Of a DNA stretch of 64,000 nucleotides, positions 1 through 64,000 are shown one piece after another. The stretch's first letter is position 1. The number at the start of each line of letters is the position of its first letter. The translations under genes and the position numbers were made by a program. The notes under the pieces were generated by a model. It worked only from the letters and a program-made list of their open reading frames with translations, was not told where the DNA came from and did not search any database. This DNA comes from Amycolatopsis albispora. GTDB lineage: Bacteria > Actinomycetota > Actinomycetes > Mycobacteriales > Pseudonocardiaceae. The stretch covers positions 5,580,001-5,644,000 of the forward strand of contig NZ_CP015163.1 of assembly GCF_003312875.1 (NCBI RefSeq). The letters run 5' to 3'.

Positions 1-1370
1 AAGATGCCGTTGACGTTCTCGCGCAGCATGGCCTGCTCGGCGGCGAGCCGCACGGCCTGGGCGTTGACCACGTCGAAGGCGCGGGCCACCTGGCCGATCT
101 CCTCGGTGGTGTGCACCGGCACCGGATCGATGGCGCGCTCGGCGGCCGCCTTCGGGTCCGACTCCGACATGATCTTCTCGACCGCTTCCGGCAGGTGCCG
201 TTCGGCGACCTCGAGCGCGTTCGTGCGCAGGCTGCGCAGCGGCACCAGCATCGAGCGGGCCACCACGAACATCAGCGTCAGCGCGACCAGCAGCCCGGCG
301 AGAATGCCGGCCGAGACGAAGATCAGCGTGCGCTGCTCGCTGCCCGCCAGCCCGCCGGTGTACGAACCGGCCTCGTCGAGCAGCCGGTTCTCCACCTGGC
401 TGATCAGGTTCAGCGTGGCCGCCGAGGACTGGGCGACCGCACCGGGGTCGATCGCCACGTTGATCTTCGCCTCCGCGCGCAGCAGCGCCAGCTGCTGGTA
501 CTGGAAGCGCCGGGAGACCAGCTCACCGGTGATCGTGTTCGAGTAGTCCTGGCGGGCCTGCGGGGTGGCCACGTTGGTGAAGGCGTCGATCTGGGAGACC
601 AGGTTCGCCTCGGCGGTGTTGATGCTGGACAGCTCGGCCGGCTCGAAGCTGCCGCGGATCGCCGCGTTGCGCAGGAAGGCGTTCTGCTGGGCCGAGTACT
701 CCTTGGCGTGCGACAGCGCGGCGAGCGCGTCGTGCCGGTCCTGCAGGCCCTTGTCGGTGACGTCGGCGCCGAACTCGTCGGAGACGGCCAGCAGCGCGTC
801 GATGACCCCGGCGTAGGACTCGAGCGCGGCCAGCGCGGCGAAGGAGGCGTCGTTCGCGGAGACCCGCAGCTGGCCGAGGCCGTCGAGGCGGGCGGTCGCC
901 TGGCCGAACAGCGCGGTGGTCTGCGGGTCGTCGATCTCCTCGACCTCGGGCGCGTCCCGGAGCGTGGTGGCGGCGCGGTCGGAGCGGGCGATCTGGTCGT
1001 CCAGCTCACCGCGGCCCTGCGGGCGGCCGGAGACGATCCAGGCGGACATGGTCTCGCGCTCGGACTGCAGTTCGTCGACCGTGGCGGCGACCTTCTGGCT
1101 GAGCGCGATGCGCTGCTCGGCGCGGTCGTAGACGCCGATGTCCTCGAAGCCCTCGTAGACGCGCAGCCCGCCGAGGAAGAGCGCGGCGATGGTCGGCAGG
1201 AGGAAAACCACGATGAGCTTGTTGCTCACCCGCCAGTTGCGCAGCCCGCGGGTGCGCTGGCCCCCGGGAGGCGGGGCGAGGGCGCCGGACCGCGACGAGG
1301 TTACTCCGTTCGGGCCGTCCTGTGTTGCCGCGTCATTACCTTCTGCGACACGAGGGTGCGCCGAGGACAC
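1..1370 (-). CDS. Nitrate/nitrite-sensing-type sensor histidine kinase, N-terminal part (3' end beyond left edge)
   Basis: The minus strand is open from the window edge to about 1370. It encodes a short cytoplasmic N-terminus, a first membrane segment (KLIVVFLLPTIAALFLGG), a long helical extracytoplasmic NIT-type sensor region, a second membrane segment (LLVALTLMFVVARSML), and the start of a HAMP-like region ending in ARAFDVVNAQAVRLAAEQ at the edge. Layout and wording match the complete paralogue at 6519-9587. The ATPase domain is not visible. In actinobacteria such kinases often head conservons (kinase, roadblock, DUF742, GTPase); whether this one does lies outside the window. The GTG at 1370 is the most upstream plausible start; the ribosome site is weak and the start is uncertain. 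Confidence 0.8.
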   Translation of the reverse strand, partial: MSSAHPRVAEGNDAATQDGPNGVTSSRSGALAPPPGGQRTRGLRNWRVSNKLIVVFLLPTIAALFLGGLRVYEGFEDIGVYDRAEQRIALSQKVAATVDELQSERETMSAWIVSGRPQGRGELDDQIARSDRAATTLRDAPEVEEIDDPQTTALFGQATARLDGLGQLRVSANDASFAALAALESYAGVIDALLAVSDEFGADVTDKGLQDRHDALAALSHAKEYSAQQNAFLRNAAIRGSFEPAELSSINTAEANLVSQIDAFTNVATPQARQDYSNTITGELVSRRFQYQQLALLRAEAKINVAIDPGAVAQSSAATLNLISQVENRLLDEAGSYTGGLAGSEQRTLIFVSAGILAGLLVALTLMFVVARSMLVPLRSLRTNALEVAERHLPEAVEKIMSESDPKAAAERAIDPVPVHTTEEIGQVARAFDVVNAQAVRLAAEQAMLRENVNGI

Positions 1371-1986
1371 CGCCTTGCGACCGTGCTCCCCGCTCGTGAG
1401 CTGGGGCACCGAGGACTTCCTTCCCGTTTTCCGTTACCGCTGTCCGGTGGCAACCAGGTTCCCACGCGCCGGGAGCCCGGGCAGCCCGATCCGCCCGGCT
1501 GGGTCGCCGAGAAAAGAGGCCGCCCCCAAGCCCGGGCACATGACGCCGGTCACCCGATTGGGGCTAGAGGGTATCGATAACAAGCGAGAAACGGAAGCAG
1601 GGCGACCTGCGTCACTCCGGCGAACGGGGCAACTGTCAGCCGACCGAAATTCGTCCACCCGGCACTATGGTGATCTTCTCGCTCTTCTGGTGATCTTGAG
1701 GTGAATATTTCGCACCGATCATCGGTTCCCACTATCTGAGAGGCGGCCCTGGACCTGTGAAAACAGTGTTTTTCGGTCCGGCGAGCACTCCCGGCCGGCG
1801 TCGGCCCTGCTTGACGCGCCCGGTTGGGCTGAACCATTCTTCGGCCCAAGCGCCGTGTGTTCGCTTCGCACCACTGGGTGAGCTTCGGGACGTCGCGTGC
1901 TACCAGAAGTAGCACTCTGCGGTGGCACCGCTCGATCCGGCGCACGGCTGCTCGTCGGTGCTCGCCGGGAAAGGAACGAACGAACC
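1371..1986. other. Intergenic region between divergent kinase and glutamate-transport operon
   Basis: About 600 bases without a convincing gene. It is locally less GC-rich than the flanks. It should hold promoters for both directions. TTGACG at 1811 is a possible -35 box for the transport operon, but no good -10 follows at the right distance. No repeat, RNA gene or known riboswitch is recognised here. Confidence 0.5.
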
Positions 1987-2916
1987 ATGGCCAAGGCGTC
2001 TTCGACGCGCAGGAGGATCGCGCTGATGTGCGCGGTCGTCACCTTCGGAGCGACGGCTGGTGCCTGCTCCGGCGGCACCGAAGCGGTTCCGGGGGCGAAC
2101 AACGCCGCCCAGAGCATGCTCGACCGCGCCCCGGTGGCCACCGAGGCGGAGCTGGCGGCCAGCCCGACCGCGATGGCGATCAAGCAGCGGGGCGAGCTGT
2201 TCATCGGTGCCTCGCTGGAAACCCCGCTGATGTCCCAGCAGAACCCCACCACCGGTGAGGCGGAGGGCTTCGACGCCACGCTCGGCAAGCTGCTCGCCAA
2301 GTACATCCTCGGCGAGCCCAAGCGCAAGATCATCACCACCACCCCGCAGATCCGCGAGGCGCTGATCCAGAACAGCACGGTGGACGCGGTCATCCAGAAC
2401 TACTCGATCACCCCCAAGCGCGCGGAGAAGGTGTCCTTCGCCGGCCCGTACTTCATCTCCGGGCAGGCTGTGGCCACGCTCAAGGGCAAGCCGGACATCA
2501 GCAGGCCGGAGGACCTCAACGGCAAGAAGGTGCTGGTGGCCACCGGCAGCACCGGCGCCGGCGTGGTCAAGGAACTGGCCCCGCAGGCGCAGCAGATCGC
2601 GTTCAACACCGATCCCGAGTGCGTGCAGGCGCTGGAGCAGGGCCGCGGTGACGCCTGGGTGAAGGACCTGCCGGTGATCGCCGGCGAGACCAAGCTGAAC
2701 GACAAGATCCAGCTGGCCAGCGGCACCTTCGGCAGCGACCCGTACGGCATCGGCATCAAGCACGGCGACGAGTCGTTCAAGAAGTTCGTCAACGGCTGGC
2801 TGAAGAAGATCCAGGACGCGGGGCTGTGGCAGCAGGCCTACCAGGAATCGCTGGGCACGGTGATCCCCGGTGAGGTCCCGCAGCCGCCCGCCATCGGCTC
2901 GGTCGCCGGCTCCTGA
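1987..2916 (+). CDS. Glutamate-type ABC transporter substrate-binding lipoprotein (GluB-like)
   Basis: Extracytoplasmic solute-binding protein of the SBP_bac_3 family (309 aa), presumed to capture glutamate or a similar polar amino acid. A basic N-terminus (KASSTRRR) and hydrophobic stretch lead to a lipobox-like TAGACSGG, so it is probably lipid-anchored; the -3 residue is Ala rather than Leu. Family signatures follow: EGFDATLGKLLAKYILG, the central VDAVIQNYSITPKRAEKV and the late DPYGIGIKHGDESFKKFVN. Start ATG has AAGGAA upstream at about 1971. It is first in an operon with two permease genes (2984, 3625). The specific substrate is inferred from family resemblance. Confidence 0.88.
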   Translation: MAKASSTRRRIALMCAVVTFGATAGACSGGTEAVPGANNAAQSMLDRAPVATEAELAASPTAMAIKQRGELFIGASLETPLMSQQNPTTGEAEGFDATLGKLLAKYILGEPKRKIITTTPQIREALIQNSTVDAVIQNYSITPKRAEKVSFAGPYFISGQAVATLKGKPDISRPEDLNGKKVLVATGSTGAGVVKELAPQAQQIAFNTDPECVQALEQGRGDAWVKDLPVIAGETKLNDKIQLASGTFGSDPYGIGIKHGDESFKKFVNGWLKKIQDAGLWQQAYQESLGTVIPGEVPQPPAIGSVAGS

Positions 2917-2921
2917 CCCGC

Positions 2922-2967
2922 GCGGCGGGCCGGGTTCTGCTGAGTTTTTCCGAACCCGGCTCGCCGC
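2922..2967 (+). terminator. Strong stem-loop between binding-protein and permease genes
   Basis: GCGGCGGGCCGGGTTC (2922-2937) pairs with GAACCCGGCTCGCCGC (2952-2967) with one G-T mismatch around a 14-base loop containing TTTTT. Such hairpins after solute-binding-protein genes commonly stabilise the upstream mRNA or reduce read-through, giving more binding protein than permease. That role is inferred. Confidence 0.6.
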
Positions 2968-2983
2968 CGCCAGGCCTGACTAG

Positions 2984-3628
2984 ATGAACGTCCTCCTCGA
3001 CTACCTCCCCGAGTTCGGCCGCGGTGTGCTCACCACGATCGAGCTGACCGTGCTCTCCTTCGCCGGCGCCATGCTCATCGCGCTGGTGGTGGTCTCGTGC
3101 CGGGTGTCCCCGGTCAAGCCGCTGCGTGCGTTCGCCATCGCGTATGTGGAGGTCTTCCAGAACATCCCGCTGCTGCTCTGGCTGATCCTGATCATCTTCG
3201 CGCTGCCCGAAATCGCCATCAACTTCGACCTGTTCGCCTGCGCGGTGCTCGCGCTCTCCTTGTATTCGGCGGCCTACTACGCCGAAGCGCTGCGGTCCGG
3301 GATCAACTCCGTGGCGAAGGGACAGGCCGAAGCCGCCAGGGCGCTCGGGCTCGGCTTCCTGCGCACGCAGACCAGCGTGGTGCTGCCGCAGGCGCTGCGG
3401 TCGGTGCTGCAGCCGCTGTGCAACATCACCATCGGGCTGCTGATGAACACCGCGATCACCGCGGGCACCGGGATCCCGGAGCTGACCGCGGCGGCCAACG
3501 CGGTCAACGTGATCACCTCCGACCCGCTGCCGGTCTACATCGGCGCGGGCATCGTGTACGGCCTGCTCGCGCTGCTGATCTCGCTGGTCACCTCGCGGCT
3601 GGAGAAGAAGCTGGTGATCCACCGATGA
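2984..3628 (+). CDS. Amino-acid ABC transporter permease (GluC-like)
   Basis: Inner-membrane permease of the HisMQ/GlnP type (214 aa). It starts with a helix preceded by the typical GRGVLTTIELTVLS sequence and has about five membrane segments. The cytoplasmic EAA loop that contacts the ATPase reads EAARALGLGFLRTQ followed by VVLPQALR. The next permease starts inside its stop codon (ATGA overlap at 3625-3628), so the two are translationally coupled and probably form a heterodimer. Confidence 0.9.
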   Translation: MNVLLDYLPEFGRGVLTTIELTVLSFAGAMLIALVVVSCRVSPVKPLRAFAIAYVEVFQNIPLLLWLILIIFALPEIAINFDLFACAVLALSLYSAAYYAEALRSGINSVAKGQAEAARALGLGFLRTQTSVVLPQALRSVLQPLCNITIGLLMNTAITAGTGIPELTAAANAVNVITSDPLPVYIGAGIVYGLLALLISLVTSRLEKKLVIHR

Positions 3629-4452
3629 ACGTGCTGTTCGACGAGCCGGGGCCGCGGGGCAGGCGCCGCATCCGGATCGCCACCGTGGTGGCGATCGTGC
3701 TCGGCGCGGCCGTGCTGGCGCTGGCGCTGAACCAGTTCGCGGTGAACGGCCAGCTCGACCCGCGGAAGTGGCAGCCGTACGGCACGTGGCCGATGTGGAA
3801 GTACCTGCTCAACGGCCTCGGCGGCACCCTGCTGGCGGCCGGGCTGGTGCTGGTGCTGGCGATGCCGCTCGGCTTGCTGCTGGCGCTCGGCAGGTTGTCG
3901 GAACGGCGCTGGATCCGGTGGCCGGCGCGCACCTACATCGAGGTGTTCCGGGTGGTGCCGGCGCTGCTGATGGTGTTCATGATGTTGTTCGCGCTGCCGC
4001 GGTACGGGCTGGACCTGCCGACGCTGTGGAAACTGGTGGTGCCGCTGACGCTGAACCGGTCGGCCCAGCTGGCCGGGGTGTTCCGCGCGGGCATCCTGTC
4101 GCTGGACGCCGGCCAGGGCGAGGCGGCGGCCGCGCTCGGGATGCGGCCGTGGCAGGCGATGTGGCAGGTGATCCTGCCGCAGGCGCTGCGGCACGTGCTG
4201 CCGTCGCTGATCAGCCAGTCGGTCGGCACGGTGAAGGACACCTCGCTCGGGTACGTGCTGAGCTTCGCCGAGGTGATCACCATCGGGAAGCAGCTGGCGT
4301 CGTACAACCGGTACCTGATCCAGACGTACCTGGTGATCGCGCTGATCTACTTCGTGATCAACTTCGCGCTTTCGCGGCTGGGTCGGTGGCTGGAACGCCG
4401 GGAACGGCGAATCGGCCACGTGGCCGCACCCGCCGACCCGGGCATCATCTGA
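3625..4452 (+). CDS. Amino-acid ABC transporter permease (GluD-like)
   Basis: Second permease subunit (275 aa). It has a first membrane helix (ATVVAIVLGAAVLALAL), a periplasmic loop typical of GluD proteins (LDPRKWQPYGTW) and a transmembrane core with the EAA loop EAAAALGMRPWQAMWQ and ILPQALR. It overlaps gluC by four bases. No ATP-binding subunit follows; the next gene is an unrelated exporter after two palindromic repeats. The transporter must use an ATPase encoded elsewhere. Confidence 0.9.
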   Translation: MNVLFDEPGPRGRRRIRIATVVAIVLGAAVLALALNQFAVNGQLDPRKWQPYGTWPMWKYLLNGLGGTLLAAGLVLVLAMPLGLLLALGRLSERRWIRWPARTYIEVFRVVPALLMVFMMLFALPRYGLDLPTLWKLVVPLTLNRSAQLAGVFRAGILSLDAGQGEAAAALGMRPWQAMWQVILPQALRHVLPSLISQSVGTVKDTSLGYVLSFAEVITIGKQLASYNRYLIQTYLVIALIYFVINFALSRLGRWLERRERRIGHVAAPADPGII

Positions 4453-4481
4453 GCCACGGGCCGCCGGACCGCCGGCGGCGT

Positions 4482-4534
4482 GCAATGAATGTGGCTTTCA
4501 TAGCGTCTGGCGCAATGAAAGCCACATTCATTGC
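4482..4534. repeat. Palindromic repeat, GCAATGA subtype
   Basis: GCAATGAATGTGGCTTTCA is matched by its inverted copy TGAAAGCCACATTCATTGC around a short centre. Core arms are GAATGTGGCTTTC / GAAAGCCACATTC. One of about ten related copies in this window. It lies 29 bases after gluD and could end its transcript. Confidence 0.93.
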
Positions 4535-4590
4535 GTTCAGGGGGCGCCGCGCCGGGCTGAGTTCGGCTTGAGCCGCGGGGCCCCGGCCGG

Positions 4591-4645
4591 TGTCACGAAT
4601 GTGGCTTTCGAGACGTTTCGCGTCCCGAAAGCCACATTCGTGACA
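4591..4645. repeat. Palindromic repeat, TGTCAC subtype
   Basis: TGTCACGAATGTGGCTTTCG at the left and CGAAAGCCACATTCGTGACA at the right form 20-bp perfect arms around AGACGTTTCGCGTCC. It sits 56 bases after the previous copy, so this gap carries two subtypes in tandem upstream of the MFS gene. Confidence 0.93.
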
Positions 4646-4683
4646 TCCCGGCCGCGCTGAGCTGCGGCTTTAGCGGCGCTGCC

Positions 4684-4695
4684 TAGTCTGCGCCG
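4684..4695 (+). promoter_or_regulatory. Leaderless -10 element of the MFS gene
   Basis: TAGTCT (4684-4689) is six bases before the GTG at 4696 and no ribosome site is present. This spacing fits an actinobacterial TANNNT -10 box with transcription starting at the start codon. Confidence 0.5.
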
Positions 4696-5868
4696 GTGGA
4701 CGTGCAGCTGGGAACGCCCCTGAAGTACTGGCTCGCCGTGTTGTCGGTGGCGGTCGGCACCTTCTCGATCGTCACCTCGCAGCTGCTCCCGGTGGGCCTG
4801 GTGCCGCAGATCGCCGCGGAGCTGGGCGTGTCCGAGGGCACGGTCGGGCTGACGCTGACCGTGCCGGGCCTGGTCGCCGCCGTGGCCGCGCCCGCGCTGA
4901 CCGTGGCCGCGAGCGGGCTGGACCGGCGGCTGGTGCTCACCGGGCTCAGCGCGCTGCTGGTCGGCGCGAACCTGGTCAGCGCCATCGCCACCGACTTCAC
5001 CGTGCTGCTGGCCGCGCGCATCCTGGTCGGGCTGAGCGTCGGCGGGTTCTGGGCCATCGCGGGCGGGATCGCCGTGCGGCTGGTGCCGGAGCGGGTGGTC
5101 GGCCGCGCGACCGCGACCATCTTCGCCGGGGTGTCCACGGCGACCGTCGCGGGCGTGCCAGCGGGCAAGCTGCTCGGCGACCTGACCGACTGGCGCACCG
5201 CCTTCGCCGTGGTCGGCGTGGTCGCGCTCGCGGTGCTCGCGGCGCAGCTGGTCCTCCTGCCGCGACTGCCAGCCGGTCGCGCGACGAAGCTCGGCGATCT
5301 GCTTTCGCTGTTCCGGCACCCCGAGATCCGGGTCAGCTTCGTCGCGGTGTTCCTGCTGGTGATCGGGCACTTCAGCGCGTACACCTTCATCACCCCGATC
5401 CTGCGCGAAGTCGGCGGAGTGCCGCCCGCGCTGGCCACCGCGCTGCTGCTGGCCTACGGCGGCGCGGGATTCGCGGGCAACTTCCTCGGCGGCACCGCCG
5501 CCTACCGGAACCCGCGCCGCACGCTGGTCGTGGCGGCGGGCGGGCTCGGGATTTCGCTGCTGCTGTGCGGGATCGCCGGTGGTTCGCTGCCGTTGCTGGT
5601 GGTGTTGCTCCTGGTGTGGGGCGCGGCGTACGGCGCGGTGCCGGTCAGCCTGCAGATCTGGCTCGGCAGCGCGGTCCCGGACCGGCGGGAGGTCGCCGGT
5701 TCGCTGTTCGTCACCGCGTTCCAGGTGTCCATTTCGGTCGGCGCGCTGTCCGGCGGGCTGTGGGTGGATTCCTTCGGGACCGCCGGCGTGCTGCTGTTCG
5801 GCGGCACACTGACCGCGCTCACCGCGGCCGGATTGCTGGTGCTGCGGCGAAAATCAGCCGTGGACTAG
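4696..5868 (+). CDS. MFS transporter, AraJ/PbuE-like exporter
   Basis: A 390-aa major facilitator protein with twelve predicted membrane helices, of the drug/arabinose/purine efflux type. The segment RILVGLSVGGFWAIAGG and the following RATATIFAGVSTATVAGVP resemble the motifs of the AraJ/PbuE group. A short cytoplasmic loop (RLPAGRATKLGDLLSLFR) divides the two halves. The GTG start is chosen from the leaderless -10 box. Its 3' end overlaps the convergent cutC by 15 bases. The substrate cannot be predicted. Confidence 0.88.
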   Translation: MDVQLGTPLKYWLAVLSVAVGTFSIVTSQLLPVGLVPQIAAELGVSEGTVGLTLTVPGLVAAVAAPALTVAASGLDRRLVLTGLSALLVGANLVSAIATDFTVLLAARILVGLSVGGFWAIAGGIAVRLVPERVVGRATATIFAGVSTATVAGVPAGKLLGDLTDWRTAFAVVGVVALAVLAAQLVLLPRLPAGRATKLGDLLSLFRHPEIRVSFVAVFLLVIGHFSAYTFITPILREVGGVPPALATALLLAYGGAGFAGNFLGGTAAYRNPRRTLVVAAGGLGISLLLCGIAGGSLPLLVVLLLVWGAAYGAVPVSLQIWLGSAVPDRREVAGSLFVTAFQVSISVGALSGGLWVDSFGTAGVLLFGGTLTALTAAGLLVLRRKSAVD

Positions 5869-6522
5869 CTCGGCCCAACGGCGCACGGCCGCCGCGTCGA
5901 CCGGCTCCTGCCAGCCCAGCGGCCGCGCCCCGGAGCCGATGTGGAACGCGTGCACCCCGGCCTCGCGCAGCCGCGCCACCTGGTGCGCGCGCAGGCCGCC
6001 GCCCGCCATGAGCACCGGTGGTTCCTCGTGGAGCGCGAGCTGTTCCAGCGCGGGCGCGCCCTCGGTGACGCCGTCGGCGTGCCCGGCGGTGAGGATCGTG
6101 TCGCAGCCGAGCCGAGCCGCCGCCGCGTAGGCCACGCGCACGTCGCGGGCGTGGTCGACCGCGCGGTGGAACGTCCAGTTCGCGCCGTCGAGCTCGCGCA
6201 CCAGCGCGCGGGTGGCGGGCTCGTCGACCCGGCCGTCGGCGGTGAGGAAGCCGAGCACGAACTCGCGGGCGCCGAGCGCCAGCAGTTCGTTGGCGCGGGC
6301 GCGGAGGCCGGGGAGGTCCGCCGCCAGGAAGGAGCCGGACTTGCGCAGCATCACGCGCACCGGCAGATCGGTCGCGGCGAGCACTTCGCGGATCACGGCG
6401 TCGGCCGGGGTGAGCCCGTCCAGCGCCATCTCGGCGACCAGCTCCACCCGATCGGCGCCGCCGAGCTGCGCCTGCTCGGCGTCCCGCCCGTCGAGCACGA
6501 TCACTTCCAGCAACCGGTTCAC
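5854..6522 (-). CDS. cutC: CutC family protein
   Basis: A 222-aa single-domain TIM-barrel protein. Family signatures include LEVIVLDGRDAEQAQLGGAD near the start, the VRVMLRKSG strand and WTFHRAVDHARD. CutC was linked to copper homeostasis in E. coli, but its biochemical role in actinobacteria is not settled. The GTG start (6522) overlaps the stop of the upstream sensor kinase as GTGA, implying translational coupling. The 3' end overlaps the MFS gene by 15 bases on the opposite strand. Confidence 0.9.
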   Translation of the reverse strand: MNRLLEVIVLDGRDAEQAQLGGADRVELVAEMALDGLTPADAVIREVLAATDLPVRVMLRKSGSFLAADLPGLRARANELLALGAREFVLGFLTADGRVDEPATRALVRELDGANWTFHRAVDHARDVRVAYAAAARLGCDTILTAGHADGVTEGAPALEQLALHEEPPVLMAGGGLRAHQVARLREAGVHAFHIGSGARPLGWQEPVDAAAVRRWAELVHG

Positions 6523-9500
6523 TCGTACCCTTTCTCGCGTTGCCGGTCACGCACGTAGCGCCCGCGCTCGACCCCGTTCTGCAGACTGGACATCCTGCCG
6601 CGCACGGCATCGGGGCTCAGCGTCAGGATGGCCTGCTCCGCGCTGGCGCGCGCGTGGCGGGCCGGGTGCGTGGTGGCCTCGTCGTCGCGGAACCAGCGCG
6701 TCAGCACGGCTTCGTAGGCGGGCATGCGCTCGGTCGGCCCGTCGAGACCGGCTTCGTCTTCGAGGTGGACGTCGTCCTCGGTCGGCCAGCTGGGCGGTTC
6801 GAACTCGTGGACCGGCGCCCGGGCAGGCGGCTCCACCGGCCGCCGAGGCTCCGGCGGGAGGCGAGGACCGGGTGGCTCGGGATCGGCCTCGGGCCAGTCC
6901 GGTTCGTAGGACGCGTGGCTCGCGTAGGACTTGTGGGTCTCGTGGGTTGTGTACGGCGCGTGGGTTTCGCGGGGTTCGTAAGGCTCGTGGGACCCGTGAG
7001 TTTCGTAAGGCTCGTGGGACCCGTACGGCTCGTGGGTTTCGCGGGGGCCGTAAGGCTCGCGGGTCTCGTAGGGATCGTGGCGCCCGTGGGTTGCGTAAGG
7101 CTCGTCGGTTTCGTCGACGGACTCGGCTGGCCACTCGGGCTCGGGCTGGTAGGCGTGGCGCTGGTCGGATTCGTACCCGGCCTCGAAACCATACGACCGG
7201 TCGTATTCATTCCGCGGCTCGGTCTCGTAGCGCCCCTCGGTTTCGTAGCCCGGCTCGGCCTCAGAGCGCGGCTCGGCCTCAGAGTGCGGGGCGGTGTCGT
7301 AGCGCGGCTCCGGCTCGTAGCGCGGCTCGGGTTCGTAGCGCGGCTCGGGTTCGTAGCGCGGCTCGGGTTCCTGGTGCGGCTCGGGCTCGTAGCGCGGCTC
7401 GAGGTCTTGGTGTGGCTCCGGCTCGTGGCGTGGCTCGGGTTCGGGCAGCGGCTCGGGAACGTACGACCGGTCGTATTCCGGCTCGTAGGGCACGTCAAGC
7501 GAGGGCTCCGGCGGGGTCACCACGATCTCCGTGGCGGGCAACGCGGGCAGCGGCGCCGGCGCTGGTTCCGGCGGCAGCAGCGAAACCGGCGCCGAAACGG
7601 TGACCAGTTCCGGTGGTACCACCACCGTCGCGGTCATGCCGCCACTGCGCCGGTTGGCCAGCCGCACGCTGATGTTGTGCCGGGTGGACAGTCGCGCCAC
7701 CACGTACAGGCCCATCCGCCGGGACACCTCGACGTCCACCTTGGGCGGTTCGGCCAGCCGCGCGTTCGTCCGCCGGACCTCCGCCTCGGCCATGCCGCTG
7801 CCGCGGTCGACGATGTCGATCTGCCAGCCACCGTCGTCGAGCAGGGTGCTGACCACCGAAACCATGGTGGCGGGCGGCGAATACGCGGTGGCGTTCTCCA
7901 GCAGCTCGGAAATCACGTGCACCAGGTCGCTGACCGCCTCCGCGCGCACGGTCAGCTCCGGCGCCGCGGGCAGTTCGATGCGCTGGTAGTGCTCGACCTC
8001 CGACAGCGCCGCGCCGACGATCTCGTCCGCGCTGACCGGACCCGCCACCTCGCGCGCCGGGTCGGTGCCGGAGAGCACCAGCAGGTTCTCGCTGTTGCGG
8101 CGCATGCGGGTGGCGAGGTGGTCCAGTTCGAACAGCCCGCCGAGGATCTCCGGGTCCTGCTCGTCGGCCTCCATCCGGTCCAGTACCGACAGCTGCCGCT
8201 CGACCAGTTCCTGGCTGCGCCGCGAAAGGTTCACGAACATCGAGTTGACGTTCTCGCGCAGCCGCGCCTGCTCCCCCGCCAGCCGCACGGCCTCACCGTG
8301 CACCGCGTCGAAGGCCCGCGCCACCTGACCCAGCTCTTCCTTGCTGAACACCGGAACCGGCGCGATCCGCGGCTCCGAAGACGAACCGGGGTACGGCGGC
8401 TCCGGATCGGTGAGAATGCCTTCGACGGCCGCGGGCAGCTGGTGCTCGGCGACCTCCAGCGCGCTGCGGCGCAGGATCCGCAGCGAACGCAGCAGCGAGC
8501 GCGTCACGATCACCGCGAGCACCCCGCCGATGAGCACCACGCCGAGCACGATCGCCGAGTCGCGGATCGCCGAAGCCCTGGCGTCGGCGGCGAGCGCTTC
8601 GGTGCGGGACTGGCTGTTCTGCTGCAGCGCGTCCTCGACCTGGCGCACCAGGTTGATCGTGTAGGTCGACGCGATGTCCCACTGGATGGGATCGAGCCCG
8701 GTCAGCGGCTGGTCCGCTTCGGACCGCCGCAGCACCGACTCGACCATGTTGTTGCCGTTGTCGACCACCAGCCCGAGCACCGTGTCGTCGTACATGCGGC
8801 GCTGGTCCGGGGTGGCGAACTGGCGGAAGTCCTCGCGCGCGGCCTCGTATTCGGCTTCCGCGCCGAGCAGCGCGCGCGTGCGGTCCACGTTGAGCGAGCC
8901 CTGCGCGAGCGCGTCGGCGAGCACCGCGCGCTTGACCGACATGGTGTCCTTCACCTTGGCCAGCGCGTTCACCGCCAGTCGCAGCCTGGCCAGTTCCGGA
9001 TCGGTGATCTCGGCCGCGGACTGATCACCGACGGTGAGCGTGCCGGTGATCAGGTCGCTGTAGGAGCGCAGCACCGATTCCGGCGGGAAATCGGAGAACT
9101 CCCCGGCATAGCGCAGCCCGGTCAGCCCGCCCAGCTGATCGCGGAGTTGGCGGAAATCGGCGGCCACGTCCGGCGCCAACCCCGATTCCGCGTCGGCCAG
9201 CGTGCGTTCGAACGCACCGAGTGATTCGTTGACCTTGTCGCGCTGGCCGCGCAACTCCTCGATGCCGGTTTTCCGTCCAGTGGCGACAAAACGGACGGTG
9301 AGATCACGTTCGCGCTGCAGCCGGTGGGTCAGCTCGGCGAGCGTGGTGTCCACCCGCACCCGGGTGGCCGCTTCGGCGAGCCTGCCCGCCTCGCCGAGGT
9401 CGAGCCGGACGCGCAGGCCGACCAGCGCGATCACCGCGACGGTGGGGATCAGCAGCACCGCGAAGAGCTTGGTGCGCAGCCGCCAGTTGCGCAGCCGCCA

Positions 9501-9587
9501 CCGGCCGCCGGCGTCGCCAGGCAAACTCTGCGCAGATGGGGAATCCGTCGCATAACCCGTTCGGGGCTCGGTTCCGCGACGGTTCAC
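6519..9587 (-). CDS. Nitrate/nitrite-sensing-type sensor histidine kinase with long repetitive C-terminus
   Basis: A 1022-aa membrane kinase: cytoplasmic N-terminus, TM1 (LFAVLLIPTVAVIALVGL), helical extracytoplasmic NIT region, TM2 (AIVLGVVLIGGVLAVIVT), HAMP-like linker, and a GHKL ATPase with N box ELLENATAYSPP, G1 box VDRGSGMAE and GLYVVARLSTRHN. No clear phospho-acceptor H-box was identified. After the ATPase comes an acidic Pro/Glu/Tyr/His-rich tail of over 250 residues with imperfect EPRYEPEP and YGSHEPYETH units, then a conserved-looking end (ILTLSPDAVRGRMSSLQNG). The GTG at 9587 is preferred because AAAGGAAG lies just upstream; the frame stays open to 9761. It is coupled to cutC by a GTGA overlap. 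Paralogue of the gene at 1-1370. Confidence 0.88.
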   Translation of the reverse strand: MNRRGTEPRTGYATDSPSAQSLPGDAGGRWRLRNWRLRTKLFAVLLIPTVAVIALVGLRVRLDLGEAGRLAEAATRVRVDTTLAELTHRLQRERDLTVRFVATGRKTGIEELRGQRDKVNESLGAFERTLADAESGLAPDVAADFRQLRDQLGGLTGLRYAGEFSDFPPESVLRSYSDLITGTLTVGDQSAAEITDPELARLRLAVNALAKVKDTMSVKRAVLADALAQGSLNVDRTRALLGAEAEYEAAREDFRQFATPDQRRMYDDTVLGLVVDNGNNMVESVLRRSEADQPLTGLDPIQWDIASTYTINLVRQVEDALQQNSQSRTEALAADARASAIRDSAIVLGVVLIGGVLAVIVTRSLLRSLRILRRSALEVAEHQLPAAVEGILTDPEPPYPGSSSEPRIAPVPVFSKEELGQVARAFDAVHGEAVRLAGEQARLRENVNSMFVNLSRRSQELVERQLSVLDRMEADEQDPEILGGLFELDHLATRMRRNSENLLVLSGTDPAREVAGPVSADEIVGAALSEVEHYQRIELPAAPELTVRAEAVSDLVHVISELLENATAYSPPATMVSVVSTLLDDGGWQIDIVDRGSGMAEAEVRRTNARLAEPPKVDVEVSRRMGLYVVARLSTRHNISVRLANRRSGGMTATVVVPPELVTVSAPVSLLPPEPAPAPLPALPATEIVVTPPEPSLDVPYEPEYDRSYVPEPLPEPEPRHEPEPHQDLEPRYEPEPHQEPEPRYEPEPRYEPEPRYEPEPRYDTAPHSEAEPRSEAEPGYETEGRYETEPRNEYDRSYGFEAGYESDQRHAYQPEPEWPAESVDETDEPYATHGRHDPYETREPYGPRETHEPYGSHEPYETHGSHEPYEPRETHAPYTTHETHKSYASHASYEPDWPEADPEPPGPRLPPEPRRPVEPPARAPVHEFEPPSWPTEDDVHLEDEAGLDGPTERMPAYEAVLTRWFRDDEATTHPARHARASAEQAILTLSPDAVRGRMSSLQNGVERGRYVRDRQREKGYE

Positions 9588-9772
9588 CTGGCTTCCTTTT
9601 CCACCCAGCTCGTTCGATCGCGGTCTGCCCGCCGGCAACCTACTGGAGGGTAACGTGAGTCTCGAGTAGTCCGATGGTAGCTGTCCGCCAGCACCGCCCT
9701 TGCGGCGATGGTATGGGCAGAAGCCTTTAAGCTCCAAACAGATGCGACATTTCCCGGCCACGAGAGGCGAAG

Positions 9773-10744
9773 ATGGGCACCGGAGCGGGGCGAGCTTTCC
9801 CGGCGCTGCTGATCGTGGCGCTCGTGGTCGCGCTCAGTGGTTGCTCCGCCTTCGACCAGAACCAGCAGGCCACCCCGGCCGCGCCGGAAAGGAACACTCT
9901 CCGTGTCGGTGTGGGTAACCCGATCGAGAGTGCCCCCTTGCGCATGGCCGTGGCCGACGGCTCGTTCACCGCGGGCGGGCTCAAGGTCGAGCTGATCGAG
10001 CAGGCCAACGCCGGCGACGGCCTCGCCAAGCTCGCCGCCGGCGATCTGGACGTCGCGTTCGGCAGTGACGTCGACCTGTTCAAGGCCGCCGGAAACGGTG
10101 TGGCGCTGCAACTCCAGGGCGAGGCGTACACCGCGGGCACGGACACCATGGCACTGGTGACGCTGCCCGATTCGGCCTATTCCACGCCCACCGCCAAGCG
10201 CTCGCCGACGATCGCGGTGGACGCGCTGGACGGGCTCGGCACGCTGACCAGCCGCTCGGTGCTGGCCACCGCCGGGGTGGACGTCAACCGCATCAGGTTC
10301 ACCCAGCGTGGCGCCGACGAGATGATGTCCACCCTGCGGGACGGCGAAGCCGACGCGGCGTGGCTCGTCGAACCGCAGATCACCATGGCGCAGCAGGAGT
10401 TCGGCGCGAAGGTGCTCGCCGACACCGCCCGCGGCGCCACCCTGGAGTTCCCGGTTTCGGCCTACGCGGCGAACGCGGTGTTCGCGCAGGCCAATCCCCG
10501 CACCATGGCGTTGTTCCGCGCACTGCTGGGCCAGGCGCAGCAGAAGGCGGCGGATCCGGCCATCGTGCGGCAGGCCCTGCCGTCGTTCGCCGGGATCAGC
10601 GCCAACACCGCGGCGCTGGTGTCGCTGGGCAGCTACCCGAGTTCGCTGAGCGGGGTGCGGCTGCAGCGGGTCGCGGACCTGATGCACGGCGCGGGCGTGC
10701 TGAAGCAGCGCCTCGACGTGCAGGCGCTGCTGCCAGCCCCCTAA
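9773..10744 (+). CDS. ABC transporter substrate-binding lipoprotein, SsuA/NMT1-like
   Basis: A 323-aa lipoprotein with signal peptide (AFPALLIVALVVALSGC) and lipobox LSGC. The body is a periplasmic-binding fold of the nitrate/sulfonate/taurine/thiamine-precursor class: TLRVGVGNPIESAPLRMAVA, then KLAAGDLDVAFGSDVDLFKA and GEADAAWLVEPQI. GAGAGGCGA before the ATG is a fair ribosome site. No permease or ATPase is adjacent, so it is an orphan binding protein or sensor. Its stop overlaps the end of the convergent tetR gene. The ligand is unknown. Confidence 0.8.
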   Translation: MGTGAGRAFPALLIVALVVALSGCSAFDQNQQATPAAPERNTLRVGVGNPIESAPLRMAVADGSFTAGGLKVELIEQANAGDGLAKLAAGDLDVAFGSDVDLFKAAGNGVALQLQGEAYTAGTDTMALVTLPDSAYSTPTAKRSPTIAVDALDGLGTLTSRSVLATAGVDVNRIRFTQRGADEMMSTLRDGEADAAWLVEPQITMAQQEFGAKVLADTARGATLEFPVSAYAANAVFAQANPRTMALFRALLGQAQQKAADPAIVRQALPSFAGISANTAALVSLGSYPSSLSGVRLQRVADLMHGAGVLKQRLDVQALLPAP

Positions 10745-11403
10745 CCGAGGCCGAACTCGGCCAGGCCGCTGCGCAGGAGCTTGAACGCCTTGCGCGCGTC
10801 GGCCACCGCGTCCGGGTAGGCGTCCACGGCGCGGGTGCCGTTGGTCAGCCGCCGGATGTTGTCCATCAGCAGGGTGCGCTGGGTGGCCACGATCTGCGCG
10901 GCGGCCAGCCGCGCGATCAGTTCGTCCGCGCCGTCGCCGGTGACCAGCTCCTGGACCAGCGCGCGCTCGCTGCCCTCGTAGAACTGCAGCAGCCGCGCGG
11001 ACAGGCTCGGCGTCGCGGTCACCATCGCGTACAGCGCGATCTGGTTCGGGTCGTCGTTCAGCCCGGTCACCGGATCACGCCGGAGCAGGCCGTCGAGGAA
11101 GTGGGCGCGCAGCGCGATCAGCGGTGTCTGGCGGGCCGTGCGGCGGCGCACCACCTCCGCGTTCTCCCCTTCGTGGTGGGCGTAGCGGTGCACCACCAGG
11201 TCCTCTTTGGTCGGGAAGTAGGCGAACAGGGTGCGCTTGGAGACCTCTGCCGCGTCGGCCACCTCGGCCACCGAGACCGAGTCGAACCCCGAAGCGAGGA
11301 ACAGGTCGATCGCGGTGTCGGAAATGAGCCTGCGCGTCAGCTGCTTCTTGCGCTCCCGGAGGCCCAGCTGTTCAACCACCTCACCATGGTAGACCCGGTT
11401 CAC
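10741..11403 (-). CDS. TetR/AcrR family transcriptional regulator
   Basis: A 220-aa repressor-type protein. The N-terminal helix-turn-helix is clear: TRRLISDTAIDLFLASGFDS, VSVAEVADAAEVSKRTLFAYFPTKEDLV. The C-terminal ligand domain resembles TetR_C members (RAHFLDGLLRRDP). Start is GTG at 11403, or a GTG eight codons on (VVEQLG). It diverges from the XPB helicase gene with a 46-base gap. Target genes are unknown. Confidence 0.88.
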   Translation of the reverse strand: MNRVYHGEVVEQLGLRERKKQLTRRLISDTAIDLFLASGFDSVSVAEVADAAEVSKRTLFAYFPTKEDLVVHRYAHHEGENAEVVRRRTARQTPLIALRAHFLDGLLRRDPVTGLNDDPNQIALYAMVTATPSLSARLLQFYEGSERALVQELVTGDGADELIARLAAAQIVATQRTLLMDNIRRLTNGTRAVDAYPDAVADARKAFKLLRSGLAEFGLG

Positions 11404-11449
11404 CGCCTCTTCGGCTCAGCGGAAGCGGGGGGAACGTATAAAGGAGGGC

Positions 11450-13096
11450 GTGACCGATGGCCCGTTGATCGTGCAGTCCGACAAGACCGTGCTCCTCGAA
11501 GTCGACCATCCGCGTGCCGAGGACGCCCGGATCGCGATCGCGCCGTTCGCCGAGCTCGAACGCGCGCCCGAACACGTGCACACCTACCGGGTCACCCCGC
11601 TGGCGCTGTGGAACGCGCGCGCCGCCGGGCACGACGCCGAGCAGGTGGTCGACGCGCTGACCACCTACTCCCGGTTCCCGGTGCCGCAGCCGCTGCTGAT
11701 CGACGTGGTGGACACGATGGCCCGCTTCGGCAGGCTGCAGATCACCAACCACCCGGCACACGGGCTGGTGATGACCACCACCGACCGCGCGGTGCTGGAG
11801 GAGGTGTCCCGCAGCAAGAAGATCAGCCCGATGCTGGGCACCCGGCTCGACCCGGACACCGTGGTCGTGCACCCGTCCGAACGCGGGCGGCTCAAGCAGA
11901 TGCTGCTCAAGGTCGGCTGGCCCGCCGAGGACCTCGCCGGGTACGTCGACGGCGAGGCGCACCCGATCGCGCTCGACGAGAACGGCTGGCAACTGCGCGA
12001 GTACCAGCGCCAGGCCGCGCAGGCCTTCTTCAAGGGCGGCTCCGGTGTGGTGGTGCTGCCGTGCGGCGCGGGCAAGACGCTGGTCGGCGCGGCGGCGATG
12101 GCGCACGCCAAGGCGACCACGCTGATCCTGGTCACCAACACCGTGGCCGGGCGGCAGTGGAAGCGCGAGCTGGTGGCGCGGACCTCGCTGACCGAGGACG
12201 AGATCGGCGAGTACTCGGGTGAGAAGAAGGAGGTCCGCCCGGTCACCATCGCCACGTACCAGGTGATCACCCGCAAGTCGAAGGGCGAGTACAAGCACCT
12301 GGAGCTGTTCGACACCCGTGACTGGGGCCTGGTGGTCTACGACGAGGTGCACCTGCTGCCCGCGCCGGTCTTCCGGATGACCGCGGACCTGCAGTCGCGG
12401 CGGCGGCTCGGGCTGACCGCCACCCTGGTCCGCGAGGACGGCCGCGAGGGCGACGTGTTCTCGCTGATCGGCCCCAAGCGGTACGACGTGCCGTGGCGCG
12501 ACATCGAGGCGCAGGGCTGGATCGCGCCCGCCGAATGCGTCGAGGTGCGGGTCACCCTGACCGACAACGAGCGGCTGCTCTACGCCACCGCGGAGCCGGA
12601 GGAGCGGTACAAGATCGCCGCCACCGCGGCCACCAAGACCCCGGTGATCAAGTCCATTGTGGACAAGCACCGCGGTGAGCCGACGCTGATCATCGGCGCC
12701 TACCTCGACCAGCTGGAGATGCTCGGCGCCGAGCTGGACGCGCCGGTGATCCAGGGCTCCACCAGGAACAAGGAGCGCGAGGAGCTGTTCGACAGGTTCC
12801 GCCGCGGCGAGCTGGACACGCTGGTGGTGTCGAAGGTGGCCAACTTCTCCATCGACCTGCCGGAGGCGTCGGTGGCGATCCAGATCTCCGGCACCTTCGG
12901 CTCGCGGCAGGAGGAGGCGCAGCGGCTCGGGCGGCTTCTGCGGCCGAAGGCCGACGGGCGCCAGGCGCACTTCTATTCGGTGGTCGCGCGGGACACCCTC
13001 GACACCGAGTACGCCGCGCACCGGCAGCGCTTCCTCGCCGAGCAGGGCTACGCCTACACCATCCGCGACGCCGACGACCTGCGCGAAGGCCGGTGA
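11450..13096 (+). CDS. DNA repair helicase, XPB/Ssl2-like
   Basis: A 548-aa superfamily 2 DNA helicase of the bacterial XPB type, which unwinds DNA 3' to 5' and is assumed to serve repair. An N-terminal XPB domain (residues 1-180) precedes the motor. Motor motifs: Walker A LPCGAGKT, DEVH box VVYDEVHLLPA, motif III GLTATLVRED, and motif VI QEEAQRLGRLLRP. The GTG start follows an ideal AAGGAGG (11441-11447). Length matches the family. Confidence 0.95.
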   Translation: MTDGPLIVQSDKTVLLEVDHPRAEDARIAIAPFAELERAPEHVHTYRVTPLALWNARAAGHDAEQVVDALTTYSRFPVPQPLLIDVVDTMARFGRLQITNHPAHGLVMTTTDRAVLEEVSRSKKISPMLGTRLDPDTVVVHPSERGRLKQMLLKVGWPAEDLAGYVDGEAHPIALDENGWQLREYQRQAAQAFFKGGSGVVVLPCGAGKTLVGAAAMAHAKATTLILVTNTVAGRQWKRELVARTSLTEDEIGEYSGEKKEVRPVTIATYQVITRKSKGEYKHLELFDTRDWGLVVYDEVHLLPAPVFRMTADLQSRRRLGLTATLVREDGREGDVFSLIGPKRYDVPWRDIEAQGWIAPAECVEVRVTLTDNERLLYATAEPEERYKIAATAATKTPVIKSIVDKHRGEPTLIIGAYLDQLEMLGAELDAPVIQGSTRNKEREELFDRFRRGELDTLVVSKVANFSIDLPEASVAIQISGTFGSRQEEAQRLGRLLRPKADGRQAHFYSVVARDTLDTEYAAHRQRFLAEQGYAYTIRDADDLREGR

Positions 13097-13131
13097 GGTT
13101 TGCCGCCGTGCGCGGGCGGTAAGCCTGGTTC

Positions 13132-13959
13132 GTGGCGGACATCAGGATCGGCACCTCGGGCTGGCGGTACGGCCCGTGGCGCGGGAAGTTCTATCCGAAG
13201 GGCCTGCCCCAGCGGCGGGAGCTGGAGTACCTCTCGCGCCGGTTCAACTCGGCCGAGCTGAACGGCTCGTTCTACTCGCTGCAGCGGCCGGAGCGGTACC
13301 GCACCTGGTTCGCCGAGACGCCGGAGCGGTTCCTGTTCGCGGTCAAGGGCGGCCGGTTCATCACGCACATGAAGCAGCTGCGTGACGTGCACACCCCGCT
13401 GGCGAACTTCTTCGCCAGCGGGGTGCTCGCGCTGGAGCACAAGCTGGGCCCGTTCCTGTGGCAGCTCCCGCCGCGGCTCGCCTTCGACGCCGACCGGCTC
13501 ACCACCTTCTTCGAGCACCTGCCCCGCACCACCGGCAAAGCCGCTGACCTGGCCAAACACCATGACGACAAGCTCAAGGGCGAGGCGCATGCTTCTGCGG
13601 GGAAAAGCAGATCGCTGCGGCACGCGCTGGAGGTGCGGCATCCGAGCTTCGCCACCAAGGAGGCCGTCGACCTGCTGAGGAAGCACAAGATCGGGCTGGT
13701 CGTCGCGGACAGCGCCGGGCTCTGGCCGCAGCTGGAGGACGTCACCGCCGACTTCGTCTACGTCCGGCTGCACGGCGACGAGGAGCTGTACGCCAGCGGC
13801 TACTCCGACCAGGCGCTCAAGGAGTGGGCCGAGAAGGTCCGGGCCTGGCACGAGCGCGGGCTCGACGTCTACGTCTACTTCGACAACGACATGAAGGTGA
13901 AGGCTCCCGGCGACGCCGAGAAGCTCGCGGAACTGCTGGGGGTGGACAACGACCCGTAG
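13132..13959 (+). CDS. DUF72 (YecE-like) family protein
   Basis: A 275-aa TIM-barrel-like DUF72 protein. Signatures: IGTSGWRYGPWRGKFYP at the N-terminus, FNSAELNGSFYSLQ, LGPFLWQLPP, HALEVRHPSF, and FVYVRLHGDEELYASGYSD with VYVYFDND near the end. Biochemical function is unknown. The GTG start has TAAGCC six bases upstream and no ribosome site, suggesting a leaderless mRNA. The gene contains a 21-base sequence (13590-13610) also found in menC. Confidence 0.92.
   Translation: MADIRIGTSGWRYGPWRGKFYPKGLPQRRELEYLSRRFNSAELNGSFYSLQRPERYRTWFAETPERFLFAVKGGRFITHMKQLRDVHTPLANFFASGVLALEHKLGPFLWQLPPRLAFDADRLTTFFEHLPRTTGKAADLAKHHDDKLKGEAHASAGKSRSLRHALEVRHPSFATKEAVDLLRKHKIGLVVADSAGLWPQLEDVTADFVYVRLHGDEELYASGYSDQALKEWAEKVRAWHERGLDVYVYFDNDMKVKAPGDAEKLAELLGVDNDP
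13590..13610 (+). repeat. 21-base sequence shared with menC
   Basis: TGCTTCTGCGGGGAAAAGCA plus one G occurs here and at 18272-18292, both times inside a coding region but in different reading frames. The ends (TGCTT/AAGCA) can pair. Confidence 0.85.
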
Positions 13960-14001
13960 GATGTTCGCAATACGCACACCTGGTCAGAAAAGGGCGTACT
14001 C

Positions 14002-14277
14002 ATGTCCCACGGCCGACATTTTGTCCGGTCCGTCGCCAGAGCCATGGCGGTGCTGCGCGCGTTCGACGGGGACAGACCCGAGCTGACCCTGAGCCAGGCG
14101 GCCAAGGCCACCGAGCTCGACCGGGCCACCGTGCGCCGCCTGCTGCTCACGCTGACCGAACTCGGATACGTGACCCGGCGCGGGCGCGTGTTCCGGCTGG
14201 CCCCGCGCACCATGGAACTCGGCCGCGCCTACCTGGCCGGGCTGTCCACTTTGGAGCGTCCGGATCACCAGTCGTAG
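14002..14277 (+). pseudogene. Truncated IclR-type regulator (DNA-binding domain only)
   Basis: Encodes 91 aa covering only the IclR winged helix: RSVARAMAVLRAFDGDRPEL, LSQAAKATELDRATVRRLLL, then LGYVTRRGRVFRLAPRTMELGRAYLAGL. Full IclR proteins are about 250 aa with an effector domain; here the frame ends after STLERPDHQS. The last 13 bases overlap the end of the convergent dehydrogenase gene, so the effector domain seems lost where the two genes were joined. It may still bind DNA. The name PcaR-like would be a guess. Confidence 0.75.
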
Positions 14278-15236
14278 CTCAGCCACGGCTTGGCCACGTT
14301 CACCGCGGCCTCCTCGAAGGCCCGGTTCGCGCCCTGCAGCGAGTACCGCCGGCGCGCCAGCTTTCCCGGCGCGAACTCGCCGCTGACCAGCGCGTCCACC
14401 GTGGCCGGGAAGTCGGTGGGGTGGTCGTAGCCGTGCGAGCCGCGGACGATCAGCTGCCGCCGGAACAACTCCTCGCCGTCCGGTGGCGCGGCCGCGCCGG
14501 TGAGCAGCACGACCGTGCCGCCGGGCAGCAGGCCGTCGAGGCTCTCGGCCAGCGCGCCCCGCTTGCCCGAGTTGTCGAAGAGCACGTCGAACTCGTCGTC
14601 ACCGTCGGACCACGGCTGCGCCCCGAGCGAGCAGGCCAGGTCCAGCCGCTCGGTGATCGGCTCGCGCACGGTCACCTCCAGCCCACGGGCCCGCAGCACC
14701 AGGCACAGGAACAGGCCGCGGGTGTCCGCGCCGAGCAGGAGCGCGCGCTGCCGCGGTTGCGCGGCCGCGCGCCGCGCCGCCGCCACGGCCTCGGCGAGCG
14801 GTTCGGCGCAGACCAGGTCCTCCAGCGGGACCGCGCGCGGCGCCGGCCAGGTGAAGTGCGCCGGGACCGCGGCGAACTCGGCGAGCAGGCCGGGCCGGTC
14901 CAGACCGAGTGACACCCGTTCGGGGCACGCGGAGGAGAACCAGGCGGCGCAGGCACGGCAGCCGCGGCAACAGAAGTCCGGCTCCACCACCACCTGCTGG
15001 CCCAGCCGGTACGGCCGGGTGACCCGCTCGCCGATCGCGGCGATCTCGCCGACGCCCTGCCTGCCCAGCAGCCACGGCACCGGGCCGACCGGGCGGCGCC
15101 CGCGGAAGGCGGCCACGTCCTGGTCACCGAGGCCCAGCGCGCTCATCGCGAGCAGCACCTCGTGCGGACCGCACTCCGGCGGATCCAGCTCGACCGCCTC
15201 GAGCCGGCTGGGACCGGTCAGCACGACGGCCCTCAT
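14265..15236 (-). CDS. MDR-superfamily (alcohol dehydrogenase-like) protein lacking catalytic zinc ligands
   Basis: A 323-aa medium-chain dehydrogenase/reductase. The structural zinc lobe is intact (CCRGCRACAAWFSSACP). The catalytic zinc site is not: the usual GxCGxD reads GLGDQD (Cys lost) and the usual GHE reads GRQ in LLGRQGVGEIAAIG. The nucleotide-binding region is also weak, without a clear GxGxxG. It may be a catalytically altered oxidoreductase or no longer an enzyme. Its 5' side shares a 147-base gap with the end of the AfsR-type gene. Confidence 0.78.
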   Translation of the reverse strand: MRAVVLTGPSRLEAVELDPPECGPHEVLLAMSALGLGDQDVAAFRGRRPVGPVPWLLGRQGVGEIAAIGERVTRPYRLGQQVVVEPDFCCRGCRACAAWFSSACPERVSLGLDRPGLLAEFAAVPAHFTWPAPRAVPLEDLVCAEPLAEAVAAARRAAAQPRQRALLLGADTRGLFLCLVLRARGLEVTVREPITERLDLACSLGAQPWSDGDDEFDVLFDNSGKRGALAESLDGLLPGGTVVLLTGAAAPPDGEELFRRQLIVRGSHGYDHPTDFPATVDALVSGEFAPGKLARRRYSLQGANRAFEEAAVNVAKPWLSYDW

Positions 15237-15383
15237 CCCACCTCCTGTGCACAGTGCGCACGCGTGATGTTAGCGCAGGTGACGAGCATGATCCGCCGAT
15301 GACAGCGAGGAGTCAGCGAGGAGTGAGCGGGGTGCGGTTGAGTACTCATACGGGCGACTGCTCACGCGCTGCACTACTGGGGG

Positions 15384-18185
15384 TCAGCGCGTGGGCAGGT
15401 CCGTGCCCACCAGTCCGGCGAGCTTCGCCCGTACCTCCTCGGCGAACGGGTGACCGGTCTCGGTCAGCACGTGCACCGCGCGCAGCCAGTACGCCCGCGC
15501 CTGCTCACGATCGCCGAAGTGCAGGTGGATGGTGCCGAGCTGGGCCAGCACGTCCCCCGCCTCGTACAGCTCGCCGCGCGCGGTGAACATCTCGATCGAC
15601 TGCAGCACGCACGCGATGCCCTCCTCCCGCCTGCCCAGCCCGAGCAGCGCGCGCCCGCGGCTGTGCACCAGGAACGGCTGGCTGTCGGCCAGCCCGATGC
15701 GCTGCCAGATGTCCAGCGCCGCGTCGACCAGGCCGAGCGCGGTGGCGTGGCGGCCGAGGTAGGTGTTGGTGTCGGCCATCGCCTGCAGGCTGTCGGCCTC
15801 CAAAGTGGACACCCCGAGTTCGCGCGCCAGCCGGATGGCCTCCCGGCCGTGTTCCAGCGAGCGGTGCGCCTCGTCGGTGTTGTGGTAGGCCATCGACAGG
15901 TTGTATTGAACGCGGGCTTCGCCCTCGCGGTCACCGATCTCGCGCTGGATGGCGAGCACGCGTTCGAGGTAGCGGATGGCCTCCGGTTCCTCCCGCGCCA
16001 CTCCGTGCAGCACCCCGAGCCCGCTGAGAATGCCCGCCTGCCCGCGCCGGTCACCGCAGGCTTCCGCGGACGACAGCGCGACGTCGAACACCGCCTTCCA
16101 CTCGTGCAGCCTGGTCCGGACCATGAAGTAGGACTGGAGCACCCAGGCGAGCTGCCAGGCCCGGTCGTGCGCGCCGATCCGGTTCGCCAGCCGGACCAGC
16201 GCACCGAGATTGGCCGCTTCGGCGTCGTGCCAGGTCAGCGCGGTCGTGCGGTCCGGGAAGGTTTCGTGCGGGACGAGGCCGCGACGCGGGATCAGCTCGT
16301 ACCGGCGGCCGGGACGCAGGCGCCGCGCGGCTTCGAGCGTGCTGTCGATCGCCCAGCTGAGCAGCCGGTCCAGCGCCTCCCGCCGGGCCGTCTCGCTTTC
16401 CGTGCGGCGGCACAGGTCGGCGGCGAACTCCCGGATCAGGTCGTGGAACTGGTACCGCCCCGGCCGCGGCTCGGCGATCAGGTGCGCCGAGGACAGCCGG
16501 TCCAGCGCCATCCGCGCGTCACGCAGCCCGACCCCGGCGAGCGCGGCGGCCGAAGCGGCGGTGAAGTCCGCTTCCTCCTCCGGCAGGCCGAGCAGGCGCA
16601 GCATTCGCGCGGAAGCGCCGTCCAGCGCGTGGTACGAGCGGGCGAACACCGCGCGCAGATCGGTTTCTTCGCCGTCGTTGAGGTCGAACGAGCCCAGTTT
16701 GTCCTGTTCCCGGTCGAACTCCTCGACGAAGTCGGCGACCGTCACCTCGGGGAACTGCGAGGCCCGCACCGCCAGGATCCGGATGGCCAGCGGCAACCGC
16801 CCGCAGCGCGCGACGAACTCGCGGGCGGCGATCGGATCGGCCCGCACGGCCGCCTTGCCGACGATGCCGGCCAGCAGCTCGACCGCGTCCGCCACCGGCA
16901 GTTCCTCCAGCGGGATGCGCCGGGCGCCGTGCACCGCGGCCATCGACCGCAGCCGCGAACGGCTGGTCACCAGCACCAGGCAGCCCGGACCGGGCAGCAG
17001 CGGCCGCACCTGCTCGGTGCTGCCCGCGTTGTCCAGCACCACCAGCACGCGGCGGCTGGCGGTGTGCGTGCGCCACAGCGCGGCGCGCTCGGCCAGCCCG
17101 GCCGGCAGGTCGTCGGCGGGCACGCCCAGCGCGGTCAGCATCATTTCCAGCGCCGCCAGCGGTTCGAGCGGGCTGCCGGGGCCGTAACCCCGCAGATCCG
17201 TGTAGAACTGCCCGCCGGGGTACTGCCCGGCGACCTCGTGGGCGAAGTGGACGGCCAGCGTGGTCTTGCCGACGCCGCCCATGCCCTCGATCGACGCGAT
17301 CGGCGCGGATTCCGTGCGGACCAGCTCACGCAGCCTGCCGAGCGCGTCCTGGCGACCGGTGAACCCGGCGAAATCGCCCGGCAGCTGACGCGGGATGAGC
17401 GTTTCGCCGCGGTGACGGGTGTGCGTGCCGCGCTCACCGGCGAGCACGGCCTGGTACGCGCGCCGCAGCGACGGTCCGGGGTCGAGCCCCAGTTCCTCGG
17501 CCAGCGCGGTGCTGATCGAGCGGTACACGGCGAGCGCGTCGGCCTGCCGCCCGGACCGGTGCAGGGCCAGCATGAGCTGCTCGTGCAGGCGCTCCCGCAG
17601 CGGGTTCTCCCTGGCCAGCGCCATCAGCCGCGGCACGACGGCGTGGTGCTCACCGAGCCCGAGCATCACCTCGGCCCACTGCTCGCGCACCCCGAGCCGC
17701 TCGTCGTCGAGCTGGCCGACCTCGTCGCGGAGCAGCGCGTCGGACTCCACATTGGACAGCGCGGGCCCGCGCCACTGCGCCAGAGCCTCGGTGAACGCGG
17801 CCGCGGCGTCACGCAGCTCCCCGCGTTCGGCGGCCTGCCTGCCCCGGTCGGCCGCGGCGCGGAACCGCCCGAGGTCCAGCGCCTCCGGGTCCACCTCCAG
17901 CAGGTAGCCACCGCGTTCGGTGCGCAGACGCGCGTGCTCACCGAGCGCGCGCCGCACGCGCAGCACGTAGGTCTGCAGCGCGCCCTTCGACCAGCGCGAC
18001 TCGTCGCTGTCCCACAGCCACCACGACAGCTCCTCGACGCCGACCACCCGGTTGGCCCGCAGCAGCAGCCCGGCCAGCACGATCAGCGGCTTGCTGCCGC
18101 CGACCGGCACCGGCACGCCGCCCGCGGTCACCTCCACCGGCCCGAGCACGCCGAACTCGAGCGCCGGCCCCGGGTTTGCCACCAT
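15384..18185 (-). CDS. AfsR/SARP-type regulator with BTAD, NB-ARC and TPR domains
   Basis: A STAND-class transcriptional regulator of about 933 aa. Order: OmpR-like winged helix (1-95, ending VLRVRRALGEHARLRTERGG), BTAD helices (100-250, LAEELGLDPGPSLRRAYQAV), NB-ARC NTPase (P-loop IEGMGGVGKTTLAVHFAHE, Walker B RRVLVVLDNA, then LVLVTSRSRL), a winged helix, and C-terminal TPRs (about 650-930). AGGAGG (18197-18202) sits 11 bases before the ATG at 18185 and only 2 before the ATG at 18194, so 18185 is preferred. No biosynthetic cluster adjoins it. Confidence 0.92.
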   Translation of the reverse strand: MVANPGPALEFGVLGPVEVTAGGVPVPVGGSKPLIVLAGLLLRANRVVGVEELSWWLWDSDESRWSKGALQTYVLRVRRALGEHARLRTERGGYLLEVDPEALDLGRFRAAADRGRQAAERGELRDAAAAFTEALAQWRGPALSNVESDALLRDEVGQLDDERLGVREQWAEVMLGLGEHHAVVPRLMALARENPLRERLHEQLMLALHRSGRQADALAVYRSISTALAEELGLDPGPSLRRAYQAVLAGERGTHTRHRGETLIPRQLPGDFAGFTGRQDALGRLRELVRTESAPIASIEGMGGVGKTTLAVHFAHEVAGQYPGGQFYTDLRGYGPGSPLEPLAALEMMLTALGVPADDLPAGLAERAALWRTHTASRRVLVVLDNAGSTEQVRPLLPGPGCLVLVTSRSRLRSMAAVHGARRIPLEELPVADAVELLAGIVGKAAVRADPIAAREFVARCGRLPLAIRILAVRASQFPEVTVADFVEEFDREQDKLGSFDLNDGEETDLRAVFARSYHALDGASARMLRLLGLPEEEADFTAASAAALAGVGLRDARMALDRLSSAHLIAEPRPGRYQFHDLIREFAADLCRRTESETARREALDRLLSWAIDSTLEAARRLRPGRRYELIPRRGLVPHETFPDRTTALTWHDAEAANLGALVRLANRIGAHDRAWQLAWVLQSYFMVRTRLHEWKAVFDVALSSAEACGDRRGQAGILSGLGVLHGVAREEPEAIRYLERVLAIQREIGDREGEARVQYNLSMAYHNTDEAHRSLEHGREAIRLARELGVSTLEADSLQAMADTNTYLGRHATALGLVDAALDIWQRIGLADSQPFLVHSRGRALLGLGRREEGIACVLQSIEMFTARGELYEAGDVLAQLGTIHLHFGDREQARAYWLRAVHVLTETGHPFAEEVRAKLAGLVGTDLPTR

Positions 18186-18192
18186 GTGGTCC

Positions 18193-19164
18193 ATGCCCTC
18201 CTCGTCGTCGGTCCTGGTCTACGCGGCGCCGATGCGCCACCGCTTCCGCGGCATCACCACCCGGGAAGGTGTGCTTCTGCGGGGAAAAGCAGGGTGGGGC
18301 GAGTTCTGCCCGTTCGCCGAGTACTCCGACGCGGAGAGCGTGCCATGGCTGGCCTCGGCGGTGGAAGCGGGTGAGCTGGGCTGGCCGGAGCCGGTGCGCG
18401 AGCGGATCCCGGTCAACGCCACGGTGCCGGTGCTCGGCCCGGAACGCGCGCACGACCTCGTCGCCGCGTCCGGCTGCGGCACGGCGAAGGTCAAGGTGGC
18501 CGGCCAGGGCACCACGCTCGCCGAGGACTGCGACCGGGTGGCCGCGGTGCGCTCGGCGCTCGGCCCCGGCGGGAAGATCCGGGTGGACGCCAACGCCGCC
18601 TGGACGGTCGACGAGGCGGTGCACGCCATCCGCGAACTGGACCGCGCGGCAGGTGGGCTGGAGTACGCCGAGCAGCCGTGCGCGTCCATCGAGGAACTGG
18701 CCGCGGTCCGGCGCCGAGTCGACGTGCGGATCGCTGCGGACGAATCGATCCGGCGGGCCGAGGACCCGCTGAAGGTGGCCGTCGCCGGGGCCGCCGACGT
18801 GGCGGTGATCAAGGTCGCCCCGCTCGGCGGGGTGCGGCGGGCGCTGCGCGTGGCCGAGGCGTGCGGCCTGCCGTGCGTGGTGTCGTCGGCGGTGGAGACC
18901 AGCGTCGGGCTGGCCGCCGGGCTGGCGCTGGCCGGGGCGCTGCCGTCACTGGAGTTCGCCTGCGGACTGGGCACGGCCGCGCTGCTGGCCAACGATGTCA
19001 CCTCGACTCCACTGTCCCCTGTGGACGGTTACCTGCCGGTGCCGCGCCGGGCTCCGGAGCCGGACCTGGCCGACGCGGTCCGGGCCGACGAAGCCCGGAC
19101 CGCGTGGTGGCTCGACCGGCTGGCGCGCGTTCAGCCGATCCAGGCTTCGGCGAACCGGTCGTAG
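18193..19164 (+). CDS. menC: o-Succinylbenzoate synthase (menaquinone pathway)
   Basis: Enolase-superfamily enzyme (323 aa) that dehydrates SHCHC to o-succinylbenzoate. Seen: N-terminal capping region MRHRFRGITTREGVLLRG, KxK pair in AKVKVAG, metal ligands in DANAAW, YAEQPC and ADES, and a Lys in VIKVAPLGG. ATG 18184 is an alternative start. The start codon abuts the divergent AfsR-type start, so there is no room for a normal intergenic promoter. The 3' end overlaps the convergent pheC by 34 bases. The 21-base repeat at 18272-18292 encodes LLRGKA. Confidence 0.9.
   Translation: MPSSSSVLVYAAPMRHRFRGITTREGVLLRGKAGWGEFCPFAEYSDAESVPWLASAVEAGELGWPEPVRERIPVNATVPVLGPERAHDLVAASGCGTAKVKVAGQGTTLAEDCDRVAAVRSALGPGGKIRVDANAAWTVDEAVHAIRELDRAAGGLEYAEQPCASIEELAAVRRRVDVRIAADESIRRAEDPLKVAVAGAADVAVIKVAPLGGVRRALRVAEACGLPCVVSSAVETSVGLAAGLALAGALPSLEFACGLGTAALLANDVTSTPLSPVDGYLPVPRRAPEPDLADAVRADEARTAWWLDRLARVQPIQASANRS
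18272..18292 (+). repeat. 21-base sequence shared with the DUF72 gene
   Basis: Exact second copy of the sequence at 13590-13610. Here it encodes part of the expected MenC VLLRGKAG strand, so this is the more natural coding context of the two. Confidence 0.85.
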
Positions 19165-19925
19165 GTGCCGTCGTTGCGGGCCAGGTTCAGCCACTGGTCC
19201 ACCCACTCCTGGAGCACCACGTCGCCGCGCGGCAGCAGGTAGGCCTTCTCGGCGAAGGTGAACGGCTCGTCGGGGTGCACCGAGCACAGTTCCGGGTGCT
19301 GCTTGGCCTGCCAGCGGGTCTCCACCGCGTCGGTGATCATCAGGTCCGCGCGGCCCTCGATGATCTCGGTGAAGATGGTGTTGTTGTCCGGGTGGCGGAC
19401 GATGGTGGCCTGCTTGAGGTTGGCGTCGGCGAACTGCTCGTTCGTGCCGCCGGGATTGACGATGGCGCGCACGCCCGGCTGGTCGATCTGCTCCAGCGTC
19501 TGGAAGCGCTCGGCGTTCTCGCAGCGGGTGATCGGGGTCTTGCCGTCCTTGACGTAGGCCTCGGTGAAGAAGGCGCGCTTGGCGCGGTCGAGGGTGATCG
19601 AGATGCCGCCCATGGACAGGTCGCAGCTGCGCCCGAGGTCGTCGACCAGCGTCTTCCAGGTGGTGGGCACGATGGTGAGCCGCACACCGAGGCGGTTGGC
19701 GAGGTCACCCGCCATGTCGATGTCGATGCCGGTCCACTGCCCGGTGGCCGGGTCGCGGTAGGTGAAGGGGCGGTAGTCGCCCGTGCTGCACACCTTGATC
19801 TCGCCGCGGGCGAGGATCCGGTCGAGTTCGCTGCGTGAGTGGGTCGCGGGGCTCGCCGCGCTTGCCGTGCCCATGCCGAGCAGGGCGAGCGCGACCAGCC
19901 AGAGCACCGTTTTCCGAACCGTCAT
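19131..19925 (-). CDS. pheC: Secreted cyclohexadienyl (prephenate/arogenate) dehydratase, PheC type
   Basis: A 264-aa periplasmic-binding-fold protein with signal peptide (VLWLVALALLGMGTASAA). Beyond a generic binding protein, it carries PheC-specific sequence: YRPFTYRDPATGQWTGIDID, GKTPITRCENAERFQTLEQI, IVNPGGTNEQFADANL, RHPDNNTIF, DLMITDAVETRWQ (including the Glu of the active-site region), HPELCSVHP and FAEKAYLLPRGD. It would form phenylpyruvate or phenylalanine outside the cytoplasm. ATG 19925 is chosen over GTG 19940. An amino-acid binding role without catalysis is the alternative. Confidence 0.8.
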   Translation of the reverse strand: MTVRKTVLWLVALALLGMGTASAASPATHSRSELDRILARGEIKVCSTGDYRPFTYRDPATGQWTGIDIDMAGDLANRLGVRLTIVPTTWKTLVDDLGRSCDLSMGGISITLDRAKRAFFTEAYVKDGKTPITRCENAERFQTLEQIDQPGVRAIVNPGGTNEQFADANLKQATIVRHPDNNTIFTEIIEGRADLMITDAVETRWQAKQHPELCSVHPDEPFTFAEKAYLLPRGDVVLQEWVDQWLNLARNDGTYDRFAEAWIG

Positions 19926-20020
19926 ACCCGAGCTAACCACACTCTCAGGGTCGCCGATTCCGGGTTGGGCCAGGGCTGTTCCCTGATGTCGGCGGAGCGG
20001 CGGTTTCGCACCATGGAGGC

Positions 20021-20239
20021 ATGACGAACAACGTGTACCAGTCCGAGACCAAGAAGCTCCGCCGCAGCACGAGCGACAAGATGGTGGCGGGCGTGTGCGG
20101 TGGCTGGGCGCGCATGCTCGGCGTGGACGCCGCGATCCTGCGCATCCTGCTCGTCGCCGCCACGATCTTCGGCGTGGGAACGCCGGTGCTCATCTACGCG
20201 GCGTGCTGGATCCTCATGCCGGAAGACACGGCGAGCTGA
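20021..20239 (+). CDS. PspC-domain small membrane protein
   Basis: A 72-aa protein made almost entirely of a PspC domain: LRRSTSDKMVAGVCGGWARMLGVD, a hydrophobic stretch LRILLVAATIFGVGTPVLIY and the typical end AACWILMPED. PspC proteins relate to envelope stress and membrane-bound regulation. GGAGG (20015-20019) precedes the ATG. Monocistronic, followed by palindromic repeats. Confidence 0.93.
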   Translation: MTNNVYQSETKKLRRSTSDKMVAGVCGGWARMLGVDAAILRILLVAATIFGVGTPVLIYAACWILMPEDTAS

Positions 20240-20272
20240 GCCCGGGTTGCCCGCGACCGGGGGCTCGGCGAG

Positions 20273-20324
20273 AACACGAATGTGGCTTTGGGGGCGGATT
20301 TCGCCCCGAAAGCCACATTCGTGT
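20273..20324. repeat. Palindromic repeat, AACACG subtype
   Basis: AACACGAATGTGGCTTTG and its partner CGAAAGCCACATTCGTGT flank the centre GGGGCGGATTTCGCCC. Third subtype of the family (AACACG...CGTGTT). It lies 34 bases after the pspC stop. Confidence 0.92.
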
Positions 20325-20452
20325 CCGGAGGGCGGGGGCCACGGGATGGAGGCGAGCAGCGGAGGCCGGAGGCACGAGGGGCGAGCGCGGTGCACTGGGG
20401 CCGCGGGGCTGGCACCGTGGCGAGGGGGCAGCCGCGCGCATCGCCCGGCGGA

Positions 20453-20507
20453 TGTCACGAAAGCCACATTCGAGACGCCAAACGTCTCGAAAGCCACATT
20501 CGTGACA
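20453..20507. repeat. Palindromic repeat, TGTCAC subtype with flipped left core
   Basis: Outer ends TGTCAC and GTGACA and the centre are intact, but the left core reads GAAAGCCACATTC instead of GAATGTGGCTTTC. Both cores are therefore direct repeats. The centre GAGACGCCAAACGTCTC is the reverse complement of the centre of the copy at 39907. Confidence 0.92.
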
Positions 20508-20717
20508 CCGGCCCGAGGCCGCGACGCGGGCCGAAGCCTGGGGCCGGGCGCGAGTGCCGGGGGCGCCGCGGCACGGGGCCGCGGGCACAGGGGCCCGGCG
20601 GCCGCGGGGCGCCGCCGGGCGAGCGCGGGCTCACCGGGCCCGCCGTGCAATGAGGTGATCTCAGCAAGGGGAGGGTGACACGCCCATTCCGGTCGTAGTG
20701 GGCGGTGCTGGCATGAG

Positions 20718-20778
20718 GCGCGGGGTCCCCGGTAGGGACGTTCTCACCACAAGACCTATCCCGGTGAGGACCCCGCGC
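20718..20778 (+). promoter_or_regulatory. Hairpin covering the transposase ribosome-binding site
   Basis: GCGCGGGGTCC (20718-20728) pairs perfectly with GGACCCCGCGC (20768-20778). The right arm ends one base before the transposase ATG and its left edge overlaps the likely ribosome site GAGGA. In a read-through transcript it would hide this site and limit transposase translation (inferred). Confidence 0.6.
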
Positions 20779-20779
20779 A

Positions 20780-21607
20780 ATGCCCCATCCTGCCACCCGC
20801 GATGTCTCCCGCGCGCTGACCTGGTACGTGGCCCGGCTCCTGGCCGCGCACCGGCACACCCTGGGCACCCGCCGCAACAGCAGGGCCCTGACCTGCTACC
20901 GGCAGGCCACCCTCGGGCTGTACTGGTTCCGCCACACCCGCACCGACATCACCGCACTAGGCCACAAGCACGGCGTCTCCCGCGCCACGGCCTACCGCTA
21001 CATCGACGAAGTCATCACCGTGCTCGCCACCCAAGCCCCCGGCATCCACGACGCCCTCGACCACGCCCGCGCCCGCAACCTGCCGTATCTGATGCTGGAC
21101 GGGAAAGTGTTCCCCACCGACCGCCTCGCCGAGAAAACCCTCAGCGTCAAAGGCGAACCCATCGACCTGTGGTACGCGGGCAAAGCCCGCGCCTTCGGCG
21201 GCAACATCCAACTCCTCACCGACCCCGCCGGCTTCCCCCTCTGGGTCTCCGACGTCGAACCCGGCTCGGTCCACGACATGACCATCGCCTCCGACCAGGC
21301 CCTGCCCGCCCTCTACACCGCAGCCGCACACGGCATGCCCACCCTCGCCGACTCCGGCTACGACCGCGCCGGAATCGGCGTGCACACCCCCATCAAACAC
21401 CCCAGCAAAAACCACCACCTCGACCCGGACAACCGCACCCGCAACGCCCTGCTCCGCGGACTGCGCGCCCAGGCCGAACGCGGCTTCGCCCTGCTCACCG
21501 GACGCTGGCGCACCCTGCACCACACCACCAAAAGCCCCCGCGCACTCGGCGCCATCGTCCAAGCCGCACTCGCCCTCACCCACTACGAACACAGCAAGAA
21601 CATATGA
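20780..21607 (+). CDS. IS5-family-like transposase (DDE_Tnp_4 type)
   Basis: A 275-aa transposase, apparently intact. The N-terminal half has a helix-turn-helix (GHKHGVSRATAYRYIDEV). The catalytic domain shows the DDE triad: first Asp in YLMLDGKVFPTD, second in TLADSGYDRAG, Glu in LRAQAERGFALLTGRW. FGGNIQLLTDPAGFPLWVSD is typical of the HARBI1-like class. It fills nearly the whole element. Codons are strongly biased to final C, as in the host. Confidence 0.92.
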   Translation: MPHPATRDVSRALTWYVARLLAAHRHTLGTRRNSRALTCYRQATLGLYWFRHTRTDITALGHKHGVSRATAYRYIDEVITVLATQAPGIHDALDHARARNLPYLMLDGKVFPTDRLAEKTLSVKGEPIDLWYAGKARAFGGNIQLLTDPAGFPLWVSDVEPGSVHDMTIASDQALPALYTAAAHGMPTLADSGYDRAGIGVHTPIKHPSKNHHLDPDNRTRNALLRGLRAQAERGFALLTGRWRTLHHTTKSPRALGAIVQAALALTHYEHSKNI

Positions 21608-21708
21608 ACCTTGCTGAGATCACTTCAATGAATGTGGCTTTCATTGCGCCACACGCTATGAAAGCCACATTCATTGCACGAGCCACCCACCCGCCCCCGG
21701 ATAGCGAA

Positions 21709-21740
21709 GAGCCCGGTCCACGCGAACGTGGACCGGGCTC
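21709..21740. terminator. Terminator of groEL
   Basis: GAGCCCGGTCCACG and CGTGGACCGGGCTC form a perfect 14-bp stem with a CGAA tetraloop, 23 bases beyond the groEL stop codon. No U-tract follows, as is common in actinobacteria. Confidence 0.8.
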
Positions 21741-21762
21741 CCCGGCGTAGCTGACGCTGGAC

Positions 21763-23508
<1,746 letters not shown>

Positions 23509-23553
23509 TCACCGTCCCGACCTTTCAGGCGGGCGATCGGTCTGACCGCCCGA

Positions 23554-23614
23554 CTGGCACTCAGGCAGCCCGAGTGCTAATGCCTGTTTAGCACTCTCCG
23601 GGGTCGAGTGCAAG
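23554..23614 (-). promoter_or_regulatory. Tandem CIRCE operators upstream of groEL
   Basis: Two HrcA-type sites lie seven bases apart. Site 1 (23554-23580): CTGGCACTC, nine bases, GAGTGCTAA. Site 2 (23588-23614): TTAGCACTC, nine bases, GAGTGCAAG. Each has one perfect and one degenerate half against the consensus TTAGCACTC-N9-GAGTGCTAA. They lie 160-220 bases upstream of the groEL ATG, so the leader is long. Confidence 0.88.
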
Positions 23615-23623
23615 AAAGCCTGG

Positions 23624-25144
23624 TCAGCCGCCCGGCTTGATCGGGATCGAGGTGGGCGGCGGCTTGTTGCCGCCGGTCTCCCCTGGCTGCCCGGTCGCCG
23701 GGCCCTCACCGACCGGGATGGACGGCGCGGGCTGGTTGGTGCCGCGATCGGTCGGCGTGCCGCCGCTGGAGTCGTCGCCGCTGGTGAGCACGAGCACCAG
23801 CACGATGCCGCCGGCGACCACCACCAAGCCGACGATCAGCCAGATCAGCCACGCCTTGCCGCCGCCGCTCTTCTTCTCCTCCCACGGGGACATGCCCGCC
23901 GGCGACGGCGGCCGCAACCGCATCGGGTCGCCAGGCTGGCCGTATCCGGGCGGGGGTCCCTGGGGAGGCATGCCCTGCGGCGGCATTCCCTGGGGCGGCA
24001 TGCCCTGGCCGTAACCGGGCGGCGGACCGCCGTAGCCGGGCGGCGGGCCCTGCGGTGGCATGCCCTGCGGCATGCCCTGCTGCTGCGGCGGCATGCCCTG
24101 CGGCGGCCCGTAGCCGGGCGGCGGTTGCTGCTGCGGCTGCTGAGGACCGCCTTGTCCGTACGGGTGCATCCGGGCCCCCTCACCCTGTGGTCGTTGAGGT
24201 GCACTCTGCTGCGCCGGCGCGCTGACGGCAACCGGTTGCGGTTGCGACGGCGGTCCGGTGGGCACCGGCTGCGGCTGCGACGGCGGCCCGGTGACCGGCG
24301 GCGCGGTTTCCAGCGCGCGACGGGCGGCGGCGATCAGCTCGACGCAGCTGCCGTACCGGTCGGCGGCGCTCTTGGCCATGCCCTTGCGGACCACCGCGTC
24401 GATCGCGGACGGCAGCGAGACCACCCGCGACACCGACGGCGGCTCCGCCTGCAGGTGTCCCTTGATCACCGCGGGCACGTCGCCCTTGAACGGCGGGCTG
24501 CCGGTCAGGCAGGCGTAGAGCACGCAGGCCAGCGCGTACTGGTCGGTGCGCCCGTCCAGCGGCTCCCCGCGCAGGTGCTCGGGCGCGGCGTAGGTCGGCG
24601 AGCCGAGGAAGTCACCGCCGCGCGTGCGGTGCCCGGTGGCCCCGCGGCGGGTCAGCCCGAAGTCGGCGACGTAGACGTGCTCACGGGCCGATTCGCGGCT
24701 GGTGACCAGCACGTTCGCCGGTTTCACGTCGAGGTGCACCAGGCCGCGGTCGTGCAGCGTGTCCAGTGCGTCGGCAACCTGCTCGAGCAGGCCGAGCGCG
24801 CGTTCGGGCGCCATCGGCGCGCCGTTGATCAGCCCGGCCAGGTCCTTGCCGTCGACCAGGCGCATGGCGATGTACAGCATTCCGTCGAGCTCACCGAAGT
24901 CGTACAACGGCACGACGTTGGCGTGGTCGATCGCCGAGGTGCTGCGCGCCTCGTCGACGAACCGCTCGCGGAACTCGGCGTCGGCGCCCAGGTGCTCGCC
25001 GATCACCTTCAACGCCACCTTGCGACCCAGTCGCACGTCGGTGGCCCGGTACATCACGCTCATGCCGCCCTTGCCGAGCACCCCGTCAATGCGGTAGTTG
25101 CCCAGCCGGCGACCGGTGAGGTCCCCCGACACATCGCCTGTCAC
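23624..25144 (-). CDS. Membrane Ser/Thr protein kinase (PknB-like kinase domain)
   Basis: A 506-aa eukaryotic-type kinase. Kinase domain (15-275): glycine loop LGKGGMSVMYRA, catalytic Lys in VALKVIGEHL, catalytic loop HLDVKPANVL, DFG in VADFGLTRRG and the APE-like YAAPEHL. The usual HRD Arg is Leu. A Pro/Gly/Gln-rich linker with GMPPQ repeats follows, then one TM helix (WLIWLIVGLVVVAGGIVLVL) and a short Pro-rich extracellular tail without PASTA domains. GTG start. Confidence 0.92.
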   Translation of the reverse strand: MTGDVSGDLTGRRLGNYRIDGVLGKGGMSVMYRATDVRLGRKVALKVIGEHLGADAEFRERFVDEARSTSAIDHANVVPLYDFGELDGMLYIAMRLVDGKDLAGLINGAPMAPERALGLLEQVADALDTLHDRGLVHLDVKPANVLVTSRESAREHVYVADFGLTRRGATGHRTRGGDFLGSPTYAAPEHLRGEPLDGRTDQYALACVLYACLTGSPPFKGDVPAVIKGHLQAEPPSVSRVVSLPSAIDAVVRKGMAKSAADRYGSCVELIAAARRALETAPPVTGPPSQPQPVPTGPPSQPQPVAVSAPAQQSAPQRPQGEGARMHPYGQGGPQQPQQQPPPGYGPPQGMPPQQQGMPQGMPPQGPPPGYGGPPPGYGQGMPPQGMPPQGMPPQGPPPGYGQPGDPMRLRPPSPAGMSPWEEKKSGGGKAWLIWLIVGLVVVAGGIVLVLVLTSGDDSSGGTPTDRGTNQPAPSIPVGEGPATGQPGETGGNKPPPTSIPIKPGG

Positions 25145-25222
25145 GCCGTGCAGCCTAATGCCCGGTCCACGGGCGCCGCTCCCGGTTCGGCGTCTCGGCG
25201 ATTTTCACTCCGCGAAAGGACC

Positions 25223-25429
25223 TCAGGAGACCTTGCGGACGTCGGCGGCCTGGCTGCGCCCGTCCCGGCCCGACTGGACCTCGAATTCGACCCGGTCCCC
25301 CTCGTCCAGGGTGCGGAATCCGTCGGCCTGGATCGCCGAGTAGTGCACGAACACATCGGGACCGTCCGAGCACTCGATGAAGCCGTAGCCCTTTTCCGAG
25401 TTGAACCACTTGACCGTGCCGACCGCCAC
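25223..25429 (-). CDS. Cold-shock domain protein (CspA family)
   Basis: A 68-aa single OB-fold RNA-binding protein. RNP1 is [10 protein letters not shown] and RNP2 is DVFVHYSAI; the start [18 protein letters not shown] is canonical. It would act as an RNA chaperone. AGGACGGG lies before the ATG. Monocistronic. Confidence 0.96.
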
Positions 25430-25534
25430 GCCCGTCCTCCTTGTATTGCACGCCGAAGCGAAGGGTGAGGTGGATTCACGCTACCGGATCGAACCCGCCC
25501 GGCAATGGTCAATTCGTCGCAAAATCACGCCGTT

Positions 25535-26128
25535 CTACCGCGTGCTGCGGGCCTGCACGAGCACCCGTCCCGGCCCGGCGAAATCGAGTGCCAGCCCCTC
25601 GCCGGTGCGCACCGACTGCGGCCCCGCCGGGTCGATCGCGCGCAACCGCACCTGCACGCTGTCCGGGTAGGCGACCAGGAAGCCCGGCATCACCGTGACG
25701 ATCTCGCCGGGGTCCAGGCTGAACACCTCGACCGGCCCGGTGCAGCTCAGGATCAGCGGCCCGACCCCGCCGTAGTGGTCGAGGAACCCGGCGTCGCCGC
25801 CGAACAGCGACTGCAGCGCGGGCCAGTGCTGGTCCCGGCGCACCCCCGCCGGACGGCCGAGCACCGCGTCCTTCGCCACGCACCAGCCCTGCGTGCCGTC
25901 GAACTCCAGCGGATAGACGTCACCGGCCCGCTTCGGCGCCAGGTCGACCCAGCCGCCCTCGGCGGGCGCGGTGAACACCACCGGGCCGCCCTTGCGGGCC
26001 GGCGCGCTCGGCGCCACCCCGAAACTACTGGCCAGCAACGCTTCCGCGGCCGCCTGCACGGCCTCGCCAGGACCGAGCACGACCCTGGCGACGCCGAAGG
26101 CGGGCGTGTGCCGCGTGTGCACCCGCAT
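25535..26128 (-). CDS. AIM24 family protein (second copy)
   Basis: A 197-aa beta-rich AIM24/TIGR00266-like protein. Shared with its neighbour: the FGVARVVLGPGEAVQAAAEAL start, GGWVDL, GWCVAKDAVL, GFLDHYGGVGPLILSCTGPV, DPGEIVTVMPGFLVAYPDSV and GEGLALDFAGPGRVLVQAR. It lacks the GGIMKGLGRAFLSGES segment of its neighbour, so it is shorter. It begins 12 bases after the neighbour's stop: an operon, probably from a tandem duplication. Function in bacteria is unknown. Confidence 0.85.
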   Translation of the reverse strand: MRVHTRHTPAFGVARVVLGPGEAVQAAAEALLASSFGVAPSAPARKGGPVVFTAPAEGGWVDLAPKRAGDVYPLEFDGTQGWCVAKDAVLGRPAGVRRDQHWPALQSLFGGDAGFLDHYGGVGPLILSCTGPVEVFSLDPGEIVTVMPGFLVAYPDSVQVRLRAIDPAGPQSVRTGEGLALDFAGPGRVLVQARSTR

Positions 26129-26140
26129 CCCGTGCGCGCC

Positions 26141-26818
26141 TTACCGCTGCGGCACCTGCGCGACGACCCACGCCGCGAGCGCCGACGGGTTGCGGGTCTG
26201 GGTCAGCACCTGGCCCGGCCCGGCGAAGTCGAACACCAGGCCCTCCCCGCTCTTGATCGACTGCATGATGCCGCTGGCCACCTTGCGGGTCTGCGTCTGC
26301 ACGGTGTCGGCGTAGGCGACCACGTGCCCGGAGTCGATGGTGACCACTTCCCCCGGCTGCAGCGTGACCGTCTCCAGCGCGCCGTAGCAGGCCACCACCA
26401 GCTGGCCCTGGCCGTGCGCGTGGGTGAGGAAGCCGCCTTCGCCGCCGACGAGGTTGCCGAAGCCGCCCCAGCGGGTCTCCGTGGTCACCGCGTGCGAGGA
26501 GGCCAGCCATGAGCCCTTGGTCACACACCAGCCGGTGCGGCCGTCGAGATTGATCACCTGGATGTCACCGGGCAGGTTCGCCGCCACGTCCACCCAGCCG
26601 CCGTTCTGCGGGGCGGTGAAGGTCGAGATGAAGAACGACTCCCCGGAGAGGAACGCCCGGCCCAGCCCCTTCATGATCCCGCCCTGCGCCTTGGACTGGA
26701 CCTGCACCCCGTAGCTGGTCGCCATCATCGCGCCCGCCTCGACCTGGGCCGGTTCGCCCGGTGCGAGCATCAGCCTGGCGACCGCGAACGACGGCTGCTG
26801 GCGGACATTGACCTGCAT
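26141..26818 (-). CDS. AIM24 family protein
   Basis: A 225-aa AIM24 protein. Typical segments: FAVARLMLAPGEPAQVEAGA, MMATSYGVQVQSKAQGGIMK, GGWVDVAANLPGDIQVINLD, LQPGEVVTIDSGHVVAYADT and GEGLVFDFAGPGQVLTQTRN. ATG 26818 is chosen because CGGAGGGG precedes it; the frame is open much further upstream, but that region is the antisense of moeA. First gene of a two-gene operon. Confidence 0.88.
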   Translation of the reverse strand: MQVNVRQQPSFAVARLMLAPGEPAQVEAGAMMATSYGVQVQSKAQGGIMKGLGRAFLSGESFFISTFTAPQNGGWVDVAANLPGDIQVINLDGRTGWCVTKGSWLASSHAVTTETRWGGFGNLVGGEGGFLTHAHGQGQLVVACYGALETVTLQPGEVVTIDSGHVVAYADTVQTQTRKVASGIMQSIKSGEGLVFDFAGPGQVLTQTRNPSALAAWVVAQVPQR

Positions 26819-26902
26819 GGAACCCCTCCGTGACTTCATGTCGAATCGCCGTGCGGCGGGGAGAGTCTTGCACGGCGGGCGGTGGCGGGGAGGATGGTCC
26901 GC

Positions 26903-28108
26903 GTGATCTCCGTCGAACACCATCGCGCCGAGGCGACCGCCCTGCTCGGCACCAGGACCCCGGTGCGGCTGCCGGTGGCCGGATGCGCGGGGCTGATCCT
27001 CGCCGAGGACGTGACAGCCGACGTCTCCCTGCCACCGTTCGACAACTCCGCGATGGACGGCTACGCGGTGCGCGCGGTCGACGTGGCCGGGGCGAGCGAG
27101 GACAGCCCGGTGGAGCTGCCGGTCGCCGAGGACATCCCGGCGGGCCGGGTGGATTCGCCGCCGCTGCTGCCCGGCACCGCGCACCGGATCATGACCGGCG
27201 CCCCGATGCCGCCGGGCGCGGACACCGTGGTGATGGTGGAGAAAACCGACGGCGGCACGGAAACCGTGCGGGTGTTCGCCGCCGTGCCACCGGGCAACCA
27301 CCTGCGGCGCACCGGTGAGGACGTGCAGCGCGGCACCACCGCGCTGACCCGCGGCACGCTGCTCGGACCGGCGCAGGTCGGGCTGGCCGCCGCGGTCGGG
27401 CTGGATTCGCTGGTGGTGTACACGCCGCCGCGCGTGCTCGTGGTGTCCACCGGTACCGAACTGGTCACCGCGCCGAACCCGTTGAAGCACGGGCAGATCT
27501 ACGAGTCGAACAGCGTGATGCTGGTGGCCGCGCTGCGGGCGCTCGGCTGCGAGGTGGAGACCGTGCGCAGCGTGGTCGACGACGTGGACGAGTTCCGCGC
27601 GGTGATCGAGCCGAAGCTGGCCGCCGCGGACCTGCTGATCACCTCGGGCGGGGTGAGCGCGGGCGCGTACGAGGTGGTCAAGGACGCGCTGACCGGCGCG
27701 GGCGTGGAGTTCCGGAAGGTGGCCATGCAGCCGGGCGGGCCGCAGGGGCTCGGCCGCTGGAACGGCGTGCCGGTGCTCACCCTGCCCGGCAACCCGGTGA
27801 GCAGCCTGGTCTCCTTCGAGGTCTTCGTCCGGCCCGCGGTGCTCGCGTCGATGGGGCATTCCATCGTGGACCGCCCGAGGGTGCGCGCGAAGCTGACCGA
27901 AGCGCTGCGTTCCCCGGCGGGCAAGGTGCAGTTCCGGCGTGGTTTCTACTCGCACGTCGACGGCGAGGTGACCGGTGAGGTCGGCCCGCGCGGTGGCCCC
28001 GGTTCGCACCTGCTGGCCGCGTTCGCGCAGGCCAACTGCCTGATCGTGCTGCCGGAGGAGGTCACCGAGGCACCGCAGGGCGCCGAGGTGAACGTTCTCC
28101 TGCTGTGA
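26903..28108 (+). CDS. moeA: Molybdopterin molybdenumtransferase MoeA
   Basis: A 401-aa enzyme inserting molybdate into adenylated molybdopterin. N-terminal domain: LPPFDNSAMDGYAVRA, PPLLPGTAHRIMTGAPMPPG, GADTVVMVEKT. Central MogA-like domain: VLVVSTGTELV, IYESNSVMLVAAL, ITSGGVSAGAYEVVKDAL, and VPVLTLPGNPVSSLVSFEVF. GGGGAGG (26887-26893) is nine bases before the GTG at 26903; the ATG at 26894 directly follows it and is less likely. Monocistronic. Confidence 0.94.
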   Translation: MISVEHHRAEATALLGTRTPVRLPVAGCAGLILAEDVTADVSLPPFDNSAMDGYAVRAVDVAGASEDSPVELPVAEDIPAGRVDSPPLLPGTAHRIMTGAPMPPGADTVVMVEKTDGGTETVRVFAAVPPGNHLRRTGEDVQRGTTALTRGTLLGPAQVGLAAAVGLDSLVVYTPPRVLVVSTGTELVTAPNPLKHGQIYESNSVMLVAALRALGCEVETVRSVVDDVDEFRAVIEPKLAAADLLITSGGVSAGAYEVVKDALTGAGVEFRKVAMQPGGPQGLGRWNGVPVLTLPGNPVSSLVSFEVFVRPAVLASMGHSIVDRPRVRAKLTEALRSPAGKVQFRRGFYSHVDGEVTGEVGPRGGPGSHLLAAFAQANCLIVLPEEVTEAPQGAEVNVLLL

Positions 28109-28328
28109 CTTCTTGTCATTGCCCCCACACGAACAGTGGTCAAGCTGCCGCTGTGTGGAATAGAATCCGGCTTCCGCGGGTATTCCGGGACGAGTACCGG
28201 GCGCGTGCACTCGTCGGGGGGTGCACGTACCCGGTCGGTAATCCGGTGGACTCCGCCGGGCGGTAGCGTGGCCCCACCACTGGGCTGGCAAGCCGGCCGC
28301 CGACCACGACCCCGGGGATGCAGCAGAG

Positions 28329-29030
28329 ATGAGCGCCAACGCGCCCGCCAACCCGATCAAGCACGCGATCACCCTCGCCCGCGAGACCGTGCCGCCGATG
28401 CACCGCGCCGGGCGCCCGTTCGTGCTGGGCGGCCTCGCCGCCACCCTGGTGCTGCGCCGGTTCTCCAAGCCGCTCGGCCTGCTCGCCGGACTCGGCACGG
28501 TGGCCACCGCCGCCTTCTTCCGCGAGCCGACCCGCGTGCCGCCCACCCGCTCCGGCCTGGTGCTGGGCGCCGCCGACGGCCTGGTCTCACTGATCGAGGA
28601 GGCCACGCCGCCGCCGGAGCTGGGCCTGCCGGCCGAGCCGCGGATGCGCGTCAGCGTGTTCCTGTCCGTGTTCGACGTGCACGTCCAGCGCGCGCCCGCC
28701 AGCGGTGTGGTGGAGAAGGTCGCGTACCGGCCGGGCAAGTTCCTGTCCGCCGACCTCGACAAGGCCAGCGACGACAACGAGCGCAACTCGCTGCTGCTGC
28801 GCACCGAGGACGGCCACGAGATCGTCGTGGTCCAGATCGCCGGCCTGGTCGCCCGCCGCATCCTGTGCGAGGTCGGCGACGGCGAGAAGGTCCGCGCCGG
28901 TGACACCTACGGCCTGATCCGGTTCGGTTCGCGCGTGGACACCTACCTGCCACCGGGCAGCAAGGTGCTGGTGAGCAAGGGGCAGCGCACGATCGGCGGC
29001 GAGACGCCCATCGCCGAACTCCCGGTCTAG
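28329..29030 (+). CDS. psd: Phosphatidylserine decarboxylase proenzyme
   Basis: A 233-aa archaeal/actinobacterial short-form PSD that decarboxylates phosphatidylserine to phosphatidylethanolamine. N-terminal hydrophobic segment (LGGLAATLVLRRF), substrate region SVFLSVFDVHVQRAPASGVV, and self-cleavage site GLIRFGSRVD, where the Ser becomes the pyruvoyl group. GCAGAGATG gives a weak ribosome site. pssA follows after nine bases and supplies its substrate. Confidence 0.94.
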   Translation: MSANAPANPIKHAITLARETVPPMHRAGRPFVLGGLAATLVLRRFSKPLGLLAGLGTVATAAFFREPTRVPPTRSGLVLGAADGLVSLIEEATPPPELGLPAEPRMRVSVFLSVFDVHVQRAPASGVVEKVAYRPGKFLSADLDKASDDNERNSLLLRTEDGHEIVVVQIAGLVARRILCEVGDGEKVRAGDTYGLIRFGSRVDTYLPPGSKVLVSKGQRTIGGETPIAELPV

Positions 29031-29039
29031 GGGGCCAGC

Positions 29040-29999
29040 GTGACCGTCCGGACCAATCCGGGTGTTCGGCTGCTGCCGAACGCGATCACCGTGCTGGCGC
29101 TGTGCGCCGGGCTGTCCGCCGTGCAGTTCGCGCTCACCGGCAACTACGCGATGGCGATCGCCTCGATCGGCATCGCCGCGGTGCTCGACAGCCTCGACGG
29201 CCGCATCGCCCGCCTGCTCGACGCCACCTCGAAGATGGGCGCCGAGCTGGACTCGCTGGCCGACGGCATCTCCTTCGGCGTGGCCCCGGCGCTGGTGCTC
29301 TACGTGTGGCACTCGGACGGCGAGCGCATCGGCTGGCTGGCCGCGCTGGTTTTCGCGGTGTGCATGATCCTGCGCCTGGCCCGGTTCAACACGCTGCTGG
29401 ACGACACCGAGCAGCCGCCGTACGCGGCCGAGTTCTTCGTCGGCGTGCCCGCGCCGGCCGGCGGGCTGCTGGTGCTGCTGCCGCTGACGCTGACCCTGCA
29501 GTTCGGTGAGGGCTGGTGGTCCGCGCAGGTGGTGGTGTGGGTGTGGACGGTGGCCATCGCCGCGCTGGCGATCAGCCGGATCCCCACGCTGTCGCTGAAG
29601 ACGGTCAAGGTGTCGCCGAAGGCGGTCGGCCCGCTGCTGGTCGCGGTCGGCGTGCTGGCCGCCACGATCATCCTGTACCCGCTGATCGCGCTGGCCGTGG
29701 CGATGCTGCTGTACCTGGTGCACCTGCCGTACGCGGTGCGCCGCTTCCGCTGGCTGGCCCGGCACCCCGAAGCCTGGGACGTGCCGCCGCGCGAGCGCCG
29801 GGCGATCCGCCGGGCGCGTGGCGCGCGGCGGCTGGGCCTGCGGCGCCCGCTGCGGCGGCGGGTGGCCGGTGCCGCCCGGCGCGCGGTGCGGCTGCCGCGC
29901 AACGGGGACGGCGGCGGGCACGGCCCGAGCGGGCGGCGCGACCGCAAGCGCAGCTGGCGCAGCCTCGGCATCCGGCAGCGCGGCAACCGTCCCGACTGA
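29040..29999 (+). CDS. pssA: CDP-diacylglycerol--serine O-phosphatidyltransferase
   Basis: A 319-aa integral membrane enzyme making phosphatidylserine from CDP-diacylglycerol and serine. The CDP-alcohol phosphotransferase motif is complete: DGRIARLLDATSKMGAEL followed by DSLAD. About seven membrane helices follow. The C-terminal 60 residues are an Arg-rich cytoplasmic tail (RRARGARRLGLRRPLRRRVA), longer than usual. GTG start nine bases after psd, giving a psd-pssA operon. Confidence 0.94.
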   Translation: MTVRTNPGVRLLPNAITVLALCAGLSAVQFALTGNYAMAIASIGIAAVLDSLDGRIARLLDATSKMGAELDSLADGISFGVAPALVLYVWHSDGERIGWLAALVFAVCMILRLARFNTLLDDTEQPPYAAEFFVGVPAPAGGLLVLLPLTLTLQFGEGWWSAQVVVWVWTVAIAALAISRIPTLSLKTVKVSPKAVGPLLVAVGVLAATIILYPLIALAVAMLLYLVHLPYAVRRFRWLARHPEAWDVPPRERRAIRRARGARRLGLRRPLRRRVAGAARRAVRLPRNGDGGGHGPSGRRDRKRSWRSLGIRQRGNRPD

Positions 30000-30018
30000 G
30001 CTCCGGCCGTTTTACGGA

Positions 30019-30030
30019 TAGGGTTTGGGC
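30019..30030 (+). promoter_or_regulatory. Leaderless -10 element of the AAA ATPase gene
   Basis: TAGGGT (30019-30024) lies six bases before the GTG at 30031. No ribosome site is present. Confidence 0.5.
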
Positions 30031-32307
30031 GTGAGTGCCCCGCAGATCACGCTGACCGTCCGCCACAGCCCGTCCGCGACCGATACCCGGCGCGGGATCG
30101 TGCGCCTGCACCCGGAGGTGCTCGACGCGCTGGGCCTGCACGCCTGGGACGCGGTGCACCTGACCGGCGCGCGGGTGAGCGCCGCGCTGGCCGCGCCGTC
30201 CGACGGCGACGGCCCACCCGGTGTGGTGCTGATCGACGACGTCACCATGTCGAACCTCGGGGTCACCGAGGGCGCGGAGGTGGTCGTCGCCCCCGCCGAG
30301 GTCTCCGCCGCCCGGTCGGTCACCGTCGCCGGTTCGCGGCTGGCCAGCGTTTCGCTGACCCCGGCCACCGTGCGGCTCGCGCTGATCGGCAAGGTGCTCA
30401 CCGTCGGGGACGCGGTTTCCCTGCTCCCCCAGGACCTCGCGCCGCCGCCGGGGGCGGATGTCGGCGCGGTGCGCAGCAAGCTGTCCAACGCCATCGGCGG
30501 CACGTGGACCAGTGAGCTGCTGACCGTCACCGCCGCCGAGCCGTCCGGCCCGGTCGCGGTTGGACCGTCCACTGTGGTCGCCTGGCGCGACGGCGCGCGC
30601 ACCGGCGACGCGGTGCCCGTGCCCGAAGGTTCGCCGCGGCCCGGCACCGCGGTCACCGTCACCGCCGCCGCTCCGAAGTCCACTGTGGACGACTTCATCG
30701 AGGCGGAGGTGGTGGAGGAGACCGAGGACGAGCCGGTGGTCCCGGTCGCCGACCTCGCCGGGGCGGCGAGCTGCGCGCGCCGGCTGTCCGAATGGTTCGA
30801 ACTCGCCTTCCACCGTCCCGAGTTGCTGGCGAAACTGGGCACTTCGGCGCGGCTGGGCGTGCTGGTCTCCGGGCCGGAAGGCGTCGGGAAGACCACGCTG
30901 GTGCGTTCGGTCGGGCAGGCGGAGGAGGTCCGCGTGGTCACGCTGGCCGCGCCGAACCTCGCCGTGCTGGAGCCGAACGCGGCCGCGTCGCGGCTGAACG
31001 AGGCGATCGAGCGCACCGCGGGCGGCACCACCCCGGCGGTCCTGCTGATCACCGACATCGACACGCTGCTGCCCGCGTCGTCCCCGCCGCCGGTGGCGAC
31101 GGTGCTGCTGGAGCAGCTGCGCGGCGCGCTGACCCGGTCGGGGGTGGCGTTGATCGCGACGACGGCACACCCCGAAGGCGTCGACCCTCGGCTGCGGGCC
31201 GGTGATCTGCTCGACCGGGAGCTGTCGCTGGCGTTGCCGGACGCGAAGGTGCGCACGGAATTGCTGCGCATCCTGCTGCGGGACGTGCCGCTCGACGCGG
31301 ACGTGGACTTCGGCGCGATCGCCGAGCGCACGCCCGGTTTTGTCGCGGCGGACCTGCTGGCGCTGCGCCGCGAGGCCGCCCTGCGCGCCGCGCTGCGGCA
31401 GCGTGACGCGGACGAGCCGGTGATCGGCGGGCGGGACCTGCTCGACGCGGTCGCCAGCGTGCGGCCGATTTCGATGTCCACTTCGGACAACCTGGCCACC
31501 GGCGGGCTGACGCTGGAGGACGTCGGGGACATGACCGAAGTGAAGCAGTCGCTCACCGAGACCGTGCTGTGGCCGCTGCGGTACCCGGACTCGTTCGCGC
31601 GGCTGGGCGTGGCGCCCCCGCGTGGGGTGCTGCTGTACGGGCCGCCCGGCGGTGGCAAGACGTTCCTGGTGCGCGCGCTCGCGGGTACTGGCGCGCTGAA
31701 CGTTTTCGCGGTCAAGGGCGCCGAGCTGATGGACAAGTGGGTCGGCGAGTCGGAGCGGGCGGTGCGGGAGCTGTTCCGCCGGGCCGCCGAAGCCGCGCCG
31801 TCGCTGGTGTTCCTGGACGAGATCGACGCGCTGGCGCCGCGGCGGGGGCAGTCGAGCGATTCGGGGGTGTCGGACCGGGTGGTCGCCTCGCTGCTCACCG
31901 AGCTGGACGGGGTGGAGCCGATGCGCGAGGTGGTGGTGCTCGGCGCGACGAACCGGCCGGAGCTGGTGGACCCGGCGCTGCTGCGGCCGGGCAGGCTGGA
32001 GCGCCTGGTCTACGTGCCGCCGCCGGACGCGGAGGCCCGCGCGGCGATCCTGCGGGCCACCTCGAAGAACACCCCGCTGGCCGCCGACGTGGACCTGGAC
32101 CAGCTCGCGTCCACTTTGGACCGCTACTCGGCGGCGGACTGCGCCGCGCTGATCCGGGAGGCCGCGCTGACCGCCATGCGCGAGTCGCTGGACGCCACCG
32201 AGGTGACGGCCGCGCACCTGGAGAAGGCACGGGGGGCCGTCCGCCCGTCACTGGACCCGGCGCAGTTGGCCGACCTGGAAGCCTACGCCGCCAACCGCGC
32301 CGACTGA
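30031..32307 (+). CDS. CDC48/VCP-like tandem AAA ATPase
   Basis: A 758-aa protein with an N-terminal double-psi barrel-like region (to about 200) and two AAA modules. D1 has Walker A SGPEGVGKTTL, but its Walker B reads LLITDID rather than hhhhDE, suggesting weak or no hydrolysis. D2 is canonical: YGPPGGGKTFLVRALAG, pore segment MDKWVGESE, Walker B LVFLDEIDALAPRRG, and GATNRPELVDPALLRPGRL with arginine fingers. Likely an unfoldase remodelling proteins in the cytoplasm. GTG 30031 is chosen from the leaderless promoter; TTG 30025 is the only in-frame alternative. Confidence 0.9.
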   Translation: MSAPQITLTVRHSPSATDTRRGIVRLHPEVLDALGLHAWDAVHLTGARVSAALAAPSDGDGPPGVVLIDDVTMSNLGVTEGAEVVVAPAEVSAARSVTVAGSRLASVSLTPATVRLALIGKVLTVGDAVSLLPQDLAPPPGADVGAVRSKLSNAIGGTWTSELLTVTAAEPSGPVAVGPSTVVAWRDGARTGDAVPVPEGSPRPGTAVTVTAAAPKSTVDDFIEAEVVEETEDEPVVPVADLAGAASCARRLSEWFELAFHRPELLAKLGTSARLGVLVSGPEGVGKTTLVRSVGQAEEVRVVTLAAPNLAVLEPNAAASRLNEAIERTAGGTTPAVLLITDIDTLLPASSPPPVATVLLEQLRGALTRSGVALIATTAHPEGVDPRLRAGDLLDRELSLALPDAKVRTELLRILLRDVPLDADVDFGAIAERTPGFVAADLLALRREAALRAALRQRDADEPVIGGRDLLDAVASVRPISMSTSDNLATGGLTLEDVGDMTEVKQSLTETVLWPLRYPDSFARLGVAPPRGVLLYGPPGGGKTFLVRALAGTGALNVFAVKGAELMDKWVGESERAVRELFRRAAEAAPSLVFLDEIDALAPRRGQSSDSGVSDRVVASLLTELDGVEPMREVVVLGATNRPELVDPALLRPGRLERLVYVPPPDAEARAAILRATSKNTPLAADVDLDQLASTLDRYSAADCAALIREAALTAMRESLDATEVTAAHLEKARGAVRPSLDPAQLADLEAYAANRAD

Positions 32308-32324
32308 CTCCGTTCGAAGCTAGA

Positions 32325-32379
32325 TGTCACGAATGTGGCTTTCGAGACGTTTCGCGTCCCGAAAGCCACATTCGTGACA
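32325..32379. repeat. Palindromic repeat, TGTCAC subtype
   Basis: TGTCACGAATGTGGCTTTCG ... CGAAAGCCACATTCGTGACA. Its centre AGACGTTTCGCGTCC is identical to that of the copy at 4591. It lies 18 bases after the AAA ATPase stop. Confidence 0.93.
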
Positions 32380-32478
32380 CCTACCCGCCAGCCACGCCGC
32401 CTGAACCCACGCAGCACGCCGCCACGCGGCGCCGGCGCGACGGTCCATTGAGGATGGTGGTGGGCGACGGGCGGGCAT

Positions 32479-32500
32479 CCCGAAAGCCACATTCGTGACA
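32479..32500. repeat. Half copy of the palindromic repeat
   Basis: CCCGAAAGCCACATTCGTGACA (right arm and end) stands alone, with no left arm in the preceding 100 bases other than the complete copy at 32325. Confidence 0.85.
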
Positions 32501-32615
32501 CTTGCCTCGCTGCCCCTGGCCCCACGCAGCATGCCGTGCCGCGAGTCCGGCTCATCCCGGCCGCCACTCATCGCGGGCCCGGCCGCGCGCCCGGCGCCGG
32601 AGCGGCGTTCCGGAT

Positions 32616-32631
32616 GACACGAATTCGTGTC
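32616..32631. repeat. Collapsed palindrome, possible repeat remnant
   Basis: GACACGAATTCGTGTC is a perfect 16-bp palindrome inside CCGGA...TCCGG. It equals the outer ends of an ACACGAA/TTCGTGT repeat with the middle deleted. Confidence 0.55.
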
Positions 32632-32655
32632 CGGGGTTGCGACGGGGAACGGGGC

Positions 32656-33315
32656 CTACTTGCCCTTGGTCGAGGCGCCTCGGTAGTCGTTGGTCACTAT
32701 CACGATGACACCGCCGCTCGAGCCCGCGATGCCTTCGAACCGCGGCTCCACCCGCATCCCGAAGGCGGCGCCCAGCGCCCGCGCGGCGGTTTCCTCGTCG
32801 GCCACGCCGGGGCGGTAGTACGCGGTGGTCGTCGGGATGATGCCGCCGGAGTAGTTGCTCGTCTCCGCGACGTTCCACCCCTGCGCCCGGAAGTCGTCCC
32901 CGGCGCGCGCGGCCAGGCCGTGGATCGTGCTGTTGTTGTACACGCGCACGGTGACCCACTTCGCCGACGCCTGGTGCTCCTCCGGGCTACCGGGCGCGGG
33001 CGGCACCGGCTCACCCGGCGGCGGCGCGGGCGACGAGGGCGGCGGCGCCGGCGACGAGGGCGGCGGCGCCGGCGAGGACGGCGCGGCGGACGAAGGCGGC
33101 GCGGCCGAGGACGGCGGCGGCACCTCCGAAGTCGGGGGCGGCGGGTTCTGCGCACTGCCCGAGTCACCGGGCGGCGGTGTCGAGGTGGGCGCGGCGGTGT
33201 CCCCGCCGTTGCCCCCGCTGAGCGCGGTGACGCCACCGGCCACCGCGGCCACCAAGGCCAGGCCGATCAGCACCAAGCCCGCCAGCCGCAGCGGCCGCCC
33301 CTGGATCCAGCTCAT
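32656..33315 (-). CDS. LytR C-terminal domain membrane protein
   Basis: A 219-aa protein: one N-terminal membrane helix ([19 protein letters not shown]), a long extracellular Pro/Ser-rich linker with repeated PSSPAPP units (about 40-110), and a C-terminal LytR_C domain ([56 protein letters not shown]). The domain occurs in cell-envelope proteins, but its role alone is unknown. ATG 33315 overlaps the stop of the DUF3263 gene (ATGA), indicating coupling. Confidence 0.9.
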
Positions 33316-33623
33316 CGCAGATCTATCCCCAACCGTCGTGCCGCGCGGGTCCGCTGACGGGCGGCACGCGTCTTGCGCAGGCGCTTGACCAGCATCGGGT
33401 CGGCCTGCATCGCCTCATGTTTGTCGATCAACTGATTCAGCACCTGGTAGTACCGGGTGGACGACATGGCAAACAGCTCGCGGATGGCCTGTTCCTTGGC
33501 CCCGGCGTACTTCCACCACTGCCGCTCGAAAGCAAGGATCTCCTGCTCCCGCGGCGAGAGCCCGGCCTGATCGGCGGCGTCCGGCGGGCGGCGACGGCGA
33601 GCCATCGACTCCGCGGCGTCCAT
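33312..33623 (-). CDS. DUF3263 family protein
   Basis: A 103-aa helical protein of the actinobacterial DUF3263 family: [40 protein letters not shown] and [11 protein letters not shown]. It resembles a small helix-turn-helix protein, but DNA binding is not shown. ATG 33623 with GAGGG upstream is preferred over TTG 33641. Pairing of DUF3263 with a LytR_C protein is a common actinobacterial arrangement. Divergent from def. Confidence 0.9.
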
Positions 33624-33753
33624 CTGGGCCCTCGCAATCAAGTTCGCTTGCGTGCGCGAATCACACGGTTGTCGTTTCCGCGGCGCCCATTAGATCACGC
33701 GCGTAGCCGTCCGTCCCGGCATCACTCCCGGCGCGTCACGGCGAAGCCCTCGG

Positions 33754-33767
33754 TAAGCTCCCCGACC
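33754..33767 (+). promoter_or_regulatory. Leaderless -10 element of def
   Basis: TAAGCT (33754-33759) precedes the GTG at 33768 by eight bases. No ribosome site is seen. Confidence 0.45.
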
Positions 33768-34337
33768 GTGACCGTCCACCCCATCGTGATCGCCGGCGAG
33801 CCCGTCCTGCACCAGCCGACGCGTGAGATCGACACCTTCGACGAGCAGCTGCGCACGCTGGCCGACGACATGTTCGAGACCATGTACGCCGCGCGCGGAG
33901 TCGGCCTCGCCGCCAACCAGATCGGCCTGGACCTGCGGATCTTCGTGTACGACTGCCCCGACGACGAGGGCGTGCAGCACAAGGGCCTGGTGGTCAACCC
34001 GAAGCTGGAGACCTCCGAGATCCCGGAGACCATGCCCGACCCGGACGACGACTGGGAGGGCTGCCTGTCGGCCCCCGGCGAGTCGTTCCCGACCGGGCGC
34101 GCGAGCTGGGCGAAGGTCACCGGGCAGGACCTCGAAGGCAACCCGATCGAGGTAGAGGGCACCGGCTACTTCGCGCGCTGCCTGCAGCACGAGACCGACC
34201 ACCTCGACGGGTACATCTACCTGGACCGCCTGGTCGGCCGCTACGCGCGCGAGGCGAAGCGCATGCTCAAGCGCAACAAGTGGGGGGTGCCGGGCAACTC
34301 GTGGCTGCCCGACCCCGAAGCCGACCCGGAAGACTGA
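33768..34337 (+). CDS. def: Peptide deformylase
   Basis: A 189-aa metalloenzyme removing the formyl group from nascent N-terminal Met. All three motifs are present: [15 protein letters not shown] (metal Cys) and QHETDHLDG (metal His pair and catalytic Glu). The C-terminal extension ([18 protein letters not shown]) is typical of actinobacterial type I enzymes. The GTG at 33768 fits the leaderless -10 box and the usual [15 protein letters not shown] start. Confidence 0.96.
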
Positions 34338-34341
34338 GCCC

Positions 34342-36501
34342 TCAGCAGGACCCGAGGTAGCGGCACCGCACCACCGCGGGCTGCTCGATCACCTTCCCCT
34401 CCTGCACCGACCACGCCAGCCGGACGAACTGCGCGTGCGTCCAGGCCAGCGGTGTCGCCGACTGGTTGCCCTTGCCGGTCGGGAAGCCGGGCTGCCCGGA
34501 CGGCGCGTGCTCGTCCCACACCTGCTCGGGCATGGTGTCGCCGGTCCCGGCGACCCGGCCGAGGTCGCGCAGCCGCCGCTTCGCCGCGGCCGGTTCGCCG
34601 TTGGCCAGCTCGTACTCGCCGCGCTCACCGGCGAGCAGCGGCCACAGCCGTCCGAAGGTCTGCCGCGAGCCCGGCGGCAGCTCCATCTCCCACTGCGAGC
34701 CGTCGGCTTTCTCGCCGTAGCCGTCGCCGGTGTAGCGGTGCCAGAACTGCCCGGTCGGCGTGGTGTACGAAATCTCTTTGTCGACCACGTCGAGGCTGTT
34801 CCGGATCACCGGGTCGTCCGGCGCGTAGATGCCGAGGCGCACCAGCTCGAGGAAGCCCGCGTCGGCGACCGCGCGCTGGTCGGCGTCGTAGCTGGAGTTG
34901 CCCAGGTTGTAGACGGTGCCGTTGTCGGCGTTGCCGTCCTTGGTCAGGCGCACGAAGTACGGATCGTCGGAGAGCGGGCCGTTCGTGGTCACCGTCCACC
35001 CGGCCAGCTTGCCCTTGAACTCGTCGGCCTTGGCCAGGTAGCGCTCGGCGGACGCCGCGTCGCCGTGTTCCTTCGCCAGCTCGGCCGCGCAGACCAGCCC
35101 GGCGATCACCGACGCGATGGTGGACGGCGAGTACCCGTCCTGCTCCTCCCAGCGCTCCTGCTGCGACCACGGTGACGCCTGCCCGTTCGGACCGCGGTAG
35201 TCGATCAGGAAGTCGGCGGCCCGGCGGATGTTCGGCCACAGTTCCTCGGGAATGCCGACCTGCTGCGCGAGCACGATCGGCAGCGCGGTCTCATCGAGCT
35301 GGACCGAGGTCCAGTACGGCGTGCCGTCGACGTCGGTGTTCTGCGCGAGGTGCCCGTCGGGCTGCTGCTGCCGGGTGAACATGTACTCGATCGACCGGTG
35401 CGCGGCGCCCTCGTCGCCGGCGGCCAGCATGCCGGTGGCGATCTGGTACAGGTCACGCGGCCAGACCAGGTGGTAGGTGCCCGAGGGCAGCCAGCCGGGG
35501 CCGTTGTCGCCGAACTGCCACGGCATGCTCGGCGACGCGATGAACGCGCCGGGGTTCTGCTTGTCCTCGCTCGCGGCGAGCATCAGCATGGACGCCTCGT
35601 ACAGGTCGCGGTCACCTGCCACCGAAGCCGGGGTCTTCTTGAGGCCACGCAGGTAGTCGCGCCAGCCCGCCTCGTTTGCCTTGCGCGCCGGGCCGAAACC
35701 GGTTTTCAGCGAGGCTTTCGCGGTGTCGGCGGCCTTCTCGCCGAACCCGAGCGACAGGGTGGCTTTCCGGGATTTGACGCCATCAGCCGCGAGTTGCCCG
35801 GTCTGCACGACGTTGCCCTTGCCCGCGCTGTCGTAGCTCTTCAGCTGGTACGACTCGAGCAGCTGCGTGGCGCCGTCCGACGTACCGGAGAAACCGTTGC
35901 TGGTCTTGGTGAACGCCGGATTCGCGGCGAGCGCCGAGGTGACTTCGCCGTCGGTGGCGACCAGGGCGTCGCCCTCGGTTTTCGCGGTGTCGTCGGTGCC
36001 GTTGTTGGCCAGGTCCGGGTCGAGCACGGCGTAGAGCTGGTACGGCTTGCCGGTCAGCGAGGTGAAGTCCACGTCGACCAGCACGCTCGCGCGCTTCGGA
36101 TCGGTCACGTAGGTCTTGCGCAGCTTCCAGCGCTTCCGGTCGTCGGTGATCGTCTGCTCGTAGGTCAGGCCGTCCTGGCGGCGCACCTGCTCGAACTTCG
36201 CGTCGGCGTCGGTGGCCGCGAAGCTCTCACCGTCGGTGACCACGAACGCGAGCGAGCGGATGCTCGGCGTGGACAGGTCCGGGTAGTACACGTCGGACAT
36301 CTGTCCACTGTGGAGTGTGAACCAGACGTTGCTGGCCTGGTCGCGCGCACCGCCGAAGCCGGTTTTCCCGGCGGGCAGCCAGAGCGGGTGCGCACCCGGC
36401 GCCCCGGGCGCGGGCCCGCCTTCGGGTCCGGCGATGGCTACCGCGGGTGACAACCCGGCTGCCAGCATTCCGGTCAACGCGAGGATCAACGGCCTTCGCA
36501 T
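34342..36501 (-). CDS. Secreted GH15 glucoamylase / glucodextranase-like hydrolase
   Basis: A 719-aa exported enzyme with signal peptide RRPLILALTGMLAAGL...AIAGPEG. An N-terminal beta-sandwich (30-280) packs on an (alpha/alpha)6 barrel. Barrel motifs: GTYHLVWPRDLYQIATGMLA, QLDETALPIVLAQQ, the general-acid region RWEEQDGYSPSTIASVIAGL, and the general-base region GDTMPEQVWDEHAP. It should release glucose from alpha-glucans outside the cell; exact linkage preference is unknown. The frame stays open upstream, but the signal peptide and GGGGCGAG set the start. Confidence 0.93.
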   Translation of the reverse strand: MRRPLILALTGMLAAGLSPAVAIAGPEGGPAPGAPGAHPLWLPAGKTGFGGARDQASNVWFTLHSGQMSDVYYPDLSTPSIRSLAFVVTDGESFAATDADAKFEQVRRQDGLTYEQTITDDRKRWKLRKTYVTDPKRASVLVDVDFTSLTGKPYQLYAVLDPDLANNGTDDTAKTEGDALVATDGEVTSALAANPAFTKTSNGFSGTSDGATQLLESYQLKSYDSAGKGNVVQTGQLAADGVKSRKATLSLGFGEKAADTAKASLKTGFGPARKANEAGWRDYLRGLKKTPASVAGDRDLYEASMLMLAASEDKQNPGAFIASPSMPWQFGDNGPGWLPSGTYHLVWPRDLYQIATGMLAAGDEGAAHRSIEYMFTRQQQPDGHLAQNTDVDGTPYWTSVQLDETALPIVLAQQVGIPEELWPNIRRAADFLIDYRGPNGQASPWSQQERWEEQDGYSPSTIASVIAGLVCAAELAKEHGDAASAERYLAKADEFKGKLAGWTVTTNGPLSDDPYFVRLTKDGNADNGTVYNLGNSSYDADQRAVADAGFLELVRLGIYAPDDPVIRNSLDVVDKEISYTTPTGQFWHRYTGDGYGEKADGSQWEMELPPGSRQTFGRLWPLLAGERGEYELANGEPAAAKRRLRDLGRVAGTGDTMPEQVWDEHAPSGQPGFPTGKGNQSATPLAWTHAQFVRLAWSVQEGKVIEQPAVVRCRYLGSC

Positions 36502-36637
36502 GCTCGCCCCAATCTGCACCGTTACAGAAGCGGGCTCATTCTGCTCGGGAACTTCTGTCCGCGCATGGCCCATCCAGGTGAGTTCCTGACCGTGAAACCT
36601 GCTCGCGTCCCTCGGGCATCGGCGGGACACTGTCGTC

Positions 36638-37249
36638 ATGACCTGGGGAAACCTCACCGCCTTCCTGCTCAGTTCGTTCGTGCTCGCGATGGTGCCTGGC
36701 CCAGCCACCGCGCTGCTGGTGCGTCAGTCGGTGCACGGCAGGCGCGCGGCCTTCGCCACCGTCGCGGGGATCGAGACGGGCGTGCTGATCTGGGCGGTGG
36801 CCGCCGCGCTCGGCATCTCGGCGCTGCTGACGGCCTCCGAAATCGCCTACCAGGTGCTGCGGATCACCGGGGTGTGCGTGCTGCTGTGGCTGGGATTCCA
36901 GGCGCTGCGCGGGGCACGGGCGGCGGCCGCCGCGCCCGAGCCGCCGACGATCGGTTCCGGGTACCGCTCCGGCCTGCTGATCAACCTGGCCAACCCGAAG
37001 CTGGGTGTGTTCGCGATCTCGTTCCTGCCGCAGTTCGTGCCTGCCGGGCCCGGCCACCAGCGCGACCTCCTGCTGCTCGCCGCGTTGTTCGTGGTGATCG
37101 ACACCCTCTGGTATTCGCTGATCGCGAGCGTGCTCAGCCGGTTCACCGAGTGGCTGCGCAAGGCCGAGGTCAGGCGGCGGCTGGAGCGGCTCACCGGGGT
37201 GGTGCTGATCGGCCTCGGTGTCCGGCTCGCGTTCGACACCACCCGCTGA
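36638..37249 (+). CDS. LysE/RhtB family exporter
   Basis: A 203-aa membrane protein with about six helices. The family signature is MVPGPATALLVRQSVHGRRA near the start, followed by AGIETGVLIWAVAAALG and YRSGLLINLANPKLGVFAIS. Family members export amino acids or derivatives; the substrate is unknown. Monocistronic; the thiC riboswitch begins just after it. Confidence 0.92.
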   Translation: MTWGNLTAFLLSSFVLAMVPGPATALLVRQSVHGRRAAFATVAGIETGVLIWAVAAALGISALLTASEIAYQVLRITGVCVLLWLGFQALRGARAAAAAPEPPTIGSGYRSGLLINLANPKLGVFAISFLPQFVPAGPGHQRDLLLLAALFVVIDTLWYSLIASVLSRFTEWLRKAEVRRRLERLTGVVLIGLGVRLAFDTTR

Positions 37250-37302
37250 CCCCCTTGTTCATCCGGCCGTCGGCATGGCATGGTCGGGGGACAACCGAAC
37301 AC

Positions 37303-37417
37303 CGCAACCGCGGGAGCTCGCGCCTTGGCGGGCTGAGAGGGTGGCTGGTGTCCTTTCGTCGGGACCCGGTGCCGCCGACCGCATGAACCTGACCGGGTAA
37401 TGCCGGCGTAGGGAGTG
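37303..37417 (+). promoter_or_regulatory. TPP riboswitch of thiC
   Basis: Conserved thi-box elements are present in order: CCGCGGGAGCTC, GGCTGAGAGGGTG, then the pyrophosphate arm CATGAACCTGACCGGGTAAT and GCCGGCGTAGGGAGTG. The thiC ATG follows within two bases. GGGAG of the riboswitch is also the ribosome site, so TPP binding should block translation initiation. Confidence 0.95.
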
Positions 37418-37418
37418 A

Positions 37419-39889
<2,471 letters not shown>

Positions 39890-39906
39890 GGGCGGCAGCC
39901 GAGCAG

Positions 39907-39961
39907 TGTCACGAATGTGGCTTTCGAGACGTTTGGCGTCTCGAAAGCCACATTCGTGACA
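39907..39961. repeat. Palindromic repeat, TGTCAC subtype
   Basis: TGTCACGAATGTGGCTTTCG with a perfect inverted partner around GAGACGTTTGGCGTCTC. The arms extend into the centre (GAGACG/CGTCTC), giving about 26 paired bases. It begins 17 bases after thiD. Confidence 0.94.
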
Positions 39962-40054
39962 CTCCGGAGGCCCACCTGCAAAACCGCCACCCGGCAACAC
40001 AAGGTGACCACCCGCCCAACCAGGCCCCCCCATCCCGGTCCACAGCCAAAAACA

Positions 40055-40111
40055 CGGCGGGGGTTCCGTTGTCAAGGCATCTTTCCCGCCTTGACAACGG
40101 AACCCCCGCCG
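40055..40111. terminator. Long perfect hairpin, probable bidirectional terminator
   Basis: CGGCGGGGGTTCCGTTGTCAAGG minus no bases pairs perfectly over 23 positions (40055-40077 with 40089-40111) around CATCTTTCCCG. Left arm begins CGGCGGGGGTTCC, right arm ends GGAACCCCCGCCG. It lies between convergent thiD and the MarR relic, and its sequence is unrelated to the GTGGCTTT repeats. Confidence 0.75.
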
Positions 40112-40114
40112 TAG

Positions 40115-40576
40115 TCACACTGAAGACCCGGGGTGGGCCACCCCCGACAACCCCGGACAACAACCCGATTCCGCCAGCGTCTCGGACAGCACGCGCAGAT
40201 AAACCTCCCGCGCCCGGTCGAGCACCTCGCCGCCTTCGTCGGTGAGCACGGCGTACACCTCGCGCCGGTTGTGCTCCGGCCGGTCCCGCCGCACCCGGCC
40301 GCGCTCCACGTGCCAGTCGATGATCCGCCCGCCACGCGTGACACCGAGCCGATCGGCCAGCGTGAGCATCTGCAGCTGCCCGCGCTCACTGCAGCGCAAC
40401 GCGGTCAGCAGGTCGTGGTCCGACGGTGAGCAACCCGCCTCCGCCTCGATCCGCTGGTCCAGCAGCCGCCGGACTGGTGCAGGTTCCCTCAGGCCCGATG
40501 AAGCGCCAAGTCCGGCGAGCCGCGCACCACCCCGCTCGCCTACTTCCCCGACGGCGACGGCTGGATCGCCAAGCAC
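40115..40576 (-). pseudogene. MarR-type regulator, degenerate
   Basis: The frame encodes a recognisable MarR core: HDLLTALRCSERGQLQMLTL, ADRLGVTRGG, RRDRPEHNRREVYAVLTDEG. The recognition helix and start of the wing look shortened (GVTRGGRIIDWHVERG), the N-terminal dimer helices are missing or unrelated, and the C-terminus is short. The upstream part of the frame runs through the antisense of a nitroreductase remnant. Probably a decayed gene; a short divergent MarR protein cannot be excluded. Confidence 0.55.
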
Positions 40577-40611
40577 CCCGACCGCGTCACGATCGAGGTC
40601 GGCGGCGGGAG
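40505..40611 (+). pseudogene. Remnant of a deazaflavin (F420)-dependent nitroreductase gene
   Basis: In one frame the DNA reads AKSGEPRTTPLAYFPDGDG, then WIAKHPDRVTIEVGGG. This matches two conserved blocks of the Ddn-type family, the SGKPRxTPL...DGD block and the NPxVxVEVG block. The intervening segment that normally holds GGAPxHPxWYxNL is deleted, and nothing recognisable lies before or after. Only about 35 of some 140 residues remain. Confidence 0.6.
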
Positions 40612-40672
40612 ATCCCGGTTCTCCGGCTCACCCGCTCGCCGGAGGCCTGACCAGGGCGGGACACTGGGGGGC

Positions 40673-41509
40673 ATGACGGAAGCTACGAGCCCGCCTGCCG
40701 CGCTGACCATCGCCGGCTCCGACTCCGGTGGCGCCGCCGGACTGCAGGCCGACCTGCGCACCTTTCTCACCTGCGGGGTACACGGCCTGGTCGCGGTGAC
40801 CGCGGTGACCGTGCAGAACACGCTCGGGGTGCACGACCGCACGGACATCCCACCGCACATCGTCGCCGGGCAGATCGAAGCGGTCGCCGCGGACATGCGG
40901 GTCGGCGCGGCCAAAACCGGCATGCTCGCGTCGGCGGAGATCATCGAGGCGGTGGCCGCGGCCTGCGACGCCGCCGAGATCGGCCGCGACCGGCGCATCC
41001 CGTTCGTGGTGGACCCGGTGGCCGCCTCCATGCACGGCCACCCGCTCTTCGACGCGGCCGGGCTCGCCGCGCTGCGTGACCTGCTGCTCCCCCGCGCCAC
41101 CGTGCTCACCCCGAACCTGGACGAGGTGCGGTTGCTCACCGGCCTCGACGTGACCGACCGCCAGGGCATGCGCGACGCGGCGGTGGCGCTGCACCAGCTC
41201 GGGCCGCGGCACGTGCTGGTCAAGAGCGGGCACCTGGTCACCGATCCCGAGTGCGTCGACCTGCTCTTCGACGGTGAGGACTTCGTCGAACTGCCGGGCC
41301 CGCGCTTCTCCACGCCGCACACGCACGGCGCCGGTGACGCGATGGCGTCGGCGTTCACCGCCGGTCTCGCGCGCGGCATGCCGGTGGTGGAAGCAGCCAG
41401 GTTCGGCAAGTGGTTCGTCAGCAACGCGGTGGCGAACTCGTACCCGATGGGCGCGAAGGTCGGCCCGGTTTCGGCGTTCTGGCGGCTGGCCCCGGAGGAG
41501 CGCGCGTGA
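40673..41509 (+). CDS. thiD: Hydroxymethylpyrimidine/phosphomethylpyrimidine kinase ThiD (second copy)
   Basis: A 278-aa paralogue of the ThiD at 39068, with the same blocks: [66 protein letters not shown]. The anion-hole motif is the normal GAGD (HTHGAGDAMASAFTAGLARG). It is not preceded by a riboswitch, so unlike copy 1 it is not directly TPP-controlled. The ion-channel gene starts within its stop codon (GTGA). Confidence 0.92.
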   Translation: MTEATSPPAALTIAGSDSGGAAGLQADLRTFLTCGVHGLVAVTAVTVQNTLGVHDRTDIPPHIVAGQIEAVAADMRVGAAKTGMLASAEIIEAVAAACDAAEIGRDRRIPFVVDPVAASMHGHPLFDAAGLAALRDLLLPRATVLTPNLDEVRLLTGLDVTDRQGMRDAAVALHQLGPRHVLVKSGHLVTDPECVDLLFDGEDFVELPGPRFSTPHTHGAGDAMASAFTAGLARGMPVVEAARFGKWFVSNAVANSYPMGAKVGPVSAFWRLAPEERA

Positions 41510-42309
41510 CCCGACAGCGGGTGGGGGCCGTTGTCGAGAGCAGGCGGTTCCAGAACTTCATCATCGCGGTGATCGTGGCCAACGCGATCACGCTGGGCCT
41601 GGAGACCTCACCGCGGATGGTCGCCGAATACGGCACCTTCCTGCACACGCTCGACTACCTCGCGCTCGGCATCTTCGTGCTCGAACTGAGCGCGAAGTTC
41701 TACGCCTTCCGCGGCGCGTTCTTCAAGGACGCGTGGAACCTGTTCGACCTGGCCGTGGTCGGCATCGCGCTGGTGCCCGCGACCGGGCCGTTCGCCGTGC
41801 TGCGTGCCCTGCGGGTGCTGCGCGTGCTCCGGCTGATCTCGGTGGTGCCGTCGATGCGCAAGGTGGTCACCGGGCTGCTCGCCGCGGTCCCCGGCATGGC
41901 CTCGATCGCCGCGCTGCTGGCGTTGATCATCTTCGTCGCCGGGGTGATGGCCACCAAGCTGTTCGGCACGATCACCCCGGAGCACTTCGGCGATCTCGGC
42001 ACGTCGCTGTTCACCCTGTTCCAGGTGATGACCGGCGAAGCCTGGCCGGACATCGCCGACGACGTGATGGCGCAGGCACCCGCGGCCTGGATCTTCTTCG
42101 TCGTCTACATCCTGATCTCCAGCTTCGCGGTGCTGAACCTGTTCATCGCGGTGGTGGTCAGCGCGATGGAGGACGAGCTGCGCGACGAAATCCGCGAAGA
42201 GGAGGACAAGCAGGCGGCCGCGCAGGCCGCCGCGAACCAGGAGATCCTGGACGAGCTGCGGGCACTGCGCGCGGAGATCGCCGAGCTGCGCGCGCGGGAG
42301 CGGGACTAG
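41506..42309 (+). CDS. Voltage-gated ion channel, single-domain (NaChBac-like)
   Basis: A 267-aa six-helix channel subunit that should assemble as a tetramer. S1 begins FQNFIIAVIVANAITLGLET. S4 voltage sensor: RALRVLRVLRLISVVPSMRK with Arg every third residue. Pore: LGTSLFTLFQVMTGEAWPDI, with selectivity segment TGEAW resembling calcium-channel repeats more than the TLESW of NaChBac. S6 is VLNLFIAVVVSAM. A C-terminal coiled coil (EILDELRALRAEIAELRARE) ends it. GTG start overlaps the thiD stop by four bases. Confidence 0.9.
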   Translation: MTRQRVGAVVESRRFQNFIIAVIVANAITLGLETSPRMVAEYGTFLHTLDYLALGIFVLELSAKFYAFRGAFFKDAWNLFDLAVVGIALVPATGPFAVLRALRVLRVLRLISVVPSMRKVVTGLLAAVPGMASIAALLALIIFVAGVMATKLFGTITPEHFGDLGTSLFTLFQVMTGEAWPDIADDVMAQAPAAWIFFVVYILISSFAVLNLFIAVVVSAMEDELRDEIREEEDKQAAAQAAANQEILDELRALRAEIAELRARERD

Positions 42310-42743
42310 GACTTCTCGTCGTCGGAAAGCAGGGCCTCCAGCGCGGGCAGCGCGTCGATCAGCTGTCGCCGCTGCTCCTCGGACAACCGCTCGATCCGCC
42401 GGTTCAGCTCCTGGATCCGGGTCGAACGGACCCCGGAGACCATGCGCTCGCCCTCCTCGGTGGCGGTGGCCAGCCAGGCGCGGCGATCGACCGGATCGGA
42501 CTCGCGGCGCACGTACCCCGCCTCGACCAGCGCGGCCACTATCCGCGACATGGTCGCCGCGGCCACGCCCTCCTTGGCGGCGAGATCACCGAGCCGCAGC
42601 TGCCCGTAGTTCACCAGGGTGGCCAGCGCGGAGATCGCACCGTGGCCGGGGCCCGGCGCGCCCGCCTGCCGCAGCGAGCGGGAAAGCCTGCCGACGGCCA
42701 GGAAAAGCCGGCCGGACACGTCCTGAGACGGCGACGTGGTCAC
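42306..42743 (-). CDS. MarR family transcriptional regulator
   Basis: A 145-aa regulator: dimer helix RLFLAVGRLSRSLRQAG, wHTH ISALATLVNYGQLRLGDLAA, KEGVAAATMSRIVAALVEAG, wing YVRRESDPVDRRAWLATATE and C-terminal helix IERLSEEQRRQLIDALPALE. GTG 42743 is preferred because AAGGAG lies ten bases upstream; the frame is open to 42830. The last bases overlap the end of the channel gene. Targets unknown. Confidence 0.88.
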   Translation of the reverse strand: MTTSPSQDVSGRLFLAVGRLSRSLRQAGAPGPGHGAISALATLVNYGQLRLGDLAAKEGVAAATMSRIVAALVEAGYVRRESDPVDRRAWLATATEEGERMVSGVRSTRIQELNRRIERLSEEQRRQLIDALPALEALLSDDEKS

Positions 42744-42877
42744 CTCACGCTCCTTACCGCGCACGGAAGGTGTGGCGCGCGGGTCAGCCCCGATGTGGTC
42801 GAAAGTGCCGTCAACCTTACGTGCCGCCACCCGGGGTTCCGCGTGAACCCGCCGGGATTGTGATGGACGACTTCCGC

Positions 42878-43843
<966 letters not shown>

Positions 43844-43844
<1 letters not shown>

Positions 43845-44932
43845 CAGACACTCTCCTTCTCACGAAGCCGGGCCGGGTCGGCGGCGGCCACCCCGGGCGG
43901 CGGCGGGGTGCCGTCGAGCGCGGCGAGCACCGCGTCGGCGGTGATCGGCGCCATCAGCAGGCCGTTGCGGTGGTGCCCGGTCGCGGCGAACACCCCGTCG
44001 GGCAGCCTGCCGATGAAGGGCAGGTTGTCCACACTGGCCGCGCGCAGCCCGGCGGCGGTTTCGGCCAGTTCGTACTCGGCGATCGCCGGGAACACCCGTT
44101 CGGCGCCTTCGAGCAGCTCACGCACCCCGCGTGCGGTGACCACCTCGTCGAACCCGGCCTCGTACTGGGTCGCGCCGAGCACCAGCTCGCCGCCCGCGCG
44201 CGGCACGAGATAGATGGGACGGCCCTCGGCGTACGCGCGGACGGTGTGCGCGGGCGGGCCGAGCGTGGTGCGACGGGCACGCAGGCGCAGGATCTCGCCC
44301 TTGAGCGGGCGGACGGCGTGCTCCAGCGCCGGGTGCAGGCGGGCGCTCCAGGCGCCGGCGGCCAGCACCACGAGATCGCCGCGCAGCGTCCGGCCGGTGG
44401 TCCGGACGGTCTCCGGGCCCAGCTCGACGACCTCTTCGCGGATCGGGTCGAGCGGTTTCCGGAGGGCGTCGAGCAGGGCGCGGTTGTCCACGGACAGGTC
44501 GCCCGGCACGGCGAGGCCCCCGCGGAGGGAGCCCGCGAGACCGGGTTCTCGCCGCTTCAATTGTCGACTTGTCAGCTTTTCCGCCTCGCGGCCCGCGCTG
44601 TGCAGATAGGCCGCGAGCTGGTCGAGAACGCCCAGGTCGGCACTGTCCAGCGCGGCGACCAGCGTGCCTTTCTCGGACAGTCCGCAGCCACCGAGGTCCT
44701 CGGCGAACTGCGGCCAGCGCCTCAGCGACTCCTCACCGAGGGTGAGCACTTCCTCTTCACCGGGCCACGCCTCGGTGACCGGGGCGAGCATGCCGCCCGC
44801 CACCCAGGACGCACCACGCGCCGGTCGCGGGTCGACGAGGGTGACCTCGTGGCCGCGGGCCTGGGCGCGCCAGGCGACGGCGAGGCCGACGACACCGCCA
44901 CCAACCACGGTGACCTGGTGCTTTCGCTTCAT
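43844..44932 (-). CDS. thiO: Glycine oxidase ThiO
   Basis: A 362-aa FAD enzyme converting glycine to iminoglycine (dehydroglycine) for thiazole formation. FAD-binding motif [20 protein letters not shown], then [48 protein letters not shown], and C-terminal [20 protein letters not shown] with [17 protein letters not shown]. First gene after a TPP riboswitch on the same strand. Confidence 0.95.
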
Positions 44933-44938
44933 GGGATC

Positions 44939-45024
44939 ACGCTCCCTGCGCCGGCATGACCCGGATCAGGTTCCACGGTCGGAGCGGCAGCTCCCTCTCA
45001 GCCCGTGCCTCGGGCTCCCGTGCG
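44939..45024 (-). promoter_or_regulatory. TPP riboswitch of thiO-thiS-thiG
   Basis: Reading the minus strand: GGGAGCCCGAGGCACGGG, CTGAGAGGGAGC, CCGTGGAACCTGATCCGGGT, CATGCCGGCGCAGGGAGCGTG, a complete thi-box. It ends about seven bases before the thiO ATG, so the terminal GGGAG doubles as the ribosome site. Confidence 0.95.
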
Positions 45025-45050
45025 GACGTTTCCACCGTAACACCGACGAG

Positions 45051-45063
45051 TACCGTCGCGAAC
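45051..45063 (+). promoter_or_regulatory. Leaderless -10 element of thiE
   Basis: TACCGT (45051-45056) lies seven bases before the thiE ATG, without a ribosome site. If used, thiE escapes riboswitch control. Confidence 0.45.
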
Positions 45064-45729
45064 ATGCCAGGGCTGGATGGTGACGAGATCAGGAAGCGCC
45101 TCGACGAGGCACGGCTGTACCTGTGCGTGGACGCGCGGTCGGCGCGCGGGGACCTCGCGGAGTTCCTCGACGCGGCGCTGGCCGGTGGGGTGGACATCGT
45201 GCAGCTGCGTGACAAGACCAGCGGCGCGCCACTGGAGGCGAAACAGGAACTGGCGGCGCTGGAGGTGTTCGCCGCCGCATGCGCGAAGCACGGTGCGCTG
45301 CTGTCGGTGAACGACCGGGCGGACGTCGCGCTGGCGGCCGGCGCCGACGTGCTGCACCTCGGCCAGGACGACCTCCCGGTGCCGGTCGCGCGGCGCGTGC
45401 TGGGTGACGACGTGGTGATCGGCCGGTCCACGCACTCGGGCGCGCAGGCCCGCGCGGCCGCCGCCGAGCCGGGCGTCGACTACTTCTGCACCGGGCCCTG
45501 CTGGCCGACCCCCACCAAGCCCGGCCGGGACGCGCCGGGGCTGGACCTGGTCCGGGAAACCGCCGCGCTCGGCACTGGGCGCCCGTGGTTCGCCATCGGC
45601 GGCATCGATCTCGAGCGCCTGCCGGAAGTCCTGGAGGCGGGAGCCACGCGAATCGTGGTCGTCCGCGCCATCACGGACGCCGAAGACCCGGAATCGGCGG
45701 CGCGTGCCCTGAAATCCGCGCTGGTTTAA
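45064..45729 (+). CDS. thiE: Thiamine-phosphate synthase ThiE
   Basis: A 221-aa TIM-barrel enzyme joining HMP-PP and thiazole phosphate. Motifs: [115 protein letters not shown] and [20 protein letters not shown]. Divergent from the thiOSG operon. A palindromic repeat follows its stop. Confidence 0.95.
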
Positions 45730-45740
45730 CGGAGACCGCC

Positions 45741-45795
45741 GAACACGAATGTGGCTTTCGGGGCGCTTTTCGCCCCGAAAGCCACATTCGTGTTC
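45741..45795. repeat. Palindromic repeat, AACACG subtype
   Basis: GAACACGAATGTGGCTTTCG and its perfect inverse around GGGCGCTTTTCGCCC; near-perfect pairing over about 25 bases. It fills the gap between the 3' ends of convergent thiE and the membrane-protein gene, 12 bases from each. Confidence 0.94.
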
Positions 45796-45807
45796 TTCAC
45801 CGCGTTT

Positions 45808-46761
45808 TTATTGCGCCGCGGCGGGGGCGCTTTGCTGCGGGGCGCTCGGTTCCGGGTTTTCGGTGGTGGTGGTGACCGATGGCTCCGGGGTGCTGCTGGT
45901 CGGCTGCTCCGACGGCTCGGCCGGTGCCGTGGTGGTGGGCGCGCCGGATTCGCTCGCGGGCGCCTTCGACGGGGTGCTCGCCGGGGCCTCGCGGGTTTCC
46001 GAGGCGGGGGCGTGCTCGGCGGGCTTCTCGTGCTCGCCGCCGCCACCGCCGACGATGTGGCCGATCGTGCTCCGGCCGTCGCCGGAGATGCTGCCGCCGG
46101 TGGCGAACTCGAACCCGGTGATCAGCAGGATCGCCAGCACAAAGCCGACCAGGCTGGTCCCGATGACCAACGGCCACCGCAGCTTGCGCAGGCGGCTGAC
46201 CGGCTGCTCCGCCGATTCCGAAGCCACCCCCGAGGCCGCCCCGGATGACTCAGCGGCCCCTCCCGAAGCCGCTCCAGAGCCAGAGTCCGAAGCCGAATCC
46301 ACCCCCGAAGCCGCTCCAGAGCCCGAAGCCGCCCCAGAAGCCGCCCCAGAAGCCGCGCCGGAGCCCGAAGCCGCCCCAGAAGCCGATCCCGGAGCCGCTC
46401 CAGAAGCCGAAGCCGATTCCGGCGCCGAACCCCGGGCGTCGGACTCCTCGTCACCCGACTCGGCCGCCGGCGACCCGATCCGTTCGGCCATCGGCGCCGT
46501 CGCCCCCGCCCGGCCCGACGCCAGCACCTGGGTGCGCGTGGCCAGCACCTTGGCCTTCAGCGCCGCTTCCTTCGTGCGGTCCAGCGAGCGCAGGTACAGC
46601 TCGCCGCCCACCGTGGTGATCACGCTCGCCAATCCCGCGCCGAGCACCGTGCCCGCGACGCCGAGCGTCGAACCGAGCAGCGCCGCGGTCACCGCGGCCA
46701 GTGCGGCCGCGGCCACCTGAATCGGTCTGACCCCTGACTTCTTTTCCTTCTCCTCTGACAT
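45808..46761 (-). CDS. Two-TM membrane protein with Ala/Ser/Gly-repeat loop
   Basis: A 317-aa protein, not recognised as a named family. N-terminal hydrophobic region (QVAAAALAAVTAALLGSTLG, VAGTVLGAGLASVITTVGGE), a charged segment, then about 70 residues of SGAASGSGAASGAASG-type low complexity. A second membrane helix (PLVIGTSLVGFVLAILLITG) precedes an extracellular Pro/Thr/Ser-rich tail (STPSKAPASES, TTTAPAEPSEQP). The start MSEEKEKKSGVRPIQ follows GGAGAAGG. Probably a wall-spanning protein; function unknown. Confidence 0.75.
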   Translation of the reverse strand: MSEEKEKKSGVRPIQVAAAALAAVTAALLGSTLGVAGTVLGAGLASVITTVGGELYLRSLDRTKEAALKAKVLATRTQVLASGRAGATAPMAERIGSPAAESGDEESDARGSAPESASASGAAPGSASGAASGSGAASGAASGAASGSGAASGVDSASDSGSGAASGGAAESSGAASGVASESAEQPVSRLRKLRWPLVIGTSLVGFVLAILLITGFEFATGGSISGDGRSTIGHIVGGGGGEHEKPAEHAPASETREAPASTPSKAPASESGAPTTTAPAEPSEQPTSSTPEPSVTTTTENPEPSAPQQSAPAAAQ

Positions 46762-46915
46762 GATCCGTTTCTTCTCCACACCCCTGCGACTACCCGAACC
46801 CCCAACGAATAAGGCGCGCCAGTTGCTCCCCGCGTTGCCCGATGGTGAGCCCCGCCACGCTGTCTGTCCACATTGGACTACGCGCGATTCACCGATCCTT
46901 GACATACTCACCGTT

Positions 46916-47866
46916 ATGCAGCTGATCTCCCTCGAGCACATCCGGGCCGCCGCGGGCCGGATCGCCGGCGCCGCGATCCGCACCCCCCTGCTGCCGCAGC
47001 ACTGGGCGACCGGCGCCCCGCTCTGGCTCAAAGCCGAGAACCTGCAACCGATCGGCGCGTTCAAGATCCGCGGCGCGTACAACGCGATCGCCGCGCTGAG
47101 TGAACCCCGGCGTCAACGCGGAGTAGTCGCCTACTCCAGCGGGAACCACGCGCAGGCCGTCGCCGCGGCCGCGAAGATGTTCGGCGTCCCGGCGATGATC
47201 GTGGTCCCGGACAGCACCCCGCGAACCAAGGTCGAGGCCACCGCGGCCCACGGCGCGAAGGTGATCGAGGTGCCGATCGCGCAGCGGGAACTCGCCGCGC
47301 ACACCCTCGCCGACCAGCACGGCTTCAACCTCATCCCGCCGTTCGACCACCACGAGGTGATCGCCGGGCAGGGCACCATCGGCCTGGAGATCGCCGAGGA
47401 CCTGCCGGGCACGCAGGTGGTGCTCGTCCCGGTCAGCGGTGGCGGGCTCGCCTCCGGCATCGGGACCGCGATCAAGTCGCTGCTGCCGTCGGCCAGGGTG
47501 TACGCGGTGGAGCCGGAACTCGCCGCCGACACCGCGGAGGGCCTGCTCTCCGGCACCAGGGTCGACTGGCCGGTGGAATGGCGGGCACGCACCATCGCCG
47601 ACGGCCTGCGTGCGCAGCCGTCCGAGCTGACCTTCGCGCACCTCAAGCGGGTGATCGACGGCATCGTCACGGTCAGCGAGGACGAGATCCGCGCCGCCGT
47701 GCGGGTGCTGGCCACCAAGGCGAACCTGGTCGCCGAGCCCAGCGGCGCGGTGACCACCGCCGCCTACCTGTTCCGGCGCGACGAGCTGCCGGAGGGCCGC
47801 ACCGTGGCCGTCGTCTCCGGCGGCAACATCGACGCGGCCCTGCTCGCCGAGCTACTCCGGGCGTGA
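46916..47866 (+). CDS. Threonine/serine dehydratase (PLP-dependent, short form)
   Basis: A 316-aa fold-type II PLP enzyme: RTPLLPQHWATGAPLWLKAE, PLP Lys in IGAFKIRGAYNAIAAL, phosphate loop in YSSGNHAQAVAAAAKMFGVP, VSGGGLASGIGTAIKSL, and C-terminal [16 protein letters not shown]. It lacks the C-terminal ACT-like regulatory domain of biosynthetic IlvA, so a catabolic TdcB-like enzyme or serine racemase-like activity is more likely. A CATACT element lies seven bases before the ATG. Its 3' end overlaps the convergent MFS gene by 15 bases. Confidence 0.9.
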   Translation: MQLISLEHIRAAAGRIAGAAIRTPLLPQHWATGAPLWLKAENLQPIGAFKIRGAYNAIAALSEPRRQRGVVAYSSGNHAQAVAAAAKMFGVPAMIVVPDSTPRTKVEATAAHGAKVIEVPIAQRELAAHTLADQHGFNLIPPFDHHEVIAGQGTIGLEIAEDLPGTQVVLVPVSGGGLASGIGTAIKSLLPSARVYAVEPELAADTAEGLLSGTRVDWPVEWRARTIADGLRAQPSELTFAHLKRVIDGIVTVSEDEIRAAVRVLATKANLVAEPSGAVTTAAYLFRRDELPEGRTVAVVSGGNIDAALLAELLRA

Positions 47867-49360
47867 GCGCGCGTAGGCCGACGGCGGCGCGTCCACCCCG
47901 CAGTGCAGGCACTCCCCCGGCTCCGGGTGGTCGTGCACGGGTTCCGGCTCCCCGCCGGGCACACTGAGCACGTCGTTGCGCACACCGAGCGCCACCAGCC
48001 CACCGGCCACCGCCAGGCCCGCGCACACCAGCAGCGCCGTGCGCCAGCTCGCGGTCAGCGCCACCGGGTCGGCGTAGGCCGCCCCGGTCAGCCCGGCGAC
48101 CGCGGGCAGCAGCGCGATGGCGAGCAGCCCGCCGGTCCTGGCGATCGCGTTGTTCACGCCGGAGGCCACCCCGGCGTACTGGTCCGGCGCGGCGGCCAGC
48201 ACGGTGGCCGTCACCGGCGCCACCACCGTGGCCAGCCCCAGCCCGAACACGGTCACCGCGGGCAGCACCGCGCCCAGGTAGGACGCCCCCGGCTCGACCC
48301 GCAGCAACAGCAGCATGCCCACGGCCACCAGCATCGGCCCGGCCACCAGCTGCGGCCGCGGCCCGATCTTCTGCGCCAGCCGTCCCGAATACCCGGACAG
48401 CACGAGCATCACGACGGTGATCGGCAGCCCGGCCAGCCCCGCCGCCGTCGGCGAGTACCCGAGCGACACCTGGAGCTGCAGCACCATCAACATCATCACG
48501 CCGCCGAGCGCCGCGTAGACCACCAGCGTCAGCGCGTTGGCCACGGTGAACGTCCGGCTGGCGAACAACCGCGGCGGCACCAGCGGATCGGCCGAGCGCC
48601 GTTGCAGCACCACAAAAACCACCAGCCCGGCCAGCCCGGCGATCCCCGACCCGAGCACCAGCCAGTCACCACCCCGCACCGGCAGCTCGACCAGCGCCGC
48701 GGTGAGCCCGGCCAGCCCGAGCGCGCCGACCACCGAGGACAGCACATTCGGGCGGCCGGTGTGCTCCTGCTGGTCACACGACTCCGGCACGTACTTGCGC
48801 GCCAGCCAGACGCAGACCACCGCCAGCGGCAGGTTGATCAGGAACGCCAGCCGCCACGACCACACCTGCACCAGCAGCCCGCCGACCAGCGGCCCGATCG
48901 CGGCCGCGATGCCGCCCAACCCGGACCAGGCGCCGATCGCCCTGGCCCGTTCGGCCCGCGGGAACGCCGACTGCAGGATCGCCAGCGAGCCGGGCGTGAG
49001 CAGCGCGCCGCCGATGCCCTGCAGGACCCGGGTGGCCACCAGCATCTCGGTGGTCACCGCGAGCCCGCACAACACCGACGCGACGCCGAACCACACCACC
49101 CCGATGACAAAAACCCGCCGCCGCCCGTACCGGTCGCCGAGCGAGCCGGCGATCAGGATCAGCGACGCCAGCGCCAGCAGGTACCCGTCGAGGATCCACT
49201 GCAGACCGGAAACCGAGGCCTCGAGCTCCCCGCCGATCCGCGGCAGTGCGACGTTGACGATGGTGCCGTCGAGCATGGCCATGCCCGACCCGAGAATGGT
49301 GGTGGCGAGCACCCCGCGCGCCGCCGGAGTGCCCCAGCGGACGACGCCGGGCGCGGTCAC
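47852..49360 (-). CDS. MFS drug transporter, DHA2 (EmrB/QacA) family
   Basis: A 502-aa exporter with 14 predicted helices. Motif C-type start [20 protein letters not shown], motif [36 protein letters not shown] and [20 protein letters not shown]. The cytoplasmic tail ends in a His/Cys-bearing [18 protein letters not shown], unusual for the family. The GTG start overlaps the gntR stop (GTGA), so regulator and exporter are cotranscribed. Confidence 0.9.
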
Positions 49361-50115
49361 GGGCGGTTGAGCGTGGTGACGAACTTGTACCGGTCGCCGC
49401 GGTAGATGGAGCGGACGAACTCCACCGGCTTGCCGTCGGCGGCGAACGAGTGCCGTGACAGCAGCAGCATCGGCATGCCGACGTCGGCGCCGAGCAGCTC
49501 GGCCTCCTGCGGCCCGGCGAGCGCGGTCTCGATGGTCTCCTCCGCGCGTTCCATCTCCACGCCGAACTGCTCGCGCAGCACCGCGTACAGCGAACCGCCC
49601 GCGGTGACGTGCTTGCGGAGCCCGCGGAAGCGGCCGAGCGGCAGGTGCGTGGTCTCCAGCGCCATCGGCTCGGCGTCGGCCAGGCGCAGGCGGCGCATGC
49701 GCAGCACCTTCGCCCCGGCCCGGATGCCGAGCAGCTTGGCCAGCTCGCCCTCGGCGGGCAGCTCGTCGATCTCCAGCAGCTTCGACGACGGCTCGCGCCC
49801 GGACGCGCGCATGTCCTCGGTGTAGGACGACAGCTGCAGGCGCTGGGCGAACTTCGGCTCGGCGGCGAAGGTGCCCTTGCCCTGCACGCGGTGCAGCCTG
49901 CCCTCCACGGTCAGGTCGGCCAGCGCCTGGCGGACGGTGGTCCGCGAGACGCCGAACTCGCCGGCCAGCGCCCGTTCGGTGGGGATGGACGACCCGGCAG
50001 GCAGTGCGTCCAGCAGGTCCAGCAGGTGTTGCTTCAGTGCCCAGTACTTCGGCTCGCGTTGCCCCCGGGTGCCGGTGGCCGAGCCGGATTCCCCGGGCGG
50101 TGATGTCTCCAACAT
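49357..50115 (-). CDS. dasR: GntR/HutC-type regulator, DasR-like
   Basis: A 252-aa regulator. DNA-binding domain: [64 protein letters not shown] effector domain: [20 protein letters not shown] to [17 protein letters not shown]. The dre operator in the adjacent intergenic region and the divergent amino-sugar genes support a DasR orthologue, which senses GlcN-6P or GlcNAc-6P in streptomycetes. AAGGAG precedes the ATG at 50115. Also cotranscribed with a DHA2 exporter. Confidence 0.9.
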
Positions 50116-50162
50116 GAGCGGCTCCTTCACAACACGCGCGACTCCTCACGGAAAAAGTACTC

Positions 50163-50206
50163 TTCGACGGAAACAGGTCGACCGGCTAGCATTGGTCTAG
50201 ACCAGA
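50163..50206 (+). promoter_or_regulatory. Promoter with overlapping dre (DasR operator)
   Basis: TTCGAC (50163-50168), 18 bases, TAGCAT (50187-50192) form a candidate promoter. ATTGGTCTAGACCAGA (50191-50206) matches the DasR-responsive element consensus ACTGGTCTAGACCACT at 13 of 16 positions, with a perfect TGGTCTAGACCA core. It covers the -10 edge and the expected transcription start, so DasR would block initiation. Confidence 0.85.
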
Positions 50207-50222
50207 TCTGAGGAGACGCATC

Positions 50223-51272
50223 ATGACCGTAGAGGGTGCGCGGCCCGGCGCGCACATGGCCGCCGAGATCGCCGAGCAGCCCGCCGTGCTGGCGGCCCTG
50301 CGGGACCGGCAGCCGGAGATCGCCGAGGTGGCCGAAGCCATCGCGAAACGCCCGCCACGCTTTGCTTTGCTGGCCGCGCGCGGGTCCAGCGACCACGCCG
50401 CGCTCTACGCCAAGTACCTGATCGAGGTGCTGCTCGGGCTGCCGGCGGGGCTCGTTTCGCCGTCCACGGTGACGCTCTACGGTGCCGCGCCGGACCTGCG
50501 CGACGTGCTGCTGGTGACGGTCAGCCAAAGTGGAGGTTCACCTGATCTGGTGGAATTCACCGAGTCGGCACGGCAGCAGGGCGCACTCACCGTGGCGGTC
50601 AGCAACACTCCGTCGTCGCCGCTGAGCGCCGCCGCCGAGCTGGCCGTGGACATCGGCGCCGGGCAGGAGCAGGCGGTCGCCGCGACCAAGACCTACACGG
50701 CCACGCTGCTCGCGCTGTACCTGCTGGTGGACGCCGTGCGCGGCGGCAAGGGCGCCGACGCCGACGGCCTCGGCGAACTGGCCCAGCAGGCGCTCGACCG
50801 CTCGGCGGCCGGGGTGCAGCGGGCGGTGGACCGGTACCGCTTCGTCAACCGGGTGATCACCGCGGGCCGTGGTTACTCCTACGCCACCGCGCTGGAGGCT
50901 TCGCTCAAGCTCGCCGAGACCAGCTACCTGGCCGCGCGCGCGTACAGCGGCGCGGACCTGCTGCACGGCCCGGTCGCCGCGATCGACGGCGAGACCGCCG
51001 TGCTCGCGCTGACCAACCGCGGCAAGGGCGGCGACGCGATGCGCGAGGTGCTCGACGCGGTCTCCGGCCGGGGCGCCGACGTGCTCGCCATCGGCTCGGC
51101 CGCCGCCGACGTGCCCGCCGCGCTGCGGATCGAGGTGCCGCCGGTGGCCGAGGAACTCGCGCCGATCCTCGACGTGCTGCCGGCGCAGAGCCTGGCACTG
51201 GGCCTGTCCCTGGCCAGGGGCGGCGACCCGGACCGCCCGCGGGGCCTGAACAAGGTGACCAAAACCCGCTGA
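50223..51272 (+). CDS. SIS-domain amino-sugar phosphate deaminase/isomerase (NagB-II/AgaS-like)
   Basis: A 349-aa double-SIS protein like the isomerase half of GlmS but without a glutaminase domain. Signatures: ALLAARGSSDHAALYAKYLI, VLLVTVSQSGGSPDLVEFTE, VAATKTYTATLLALYLLVDA, and SLKLAETSYLAARAYSGADL followed by HGPVAAID. Probably a GlcN-6P deaminase feeding fructose-6P. GAGGAGA precedes the ATG. First gene under the dre promoter; nagK follows after 160 bases. Confidence 0.88.
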   Translation: MTVEGARPGAHMAAEIAEQPAVLAALRDRQPEIAEVAEAIAKRPPRFALLAARGSSDHAALYAKYLIEVLLGLPAGLVSPSTVTLYGAAPDLRDVLLVTVSQSGGSPDLVEFTESARQQGALTVAVSNTPSSPLSAAAELAVDIGAGQEQAVAATKTYTATLLALYLLVDAVRGGKGADADGLGELAQQALDRSAAGVQRAVDRYRFVNRVITAGRGYSYATALEASLKLAETSYLAARAYSGADLLHGPVAAIDGETAVLALTNRGKGGDAMREVLDAVSGRGADVLAIGSAAADVPAALRIEVPPVAEELAPILDVLPAQSLALGLSLARGGDPDRPRGLNKVTKTR

Positions 51273-51432
51273 CCTTCTGAGCGGGCTGGGTGACCGGGCT
51301 GTGTCCGGCAAGCCAGCTCGACGGGCTCCGCGATCCAGGGAGTCACCCAAAGCCGCTGATCTTCTCGGCGGGATGGATGACGCGTGACGTGATTCACGGC
51401 ATAGTCACCATCGTGTTGCGAGGAGGCCCCCA

Positions 51433-52422
51433 GTGAGTGACCCCAGCCGTCCCCGGGTCGTCGGTGTCGACGCGGGCGGAACGTCCACCCGCGCGCTCGC
51501 CGTCGACGCCGACGGCATCGTGCTCGGCAGCGGCCGCGCGGGCGGTGCCAATCCGAACGCGCACCCGCCCGAGCGGGCCGCGGCGAACATCGCGGCCGCC
51601 ATCGGTGACGCGTTGCGTGACGCCGATCCCGCTTCGGTGCGCGCGTGCGTGGTCGGCATGGCCGGGGTCAGCAAGCTGACCGATCCCGCCATGGCGAAGG
51701 TGTTCGACGACGCCTGGACCGGGCTCGGGCTCGGCAGCGGCGTGCGCATGGTCGCCGACGCCGAGGCCGCCTTCGCCTCGGCCACCGACGCCCCCGACGG
51801 CACCGTGCTGGTGGCGGGCACCGGCGCCATCTCGGCCCGCATCCGCAAGCGGCGCCTGGTCTCCACCACCGGCGGCTACGGCTGGCTGCTCGGCGACGAG
51901 GGCTCGGCGTTCTGGATCGGCCGCGAGGCGGTGCGCGCCACGCTGACCGCGCTCGGCCGCGGCGGGCCGTTCGACGGGCTGCCGCTGGCCGTGCTCCGCG
52001 AAGCCCTGCACCTGTCCGATTTGGACGCATTGCGCGCGCAGACCGAAACCGACCGGTTGCTCACCTCGCGCCGGTTGATCACCACCTGCAACTTCGAATC
52101 GCCGATCCGGCTCGCCCGGTTCGCCCCGCTGGTCAGCACGGCCGCCGCCGAAGGTGACGCGACCGCGCGGAAAATCACCGACCACGCGGCGGAACTCCTG
52201 GTGGCCAGCGCACTCGAAGCACGCGAGCCCGATGAGGACACTCCGCTGGTGCTCGTCGGCAGCGTGCTGGTCGGCGACAGCCCGGTCGGCGCGAAGGTGC
52301 GGGAAACGCTCCGTGGCCTGGAAATCCGGTCCGCCACCGATGGCGTACTCGGCGCCGCCTGGCTGGCGGCGGTGGACGGCTTCGGCGAGAACGCTCCGCG
52401 ACCGGTGCTCGAAATCCAGTAG
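51433..52422 (+). CDS. nagK: N-acetylglucosamine kinase, BadF/BadG family
   Basis: A 329-aa ASKHA-fold kinase. VVGVDAGGTSTRALAVD (phosphate 1), VLVAGTGAISARI (phosphate 2), GYGWLLGDEGSAFWIGREA typical of GlcNAc kinases, and LVLVGSVLVGDSPVGAKVR (adenosine motif). It should phosphorylate imported GlcNAc or chitin products. GTG start with AGGAGG seven bases upstream. Context with dasR and the SIS enzyme supports the substrate. Confidence 0.88.
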   Translation: MSDPSRPRVVGVDAGGTSTRALAVDADGIVLGSGRAGGANPNAHPPERAAANIAAAIGDALRDADPASVRACVVGMAGVSKLTDPAMAKVFDDAWTGLGLGSGVRMVADAEAAFASATDAPDGTVLVAGTGAISARIRKRRLVSTTGGYGWLLGDEGSAFWIGREAVRATLTALGRGGPFDGLPLAVLREALHLSDLDALRAQTETDRLLTSRRLITTCNFESPIRLARFAPLVSTAAAEGDATARKITDHAAELLVASALEAREPDEDTPLVLVGSVLVGDSPVGAKVRETLRGLEIRSATDGVLGAAWLAAVDGFGENAPRPVLEIQ

Positions 52423-52477
52423 AGCGCGCGAAGCCGGACATCGACGATCCGCGGCTTCTGCGAGTACGGTGGTAACC

Positions 52478-52509
52478 GGCCCCCGGACCCTCCCCCCTCG
52501 CCGGGGGCC
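52478..52509. terminator. Hairpin between convergent nagK and DUF3159 genes
   Basis: GGCCCCCGG (52478-52486) and CCGGGGGCC (52501-52509) pair perfectly around a pyrimidine-rich loop. It ends two bases before the DUF3159 stop and can serve both strands. Confidence 0.7.
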
Positions 52510-52511
52510 GT

Positions 52512-53189
52512 CTACTTCCCCTCGGTGCCCGGTTCGGTTCCGGGCACCCGCGGGTGCCGCAGGCCGGGATGCCCGTCGGGCAGCGAGCGGTACAGCACCC
52601 AGCCGCTGACCGCCAGCGTCAGCGCCACCAGCGGCCACGACAACACCGTCCGCGCGATGCCGAGTGCCACCACCTGGCCGCTCCACCACAGCGAGCCGTA
52701 GACCAGCACGCGCAGCGTGTACTGGCCGAACACCCAGATCCAGCTCGCCCGCGAGTACGCGCGCAGCAGCTCGGGATCGCGGCGCCAGCGGGTCTTCTGC
52801 CCGAGCGCGAAGCCGACCACCACGCCCAGCAGCGGCCACCGCACCACGATGCTCGCCGCCCACAGCAGCGCACTGGCCACATTGGACAGCAGCTGGATCA
52901 GGAAGAAGTCCTCCGCGCGCCCGGTGTGCAGCGCGATCAGCGCCGCCGCGATCACCGCGGCCAGGCTGACCACCACCGCGCGGGCCTTGTCCCCGGTCAC
53001 CAGCCGGAAGACGCCCAGCAGCACAGCCACCCCGATGGCCACCCCGGCGCCCCAGGCGATCGACGAGTCCGCCGCGAGCCAGCCGACCACGAAGGCGGCG
53101 GGCGGCACGCTCGCGTCCAGCGCGCCCTTGCGCCCGCCCAGCAGCTGGGCCAGGGACTCGCGCGATTCGGTCACAGGCGGCTCGGTCAC
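52512..53189 (-). CDS. DUF3159 family membrane protein
   Basis: A 225-aa protein with about six membrane helices. Typical: LAQLLGGRKGALDASVPPAA, FVVGWLAADSSIAWGAGVAI, HTGRAEDFFLIQLLSNVASA, ALGQKTRWRRDPELLRAYSR and ASWIWVFGQYTLRVLVYGSL. Family members have a membrane topology like septation or transporter proteins, but function is unknown. GTG 53189 (VTEPPVTESRE) is chosen over 53225 because the conserved part starts there. Confidence 0.88.
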   Translation of the reverse strand: MTEPPVTESRESLAQLLGGRKGALDASVPPAAFVVGWLAADSSIAWGAGVAIGVAVLLGVFRLVTGDKARAVVVSLAAVIAAALIALHTGRAEDFFLIQLLSNVASALLWAASIVVRWPLLGVVVGFALGQKTRWRRDPELLRAYSRASWIWVFGQYTLRVLVYGSLWWSGQVVALGIARTVLSWPLVALTLAVSGWVLYRSLPDGHPGLRHPRVPGTEPGTEGK

Positions 53190-53444
53190 CCCTACAGCCT
53201 GCCTCAAACCACCGACGAAGGGCACCCTTACCTTCCGGCGAACGCCTAGATCATTCCCGAGGATGATGCCGGGCGGCCGCGCGAAGGCGTCTAATTACGG
53301 GTGCCAAGATGACGGTGGACGTACGACACTGTGACGTCCGAGCAAAACAGAGGTTGCGGCAATCGGGATTGTGGGGCGATCTTCGAGTGTTGAACCCGCT
53401 ACCGGAGAGGTTTTCGCAGGGCACGGGGTGGAGGGAGACCCAGA

Positions 53445-54245
53445 GTGTTTGGCTTTGACAGCTACGTCGCCGTCGGCGACAGCTTCACCGAAGGGCTGAA
53501 CGACGAGCTTCCGGACGGCAGTTTCCGGGGTTTCGCCGATCGGCTGGCCGAGATTCTGGCTGGGGGCCGGAGTGACTTCCGTTACGCCAACACGGCGCTG
53601 CGGGGCAAGATGCTCGCCGAGATCGTGGAGGAGCAGATCCCGGTCGCGCTGGAGTTCAAGCCGGACCTGGTGACGCTGTGCGCCGGCGGCAACGACATCG
53701 TGGTGCCCGGGGTGGACGTGGACGCGGTGGCCGCGCGCTTCGAGGAGGCCGTGGTCGCGCTGCGGTCCGCCGGCATCACCGTGGCGGTGTTCACCGGACC
53801 CGACACCAAGATCATGTCGGTGATGAACCGCCTGCGCGGCAAGGTGGCCATCTACAACGCCCACCTGCGCGCGATCGCCGACCGGCACGGCGCGCACGTG
53901 GTCGACCTGTGGTCCATGGACGCGCTGCACGACCTGCGCGCGTGGAGCGACGACCGGCTGCACTTCACCCCGGAGGGCCACCGCCGGATCGCGCTGCGCA
54001 CCGCCGAGGTGCTGGGCGTGCCGACCGAGCAGGACTGGCGCGAGCCGTGGCCGGCCTCGCCGGAACCGACCTGGATCTCGCTGCGGCGGTCCGATCTGGA
54101 GTGGACCAGGGTGCACCTGCTGCCGTGGATCCGCCGCCAGCTGCGCGGGGAGTCGCTGGGTGACGGGCTCCGGCCGAAGCGACCGCGGCTGGACCCGCTG
54201 CGTCCCGCGGAGGCCGGGCTGGTCGAATCGCAGCCCGCTCCCTGA
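53445..54245 (+). CDS. SGNH/GDSL-type hydrolase
   Basis: A 266-aa cytoplasmic SGNH hydrolase. Block I YVAVGDSFTEGLNDE (nucleophile Ser), block II Gly in YANTALRGKMLAEIVEEQIP, block III LCAGGNDI (Asn), block V DDRLHFTPEGHRRIA (Asp, His). No signal peptide. The last 50 residues are a basic extension. GTG 53445 with GAGGGAGA upstream. Substrate, probably an ester, is unknown. It precedes the type VII-like cluster, but with a separate leader. Confidence 0.9.
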   Translation: MFGFDSYVAVGDSFTEGLNDELPDGSFRGFADRLAEILAGGRSDFRYANTALRGKMLAEIVEEQIPVALEFKPDLVTLCAGGNDIVVPGVDVDAVAARFEEAVVALRSAGITVAVFTGPDTKIMSVMNRLRGKVAIYNAHLRAIADRHGAHVVDLWSMDALHDLRAWSDDRLHFTPEGHRRIALRTAEVLGVPTEQDWREPWPASPEPTWISLRRSDLEWTRVHLLPWIRRQLRGESLGDGLRPKRPRLDPLRPAEAGLVESQPAP

Positions 54246-54319
54246 GCGGTTTTCCGGACACGGGCGTCGGGAGTGGACTATTGTCCGCTACCTGAGTGAC
54301 TGGGGGAGGCGGTTTCGTC

Positions 54320-54727
54320 GTGTCCACGTGGCAGCAGCCGGCGGATGTCGGCAAGTGGCTGAACGAGGTGCCGTGGGTGATCACGGACTCGCCGCAGGGG
54401 GCGGCGGGTCCGCCGTCCGGCGGGTTCGCGATGAGCCGCAGCGAGATGATCAACGTGCTGACCGAGGCCAAGCAGCTCCGGGTGCTGGTCGACAAGCAGA
54501 TCATGGGCACCCAGCCGCTCAGCCGGATCACGCCGCCGGGGCGTGATCCGGCGAGCGAGCGGTACGTGGCCGCGGCGAACGCCACCGGCTTCAACTACCT
54601 CAACCACCTGCGGCTGCAGTCGAAGTACCTGGGTGACCTGATCGGAAAACTGAACAAGGCACTGGGCAACGTCGAGGAGACCGACGCGAACGCGGCCGCC
54701 GCGGCACGGAAGGCCGGCGAGCACTGA
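54320..54727 (+). CDS. Small helical protein at head of type VII-like cluster
   Basis: A 135-aa protein of unrecognised family. Start STWQQPADVGKWLNEVPWVI; the rest is largely helical (SEMINVLTEAKQLRVLVDKQ, NYLNHLRLQSKYLGDLIGKL). Its size and position before a WxG/PPE-like gene suggest a PE-like partner, but no YxxxD/E signal is present, so this is only positional inference. GGGGGAGG precedes the GTG. The next gene starts in its stop codon (TGATG). Confidence 0.7.
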   Translation: MSTWQQPADVGKWLNEVPWVITDSPQGAAGPPSGGFAMSRSEMINVLTEAKQLRVLVDKQIMGTQPLSRITPPGRDPASERYVAAANATGFNYLNHLRLQSKYLGDLIGKLNKALGNVEETDANAAAAARKAGEH

Positions 54728-55986
54728 TGGGCTGGTTCCTCGGGGAAGCGGGCGGGTCGTGGGCCTGGCTCGACGAGTACCTGAAGAAGCTGGAAGAGGA
54801 CGGGGCCTTCATCCCGCCGGGCGATCTGGTGCAGATGATCCGCGACGGCGCGGGCCCGGCCAGCCTCCAGGAAGCCCGGCAGCTCGGCCTCAACCAGCAC
54901 GACGAGCAGCGTGAGCTGGAGGACGGCGCGCGGCGGCTGGTGGCGAAGCTGGAGTCGGCGTGGAACGGCGCCGCCTCGGACGCCGCGCGCGCCAACATCC
55001 AGCCGCTGGCCACCGTCGCCGAGACGGCCGCGAAGACGCTGAAGGTCAACTCGGAGATCGTGCAGAACCAGGTGCACAGCTTCGAGGCGCTCAAGGCCAA
55101 CCTGCACCAGGTGTCGAACGACCCGCCGGAGAAGGGGTTCTGGGACAGCGCGACCCCGTGGGACACCGACACCGAGGACCAGATCAACCAGCGCAACCAG
55201 CAGGTCTCCGAGAACAGCGAGAAGTACTCGGTGTACGTGCAGACCAGTGACGAGAACAAGGCGTCGATGGTCGCCGACTACGGCCACGTGCCGGGGTACA
55301 GCGGGAACGACTTCGAGGTCGAACCGCGCAAACCGGGCGATCCCGGTGACGACAAGGGCGATCAGGACGGGAAGTACCGGATCCCCAAGAAGGACGATTC
55401 GACCAGCGTCAGCGGATTCACCGGGCATCCGACGACCACTCCCCCGCCGAACATCCCGCCGCCCGTGCCGCCGCCGCACCACCCGCCGGTGCCGCCGCCG
55501 ACCCCGGGCATCCCGATCGGCACCACGCCGTCCGGCTACCAGCCGCCGAGGCTGAACAAGCCGTCGTGGCCGGGCATTCCGGGCCTCGGGCCCGGCAATC
55601 CCGGTGGCTTCGGCCCGCGTGGTGGCGGTGCCGGTGGTGACTTCGGCGCGGGTGCCTTCGGCCCTGGCGGCGGCATTCCGTCGGCCGGTTCCGCCGGTGG
55701 TTCCGGTTCCGGTGGTGGCGCGGGTGCGCCGGGTGCGGGCGCGGGGGTCGGCGCGGGCGGCCTGCCCGGTGCCGGTGGTCCCGCCGCGCCTGGTGGCGCG
55801 CAGGGCGGACAGGGCGCGGGTGCCCGTGGCGGCATGGGCTCCGGTGGTGGCGGTGGTGGCGGAGGCGGCCGTGGTCAGGGCGGCGAGGACGCCGAGCACC
55901 GCCGCGCCTCCTACCTGGAGGAAGCCGATCCCGACGCGATCTTCGGCACCGACGAGCGGACGGCCCCGCCGGTGATCGGCCAGTGA
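54727..55986 (+). CDS. WxG/PPE-like putative type VII secretion substrate
   Basis: A 419-aa protein. The N-terminal 180 residues are helical with a WxG turn (KLESAWNGAASDAARANI, W79-G81) and a YxxxD-type signal (YSGND, 191-195) after the helices, the layout of PPE/WXG100 substrates. Then a Pro-rich segment (TTTPPPNIPPPVPPPHHPP), about 130 residues of Gly-rich sequence and a conserved-looking end (RRASYLEEADPDAIFG, TAPPVIGQ). No signal peptide. The overlap with the EspG gene supports type VII export. Confidence 0.75.
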   Translation: MGWFLGEAGGSWAWLDEYLKKLEEDGAFIPPGDLVQMIRDGAGPASLQEARQLGLNQHDEQRELEDGARRLVAKLESAWNGAASDAARANIQPLATVAETAAKTLKVNSEIVQNQVHSFEALKANLHQVSNDPPEKGFWDSATPWDTDTEDQINQRNQQVSENSEKYSVYVQTSDENKASMVADYGHVPGYSGNDFEVEPRKPGDPGDDKGDQDGKYRIPKKDDSTSVSGFTGHPTTTPPPNIPPPVPPPHHPPVPPPTPGIPIGTTPSGYQPPRLNKPSWPGIPGLGPGNPGGFGPRGGGAGGDFGAGAFGPGGGIPSAGSAGGSGSGGGAGAPGAGAGVGAGGLPGAGGPAAPGGAQGGQGAGARGGMGSGGGGGGGGGRGQGGEDAEHRRASYLEEADPDAIFGTDERTAPPVIGQ

Positions 55987-56699
55987 CCGTGCGACTGCCC
56001 CGGCCGATCGTGCTGCCGCTGGCGGCGTTCCGGCAGGCGTGGAAGTGGCAGCGGCTGGGCCCGCTGCACCCGGTGATCGGCATCGAGGAGCGGTGGGCCG
56101 ACTCGGACACCCAGCGCGACCTGGAGAACCGCATCGCCGACGGGCTCAACCGCGCGGGACTGGCCCGCAACGGCGTGCCGAGCAAGCACTTCAAGGAGGT
56201 GCTGGCCGTGCTCGCCGAGGCCGACCGCGAGTTCTACGGCTGGGTCGGCCTGGTCGACTCCGGCAACACCGCCGGGGTGCTGGTGGCCACCGACGAGTTC
56301 GGCAGCGCGGTGCGCGTGTTCCGCGACGACACGCACCTGCGGCTGGACCACGCCGAGTTCGACGCCCCCGAGCGCTGCCTGGTCGACTCGCTGCCGCGGG
56401 TGCCGCCCGCCAGGGTGCCGGAGCTGCGGGTGCCGAAGTCCCGGCAGGACGCGGTGACCGAGGTGACCGGCTCGCGGCGCACCGGGGTGCACAAGCTGCA
56501 CGCCGCCCGGCCCGACCGCGGCGGCTCCCGGCGGCGCAGTTCGCCGCTGACCGTGCTCGACCTCGCCGGCCGCGGCCGGGTGATGACGTTCGTCACCGAG
56601 GAGAAGGGCGCCGAACCGCAGGTCAGCTGCGTTCCCGGCACGCCGGAGGCGATGGTGCGGCAGTTGCGCGCGGCGGATTCCGCCCTCCGGCCGTACTGA
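55983..56699 (+). CDS. EspG-family type VII secretion chaperone
   Basis: A 238-aa protein of the ESX secretion-associated EspG family: VLPLAAFRQAWKWQRLGPLH near the start, GWVGLVDSGNTAGVLVATDE, then a basic variable region and RGRVMTFVTEEKGAEPQVSC with the final TPEAMVRQLRAADSALRPY. EspG binds PPE-type substrates in the cytosol and delivers them to the ESX ATPase. The GTG start overlaps the substrate gene stop by four bases. No secretion machine gene is in the window. Confidence 0.82.
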   Translation: MTVRLPRPIVLPLAAFRQAWKWQRLGPLHPVIGIEERWADSDTQRDLENRIADGLNRAGLARNGVPSKHFKEVLAVLAEADREFYGWVGLVDSGNTAGVLVATDEFGSAVRVFRDDTHLRLDHAEFDAPERCLVDSLPRVPPARVPELRVPKSRQDAVTEVTGSRRTGVHKLHAARPDRGGSRRRSSPLTVLDLAGRGRVMTFVTEEKGAEPQVSCVPGTPEAMVRQLRAADSALRPY

Positions 56700-56727
56700 G
56701 GATTAGCACCTGGAGGAACCCCCAAGT

Positions 56728-56739
56728 TATGGTCAGAAC
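56728..56739 (+). promoter_or_regulatory. Leaderless -10 element of the OmpA-like gene
   Basis: TATGGT (56728-56733) lies six bases before the ATG at 56740, suggesting an own promoter separate from the espG operon. Confidence 0.5.
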
Positions 56740-57264
56740 ATGTCCGGCCGCCTGCTGCTGATCCCGTTGGCGCTGGTGGTGACCGCCGCGATGGCGCTGG
56801 TCATCACCTGGACCGACGGTGCCCGGCTGGAGGCCGAGATGACGCAGCGGACGGCCGCGCCCGCCGCGGCGCCCCCGGTCCAGCCCGCGATCGCCGCGGA
56901 GGGCGGCGACGCGAAGCAGGCGCTCCAGACCGAGATCGACCGGCTGCTCGAAGCCGAGCCGATCACCTTCACCCCGGACACCGCCGAGTTGACCGGGGAA
57001 AGCGAAGGCACCGTCGGCCGGATCCGCGAGGTGCTGGCCAAGGCGCCCGCCGACGCCACCTTCGAGGTGGGCGGGCACGTCGCGAAGACACCGGGTGACG
57101 AGGAGGCGGGCCTGGAGCTGTCACGGCAGCGCGCGGAGGCGGTGGCGAAGCTGATCGCCGGGGAGGGCGTGCCCGCCGAGCGGATCACCGCGAAGGGGTA
57201 CGGGGACACGCGACCCAAGGCGGGCGGTGGGGACGACCGCCGGGTCGAGATCACGGTCAAGTAG
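56740..57264 (+). CDS. OmpA-like C-terminal domain protein
   Basis: A 174-aa protein with an N-terminal membrane helix (RLLLIPLALVVTAAMALVIT), a short linker, and an OmpA domain (75-174): ITFTPDTAELTGESEGTVGR, DATFEVGGHVAKTP, LSRQRAEAVAKLIAGEGVPA, ITAKGYGDTRPKAGGGDDRR. The domain binds peptidoglycan and would face the wall from the outer side of the membrane. It resembles the single-domain ArfA-type proteins of mycobacteria. The next gene starts 12 bases on. Confidence 0.9.
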   Translation: MSGRLLLIPLALVVTAAMALVITWTDGARLEAEMTQRTAAPAAAPPVQPAIAAEGGDAKQALQTEIDRLLEAEPITFTPDTAELTGESEGTVGRIREVLAKAPADATFEVGGHVAKTPGDEEAGLELSRQRAEAVAKLIAGEGVPAERITAKGYGDTRPKAGGGDDRRVEITVK

Positions 57265-57276
57265 GGGGAGTCGACG

Positions 57277-57867
57277 ATGCTGTGGTTGTTCGGCCAGATC
57301 TGGGTCTGGTTGCTGGTCGCCTTCGGGCTGGGCGTGCTGCTGACCTGGGTGGTGCTGTCGATGGTGCACCGCAAGGAGCTGGCCAGGGCCGAAGAAGCCG
57401 CGGCGATGCCGTCGAGACCGTTCTACGAGGATCCTCCCGCCCCTCCCGCGTTTCCCGCGCAGGACGAGCCGGTCTATCCGCAGGACGACTACGACGACGG
57501 CTTCACCCACGACGACCGTCCCCGCAACGGCTACGCCCACGCCGAGCCCGGCGCCTACCTCGACGACGACGGCTACCCGCGCGAGGACCACGACGCGCGT
57601 TATCCGGAGGACCCGTACCCCGAGTCGTACCCGGGCAACCTGCACCCGGTCGCCGCCTATCCCGAGGACGGCTACCCGCGCGACGACTACGACGAAGAGC
57701 CGCGCGGCGGTCAGCTGCCCGCGGACGACGACGGCCATCCCGCCTATCCAGGCGAAGAACCGCGGCCCACCGAGGGCCAGATCGACTGGCCGGTGGAGAA
57801 CGCCCAACCGGCCTGGCCGACCGACGAGGACTGGCCGCCTGTCCAGCCCCGGCAGCGCAACTGGTAA
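57277..57867 (+). CDS. Membrane-anchored acidic low-complexity protein
   Basis: A 196-aa protein: one N-terminal helix (LFGQIWVWLLVAFGLGVLLT, continuing WVVLSMV), a short basic stretch, then an Asp/Tyr/Pro-rich tail with repeated YPEDGYPRDDYDE-like units. It ends QIDWPVENAQPAWPTDEDWP. Cotranscribed with the OmpA-like gene (GGGGGAG upstream). Such tails are common in actinobacterial OmpA-adjacent genes; no function is known. Confidence 0.75.
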   Translation: MLWLFGQIWVWLLVAFGLGVLLTWVVLSMVHRKELARAEEAAAMPSRPFYEDPPAPPAFPAQDEPVYPQDDYDDGFTHDDRPRNGYAHAEPGAYLDDDGYPREDHDARYPEDPYPESYPGNLHPVAAYPEDGYPRDDYDEEPRGGQLPADDDGHPAYPGEEPRPTEGQIDWPVENAQPAWPTDEDWPPVQPRQRNW

Positions 57868-57894
57868 TTTCGGCTGTCCATTCGAGGAGGGTCG

Positions 57895-58401
57895 ATGCCG
57901 CTGCCGCACTGGACCGCGGACGGGGTGCTCCCACCCGGCGCGCATCCGGCGGATCTGGCCGATATCTACGAGCGCCTGGTCTGCGACGCGCCGTACCAGA
58001 ACGAACGCGAGATCCTGTTCGGCGCGCTGAGCAGCTATCTCGGCGTGGTGTGCCGGATCATCCCGTCCGGGCGCGCCTGGATCGACGGCGGGCTCGCGCT
58101 GTGGTCGGAGGAGCCGCCGGGCACCGTCGACGTGGTGCTCATCCCGGACGAGTGGGGCAGCCTCAAGAAGCTCGACGGCGCCGCGCGTGCCGCGCTCTAC
58201 GGCATGGTCACGCTGCGTGGCGCCATCATCGGCCAGCCCGCGATGTACCTGGACCAGGTGCAGCCGGTGCACGGCCTGCTCGACGGCTACCTGTGCGTGC
58301 CGGGCCACGAAGAGGTGTGGGCGCAGACCTGGTCGTCGGTGCGCGGGCCGTACGGTCCGGTCGAGGGGCTGGTCAAGGGGTACGCGGAGGTGCGGTGGTG
58401 A
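57895..58401 (+). CDS. DUF6932-like (nucleotidyltransferase-type?) protein
   Basis: A 168-aa soluble protein. LPPGAHPADLADIYERLVCD, the central YLGVVCRIIPSGRAWIDGGL and the strand TVDVVLIPDEW resemble the DUF6932 layout (LPPG, then WxDGS, then DxD strand), which looks like a degenerate nucleotidyltransferase fold. Here the DxD position has only one Asp. Assignment is by pattern memory and uncertain. Start ATG has GAGGAGGG upstream. Its stop overlaps the next start (GTGA). Confidence 0.6.
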   Translation: MPLPHWTADGVLPPGAHPADLADIYERLVCDAPYQNEREILFGALSSYLGVVCRIIPSGRAWIDGGLALWSEEPPGTVDVVLIPDEWGSLKKLDGAARAALYGMVTLRGAIIGQPAMYLDQVQPVHGLLDGYLCVPGHEEVWAQTWSSVRGPYGPVEGLVKGYAEVRW

Positions 58402-59273
58402 ACAAGTTCCGCGAACTGGCCGACGACATTCCCGGCGGTACCTGGCTGGACGACCTGGCGCGCGCGTCGGCGATGGCGGCACACGCGAAGTTCGAGCGGA
58501 CCTCGCGCTCACCGCTGCTGCGGGTGTCGGTGCTCGGCTCGTCGCAGCAGGACGCGTACACCTTCTCCGACATCGGCCGCGCCCTGCAGGACGCGGCGGC
58601 GAAGATCGGCCGGATCATCCGCGACCCGCAGAGCGAGATCACCTACGTGCAGCCCGCCGACCGCGAGAAGGCGCCGCTGATCCAGCGCGGGCAGGCGGGC
58701 AACACGCTGTTCTTCGGCTTCCCCGAGCCGGAACCGGCCGACGCGCTGATCCACGACGGCATCGAGACGCTGTCCGAGCGCGCGGTCAAGGAACTGTGCG
58801 ACTTCCTGCCGGCCAACGGTTCCGACGACGGCGCGCTGGACGCGGTGCTGCTGCAGCGGGACACCGTGCGGAACGCGGTCAGCGACATCGTGGCGGCGGT
58901 CAGCAAGAACGCCGGGATCGGGTTGCAGCTGACCACCACGGCCGGTGAGGACGTGCTGCGCAGCATGACCACCGAGCAGGCGCGGGTGCTGCGGAGCAGC
59001 TTGCGCGAGTCGCGCGAGGAGGTCGGGTACGAGACGGTGTCGGGCAGGCTCGACGGCGTGCGCACCCGGCGGCGGATCTTCTACCTGGAACGCGAATCGG
59101 GCGGCACGGTGCAGGGCGCGGTGGCGCCGGACCTGCTGGACGAGATCAAGCTGAACCTGGATCGGCCGGTGACCGCGCGGCTGCGCGTGGTCCGCACCAC
59201 CACGATCGACGGCCGCCGGGGCCGACCGGTCTACGAACTGCTCGAGATCACCCCGGAAACCAGCCTCTTCTGA
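58398..59273 (+). CDS. Uncharacterised protein coupled to the DUF6932-like gene
   Basis: A 291-aa soluble protein, no family recognised. Features: LLRVSVLGSSQQDAYTFSDI near the N-terminus, a helical middle (IIRDPQSEITYVQPADREKA), GNTLFFGFPEPEPADALIHD, a long helix (RDTVRNAVSDIVAAVSKNAG), and a C-terminal beta-rich part with SGRLDGVRTRRRIFYLERES and LRVVRTTTIDGRRGRPVYEL. The last part resembles domains that bind small molecules or report stress, but no name can be given. GTG start overlaps the upstream stop by four bases. Both genes face repeat-bearing DNA with a gene relic. Confidence 0.7.
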   Translation: MNKFRELADDIPGGTWLDDLARASAMAAHAKFERTSRSPLLRVSVLGSSQQDAYTFSDIGRALQDAAAKIGRIIRDPQSEITYVQPADREKAPLIQRGQAGNTLFFGFPEPEPADALIHDGIETLSERAVKELCDFLPANGSDDGALDAVLLQRDTVRNAVSDIVAAVSKNAGIGLQLTTTAGEDVLRSMTTEQARVLRSSLRESREEVGYETVSGRLDGVRTRRRIFYLERESGGTVQGAVAPDLLDEIKLNLDRPVTARLRVVRTTTIDGRRGRPVYELLEITPETSLF

Positions 59274-59303
59274 CGCGGACCCTCCGCTCGCGCGCCGCGG
59301 CCA

Positions 59304-59339
59304 GAACACGAATGGGCTTATGGGGCGGATTTCGCCCCG
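59304..59339. repeat. Left arm and centre of an AACACG-subtype palindromic repeat
   Basis: GAACACGAATGGGCTTATGG then GGCGGATTTCGCCCCG. The arm carries small changes from GAATGTGGCTTTG and the expected right arm does not follow; a gene fragment follows instead. Confidence 0.85.
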
Positions 59340-59550
59340 CGCCGAGGCGGCGTCGAAGGTCGCCCGCAGGGTGTGCGAAAGCAGCGGCAGCGCGTCCTGT
59401 TCGTGCGCGGCGCCCGCCTCGCCGGGCGTGCCAGGGGTTACCTCGCGGATGAGCAGTTCGACCAGCCCGCCGTCGACCTCCATCCCGGCGCCGCGCGCGG
59501 GCTCGACGATCGCCGCCCGCAGTTCGGGTTCGGTCATCGGGCCCACCACA
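59340..59550 (-). pseudogene. Fragment of an nSTAND1-type NTPase / WD40-protein gene
   Basis: One minus-strand frame encodes GPMTEPELRAAIVEPARGAG, MEVDGGLVELLIREVTPGTP, then ALPLLSHTLRATFDAAS. This is the region just after the NTPase core of nSTAND1 proteins (typically MTxxELRxAIxxPA...LxLLxxE...LPLLSHALxxTW). About 70 residues remain of a protein normally over 1000 aa. Both ends stop abruptly at repeat arms. Confidence 0.75.
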
Positions 59551-59551
59551 A

Positions 59552-59605
59552 CCCGAAAGCCACATTCGTGTCGCGGCTGGCGCCCCGAAAGCCACATTCG
59601 TGTTC
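59552..59605. repeat. Two right arms of the palindromic repeat in tandem
   Basis: CCCGAAAGCCACATTCGTGT (59552-59571) and GCCCCGAAAGCCACATTCGT continuing to GTTC (59582-59605). The second would complete the left arm at 59304 if the intervening DNA were removed. Confidence 0.85.
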
Positions 59606-59906
59606 ACCGGCCCGGGCAGATCACTGGTGTGCGCGACCGGCCGGCGCTCCCCCTCGGCGCGCCGGCCGGCCGGTGGTGCGCCGGACCCTCCCCCTGGCCC
59701 GGTCCGGCGCGGTGGCTTCCGCGCGCGTCCCACCGCGGGACGGAAGCCGCGGTGACCCCGGCTTTCGGCCCTCCCCGGCCGCCGGACGATCACCGCGATT
59801 TGAACACTACGCGTGAGCGCCGCCACCCTGCTAAGAGTTCACTAAGTAGATATTTCACCTGTCCGCCAAAATCTTCCGCTCGATGGACATGGCTGGTGAC
59901 TTACCG
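59606..59906. other. Intergenic region before the second AfsR-type gene
   Basis: About 300 bases with no gene recognised. The final 90 bases are comparatively AT-rich (TTCACTAAGTAGATATTTCA) and lie at the 3' side of the regulator gene. Confidence 0.5.
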
Positions 59907-62708
59907 CTATTCGGCCACTGCGGCGAGTTCCGCACCCAGTTCCGCCGGCCACGGCGCGCCCGCCTGCCGGAACCGTTCTTCGGCGAGTTCGAGCTGCTCA
60001 CGGGCCTGCACCCGGTCCCCGCGAGCCCGCAGCACCCGCCCCAGCGCGGCCCGCGAAACGCCCTCCTGCAAGACGAATCCACGGCTGGTGGTCAGCTCTA
60101 TCGCCTGCCGCGCATATCGTTCCGCCTCGCCCAATTCCCCGGTTCCGAGGTGCAGCTCCGCCAGGTTGTTCAGCGATACCACAGCGTAACTGTCGTCCCC
60201 CAGCTCACGGTCGATCGCGAGCGAGCCGAGCTGGTGCTCGATCGCCTCCGCGTACCGGCCGGACAGCTTCTCCGCCTCCGCGCAGTTGTTCAGCGCCTGC
60301 CCGCGCAACGCCGGGTCGCCGGTCCGCTCGGTCTCCTCGATCGCCTGCCGCAGCCGGTCGATCGCCTCGTCGTACCGGCCGGAGCTGCTCAGCGCCGCGC
60401 CCACGTGGATGTTCGCCGACACCAGCAGCCGCTTGTCCCCGACCTCGGCGGCCAACGCCAGCGCGTGCTCGGCGTCGGTCAGCCCGCCGCCCTCGATGCC
60501 GAAGGTGAGCGCGATGGCGCACCGCGAAATGAGCATCCAGCAGTGCGCGAGCGGGTTCCCGGACGCCTTCGCCGCGGCCAGGCCCAGCTCGACCAACCCC
60601 GTCCACTCGTCACGCAACGGCCGCACCACCCGATAGGTGTGGACCACGCGCGCGAGCTGCCAGGCGTCCTCGTAGCGCCCGGCCCGGTACGCGGCTTCGC
60701 AGGTTTCGAGCAGGTTCGGCCATTCCAGCGCGAACCAGTCGAGCGCGTCGTCGAAGTCGGCGAATTCGGGCAGCTCCGCTTCGGGCAGCGCGGCGGCGAA
60801 GTCGAGCGAGTCCACGATGCGCAGCAGCCGCCGCCGCGCCCGGTCGGCCGCGGCCTGGTAGTACCGCACCGACCGCCGCAGCACCGCCTCGCGTTCGGTG
60901 GCGGCCAGCTCGGTTTCCGCGAGCCCGCGCAGGTACAGCCGGACCAGGTCGTGTGGTGCGAACACGTCCCGGCCGACCTCGGTGAGCAGGTGGTAGGCGG
61001 CCAGCGTGCGCAGTCGGCGGCGGGCCTCGGCGACCCCGGTGCCCCCGAGCGCGGCGGCCAGGTGCGGCCCGATCGACGGCCCGGTGAACGCGCCCAGCAA
61101 CCGGAACAACGCGCCGACCGGCTCCGGCAGCCCGCGGTGCGACACGTCCAGCGCGGCCCGCACGCTGGTCTCCGCGACGTCCACCCCGGCCACGTCGAGC
61201 GCGGCCAGCCGGGTGCGCTCGTCGGCCAGCTCAGCCACCAGGTCCTCGACGGTCCACTGTGGACTCACCACCAGCCGGGCACCGGCGATGCGCAGCGCGA
61301 GCGGCAGGTACGCGCACAGCTCGGCCAGCTTGCCGTAGTCCCCCGGCCCGGCCAGTTCCTCGATCAACCGCACCGCGTCGGCCGGTGGCATGGATTCCAG
61401 CGCCCGGAGGCGTGCCGCGCTGGCGACCACGAGCCCGTCGAGCCGCGCGCGGCTGGTCACCACGGCGACCGAGCCCGGCGCGGGCGGCAGCAGCGGGCGG
61501 ACCTGCTCGGCCGAGCGCGCGTCGTCGAGCACCACCAGCACGGTGGCGTCGGCCAGCAGCGAGCGGTACAACGCGATGCGCTCGTGTGGCTTCTCCGGCA
61601 GTTCGGCGGGCCGCACGCCGAGCCCGAGCAGGAACTGGGTGACCACCTCACCCGGCGCCAGCGGCGGGTGCTCCGGGTCGAACCCGCGCAGCGTCGCGAA
61701 CAACACGCCGTCCGGGAAGTCCGCCGCTCTCCGGTGCGCCCACGAGATCGCCAGCGCGCTCTTGCCGACGCCGGGCGCGCCGGTGACCACGCCGACCATG
61801 CTCGCGCCCTGCCGGGCTTCCTCGACCAGGCCGTCCAGCCAGGCCAGCTCGTCGGCGCGCCCGGCGAAGCGGGGCACCGCGGCGGGCAGCTGCGCCGGGT
61901 TGACCCGCACCAGCCGCGGTGGCGGCCCCTTCGGCGACGACGGGTCGGCGAGGTCGTCACGCAGGATGCGGTCGTGCAGCTCCCGCAGTTCGGCGCCGGG
62001 ATCGATGCCGAGCGTGCCGACCACGTGCCGGGCCGCGCGGCGGTACACCGCGAGCGCGTCGGCGCGGCGTCCGGCGTGGTAGAGCGCACGCATCAGCTGG
62101 CCGATCGTGCGCTCCGCCAACGGGTTCTCGCGCACCATGGTGGTCAGCTCGGAGATCAGCTCGGCGTGCCTGCCGAGTTCGAGGTCGGCGTCCACGCGGG
62201 CGCCGTGCACCGCGAGCCGCAGGTCCTCCAGTTCCGGCGCGTGCACCGAATCGGGGACGCCGGACAGCACCGGCCCCTTCCACAACGCGAGCGCCTCGGC
62301 GAGCACGGCGGCTCGGCGCTCGGCCCCGGCCGCGGTGGCGTACTCGAGCAGCGCCCGCGCGCGGTGCACGTCGATCTGCGACGGGTCGACGGTCAGCTGG
62401 TAGCCGGGCGGGCGGGTGTGGATCTGCGCGCCGTCGCCGCTGTCGCCCTGGATGGACCGCAGCACGCGGCGGAGGTGCGAGACGTTGCCGTGCACGATGG
62501 TGCGCGCGGTGGCCGGTGGATCGTGCCCCCAGAGCGCGTCGATGATGTCGTCCAGTGGAACAACTTTGTTGGCGTGCAAGGCCAGCAGCGCCAGCAGCCC
62601 CCGCACCCCCGGCCCGCCGACCGGCACCGGCCGCGAGCCCGCCAGCAGCTGGACCGGGCCGAGCAGCTGGAACCAGGCCTGGTGGGACCCCAAATCCCCT
62701 TCGCTCAC
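59907..62708 (-). CDS. AfsR/SARP-type regulator with BTAD, NB-ARC and TPR domains (second)
   Basis: A 933-aa STAND regulator. Winged helix: FQLLGPVQLLAGSRPVPVGG, LLALLALHANKVVPLDDIID, HLRRVLRSIQGDSGDGAQIH. BTAD: LEDLRLAVHGARVDADLELG, RRAARHVVGTLGIDPGAELR. NB-ARC: P-loop VTGAPGVGKSALAISWAHRR, Walker B ATVLVVLDDARSAEQVRPLL, AVVTSRARLDGL. TPRs from about 650. GTG 62708 with GGGGAGG is the start; the longer open frame upstream lacks signals. Same architecture as the gene at 15384 but diverged in sequence. Confidence 0.92.
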   Translation of the reverse strand: MSEGDLGSHQAWFQLLGPVQLLAGSRPVPVGGPGVRGLLALLALHANKVVPLDDIIDALWGHDPPATARTIVHGNVSHLRRVLRSIQGDSGDGAQIHTRPPGYQLTVDPSQIDVHRARALLEYATAAGAERRAAVLAEALALWKGPVLSGVPDSVHAPELEDLRLAVHGARVDADLELGRHAELISELTTMVRENPLAERTIGQLMRALYHAGRRADALAVYRRAARHVVGTLGIDPGAELRELHDRILRDDLADPSSPKGPPPRLVRVNPAQLPAAVPRFAGRADELAWLDGLVEEARQGASMVGVVTGAPGVGKSALAISWAHRRAADFPDGVLFATLRGFDPEHPPLAPGEVVTQFLLGLGVRPAELPEKPHERIALYRSLLADATVLVVLDDARSAEQVRPLLPPAPGSVAVVTSRARLDGLVVASAARLRALESMPPADAVRLIEELAGPGDYGKLAELCAYLPLALRIAGARLVVSPQWTVEDLVAELADERTRLAALDVAGVDVAETSVRAALDVSHRGLPEPVGALFRLLGAFTGPSIGPHLAAALGGTGVAEARRRLRTLAAYHLLTEVGRDVFAPHDLVRLYLRGLAETELAATEREAVLRRSVRYYQAAADRARRRLLRIVDSLDFAAALPEAELPEFADFDDALDWFALEWPNLLETCEAAYRAGRYEDAWQLARVVHTYRVVRPLRDEWTGLVELGLAAAKASGNPLAHCWMLISRCAIALTFGIEGGGLTDAEHALALAAEVGDKRLLVSANIHVGAALSSSGRYDEAIDRLRQAIEETERTGDPALRGQALNNCAEAEKLSGRYAEAIEHQLGSLAIDRELGDDSYAVVSLNNLAELHLGTGELGEAERYARQAIELTTSRGFVLQEGVSRAALGRVLRARGDRVQAREQLELAEERFRQAGAPWPAELGAELAAVAE

Positions 62709-62817
62709 TACGCCTCCCCTGCGTCGTGGACGAGCAGGAGAAGACGTTACTCGCAAACCCGGCAACCGGCGTGTGGAGTTGGGCATGCGCGGCGCCGGTG
62801 GAACAACCCCCGGACAC

Positions 62818-62866
62818 AACACCGCCCTGCACCATCAGTCCCGATCTGATGGTGCAGGGCGGTGTT
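62818..62866. terminator. Perfect 21-bp hairpin after ectD
   Basis: AACACCGCCCTGCACCATCA plus G, and its exact complement, flank TCCCGAT. It lies between the ectD stop and the start of the downstream AfsR-type gene on the same strand. Its core differs from the GTGGCTTT family, though size and AACAC ends are similar. Confidence 0.75.
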
Positions 62867-63004
62867 GCCGACTGCCACGGCCGGCGCGCGGGCGGTCTCA
62901 CCCCGAGCAAGGAGTAACCGCCGCGTCACTTCGACCGTGACGGAGACAACGTAACAGGCCACGAAGGGTTAGCGAAGAGCCACCCCTTCGCGGCCTGATA
63001 ACGA

Positions 63005-63910
63005 TTATCGCCGGACCGGGGTGAAGTCGCGGGCCGCGATGAACTCCGGCCGTCGCTTCTCCGCGGCGAACGGTTCCACCACCGCGTTGTCCACGCTGTT
63101 GAACACCAGGAAGATGTTCGAGCGCGGGTACGGGGTGATGTTGTTGCCGGAGCCGTGCATGATGTTCGAGTCGAACCACAGCGCCGAGCCGGCGGCACCG
63201 GTGAACTGCTCGATGCCGTGCTCCGCGGCGAGCTTGGCGATCTCGTCCTCCGACGGCACGCCGATCTTCTGCTCCTTGAGCGAGGACTTGTAGTTGTCCT
63301 CCGGCGTCCGCCCGGCGCACTGCACGAACGTCCGCTGCGAACCCGGCATCACCATCAGCCCGCCGTTGAACGGGTAGTTGTCGGTGAGCGCGATGGAGCA
63401 GCTGACCGCCCTCGGCACCGGCATGCCGTCCTCGGCGTGCCAGGTCTCGAAGTCGGAGTGCCAGTAGAAACCGTTGCCGCGGAACCCGGGCATGTAGTTG
63501 ACCCGGCTCTGATGGACGTACACCTCGGACCCGAGGATCTGCCGCGCCCGGTCGAGCACGCGCGGATCCCGGACCAGCTCGGCGATCAGGTCGCTGATCC
63601 GGTGCACCTCGAAGATCGAGCGGACCTCGCCGCTGCTCTTCTCGGTCACCACTCGCTCGTCGGCCTTCAGTTCCTCGTCCCCGGACAGCCGGACGAGTTC
63701 CTGCCAGTAGGTCTGCACCTCGGCCGGGGAGAGCAGGCCCTCCACCACCGAGTAGCCCTTGGCGTCGTGCGAAGCCAAGGTGGCCGCATCGATCGGACCG
63801 TCCGCCTCACCGCCCCACACGGTGGGGTCGAGGCGGTCGATCGCCCCGGCGTCGGCCGCCGGGAGTCGGGTCGGGTAGGCGTCCCCGATCCGGGTGTCCA
63901 TCAGAGTCAA
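63005..63910 (-). CDS. ectD: Ectoine hydroxylase
   Basis: A 301-aa Fe(II)/2-oxoglutarate dioxygenase converting ectoine to 5-hydroxyectoine. The EctD signature FYWHSDFETWHAEDGMP supplies the first His and Asp of the iron triad; the distal His is in WFDSNIMHGSGNN. VYVHQSRVNYMPGFRGNGF and SIALTDNYPFNGGLMVMPGS are also typical. TTG 63910 is chosen because GAGGAGG lies eight bases upstream; ATG 63901 is the alternative. It follows ectC in the usual ectABCD order. Confidence 0.96.
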   Translation of the reverse strand: MTLMDTRIGDAYPTRLPAADAGAIDRLDPTVWGGEADGPIDAATLASHDAKGYSVVEGLLSPAEVQTYWQELVRLSGDEELKADERVVTEKSSGEVRSIFEVHRISDLIAELVRDPRVLDRARQILGSEVYVHQSRVNYMPGFRGNGFYWHSDFETWHAEDGMPVPRAVSCSIALTDNYPFNGGLMVMPGSQRTFVQCAGRTPEDNYKSSLKEQKIGVPSEDEIAKLAAEHGIEQFTGAAGSALWFDSNIMHGSGNNITPYPRSNIFLVFNSVDNAVVEPFAAEKRRPEFIAARDFTPVRR

Positions 63911-63944
63911 ACTGCTCGCCTCCTCGTGATCGTGCTCTTTTCGC

Positions 63945-64000
63945 TCAGGACTCTTCGGTCACCAGCGGGTACACGCCGTTCTCGTCGTGGACCTCGCGTC
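63945..64000 (-). CDS. ectC: Ectoine synthase, C-terminal end (partial)
   Basis: The last 18 residues before the stop read REVHDENGVYPLVTEES, the characteristic end of EctC, in frame on the minus strand 34 bases upstream of ectD. The rest of the gene and presumably ectA-ectB lie beyond the right edge. Confidence 0.85.
   Translation of the reverse strand, partial: REVHDENGVYPLVTEES

Follow-up and report, generated by a model that had tools for sequence, protein, structure and literature searches.

The palindromes dispersed over this DNA are probably copies of a REP-like, non-autonomous family that spreads in trans and whose centre serves as a landing site for insertion sequences (IS). At least two unrelated kinds of IS insert at the palindrome centre, so that the family appears to be a spreading repeat which at the same time offers IS a harmless landing pad.

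Core, architecture and copies in the window

The window (the whole stretch of 64,000 nucleotides) was searched with the core GAATGTGGCTTTC, allowing up to two mismatches. Nineteen matches were obtained against 0.43 expected, a number attained by none of 100 shuffles, and the palindrome family recognised by the first-pass annotation is therefore real. A count over the complete genome, which that annotation had proposed, gave 765 exact 13-mer cores (369 + 396) in the genome of the window's own organism (G000) and 0 for the reversed control; core pairs at 30-bp spacing numbered 321 (control, 0). Core matches had to be exact or nearly so, and decayed copies are therefore undercounted.

A typical element is 55 bp long and consists of two inverted 25-bp quasi-palindromic units separated by a free 5-nt loop, each unit being composed of a 6-nt flank, the nearly constant 13-nt core and another 6-nt flank. 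Among 54 distinct G000 copies, pairing was 0.938 for the outer flanks (shuffled, 0.635) and 0.91 for the inner flanks (shuffled, 0.663), with 0 of 2000 shuffles matching either value; in the relative G057 by itself (n = 13) it was not above shuffles. When 35 elements of the TGTCAC subtype were retrieved through their flanks alone, the exact 13-mer occupied 68 of 70 core slots and 17 loop variants were seen; arms were flipped, with exact cores, in 4 of the 35. The core of the GGACAC subtype is less constant, an edge base being altered in one core in 7 of 25 elements. A target-site duplication of the palindrome itself was absent in 46 of 47 cases, the chance expectation being 44.6.

The copies in the window, and the IS within one of them, are the following (strand "." where none applies).

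4481..4535, strand., palindrome, TGCAAT subtype (inner ATAGCG/CGCAAT); core search; RNA fold -39.3 kcal/mol
4591..4645, strand., palindrome, TGTCAC subtype; core search
20272..20326, strand., palindrome, GAACAC subtype, with a single mismatch in the core (GAATGTGGCTTTG); core search
20453..20507, strand., palindrome, TGTCAC subtype, left core flipped so that the cores are in direct repeat; fold -24.5 kcal/mol, core unpaired
20646..20653, strand., flank TGCAATGA of the outer arm, to the left of the IS5-like element; CAATGA again at 21626-21631
about 20654..21623, strand +, IS5-like element with inverted ends GTGATCTCAGCAAGG, inserted into the outer arm of copy 21624; DDE_Tnp_4
20780..21607, strand +, IS5-like transposase gene, 275 aa; DDE_Tnp_4; transpos_IS5_4 90.3 bits, cut-off 140
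21624..21678, strand., palindrome, TTCAAT/ATTGCA subtype; core search
32325..32379, strand., palindrome, TGTCAC subtype, convergent gene gap; core search, gene calls
32476..32500, strand., solo unit (half element); core search
39907..39961, strand., palindrome, TGTCAC subtype; fold -47.2 kcal/mol, z -12.8
45741..45795, strand., palindrome, GAACAC subtype, convergent gene gap; fold -48.9 kcal/mol
59304..59340, strand., left half of a GAACAC-type palindrome, decayed; sequence only
59549..59605, strand., pair of directly repeated units, 32 bp apart; without hairpin, z 0.26

The three intact window copies that were folded gave -39.3 to -48.9 kcal/mol, and the full hairpin is not formed by the copies at 20453 (-24.5 kcal/mol) and 59549 (-12.0 kcal/mol). 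What had been listed as a separate copy at 20645 is really the outer-arm flank of the 21624 copy, lying beyond an IS5-like insertion of about 970 bp that splits this one palindrome. The transposase gene of that insertion (20780..21607) had been missed.

Placement, distribution and terminator features

Context statistics cover 1.26 of the 9.12 Mb and rely on our own codon-usage gene caller, with no curated annotation; a locus was defined as a cluster of cores with at most one mismatch, so that a copy split by an IS counts as two loci. Of the 74 loci, 73 are intergenic and one lies inside a called gene. The first-pass annotation had named random placement, genes included, or a lack of further copies as what would refute it, and neither was observed. 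Its description of dispersed, intergenic palindromes near stop codons with covarying stems was borne out. The 73 intergenic loci comprise 42 in convergent, 30 in tandem and 1 in divergent gaps, a bias with a chi-square p of 1e-14 against intergenic base pairs. The preference for convergent gaps thus holds in the larger sample; it does not hold in the window, where it had been claimed for most copies and where 5 of 10 loci are convergent and 5 tandem.

Related core pairs are patchy, being present in 50 of 390 family genomes and numbering 0 in 51 of 80 genus genomes; some species carry hundreds of copies, and 21 genomes have 40 or more pairs (19 in g1, 2 in g30). The near relative G053 (89-92% nucleotide identity) has 7 core pairs against 321 in G000, and the element is missing from all 21 orthologous gaps compared; 8 of these gaps are merely 1-55 bp long and 15 have no stem of at least 9. 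Another stem of at least 9 occurs in 4 of 11 element-free orthologous gaps of G057 and in 6 of 13 of G026. Eight of ten G057 elements lie in gaps occupied in G000 too, mostly by other subtypes, which fits either hot gaps or old sites with in-place turnover of the stem, the latter not being transposition. The boundaries are not clean, as the gaps differ by filler besides the 55 bp. The same architecture recurs in other species, where the flanks are different, and in Pseudonocardia, where the core is inverted; core and 30-bp spacing are retained across genera. A class-wide search for the pair pattern returned 2 of 394 genomes, namely the organism's own and one having 2 pairs. To judge by the named records, the palindromes were found nearly exclusively in a single family of Actinomycetes, the Pseudonocardiaceae. 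Carriage by plasmids or phages was rejected: copy 39907-39961 as query gave no match at E <= 0.01, and the pair pattern was absent from viral contigs.

A putative terminator role is plausible. However, the proposal that the palindromes are reused as terminators fared poorly in its classical form: intact copies have the hairpin and lack the T-run (at 94 ends, T makes up 16% of the 8 bases next to the element and 41% of the first base), and 15 of the 21 orthologous G053 gaps have no stem of at least 9.

Insertion sequences at the palindrome centre

The palindrome centre is the target of two IS families, a feature that the first-pass annotation had missed. In G000, 5 of 5 IS481-like copies found (E <= 1e-100) lie at a palindrome centre with 15-bp duplications, comprising four different 15-mers, each of which matches the local palindrome. 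Likewise, 4 of 4 IS1380 copies found (E <= 1e-60) lie in the 5-nt loop, and the duplication is the loop itself (3 exact, 1 with a mismatch). The IS1380 transposase passed the transpos_IS1380 model (289.4 bits, cut-off 180). For the other transposase, transpos_IS481 was the best of 4 models, at 207.9 bits against a curated cut-off of 224, and the element is therefore named IS481-like and not IS481. The two elements' own ends (TGTCGTG../..TGAACA and CCTGGATCC../..GGATCCAGG) are unrelated to the palindrome arms.

Elsewhere, 12 of 15 scored IS481-like homologs are at a palindrome centre, and some of the host palindromes are of unrelated sequence. Because this search (E <= 1e-90) was limited to 4 scored candidates per genome, and so includes 4 of the 5 copies of G000, the family counts are lower bounds. 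Twenty of 23 loci were scored; L346, L347 and L352 were left out because their ends were not found, and L341 stops at a contig end.

Origin of the palindromes and related systems

In passages of PMC3733652, PMC1525189 and PMC2817692, REPs are described as high-copy extragenic palindromes that lie close to gene ends in convergent or tandem gaps, show complementary changes in their stems and serve as IS targets; their inverted dimers fold either unit by unit or into a single large hairpin. To the extent of these descriptions, the present family resembles REP/BIME elements in being high-copy, short, extragenic inverted dimers, in favouring convergent and tandem over divergent gaps, in complementary stem changes and in being targeted by IS. 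True REPs of the GTAG superfamily mobilised by RAYT, or CGTC-tagged REPs, would share these dimeric units, gene-end placement and IS targeting, and CGTC does stand at the inner unit ends of the TGTCAC subtype. We consider this very unlikely. Within this genome CGTC is confined to the TGTCAC subtype, and CGCCCC, CGCTAT, CTTCAT etc. are found in others; no common GTAG occurs among the printed unit ends; and the RAYT-type transposase that the first-pass annotation had suggested looking for (PF01797, Y1_Tnp/RAYT, E <= 0.001) was found in 0 of 80 genus genomes, the organism's own included, in a search that was positive in 5 of 14 named control genomes and that a strongly diverged Y1 could escape. 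RAYT mobilisation was therefore rejected. Also unlike the GTAG and CGTC superfamilies, the units here are quasi-palindromes in which a 13-nt core varies hardly at all but can be flipped in orientation. With MITEs the family shares short, non-autonomous repeats with inverted arms, but the element has no target duplication, and no parent transposon with such ends was present in the 1.26 Mb of G000 read, which held neither an autonomous partner nor, among unpaired arms, a transposon sharing the palindrome ends. Of the mobile palindrome (MITE/REP-like) originally proposed, the REP-like dispersed family, expanded in some species, is retained. It is extremely improbable that the arms are terminal repeats of the IS481-like element or IS1380 and the palindrome an internally deleted IS. 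The arms do flank the IS symmetrically in nine G000 copies, but the ends of both IS are unrelated to the arms, the loop that is duplicated lies between the arms and has in each case the variant of the palindrome concerned, and IS homologs occupy palindromes of other sequence; a MITE of a resident IS is contradicted by the target duplications.

An array of protein-binding sites for chromosome organisation or regulation, the 25-bp unit being a dimer operator with fixed core and 30-bp pairing, would account for a core that is nearly constant whereas the loops drift, for its free orientation (4 of 35 with flipped arms; inverted order in Pseudonocardia) and for its retention with the spacing across genera. 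Yet the fall from 321 pairs to 7 in G053, and to 0 in most genus genomes, is unlike an essential site system, and the near-absence from coding DNA also speaks against this reading, which we regard as unlikely. Ordinary bidirectional terminators, selected at gene ends and not mobile, are a doubtful explanation that retains some weight. The strong hairpins (39907 copy), strand symmetry, near-stop and convergent bias and covarying stems would suit it, as would other hairpins at similar positions, some retained at the syntenic place, and the other stems in element-free gaps of G057 and G026. Selection for a hairpin, however, leaves one exact 13-mer in hundreds of copies unexplained; palindrome ends have no T-run, the G053 gaps are often very short or stemless, and flipped-arm or direct-repeat copies unable to make the full hairpin persist. 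Uptake sequences of Neisseria and Haemophilus occur at high density, with many single copies and with coding copies too. The present palindromes are like uptake sequence pairs in having a fixed short core in inverted pairs at gene ends, but that density and such coding copies are missing here (the single genic locus of 74), and a DNA uptake signal was rejected. Part of PMC2267715 describes uptake sequence pairs as serving as terminators.

Returning to the REP-like family, we infer that the units would spread in trans by a core-recognising enzyme other than a Pfam-detectable Y1 transposase. Gene ends would be where copies harm least, and there a 25-bp hairpin, equal on both strands, would cap or end the transcripts of both neighbours. 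IS transposases would read the palindrome centre as a safe landing site, probably as the tip of an extruded hairpin or cruciform or as the point of symmetry between two units that are bound. In this genus of Actinomycetes a REP-like system exists although the search for the Y1 enzyme, which accounts for GTAG REPs, was negative, and this makes the spread of such palindromes a testable question. Tentatively, the family may even represent a new class of mobile palindrome, with Y1-free spread through an enzyme reading a flippable core and a lasting partnership with IS481-like and IS1380 elements, the centre being recognised by symmetry or cruciform shape and not by sequence. If this is true, shape-recognised palindromes would be renewable, harmless landing pads that keep transposons away from genes.

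The 13-mer core strings occur in no relevant open-licence paper (the single match was a paper on Taxus), and related core strings were likewise absent from the open-licence literature; the titles and abstract beginnings surveyed there contain no account of these palindromes or of their targeting by IS481-like elements or IS1380. None of the five words actinobacteria, Streptomyces, Saccharopolyspora, Amycolatopsis and Pseudonocardia is used in the main text of PMC3733652, a catalogue of REPs, and neither IS481 nor IS1380 in that of PMC1525189. Passages of the latter name IS1397, IS621, ISPsy8, ISPa11, ISPpu9/10 and ISRm22 as REP-targeting IS, with up to all genome copies in REPs, and IS3, IS110, IS4, IS256 and IS5 as families. 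As far as those passages go, the IS481-like and IS1380 elements resemble these IS in inserting specifically into extragenic palindromes; unlike them, the IS481-like group takes the centres of palindromes of different sequence across genera. This raises the question of whether a DDE transposase can pick its target by DNA shape (cruciform or hairpin), for which one IS481-like lineage at the centres of unrelated palindromes in different genera offers a ready assay.

Architecture and constancy of the palindrome

The core GAATGTGGCTTTC was matched 19 times in the window with up to two mismatches allowed, against 0.43 expected. The family, proposed in the first-pass annotation from its copies in the window, extends across the genome: in the 9.12 Mb of A. 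albispora (G000) the exact core occurs 369 + 396 times, and the reversed control 0 times. The prevailing arrangement is a pair of cores at 30 bp spacing (321 pairs in G000). A typical element of 55 bp consists of an outer flank of 6, the core of 13, an inner flank of 6 and a loop of 5 nucleotides, followed by the mirror image; some copies are 57 bp long, some are solo and some are in direct repeat. Three main flank subtypes are present in G000, as had been described from the window: TGTCAC/GAGACG, GGACAC or GAACAC/GGGGCG, and GCAAT or GCTAT/ATAGCG. Each single arm is a quasi-palindrome, and the pair can therefore form one long hairpin or two short ones. In A. azurea and relatives the arm sequence is GTTGC-GAAAG-CCA-CTTTC-GCAAC.

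Constancy of the core was analyzed in 1.26 Mb on elements found by their flanks alone, the core not being pre-selected. In the TGTCAC subtype, the exact 13-mer was found in either orientation in 68 of the 70 core slots of 35 elements; one remaining slot carries a single mismatch and the other is interrupted by an IS. One arm is flipped in the mismatch-bearing element and in four having two exact cores, and 17 loop variants occur in this subtype. The same search with GGACAC flanks gave 30 matches, five of which lacked any core and were set aside as chance. The 25 kept have two exact inverted cores (15), an altered edge base in one core (GAATGTGGCTTTG or its mirror; 7), direct cores (1) or an IS-split structure (2).

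Flank columns are paired much more often than in shuffles, both in G000 (n=54; outer 0.938 vs 0.635 shuffled, inner 0.91 vs 0.663) and over all species (n=164; outer and inner pairing 0.884 and 0.794, against 0.467 and 0.466 shuffled). In the related genome G057 alone (n=13), pairing did not stand out for the inner flank (0.756 vs 0.734) or the outer one (0.885 vs 0.755, a shuffle attaining 0.897).

Placement and patchy presence

Placement was determined in three stretches totalling 1.26 Mb with a codon-usage gene caller (first stretch 85% coding). The 74 loci comprised 42 convergent, 30 tandem and 1 divergent, plus 1 within a called gene, a distribution over gap orientations different from that of intergenic base pairs (p 1e-14). 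A stop codon lay within 60 bp in 56 of the 72 loci having a neighbouring one.

The exact core was found in 14 of 80 genus genomes: 765 copies in G000, 317 in G057, 286 in G026, 35 in the near relative G053 and 1–5 in each of the remaining ten. By a 3.9-kb query, the first four form the closest group (84–92% identity); other genus genomes gave 71–80% among the matches listed. In the family, a degenerate pair pattern was detected in 50 of 390 genomes (29 within the genus), with a control of 0 everywhere; at class level it was detected in 2 of 394 genomes. Its highest count, up to 384 in one genome, was in genus g30, taken to be Pseudonocardia, where the copies examined have the two cores in inverted order and keep the 30-bp spacing; genus g1 is, from common flank types, probably Amycolatopsis. 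Plasmid, phage and viral contig collections gave no match to the palindrome.

Among 291 gaps present in all four close genomes, 19 were occupied in G000, 0 in G053, 10 in G057 and 7 in G026. Eleven were occupied in at least two species, mostly by differing subtypes; 8 of the 10 G057 elements (p 9e-10) and 6 of the 7 in G026 (p 1e-7) lay in gaps also occupied in G000. Such common gaps may be hot spots, or they may be old sites at which the stem has turned over. The element was absent from 21/21 orthologous gaps in G053 (15 with no stem of 9 or more), 11/19 in G057 and 13/19 in G026 (7 without such a stem in each). Therefore, the palindrome is dispensable at many of the junctions compared. The gap alignments contain additional filler, and insertion boundaries are thus not clean. 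At window ~45731-46571, where a palindrome is present, the relatives G053, G057 and G026 hold ~5.4–6.5 kb between two aligned blocks, and G000 holds 0.1 kb (vs G057) to 0.8 kb (vs G053, G026).

Insertion sequences at palindrome centres

An IS481-like element of 1353 bp matches Pfam rve and scores 207.9 bits with the NCBIfam IS481 model, whose cut-off is 224. At E <= 1e-100 it has five copies in G000, and a search of 13 other carriers gave none. All five lie in a palindrome centre, with 15-bp duplications (four different 15-mers) matching the local palindrome. Homologs (57–73% identity) were found in at least 10 further genomes of 386, and 12 of 15 further copies scored sit in palindrome centres; those at loci L338 and L355 lie outside, and at L341 one flank is absent. 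In 13 of 17 palindrome matches the duplication centre is the palindrome centre; in the other four, at which the position of the IS end is uncertain, it is 1–2 bp off. The palindromes at these sites scored 14.5–26, a score reached by 0/300 random places in the same locus at 16 sites and by 1/300 at L321. The palindrome types hosting the homologs include:

G228: GAGGTCAGGTCAAGCCGAC
G236: CCCAGGGAGGGATGTCAAGC
G058: GATGGCCACC
G262: GTGAAGGCCACCTTCAC
G033/G215: GTCGTGAGTGGTTAGC

Those of G058 and G262 have the GCCAC centre in common with the present family and may therefore be distant members of it; the other types are without this centre.

An IS1380 element (289.4 bits; 4 copies in G000, E <= 1e-60) lies in the 5-nt loop in 4/4 copies. 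In three copies the duplicated sequence equals the loop, and in one it matches the loop in 4/5 letters. Comparison of L356 (G000 5698608-5700281) and L358 showed one copy with unlike loop repeats (CATAA/CAGAA) and another bearing CATAA on both sides, which could be due to exchange between two IS copies or to mutation. An IS30 element (281.5 bits) lies at 1114161 in the centre of one unit. A further insertion is in the window:

20654-21623: an IS5-like element, which carries its transposase and interrupts one palindrome in the outer arm

This insertion accounts for the copy annotated at 20645/21626: palindrome sequence does lie on either side, but as one element interrupted.

Proposed mechanism and possible wider palindrome class

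The RAYT-type transposase suggested as a candidate has no support in the genus (PF01797 in 0/80 genomes, E <= 0.001). Nor is reuse as a terminator supported in its T-run form, T making up 16% of the first 8 flanking bases of 94 ends, though 41% at the first base. We propose that the palindrome would be mobilised in trans by an enzyme, that on both strands the hairpin would act where transcripts end, and that the IS may recognise the palindrome centre by shape. As far as the portions available of PMC3733652, PMC1525189, PMC2817692 and PMC2267715 describe them, REPs are like the present palindromes in placement, dimer form and IS targeting. The REP-targeting IS families listed in the available portion of PMC1525189 do not include IS481-like or IS1380 elements, which target the palindromes here.

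Other palindrome families, about as large and likewise built of two arms, were seen as individual, unsystematic sightings in the four close genomes, in other genomes of the genus and in named carriers:

G026/G057: GAGTGGGGCATTAC
all four genomes: ACGGCG..TGTCAAGG..CCTTGACA..CGCCGT
others, including GTGAAGGCC.., GAACGGTCCGTTC and GAATGACTCATTC

Some palindromes with other cores have outer or inner flank modules of the present family, for example TGTCAT plus GAAAGGGTCGTTC in L206:

L206 5149-5203
L214 1830-2028
L254 4263

Cores and flanks look here like interchangeable parts. These sightings, unsystematic as they are, suggest that the present family is one member of a wider palindrome class.

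A second family, ACGGCGGGGGTTCCGTTGTCAAGGCATCTTTCCCGCCTTGACAACGGAACCCCCGCCGT, lies at window 40054-40112 (fold -54.3 kcal/mol). Elsewhere in the four genomes its mid-stem differs yet stays paired, and three genomes carry it at one orthologous gap (5504792), where its sequence changes are compensatory. Unlike the turnover family, the hairpin CAACACCGCCCTGCACCATCAG.. at window 62817-62867 resembles an ordinary conserved one, and G053, G057 and G026 also have it at the syntenic position. A TPP riboswitch (Rfam RF00059, 71.1 bits) lies at window 44926-45031 (-), near the thiamine monophosphate synthase gene at 45064-45729.
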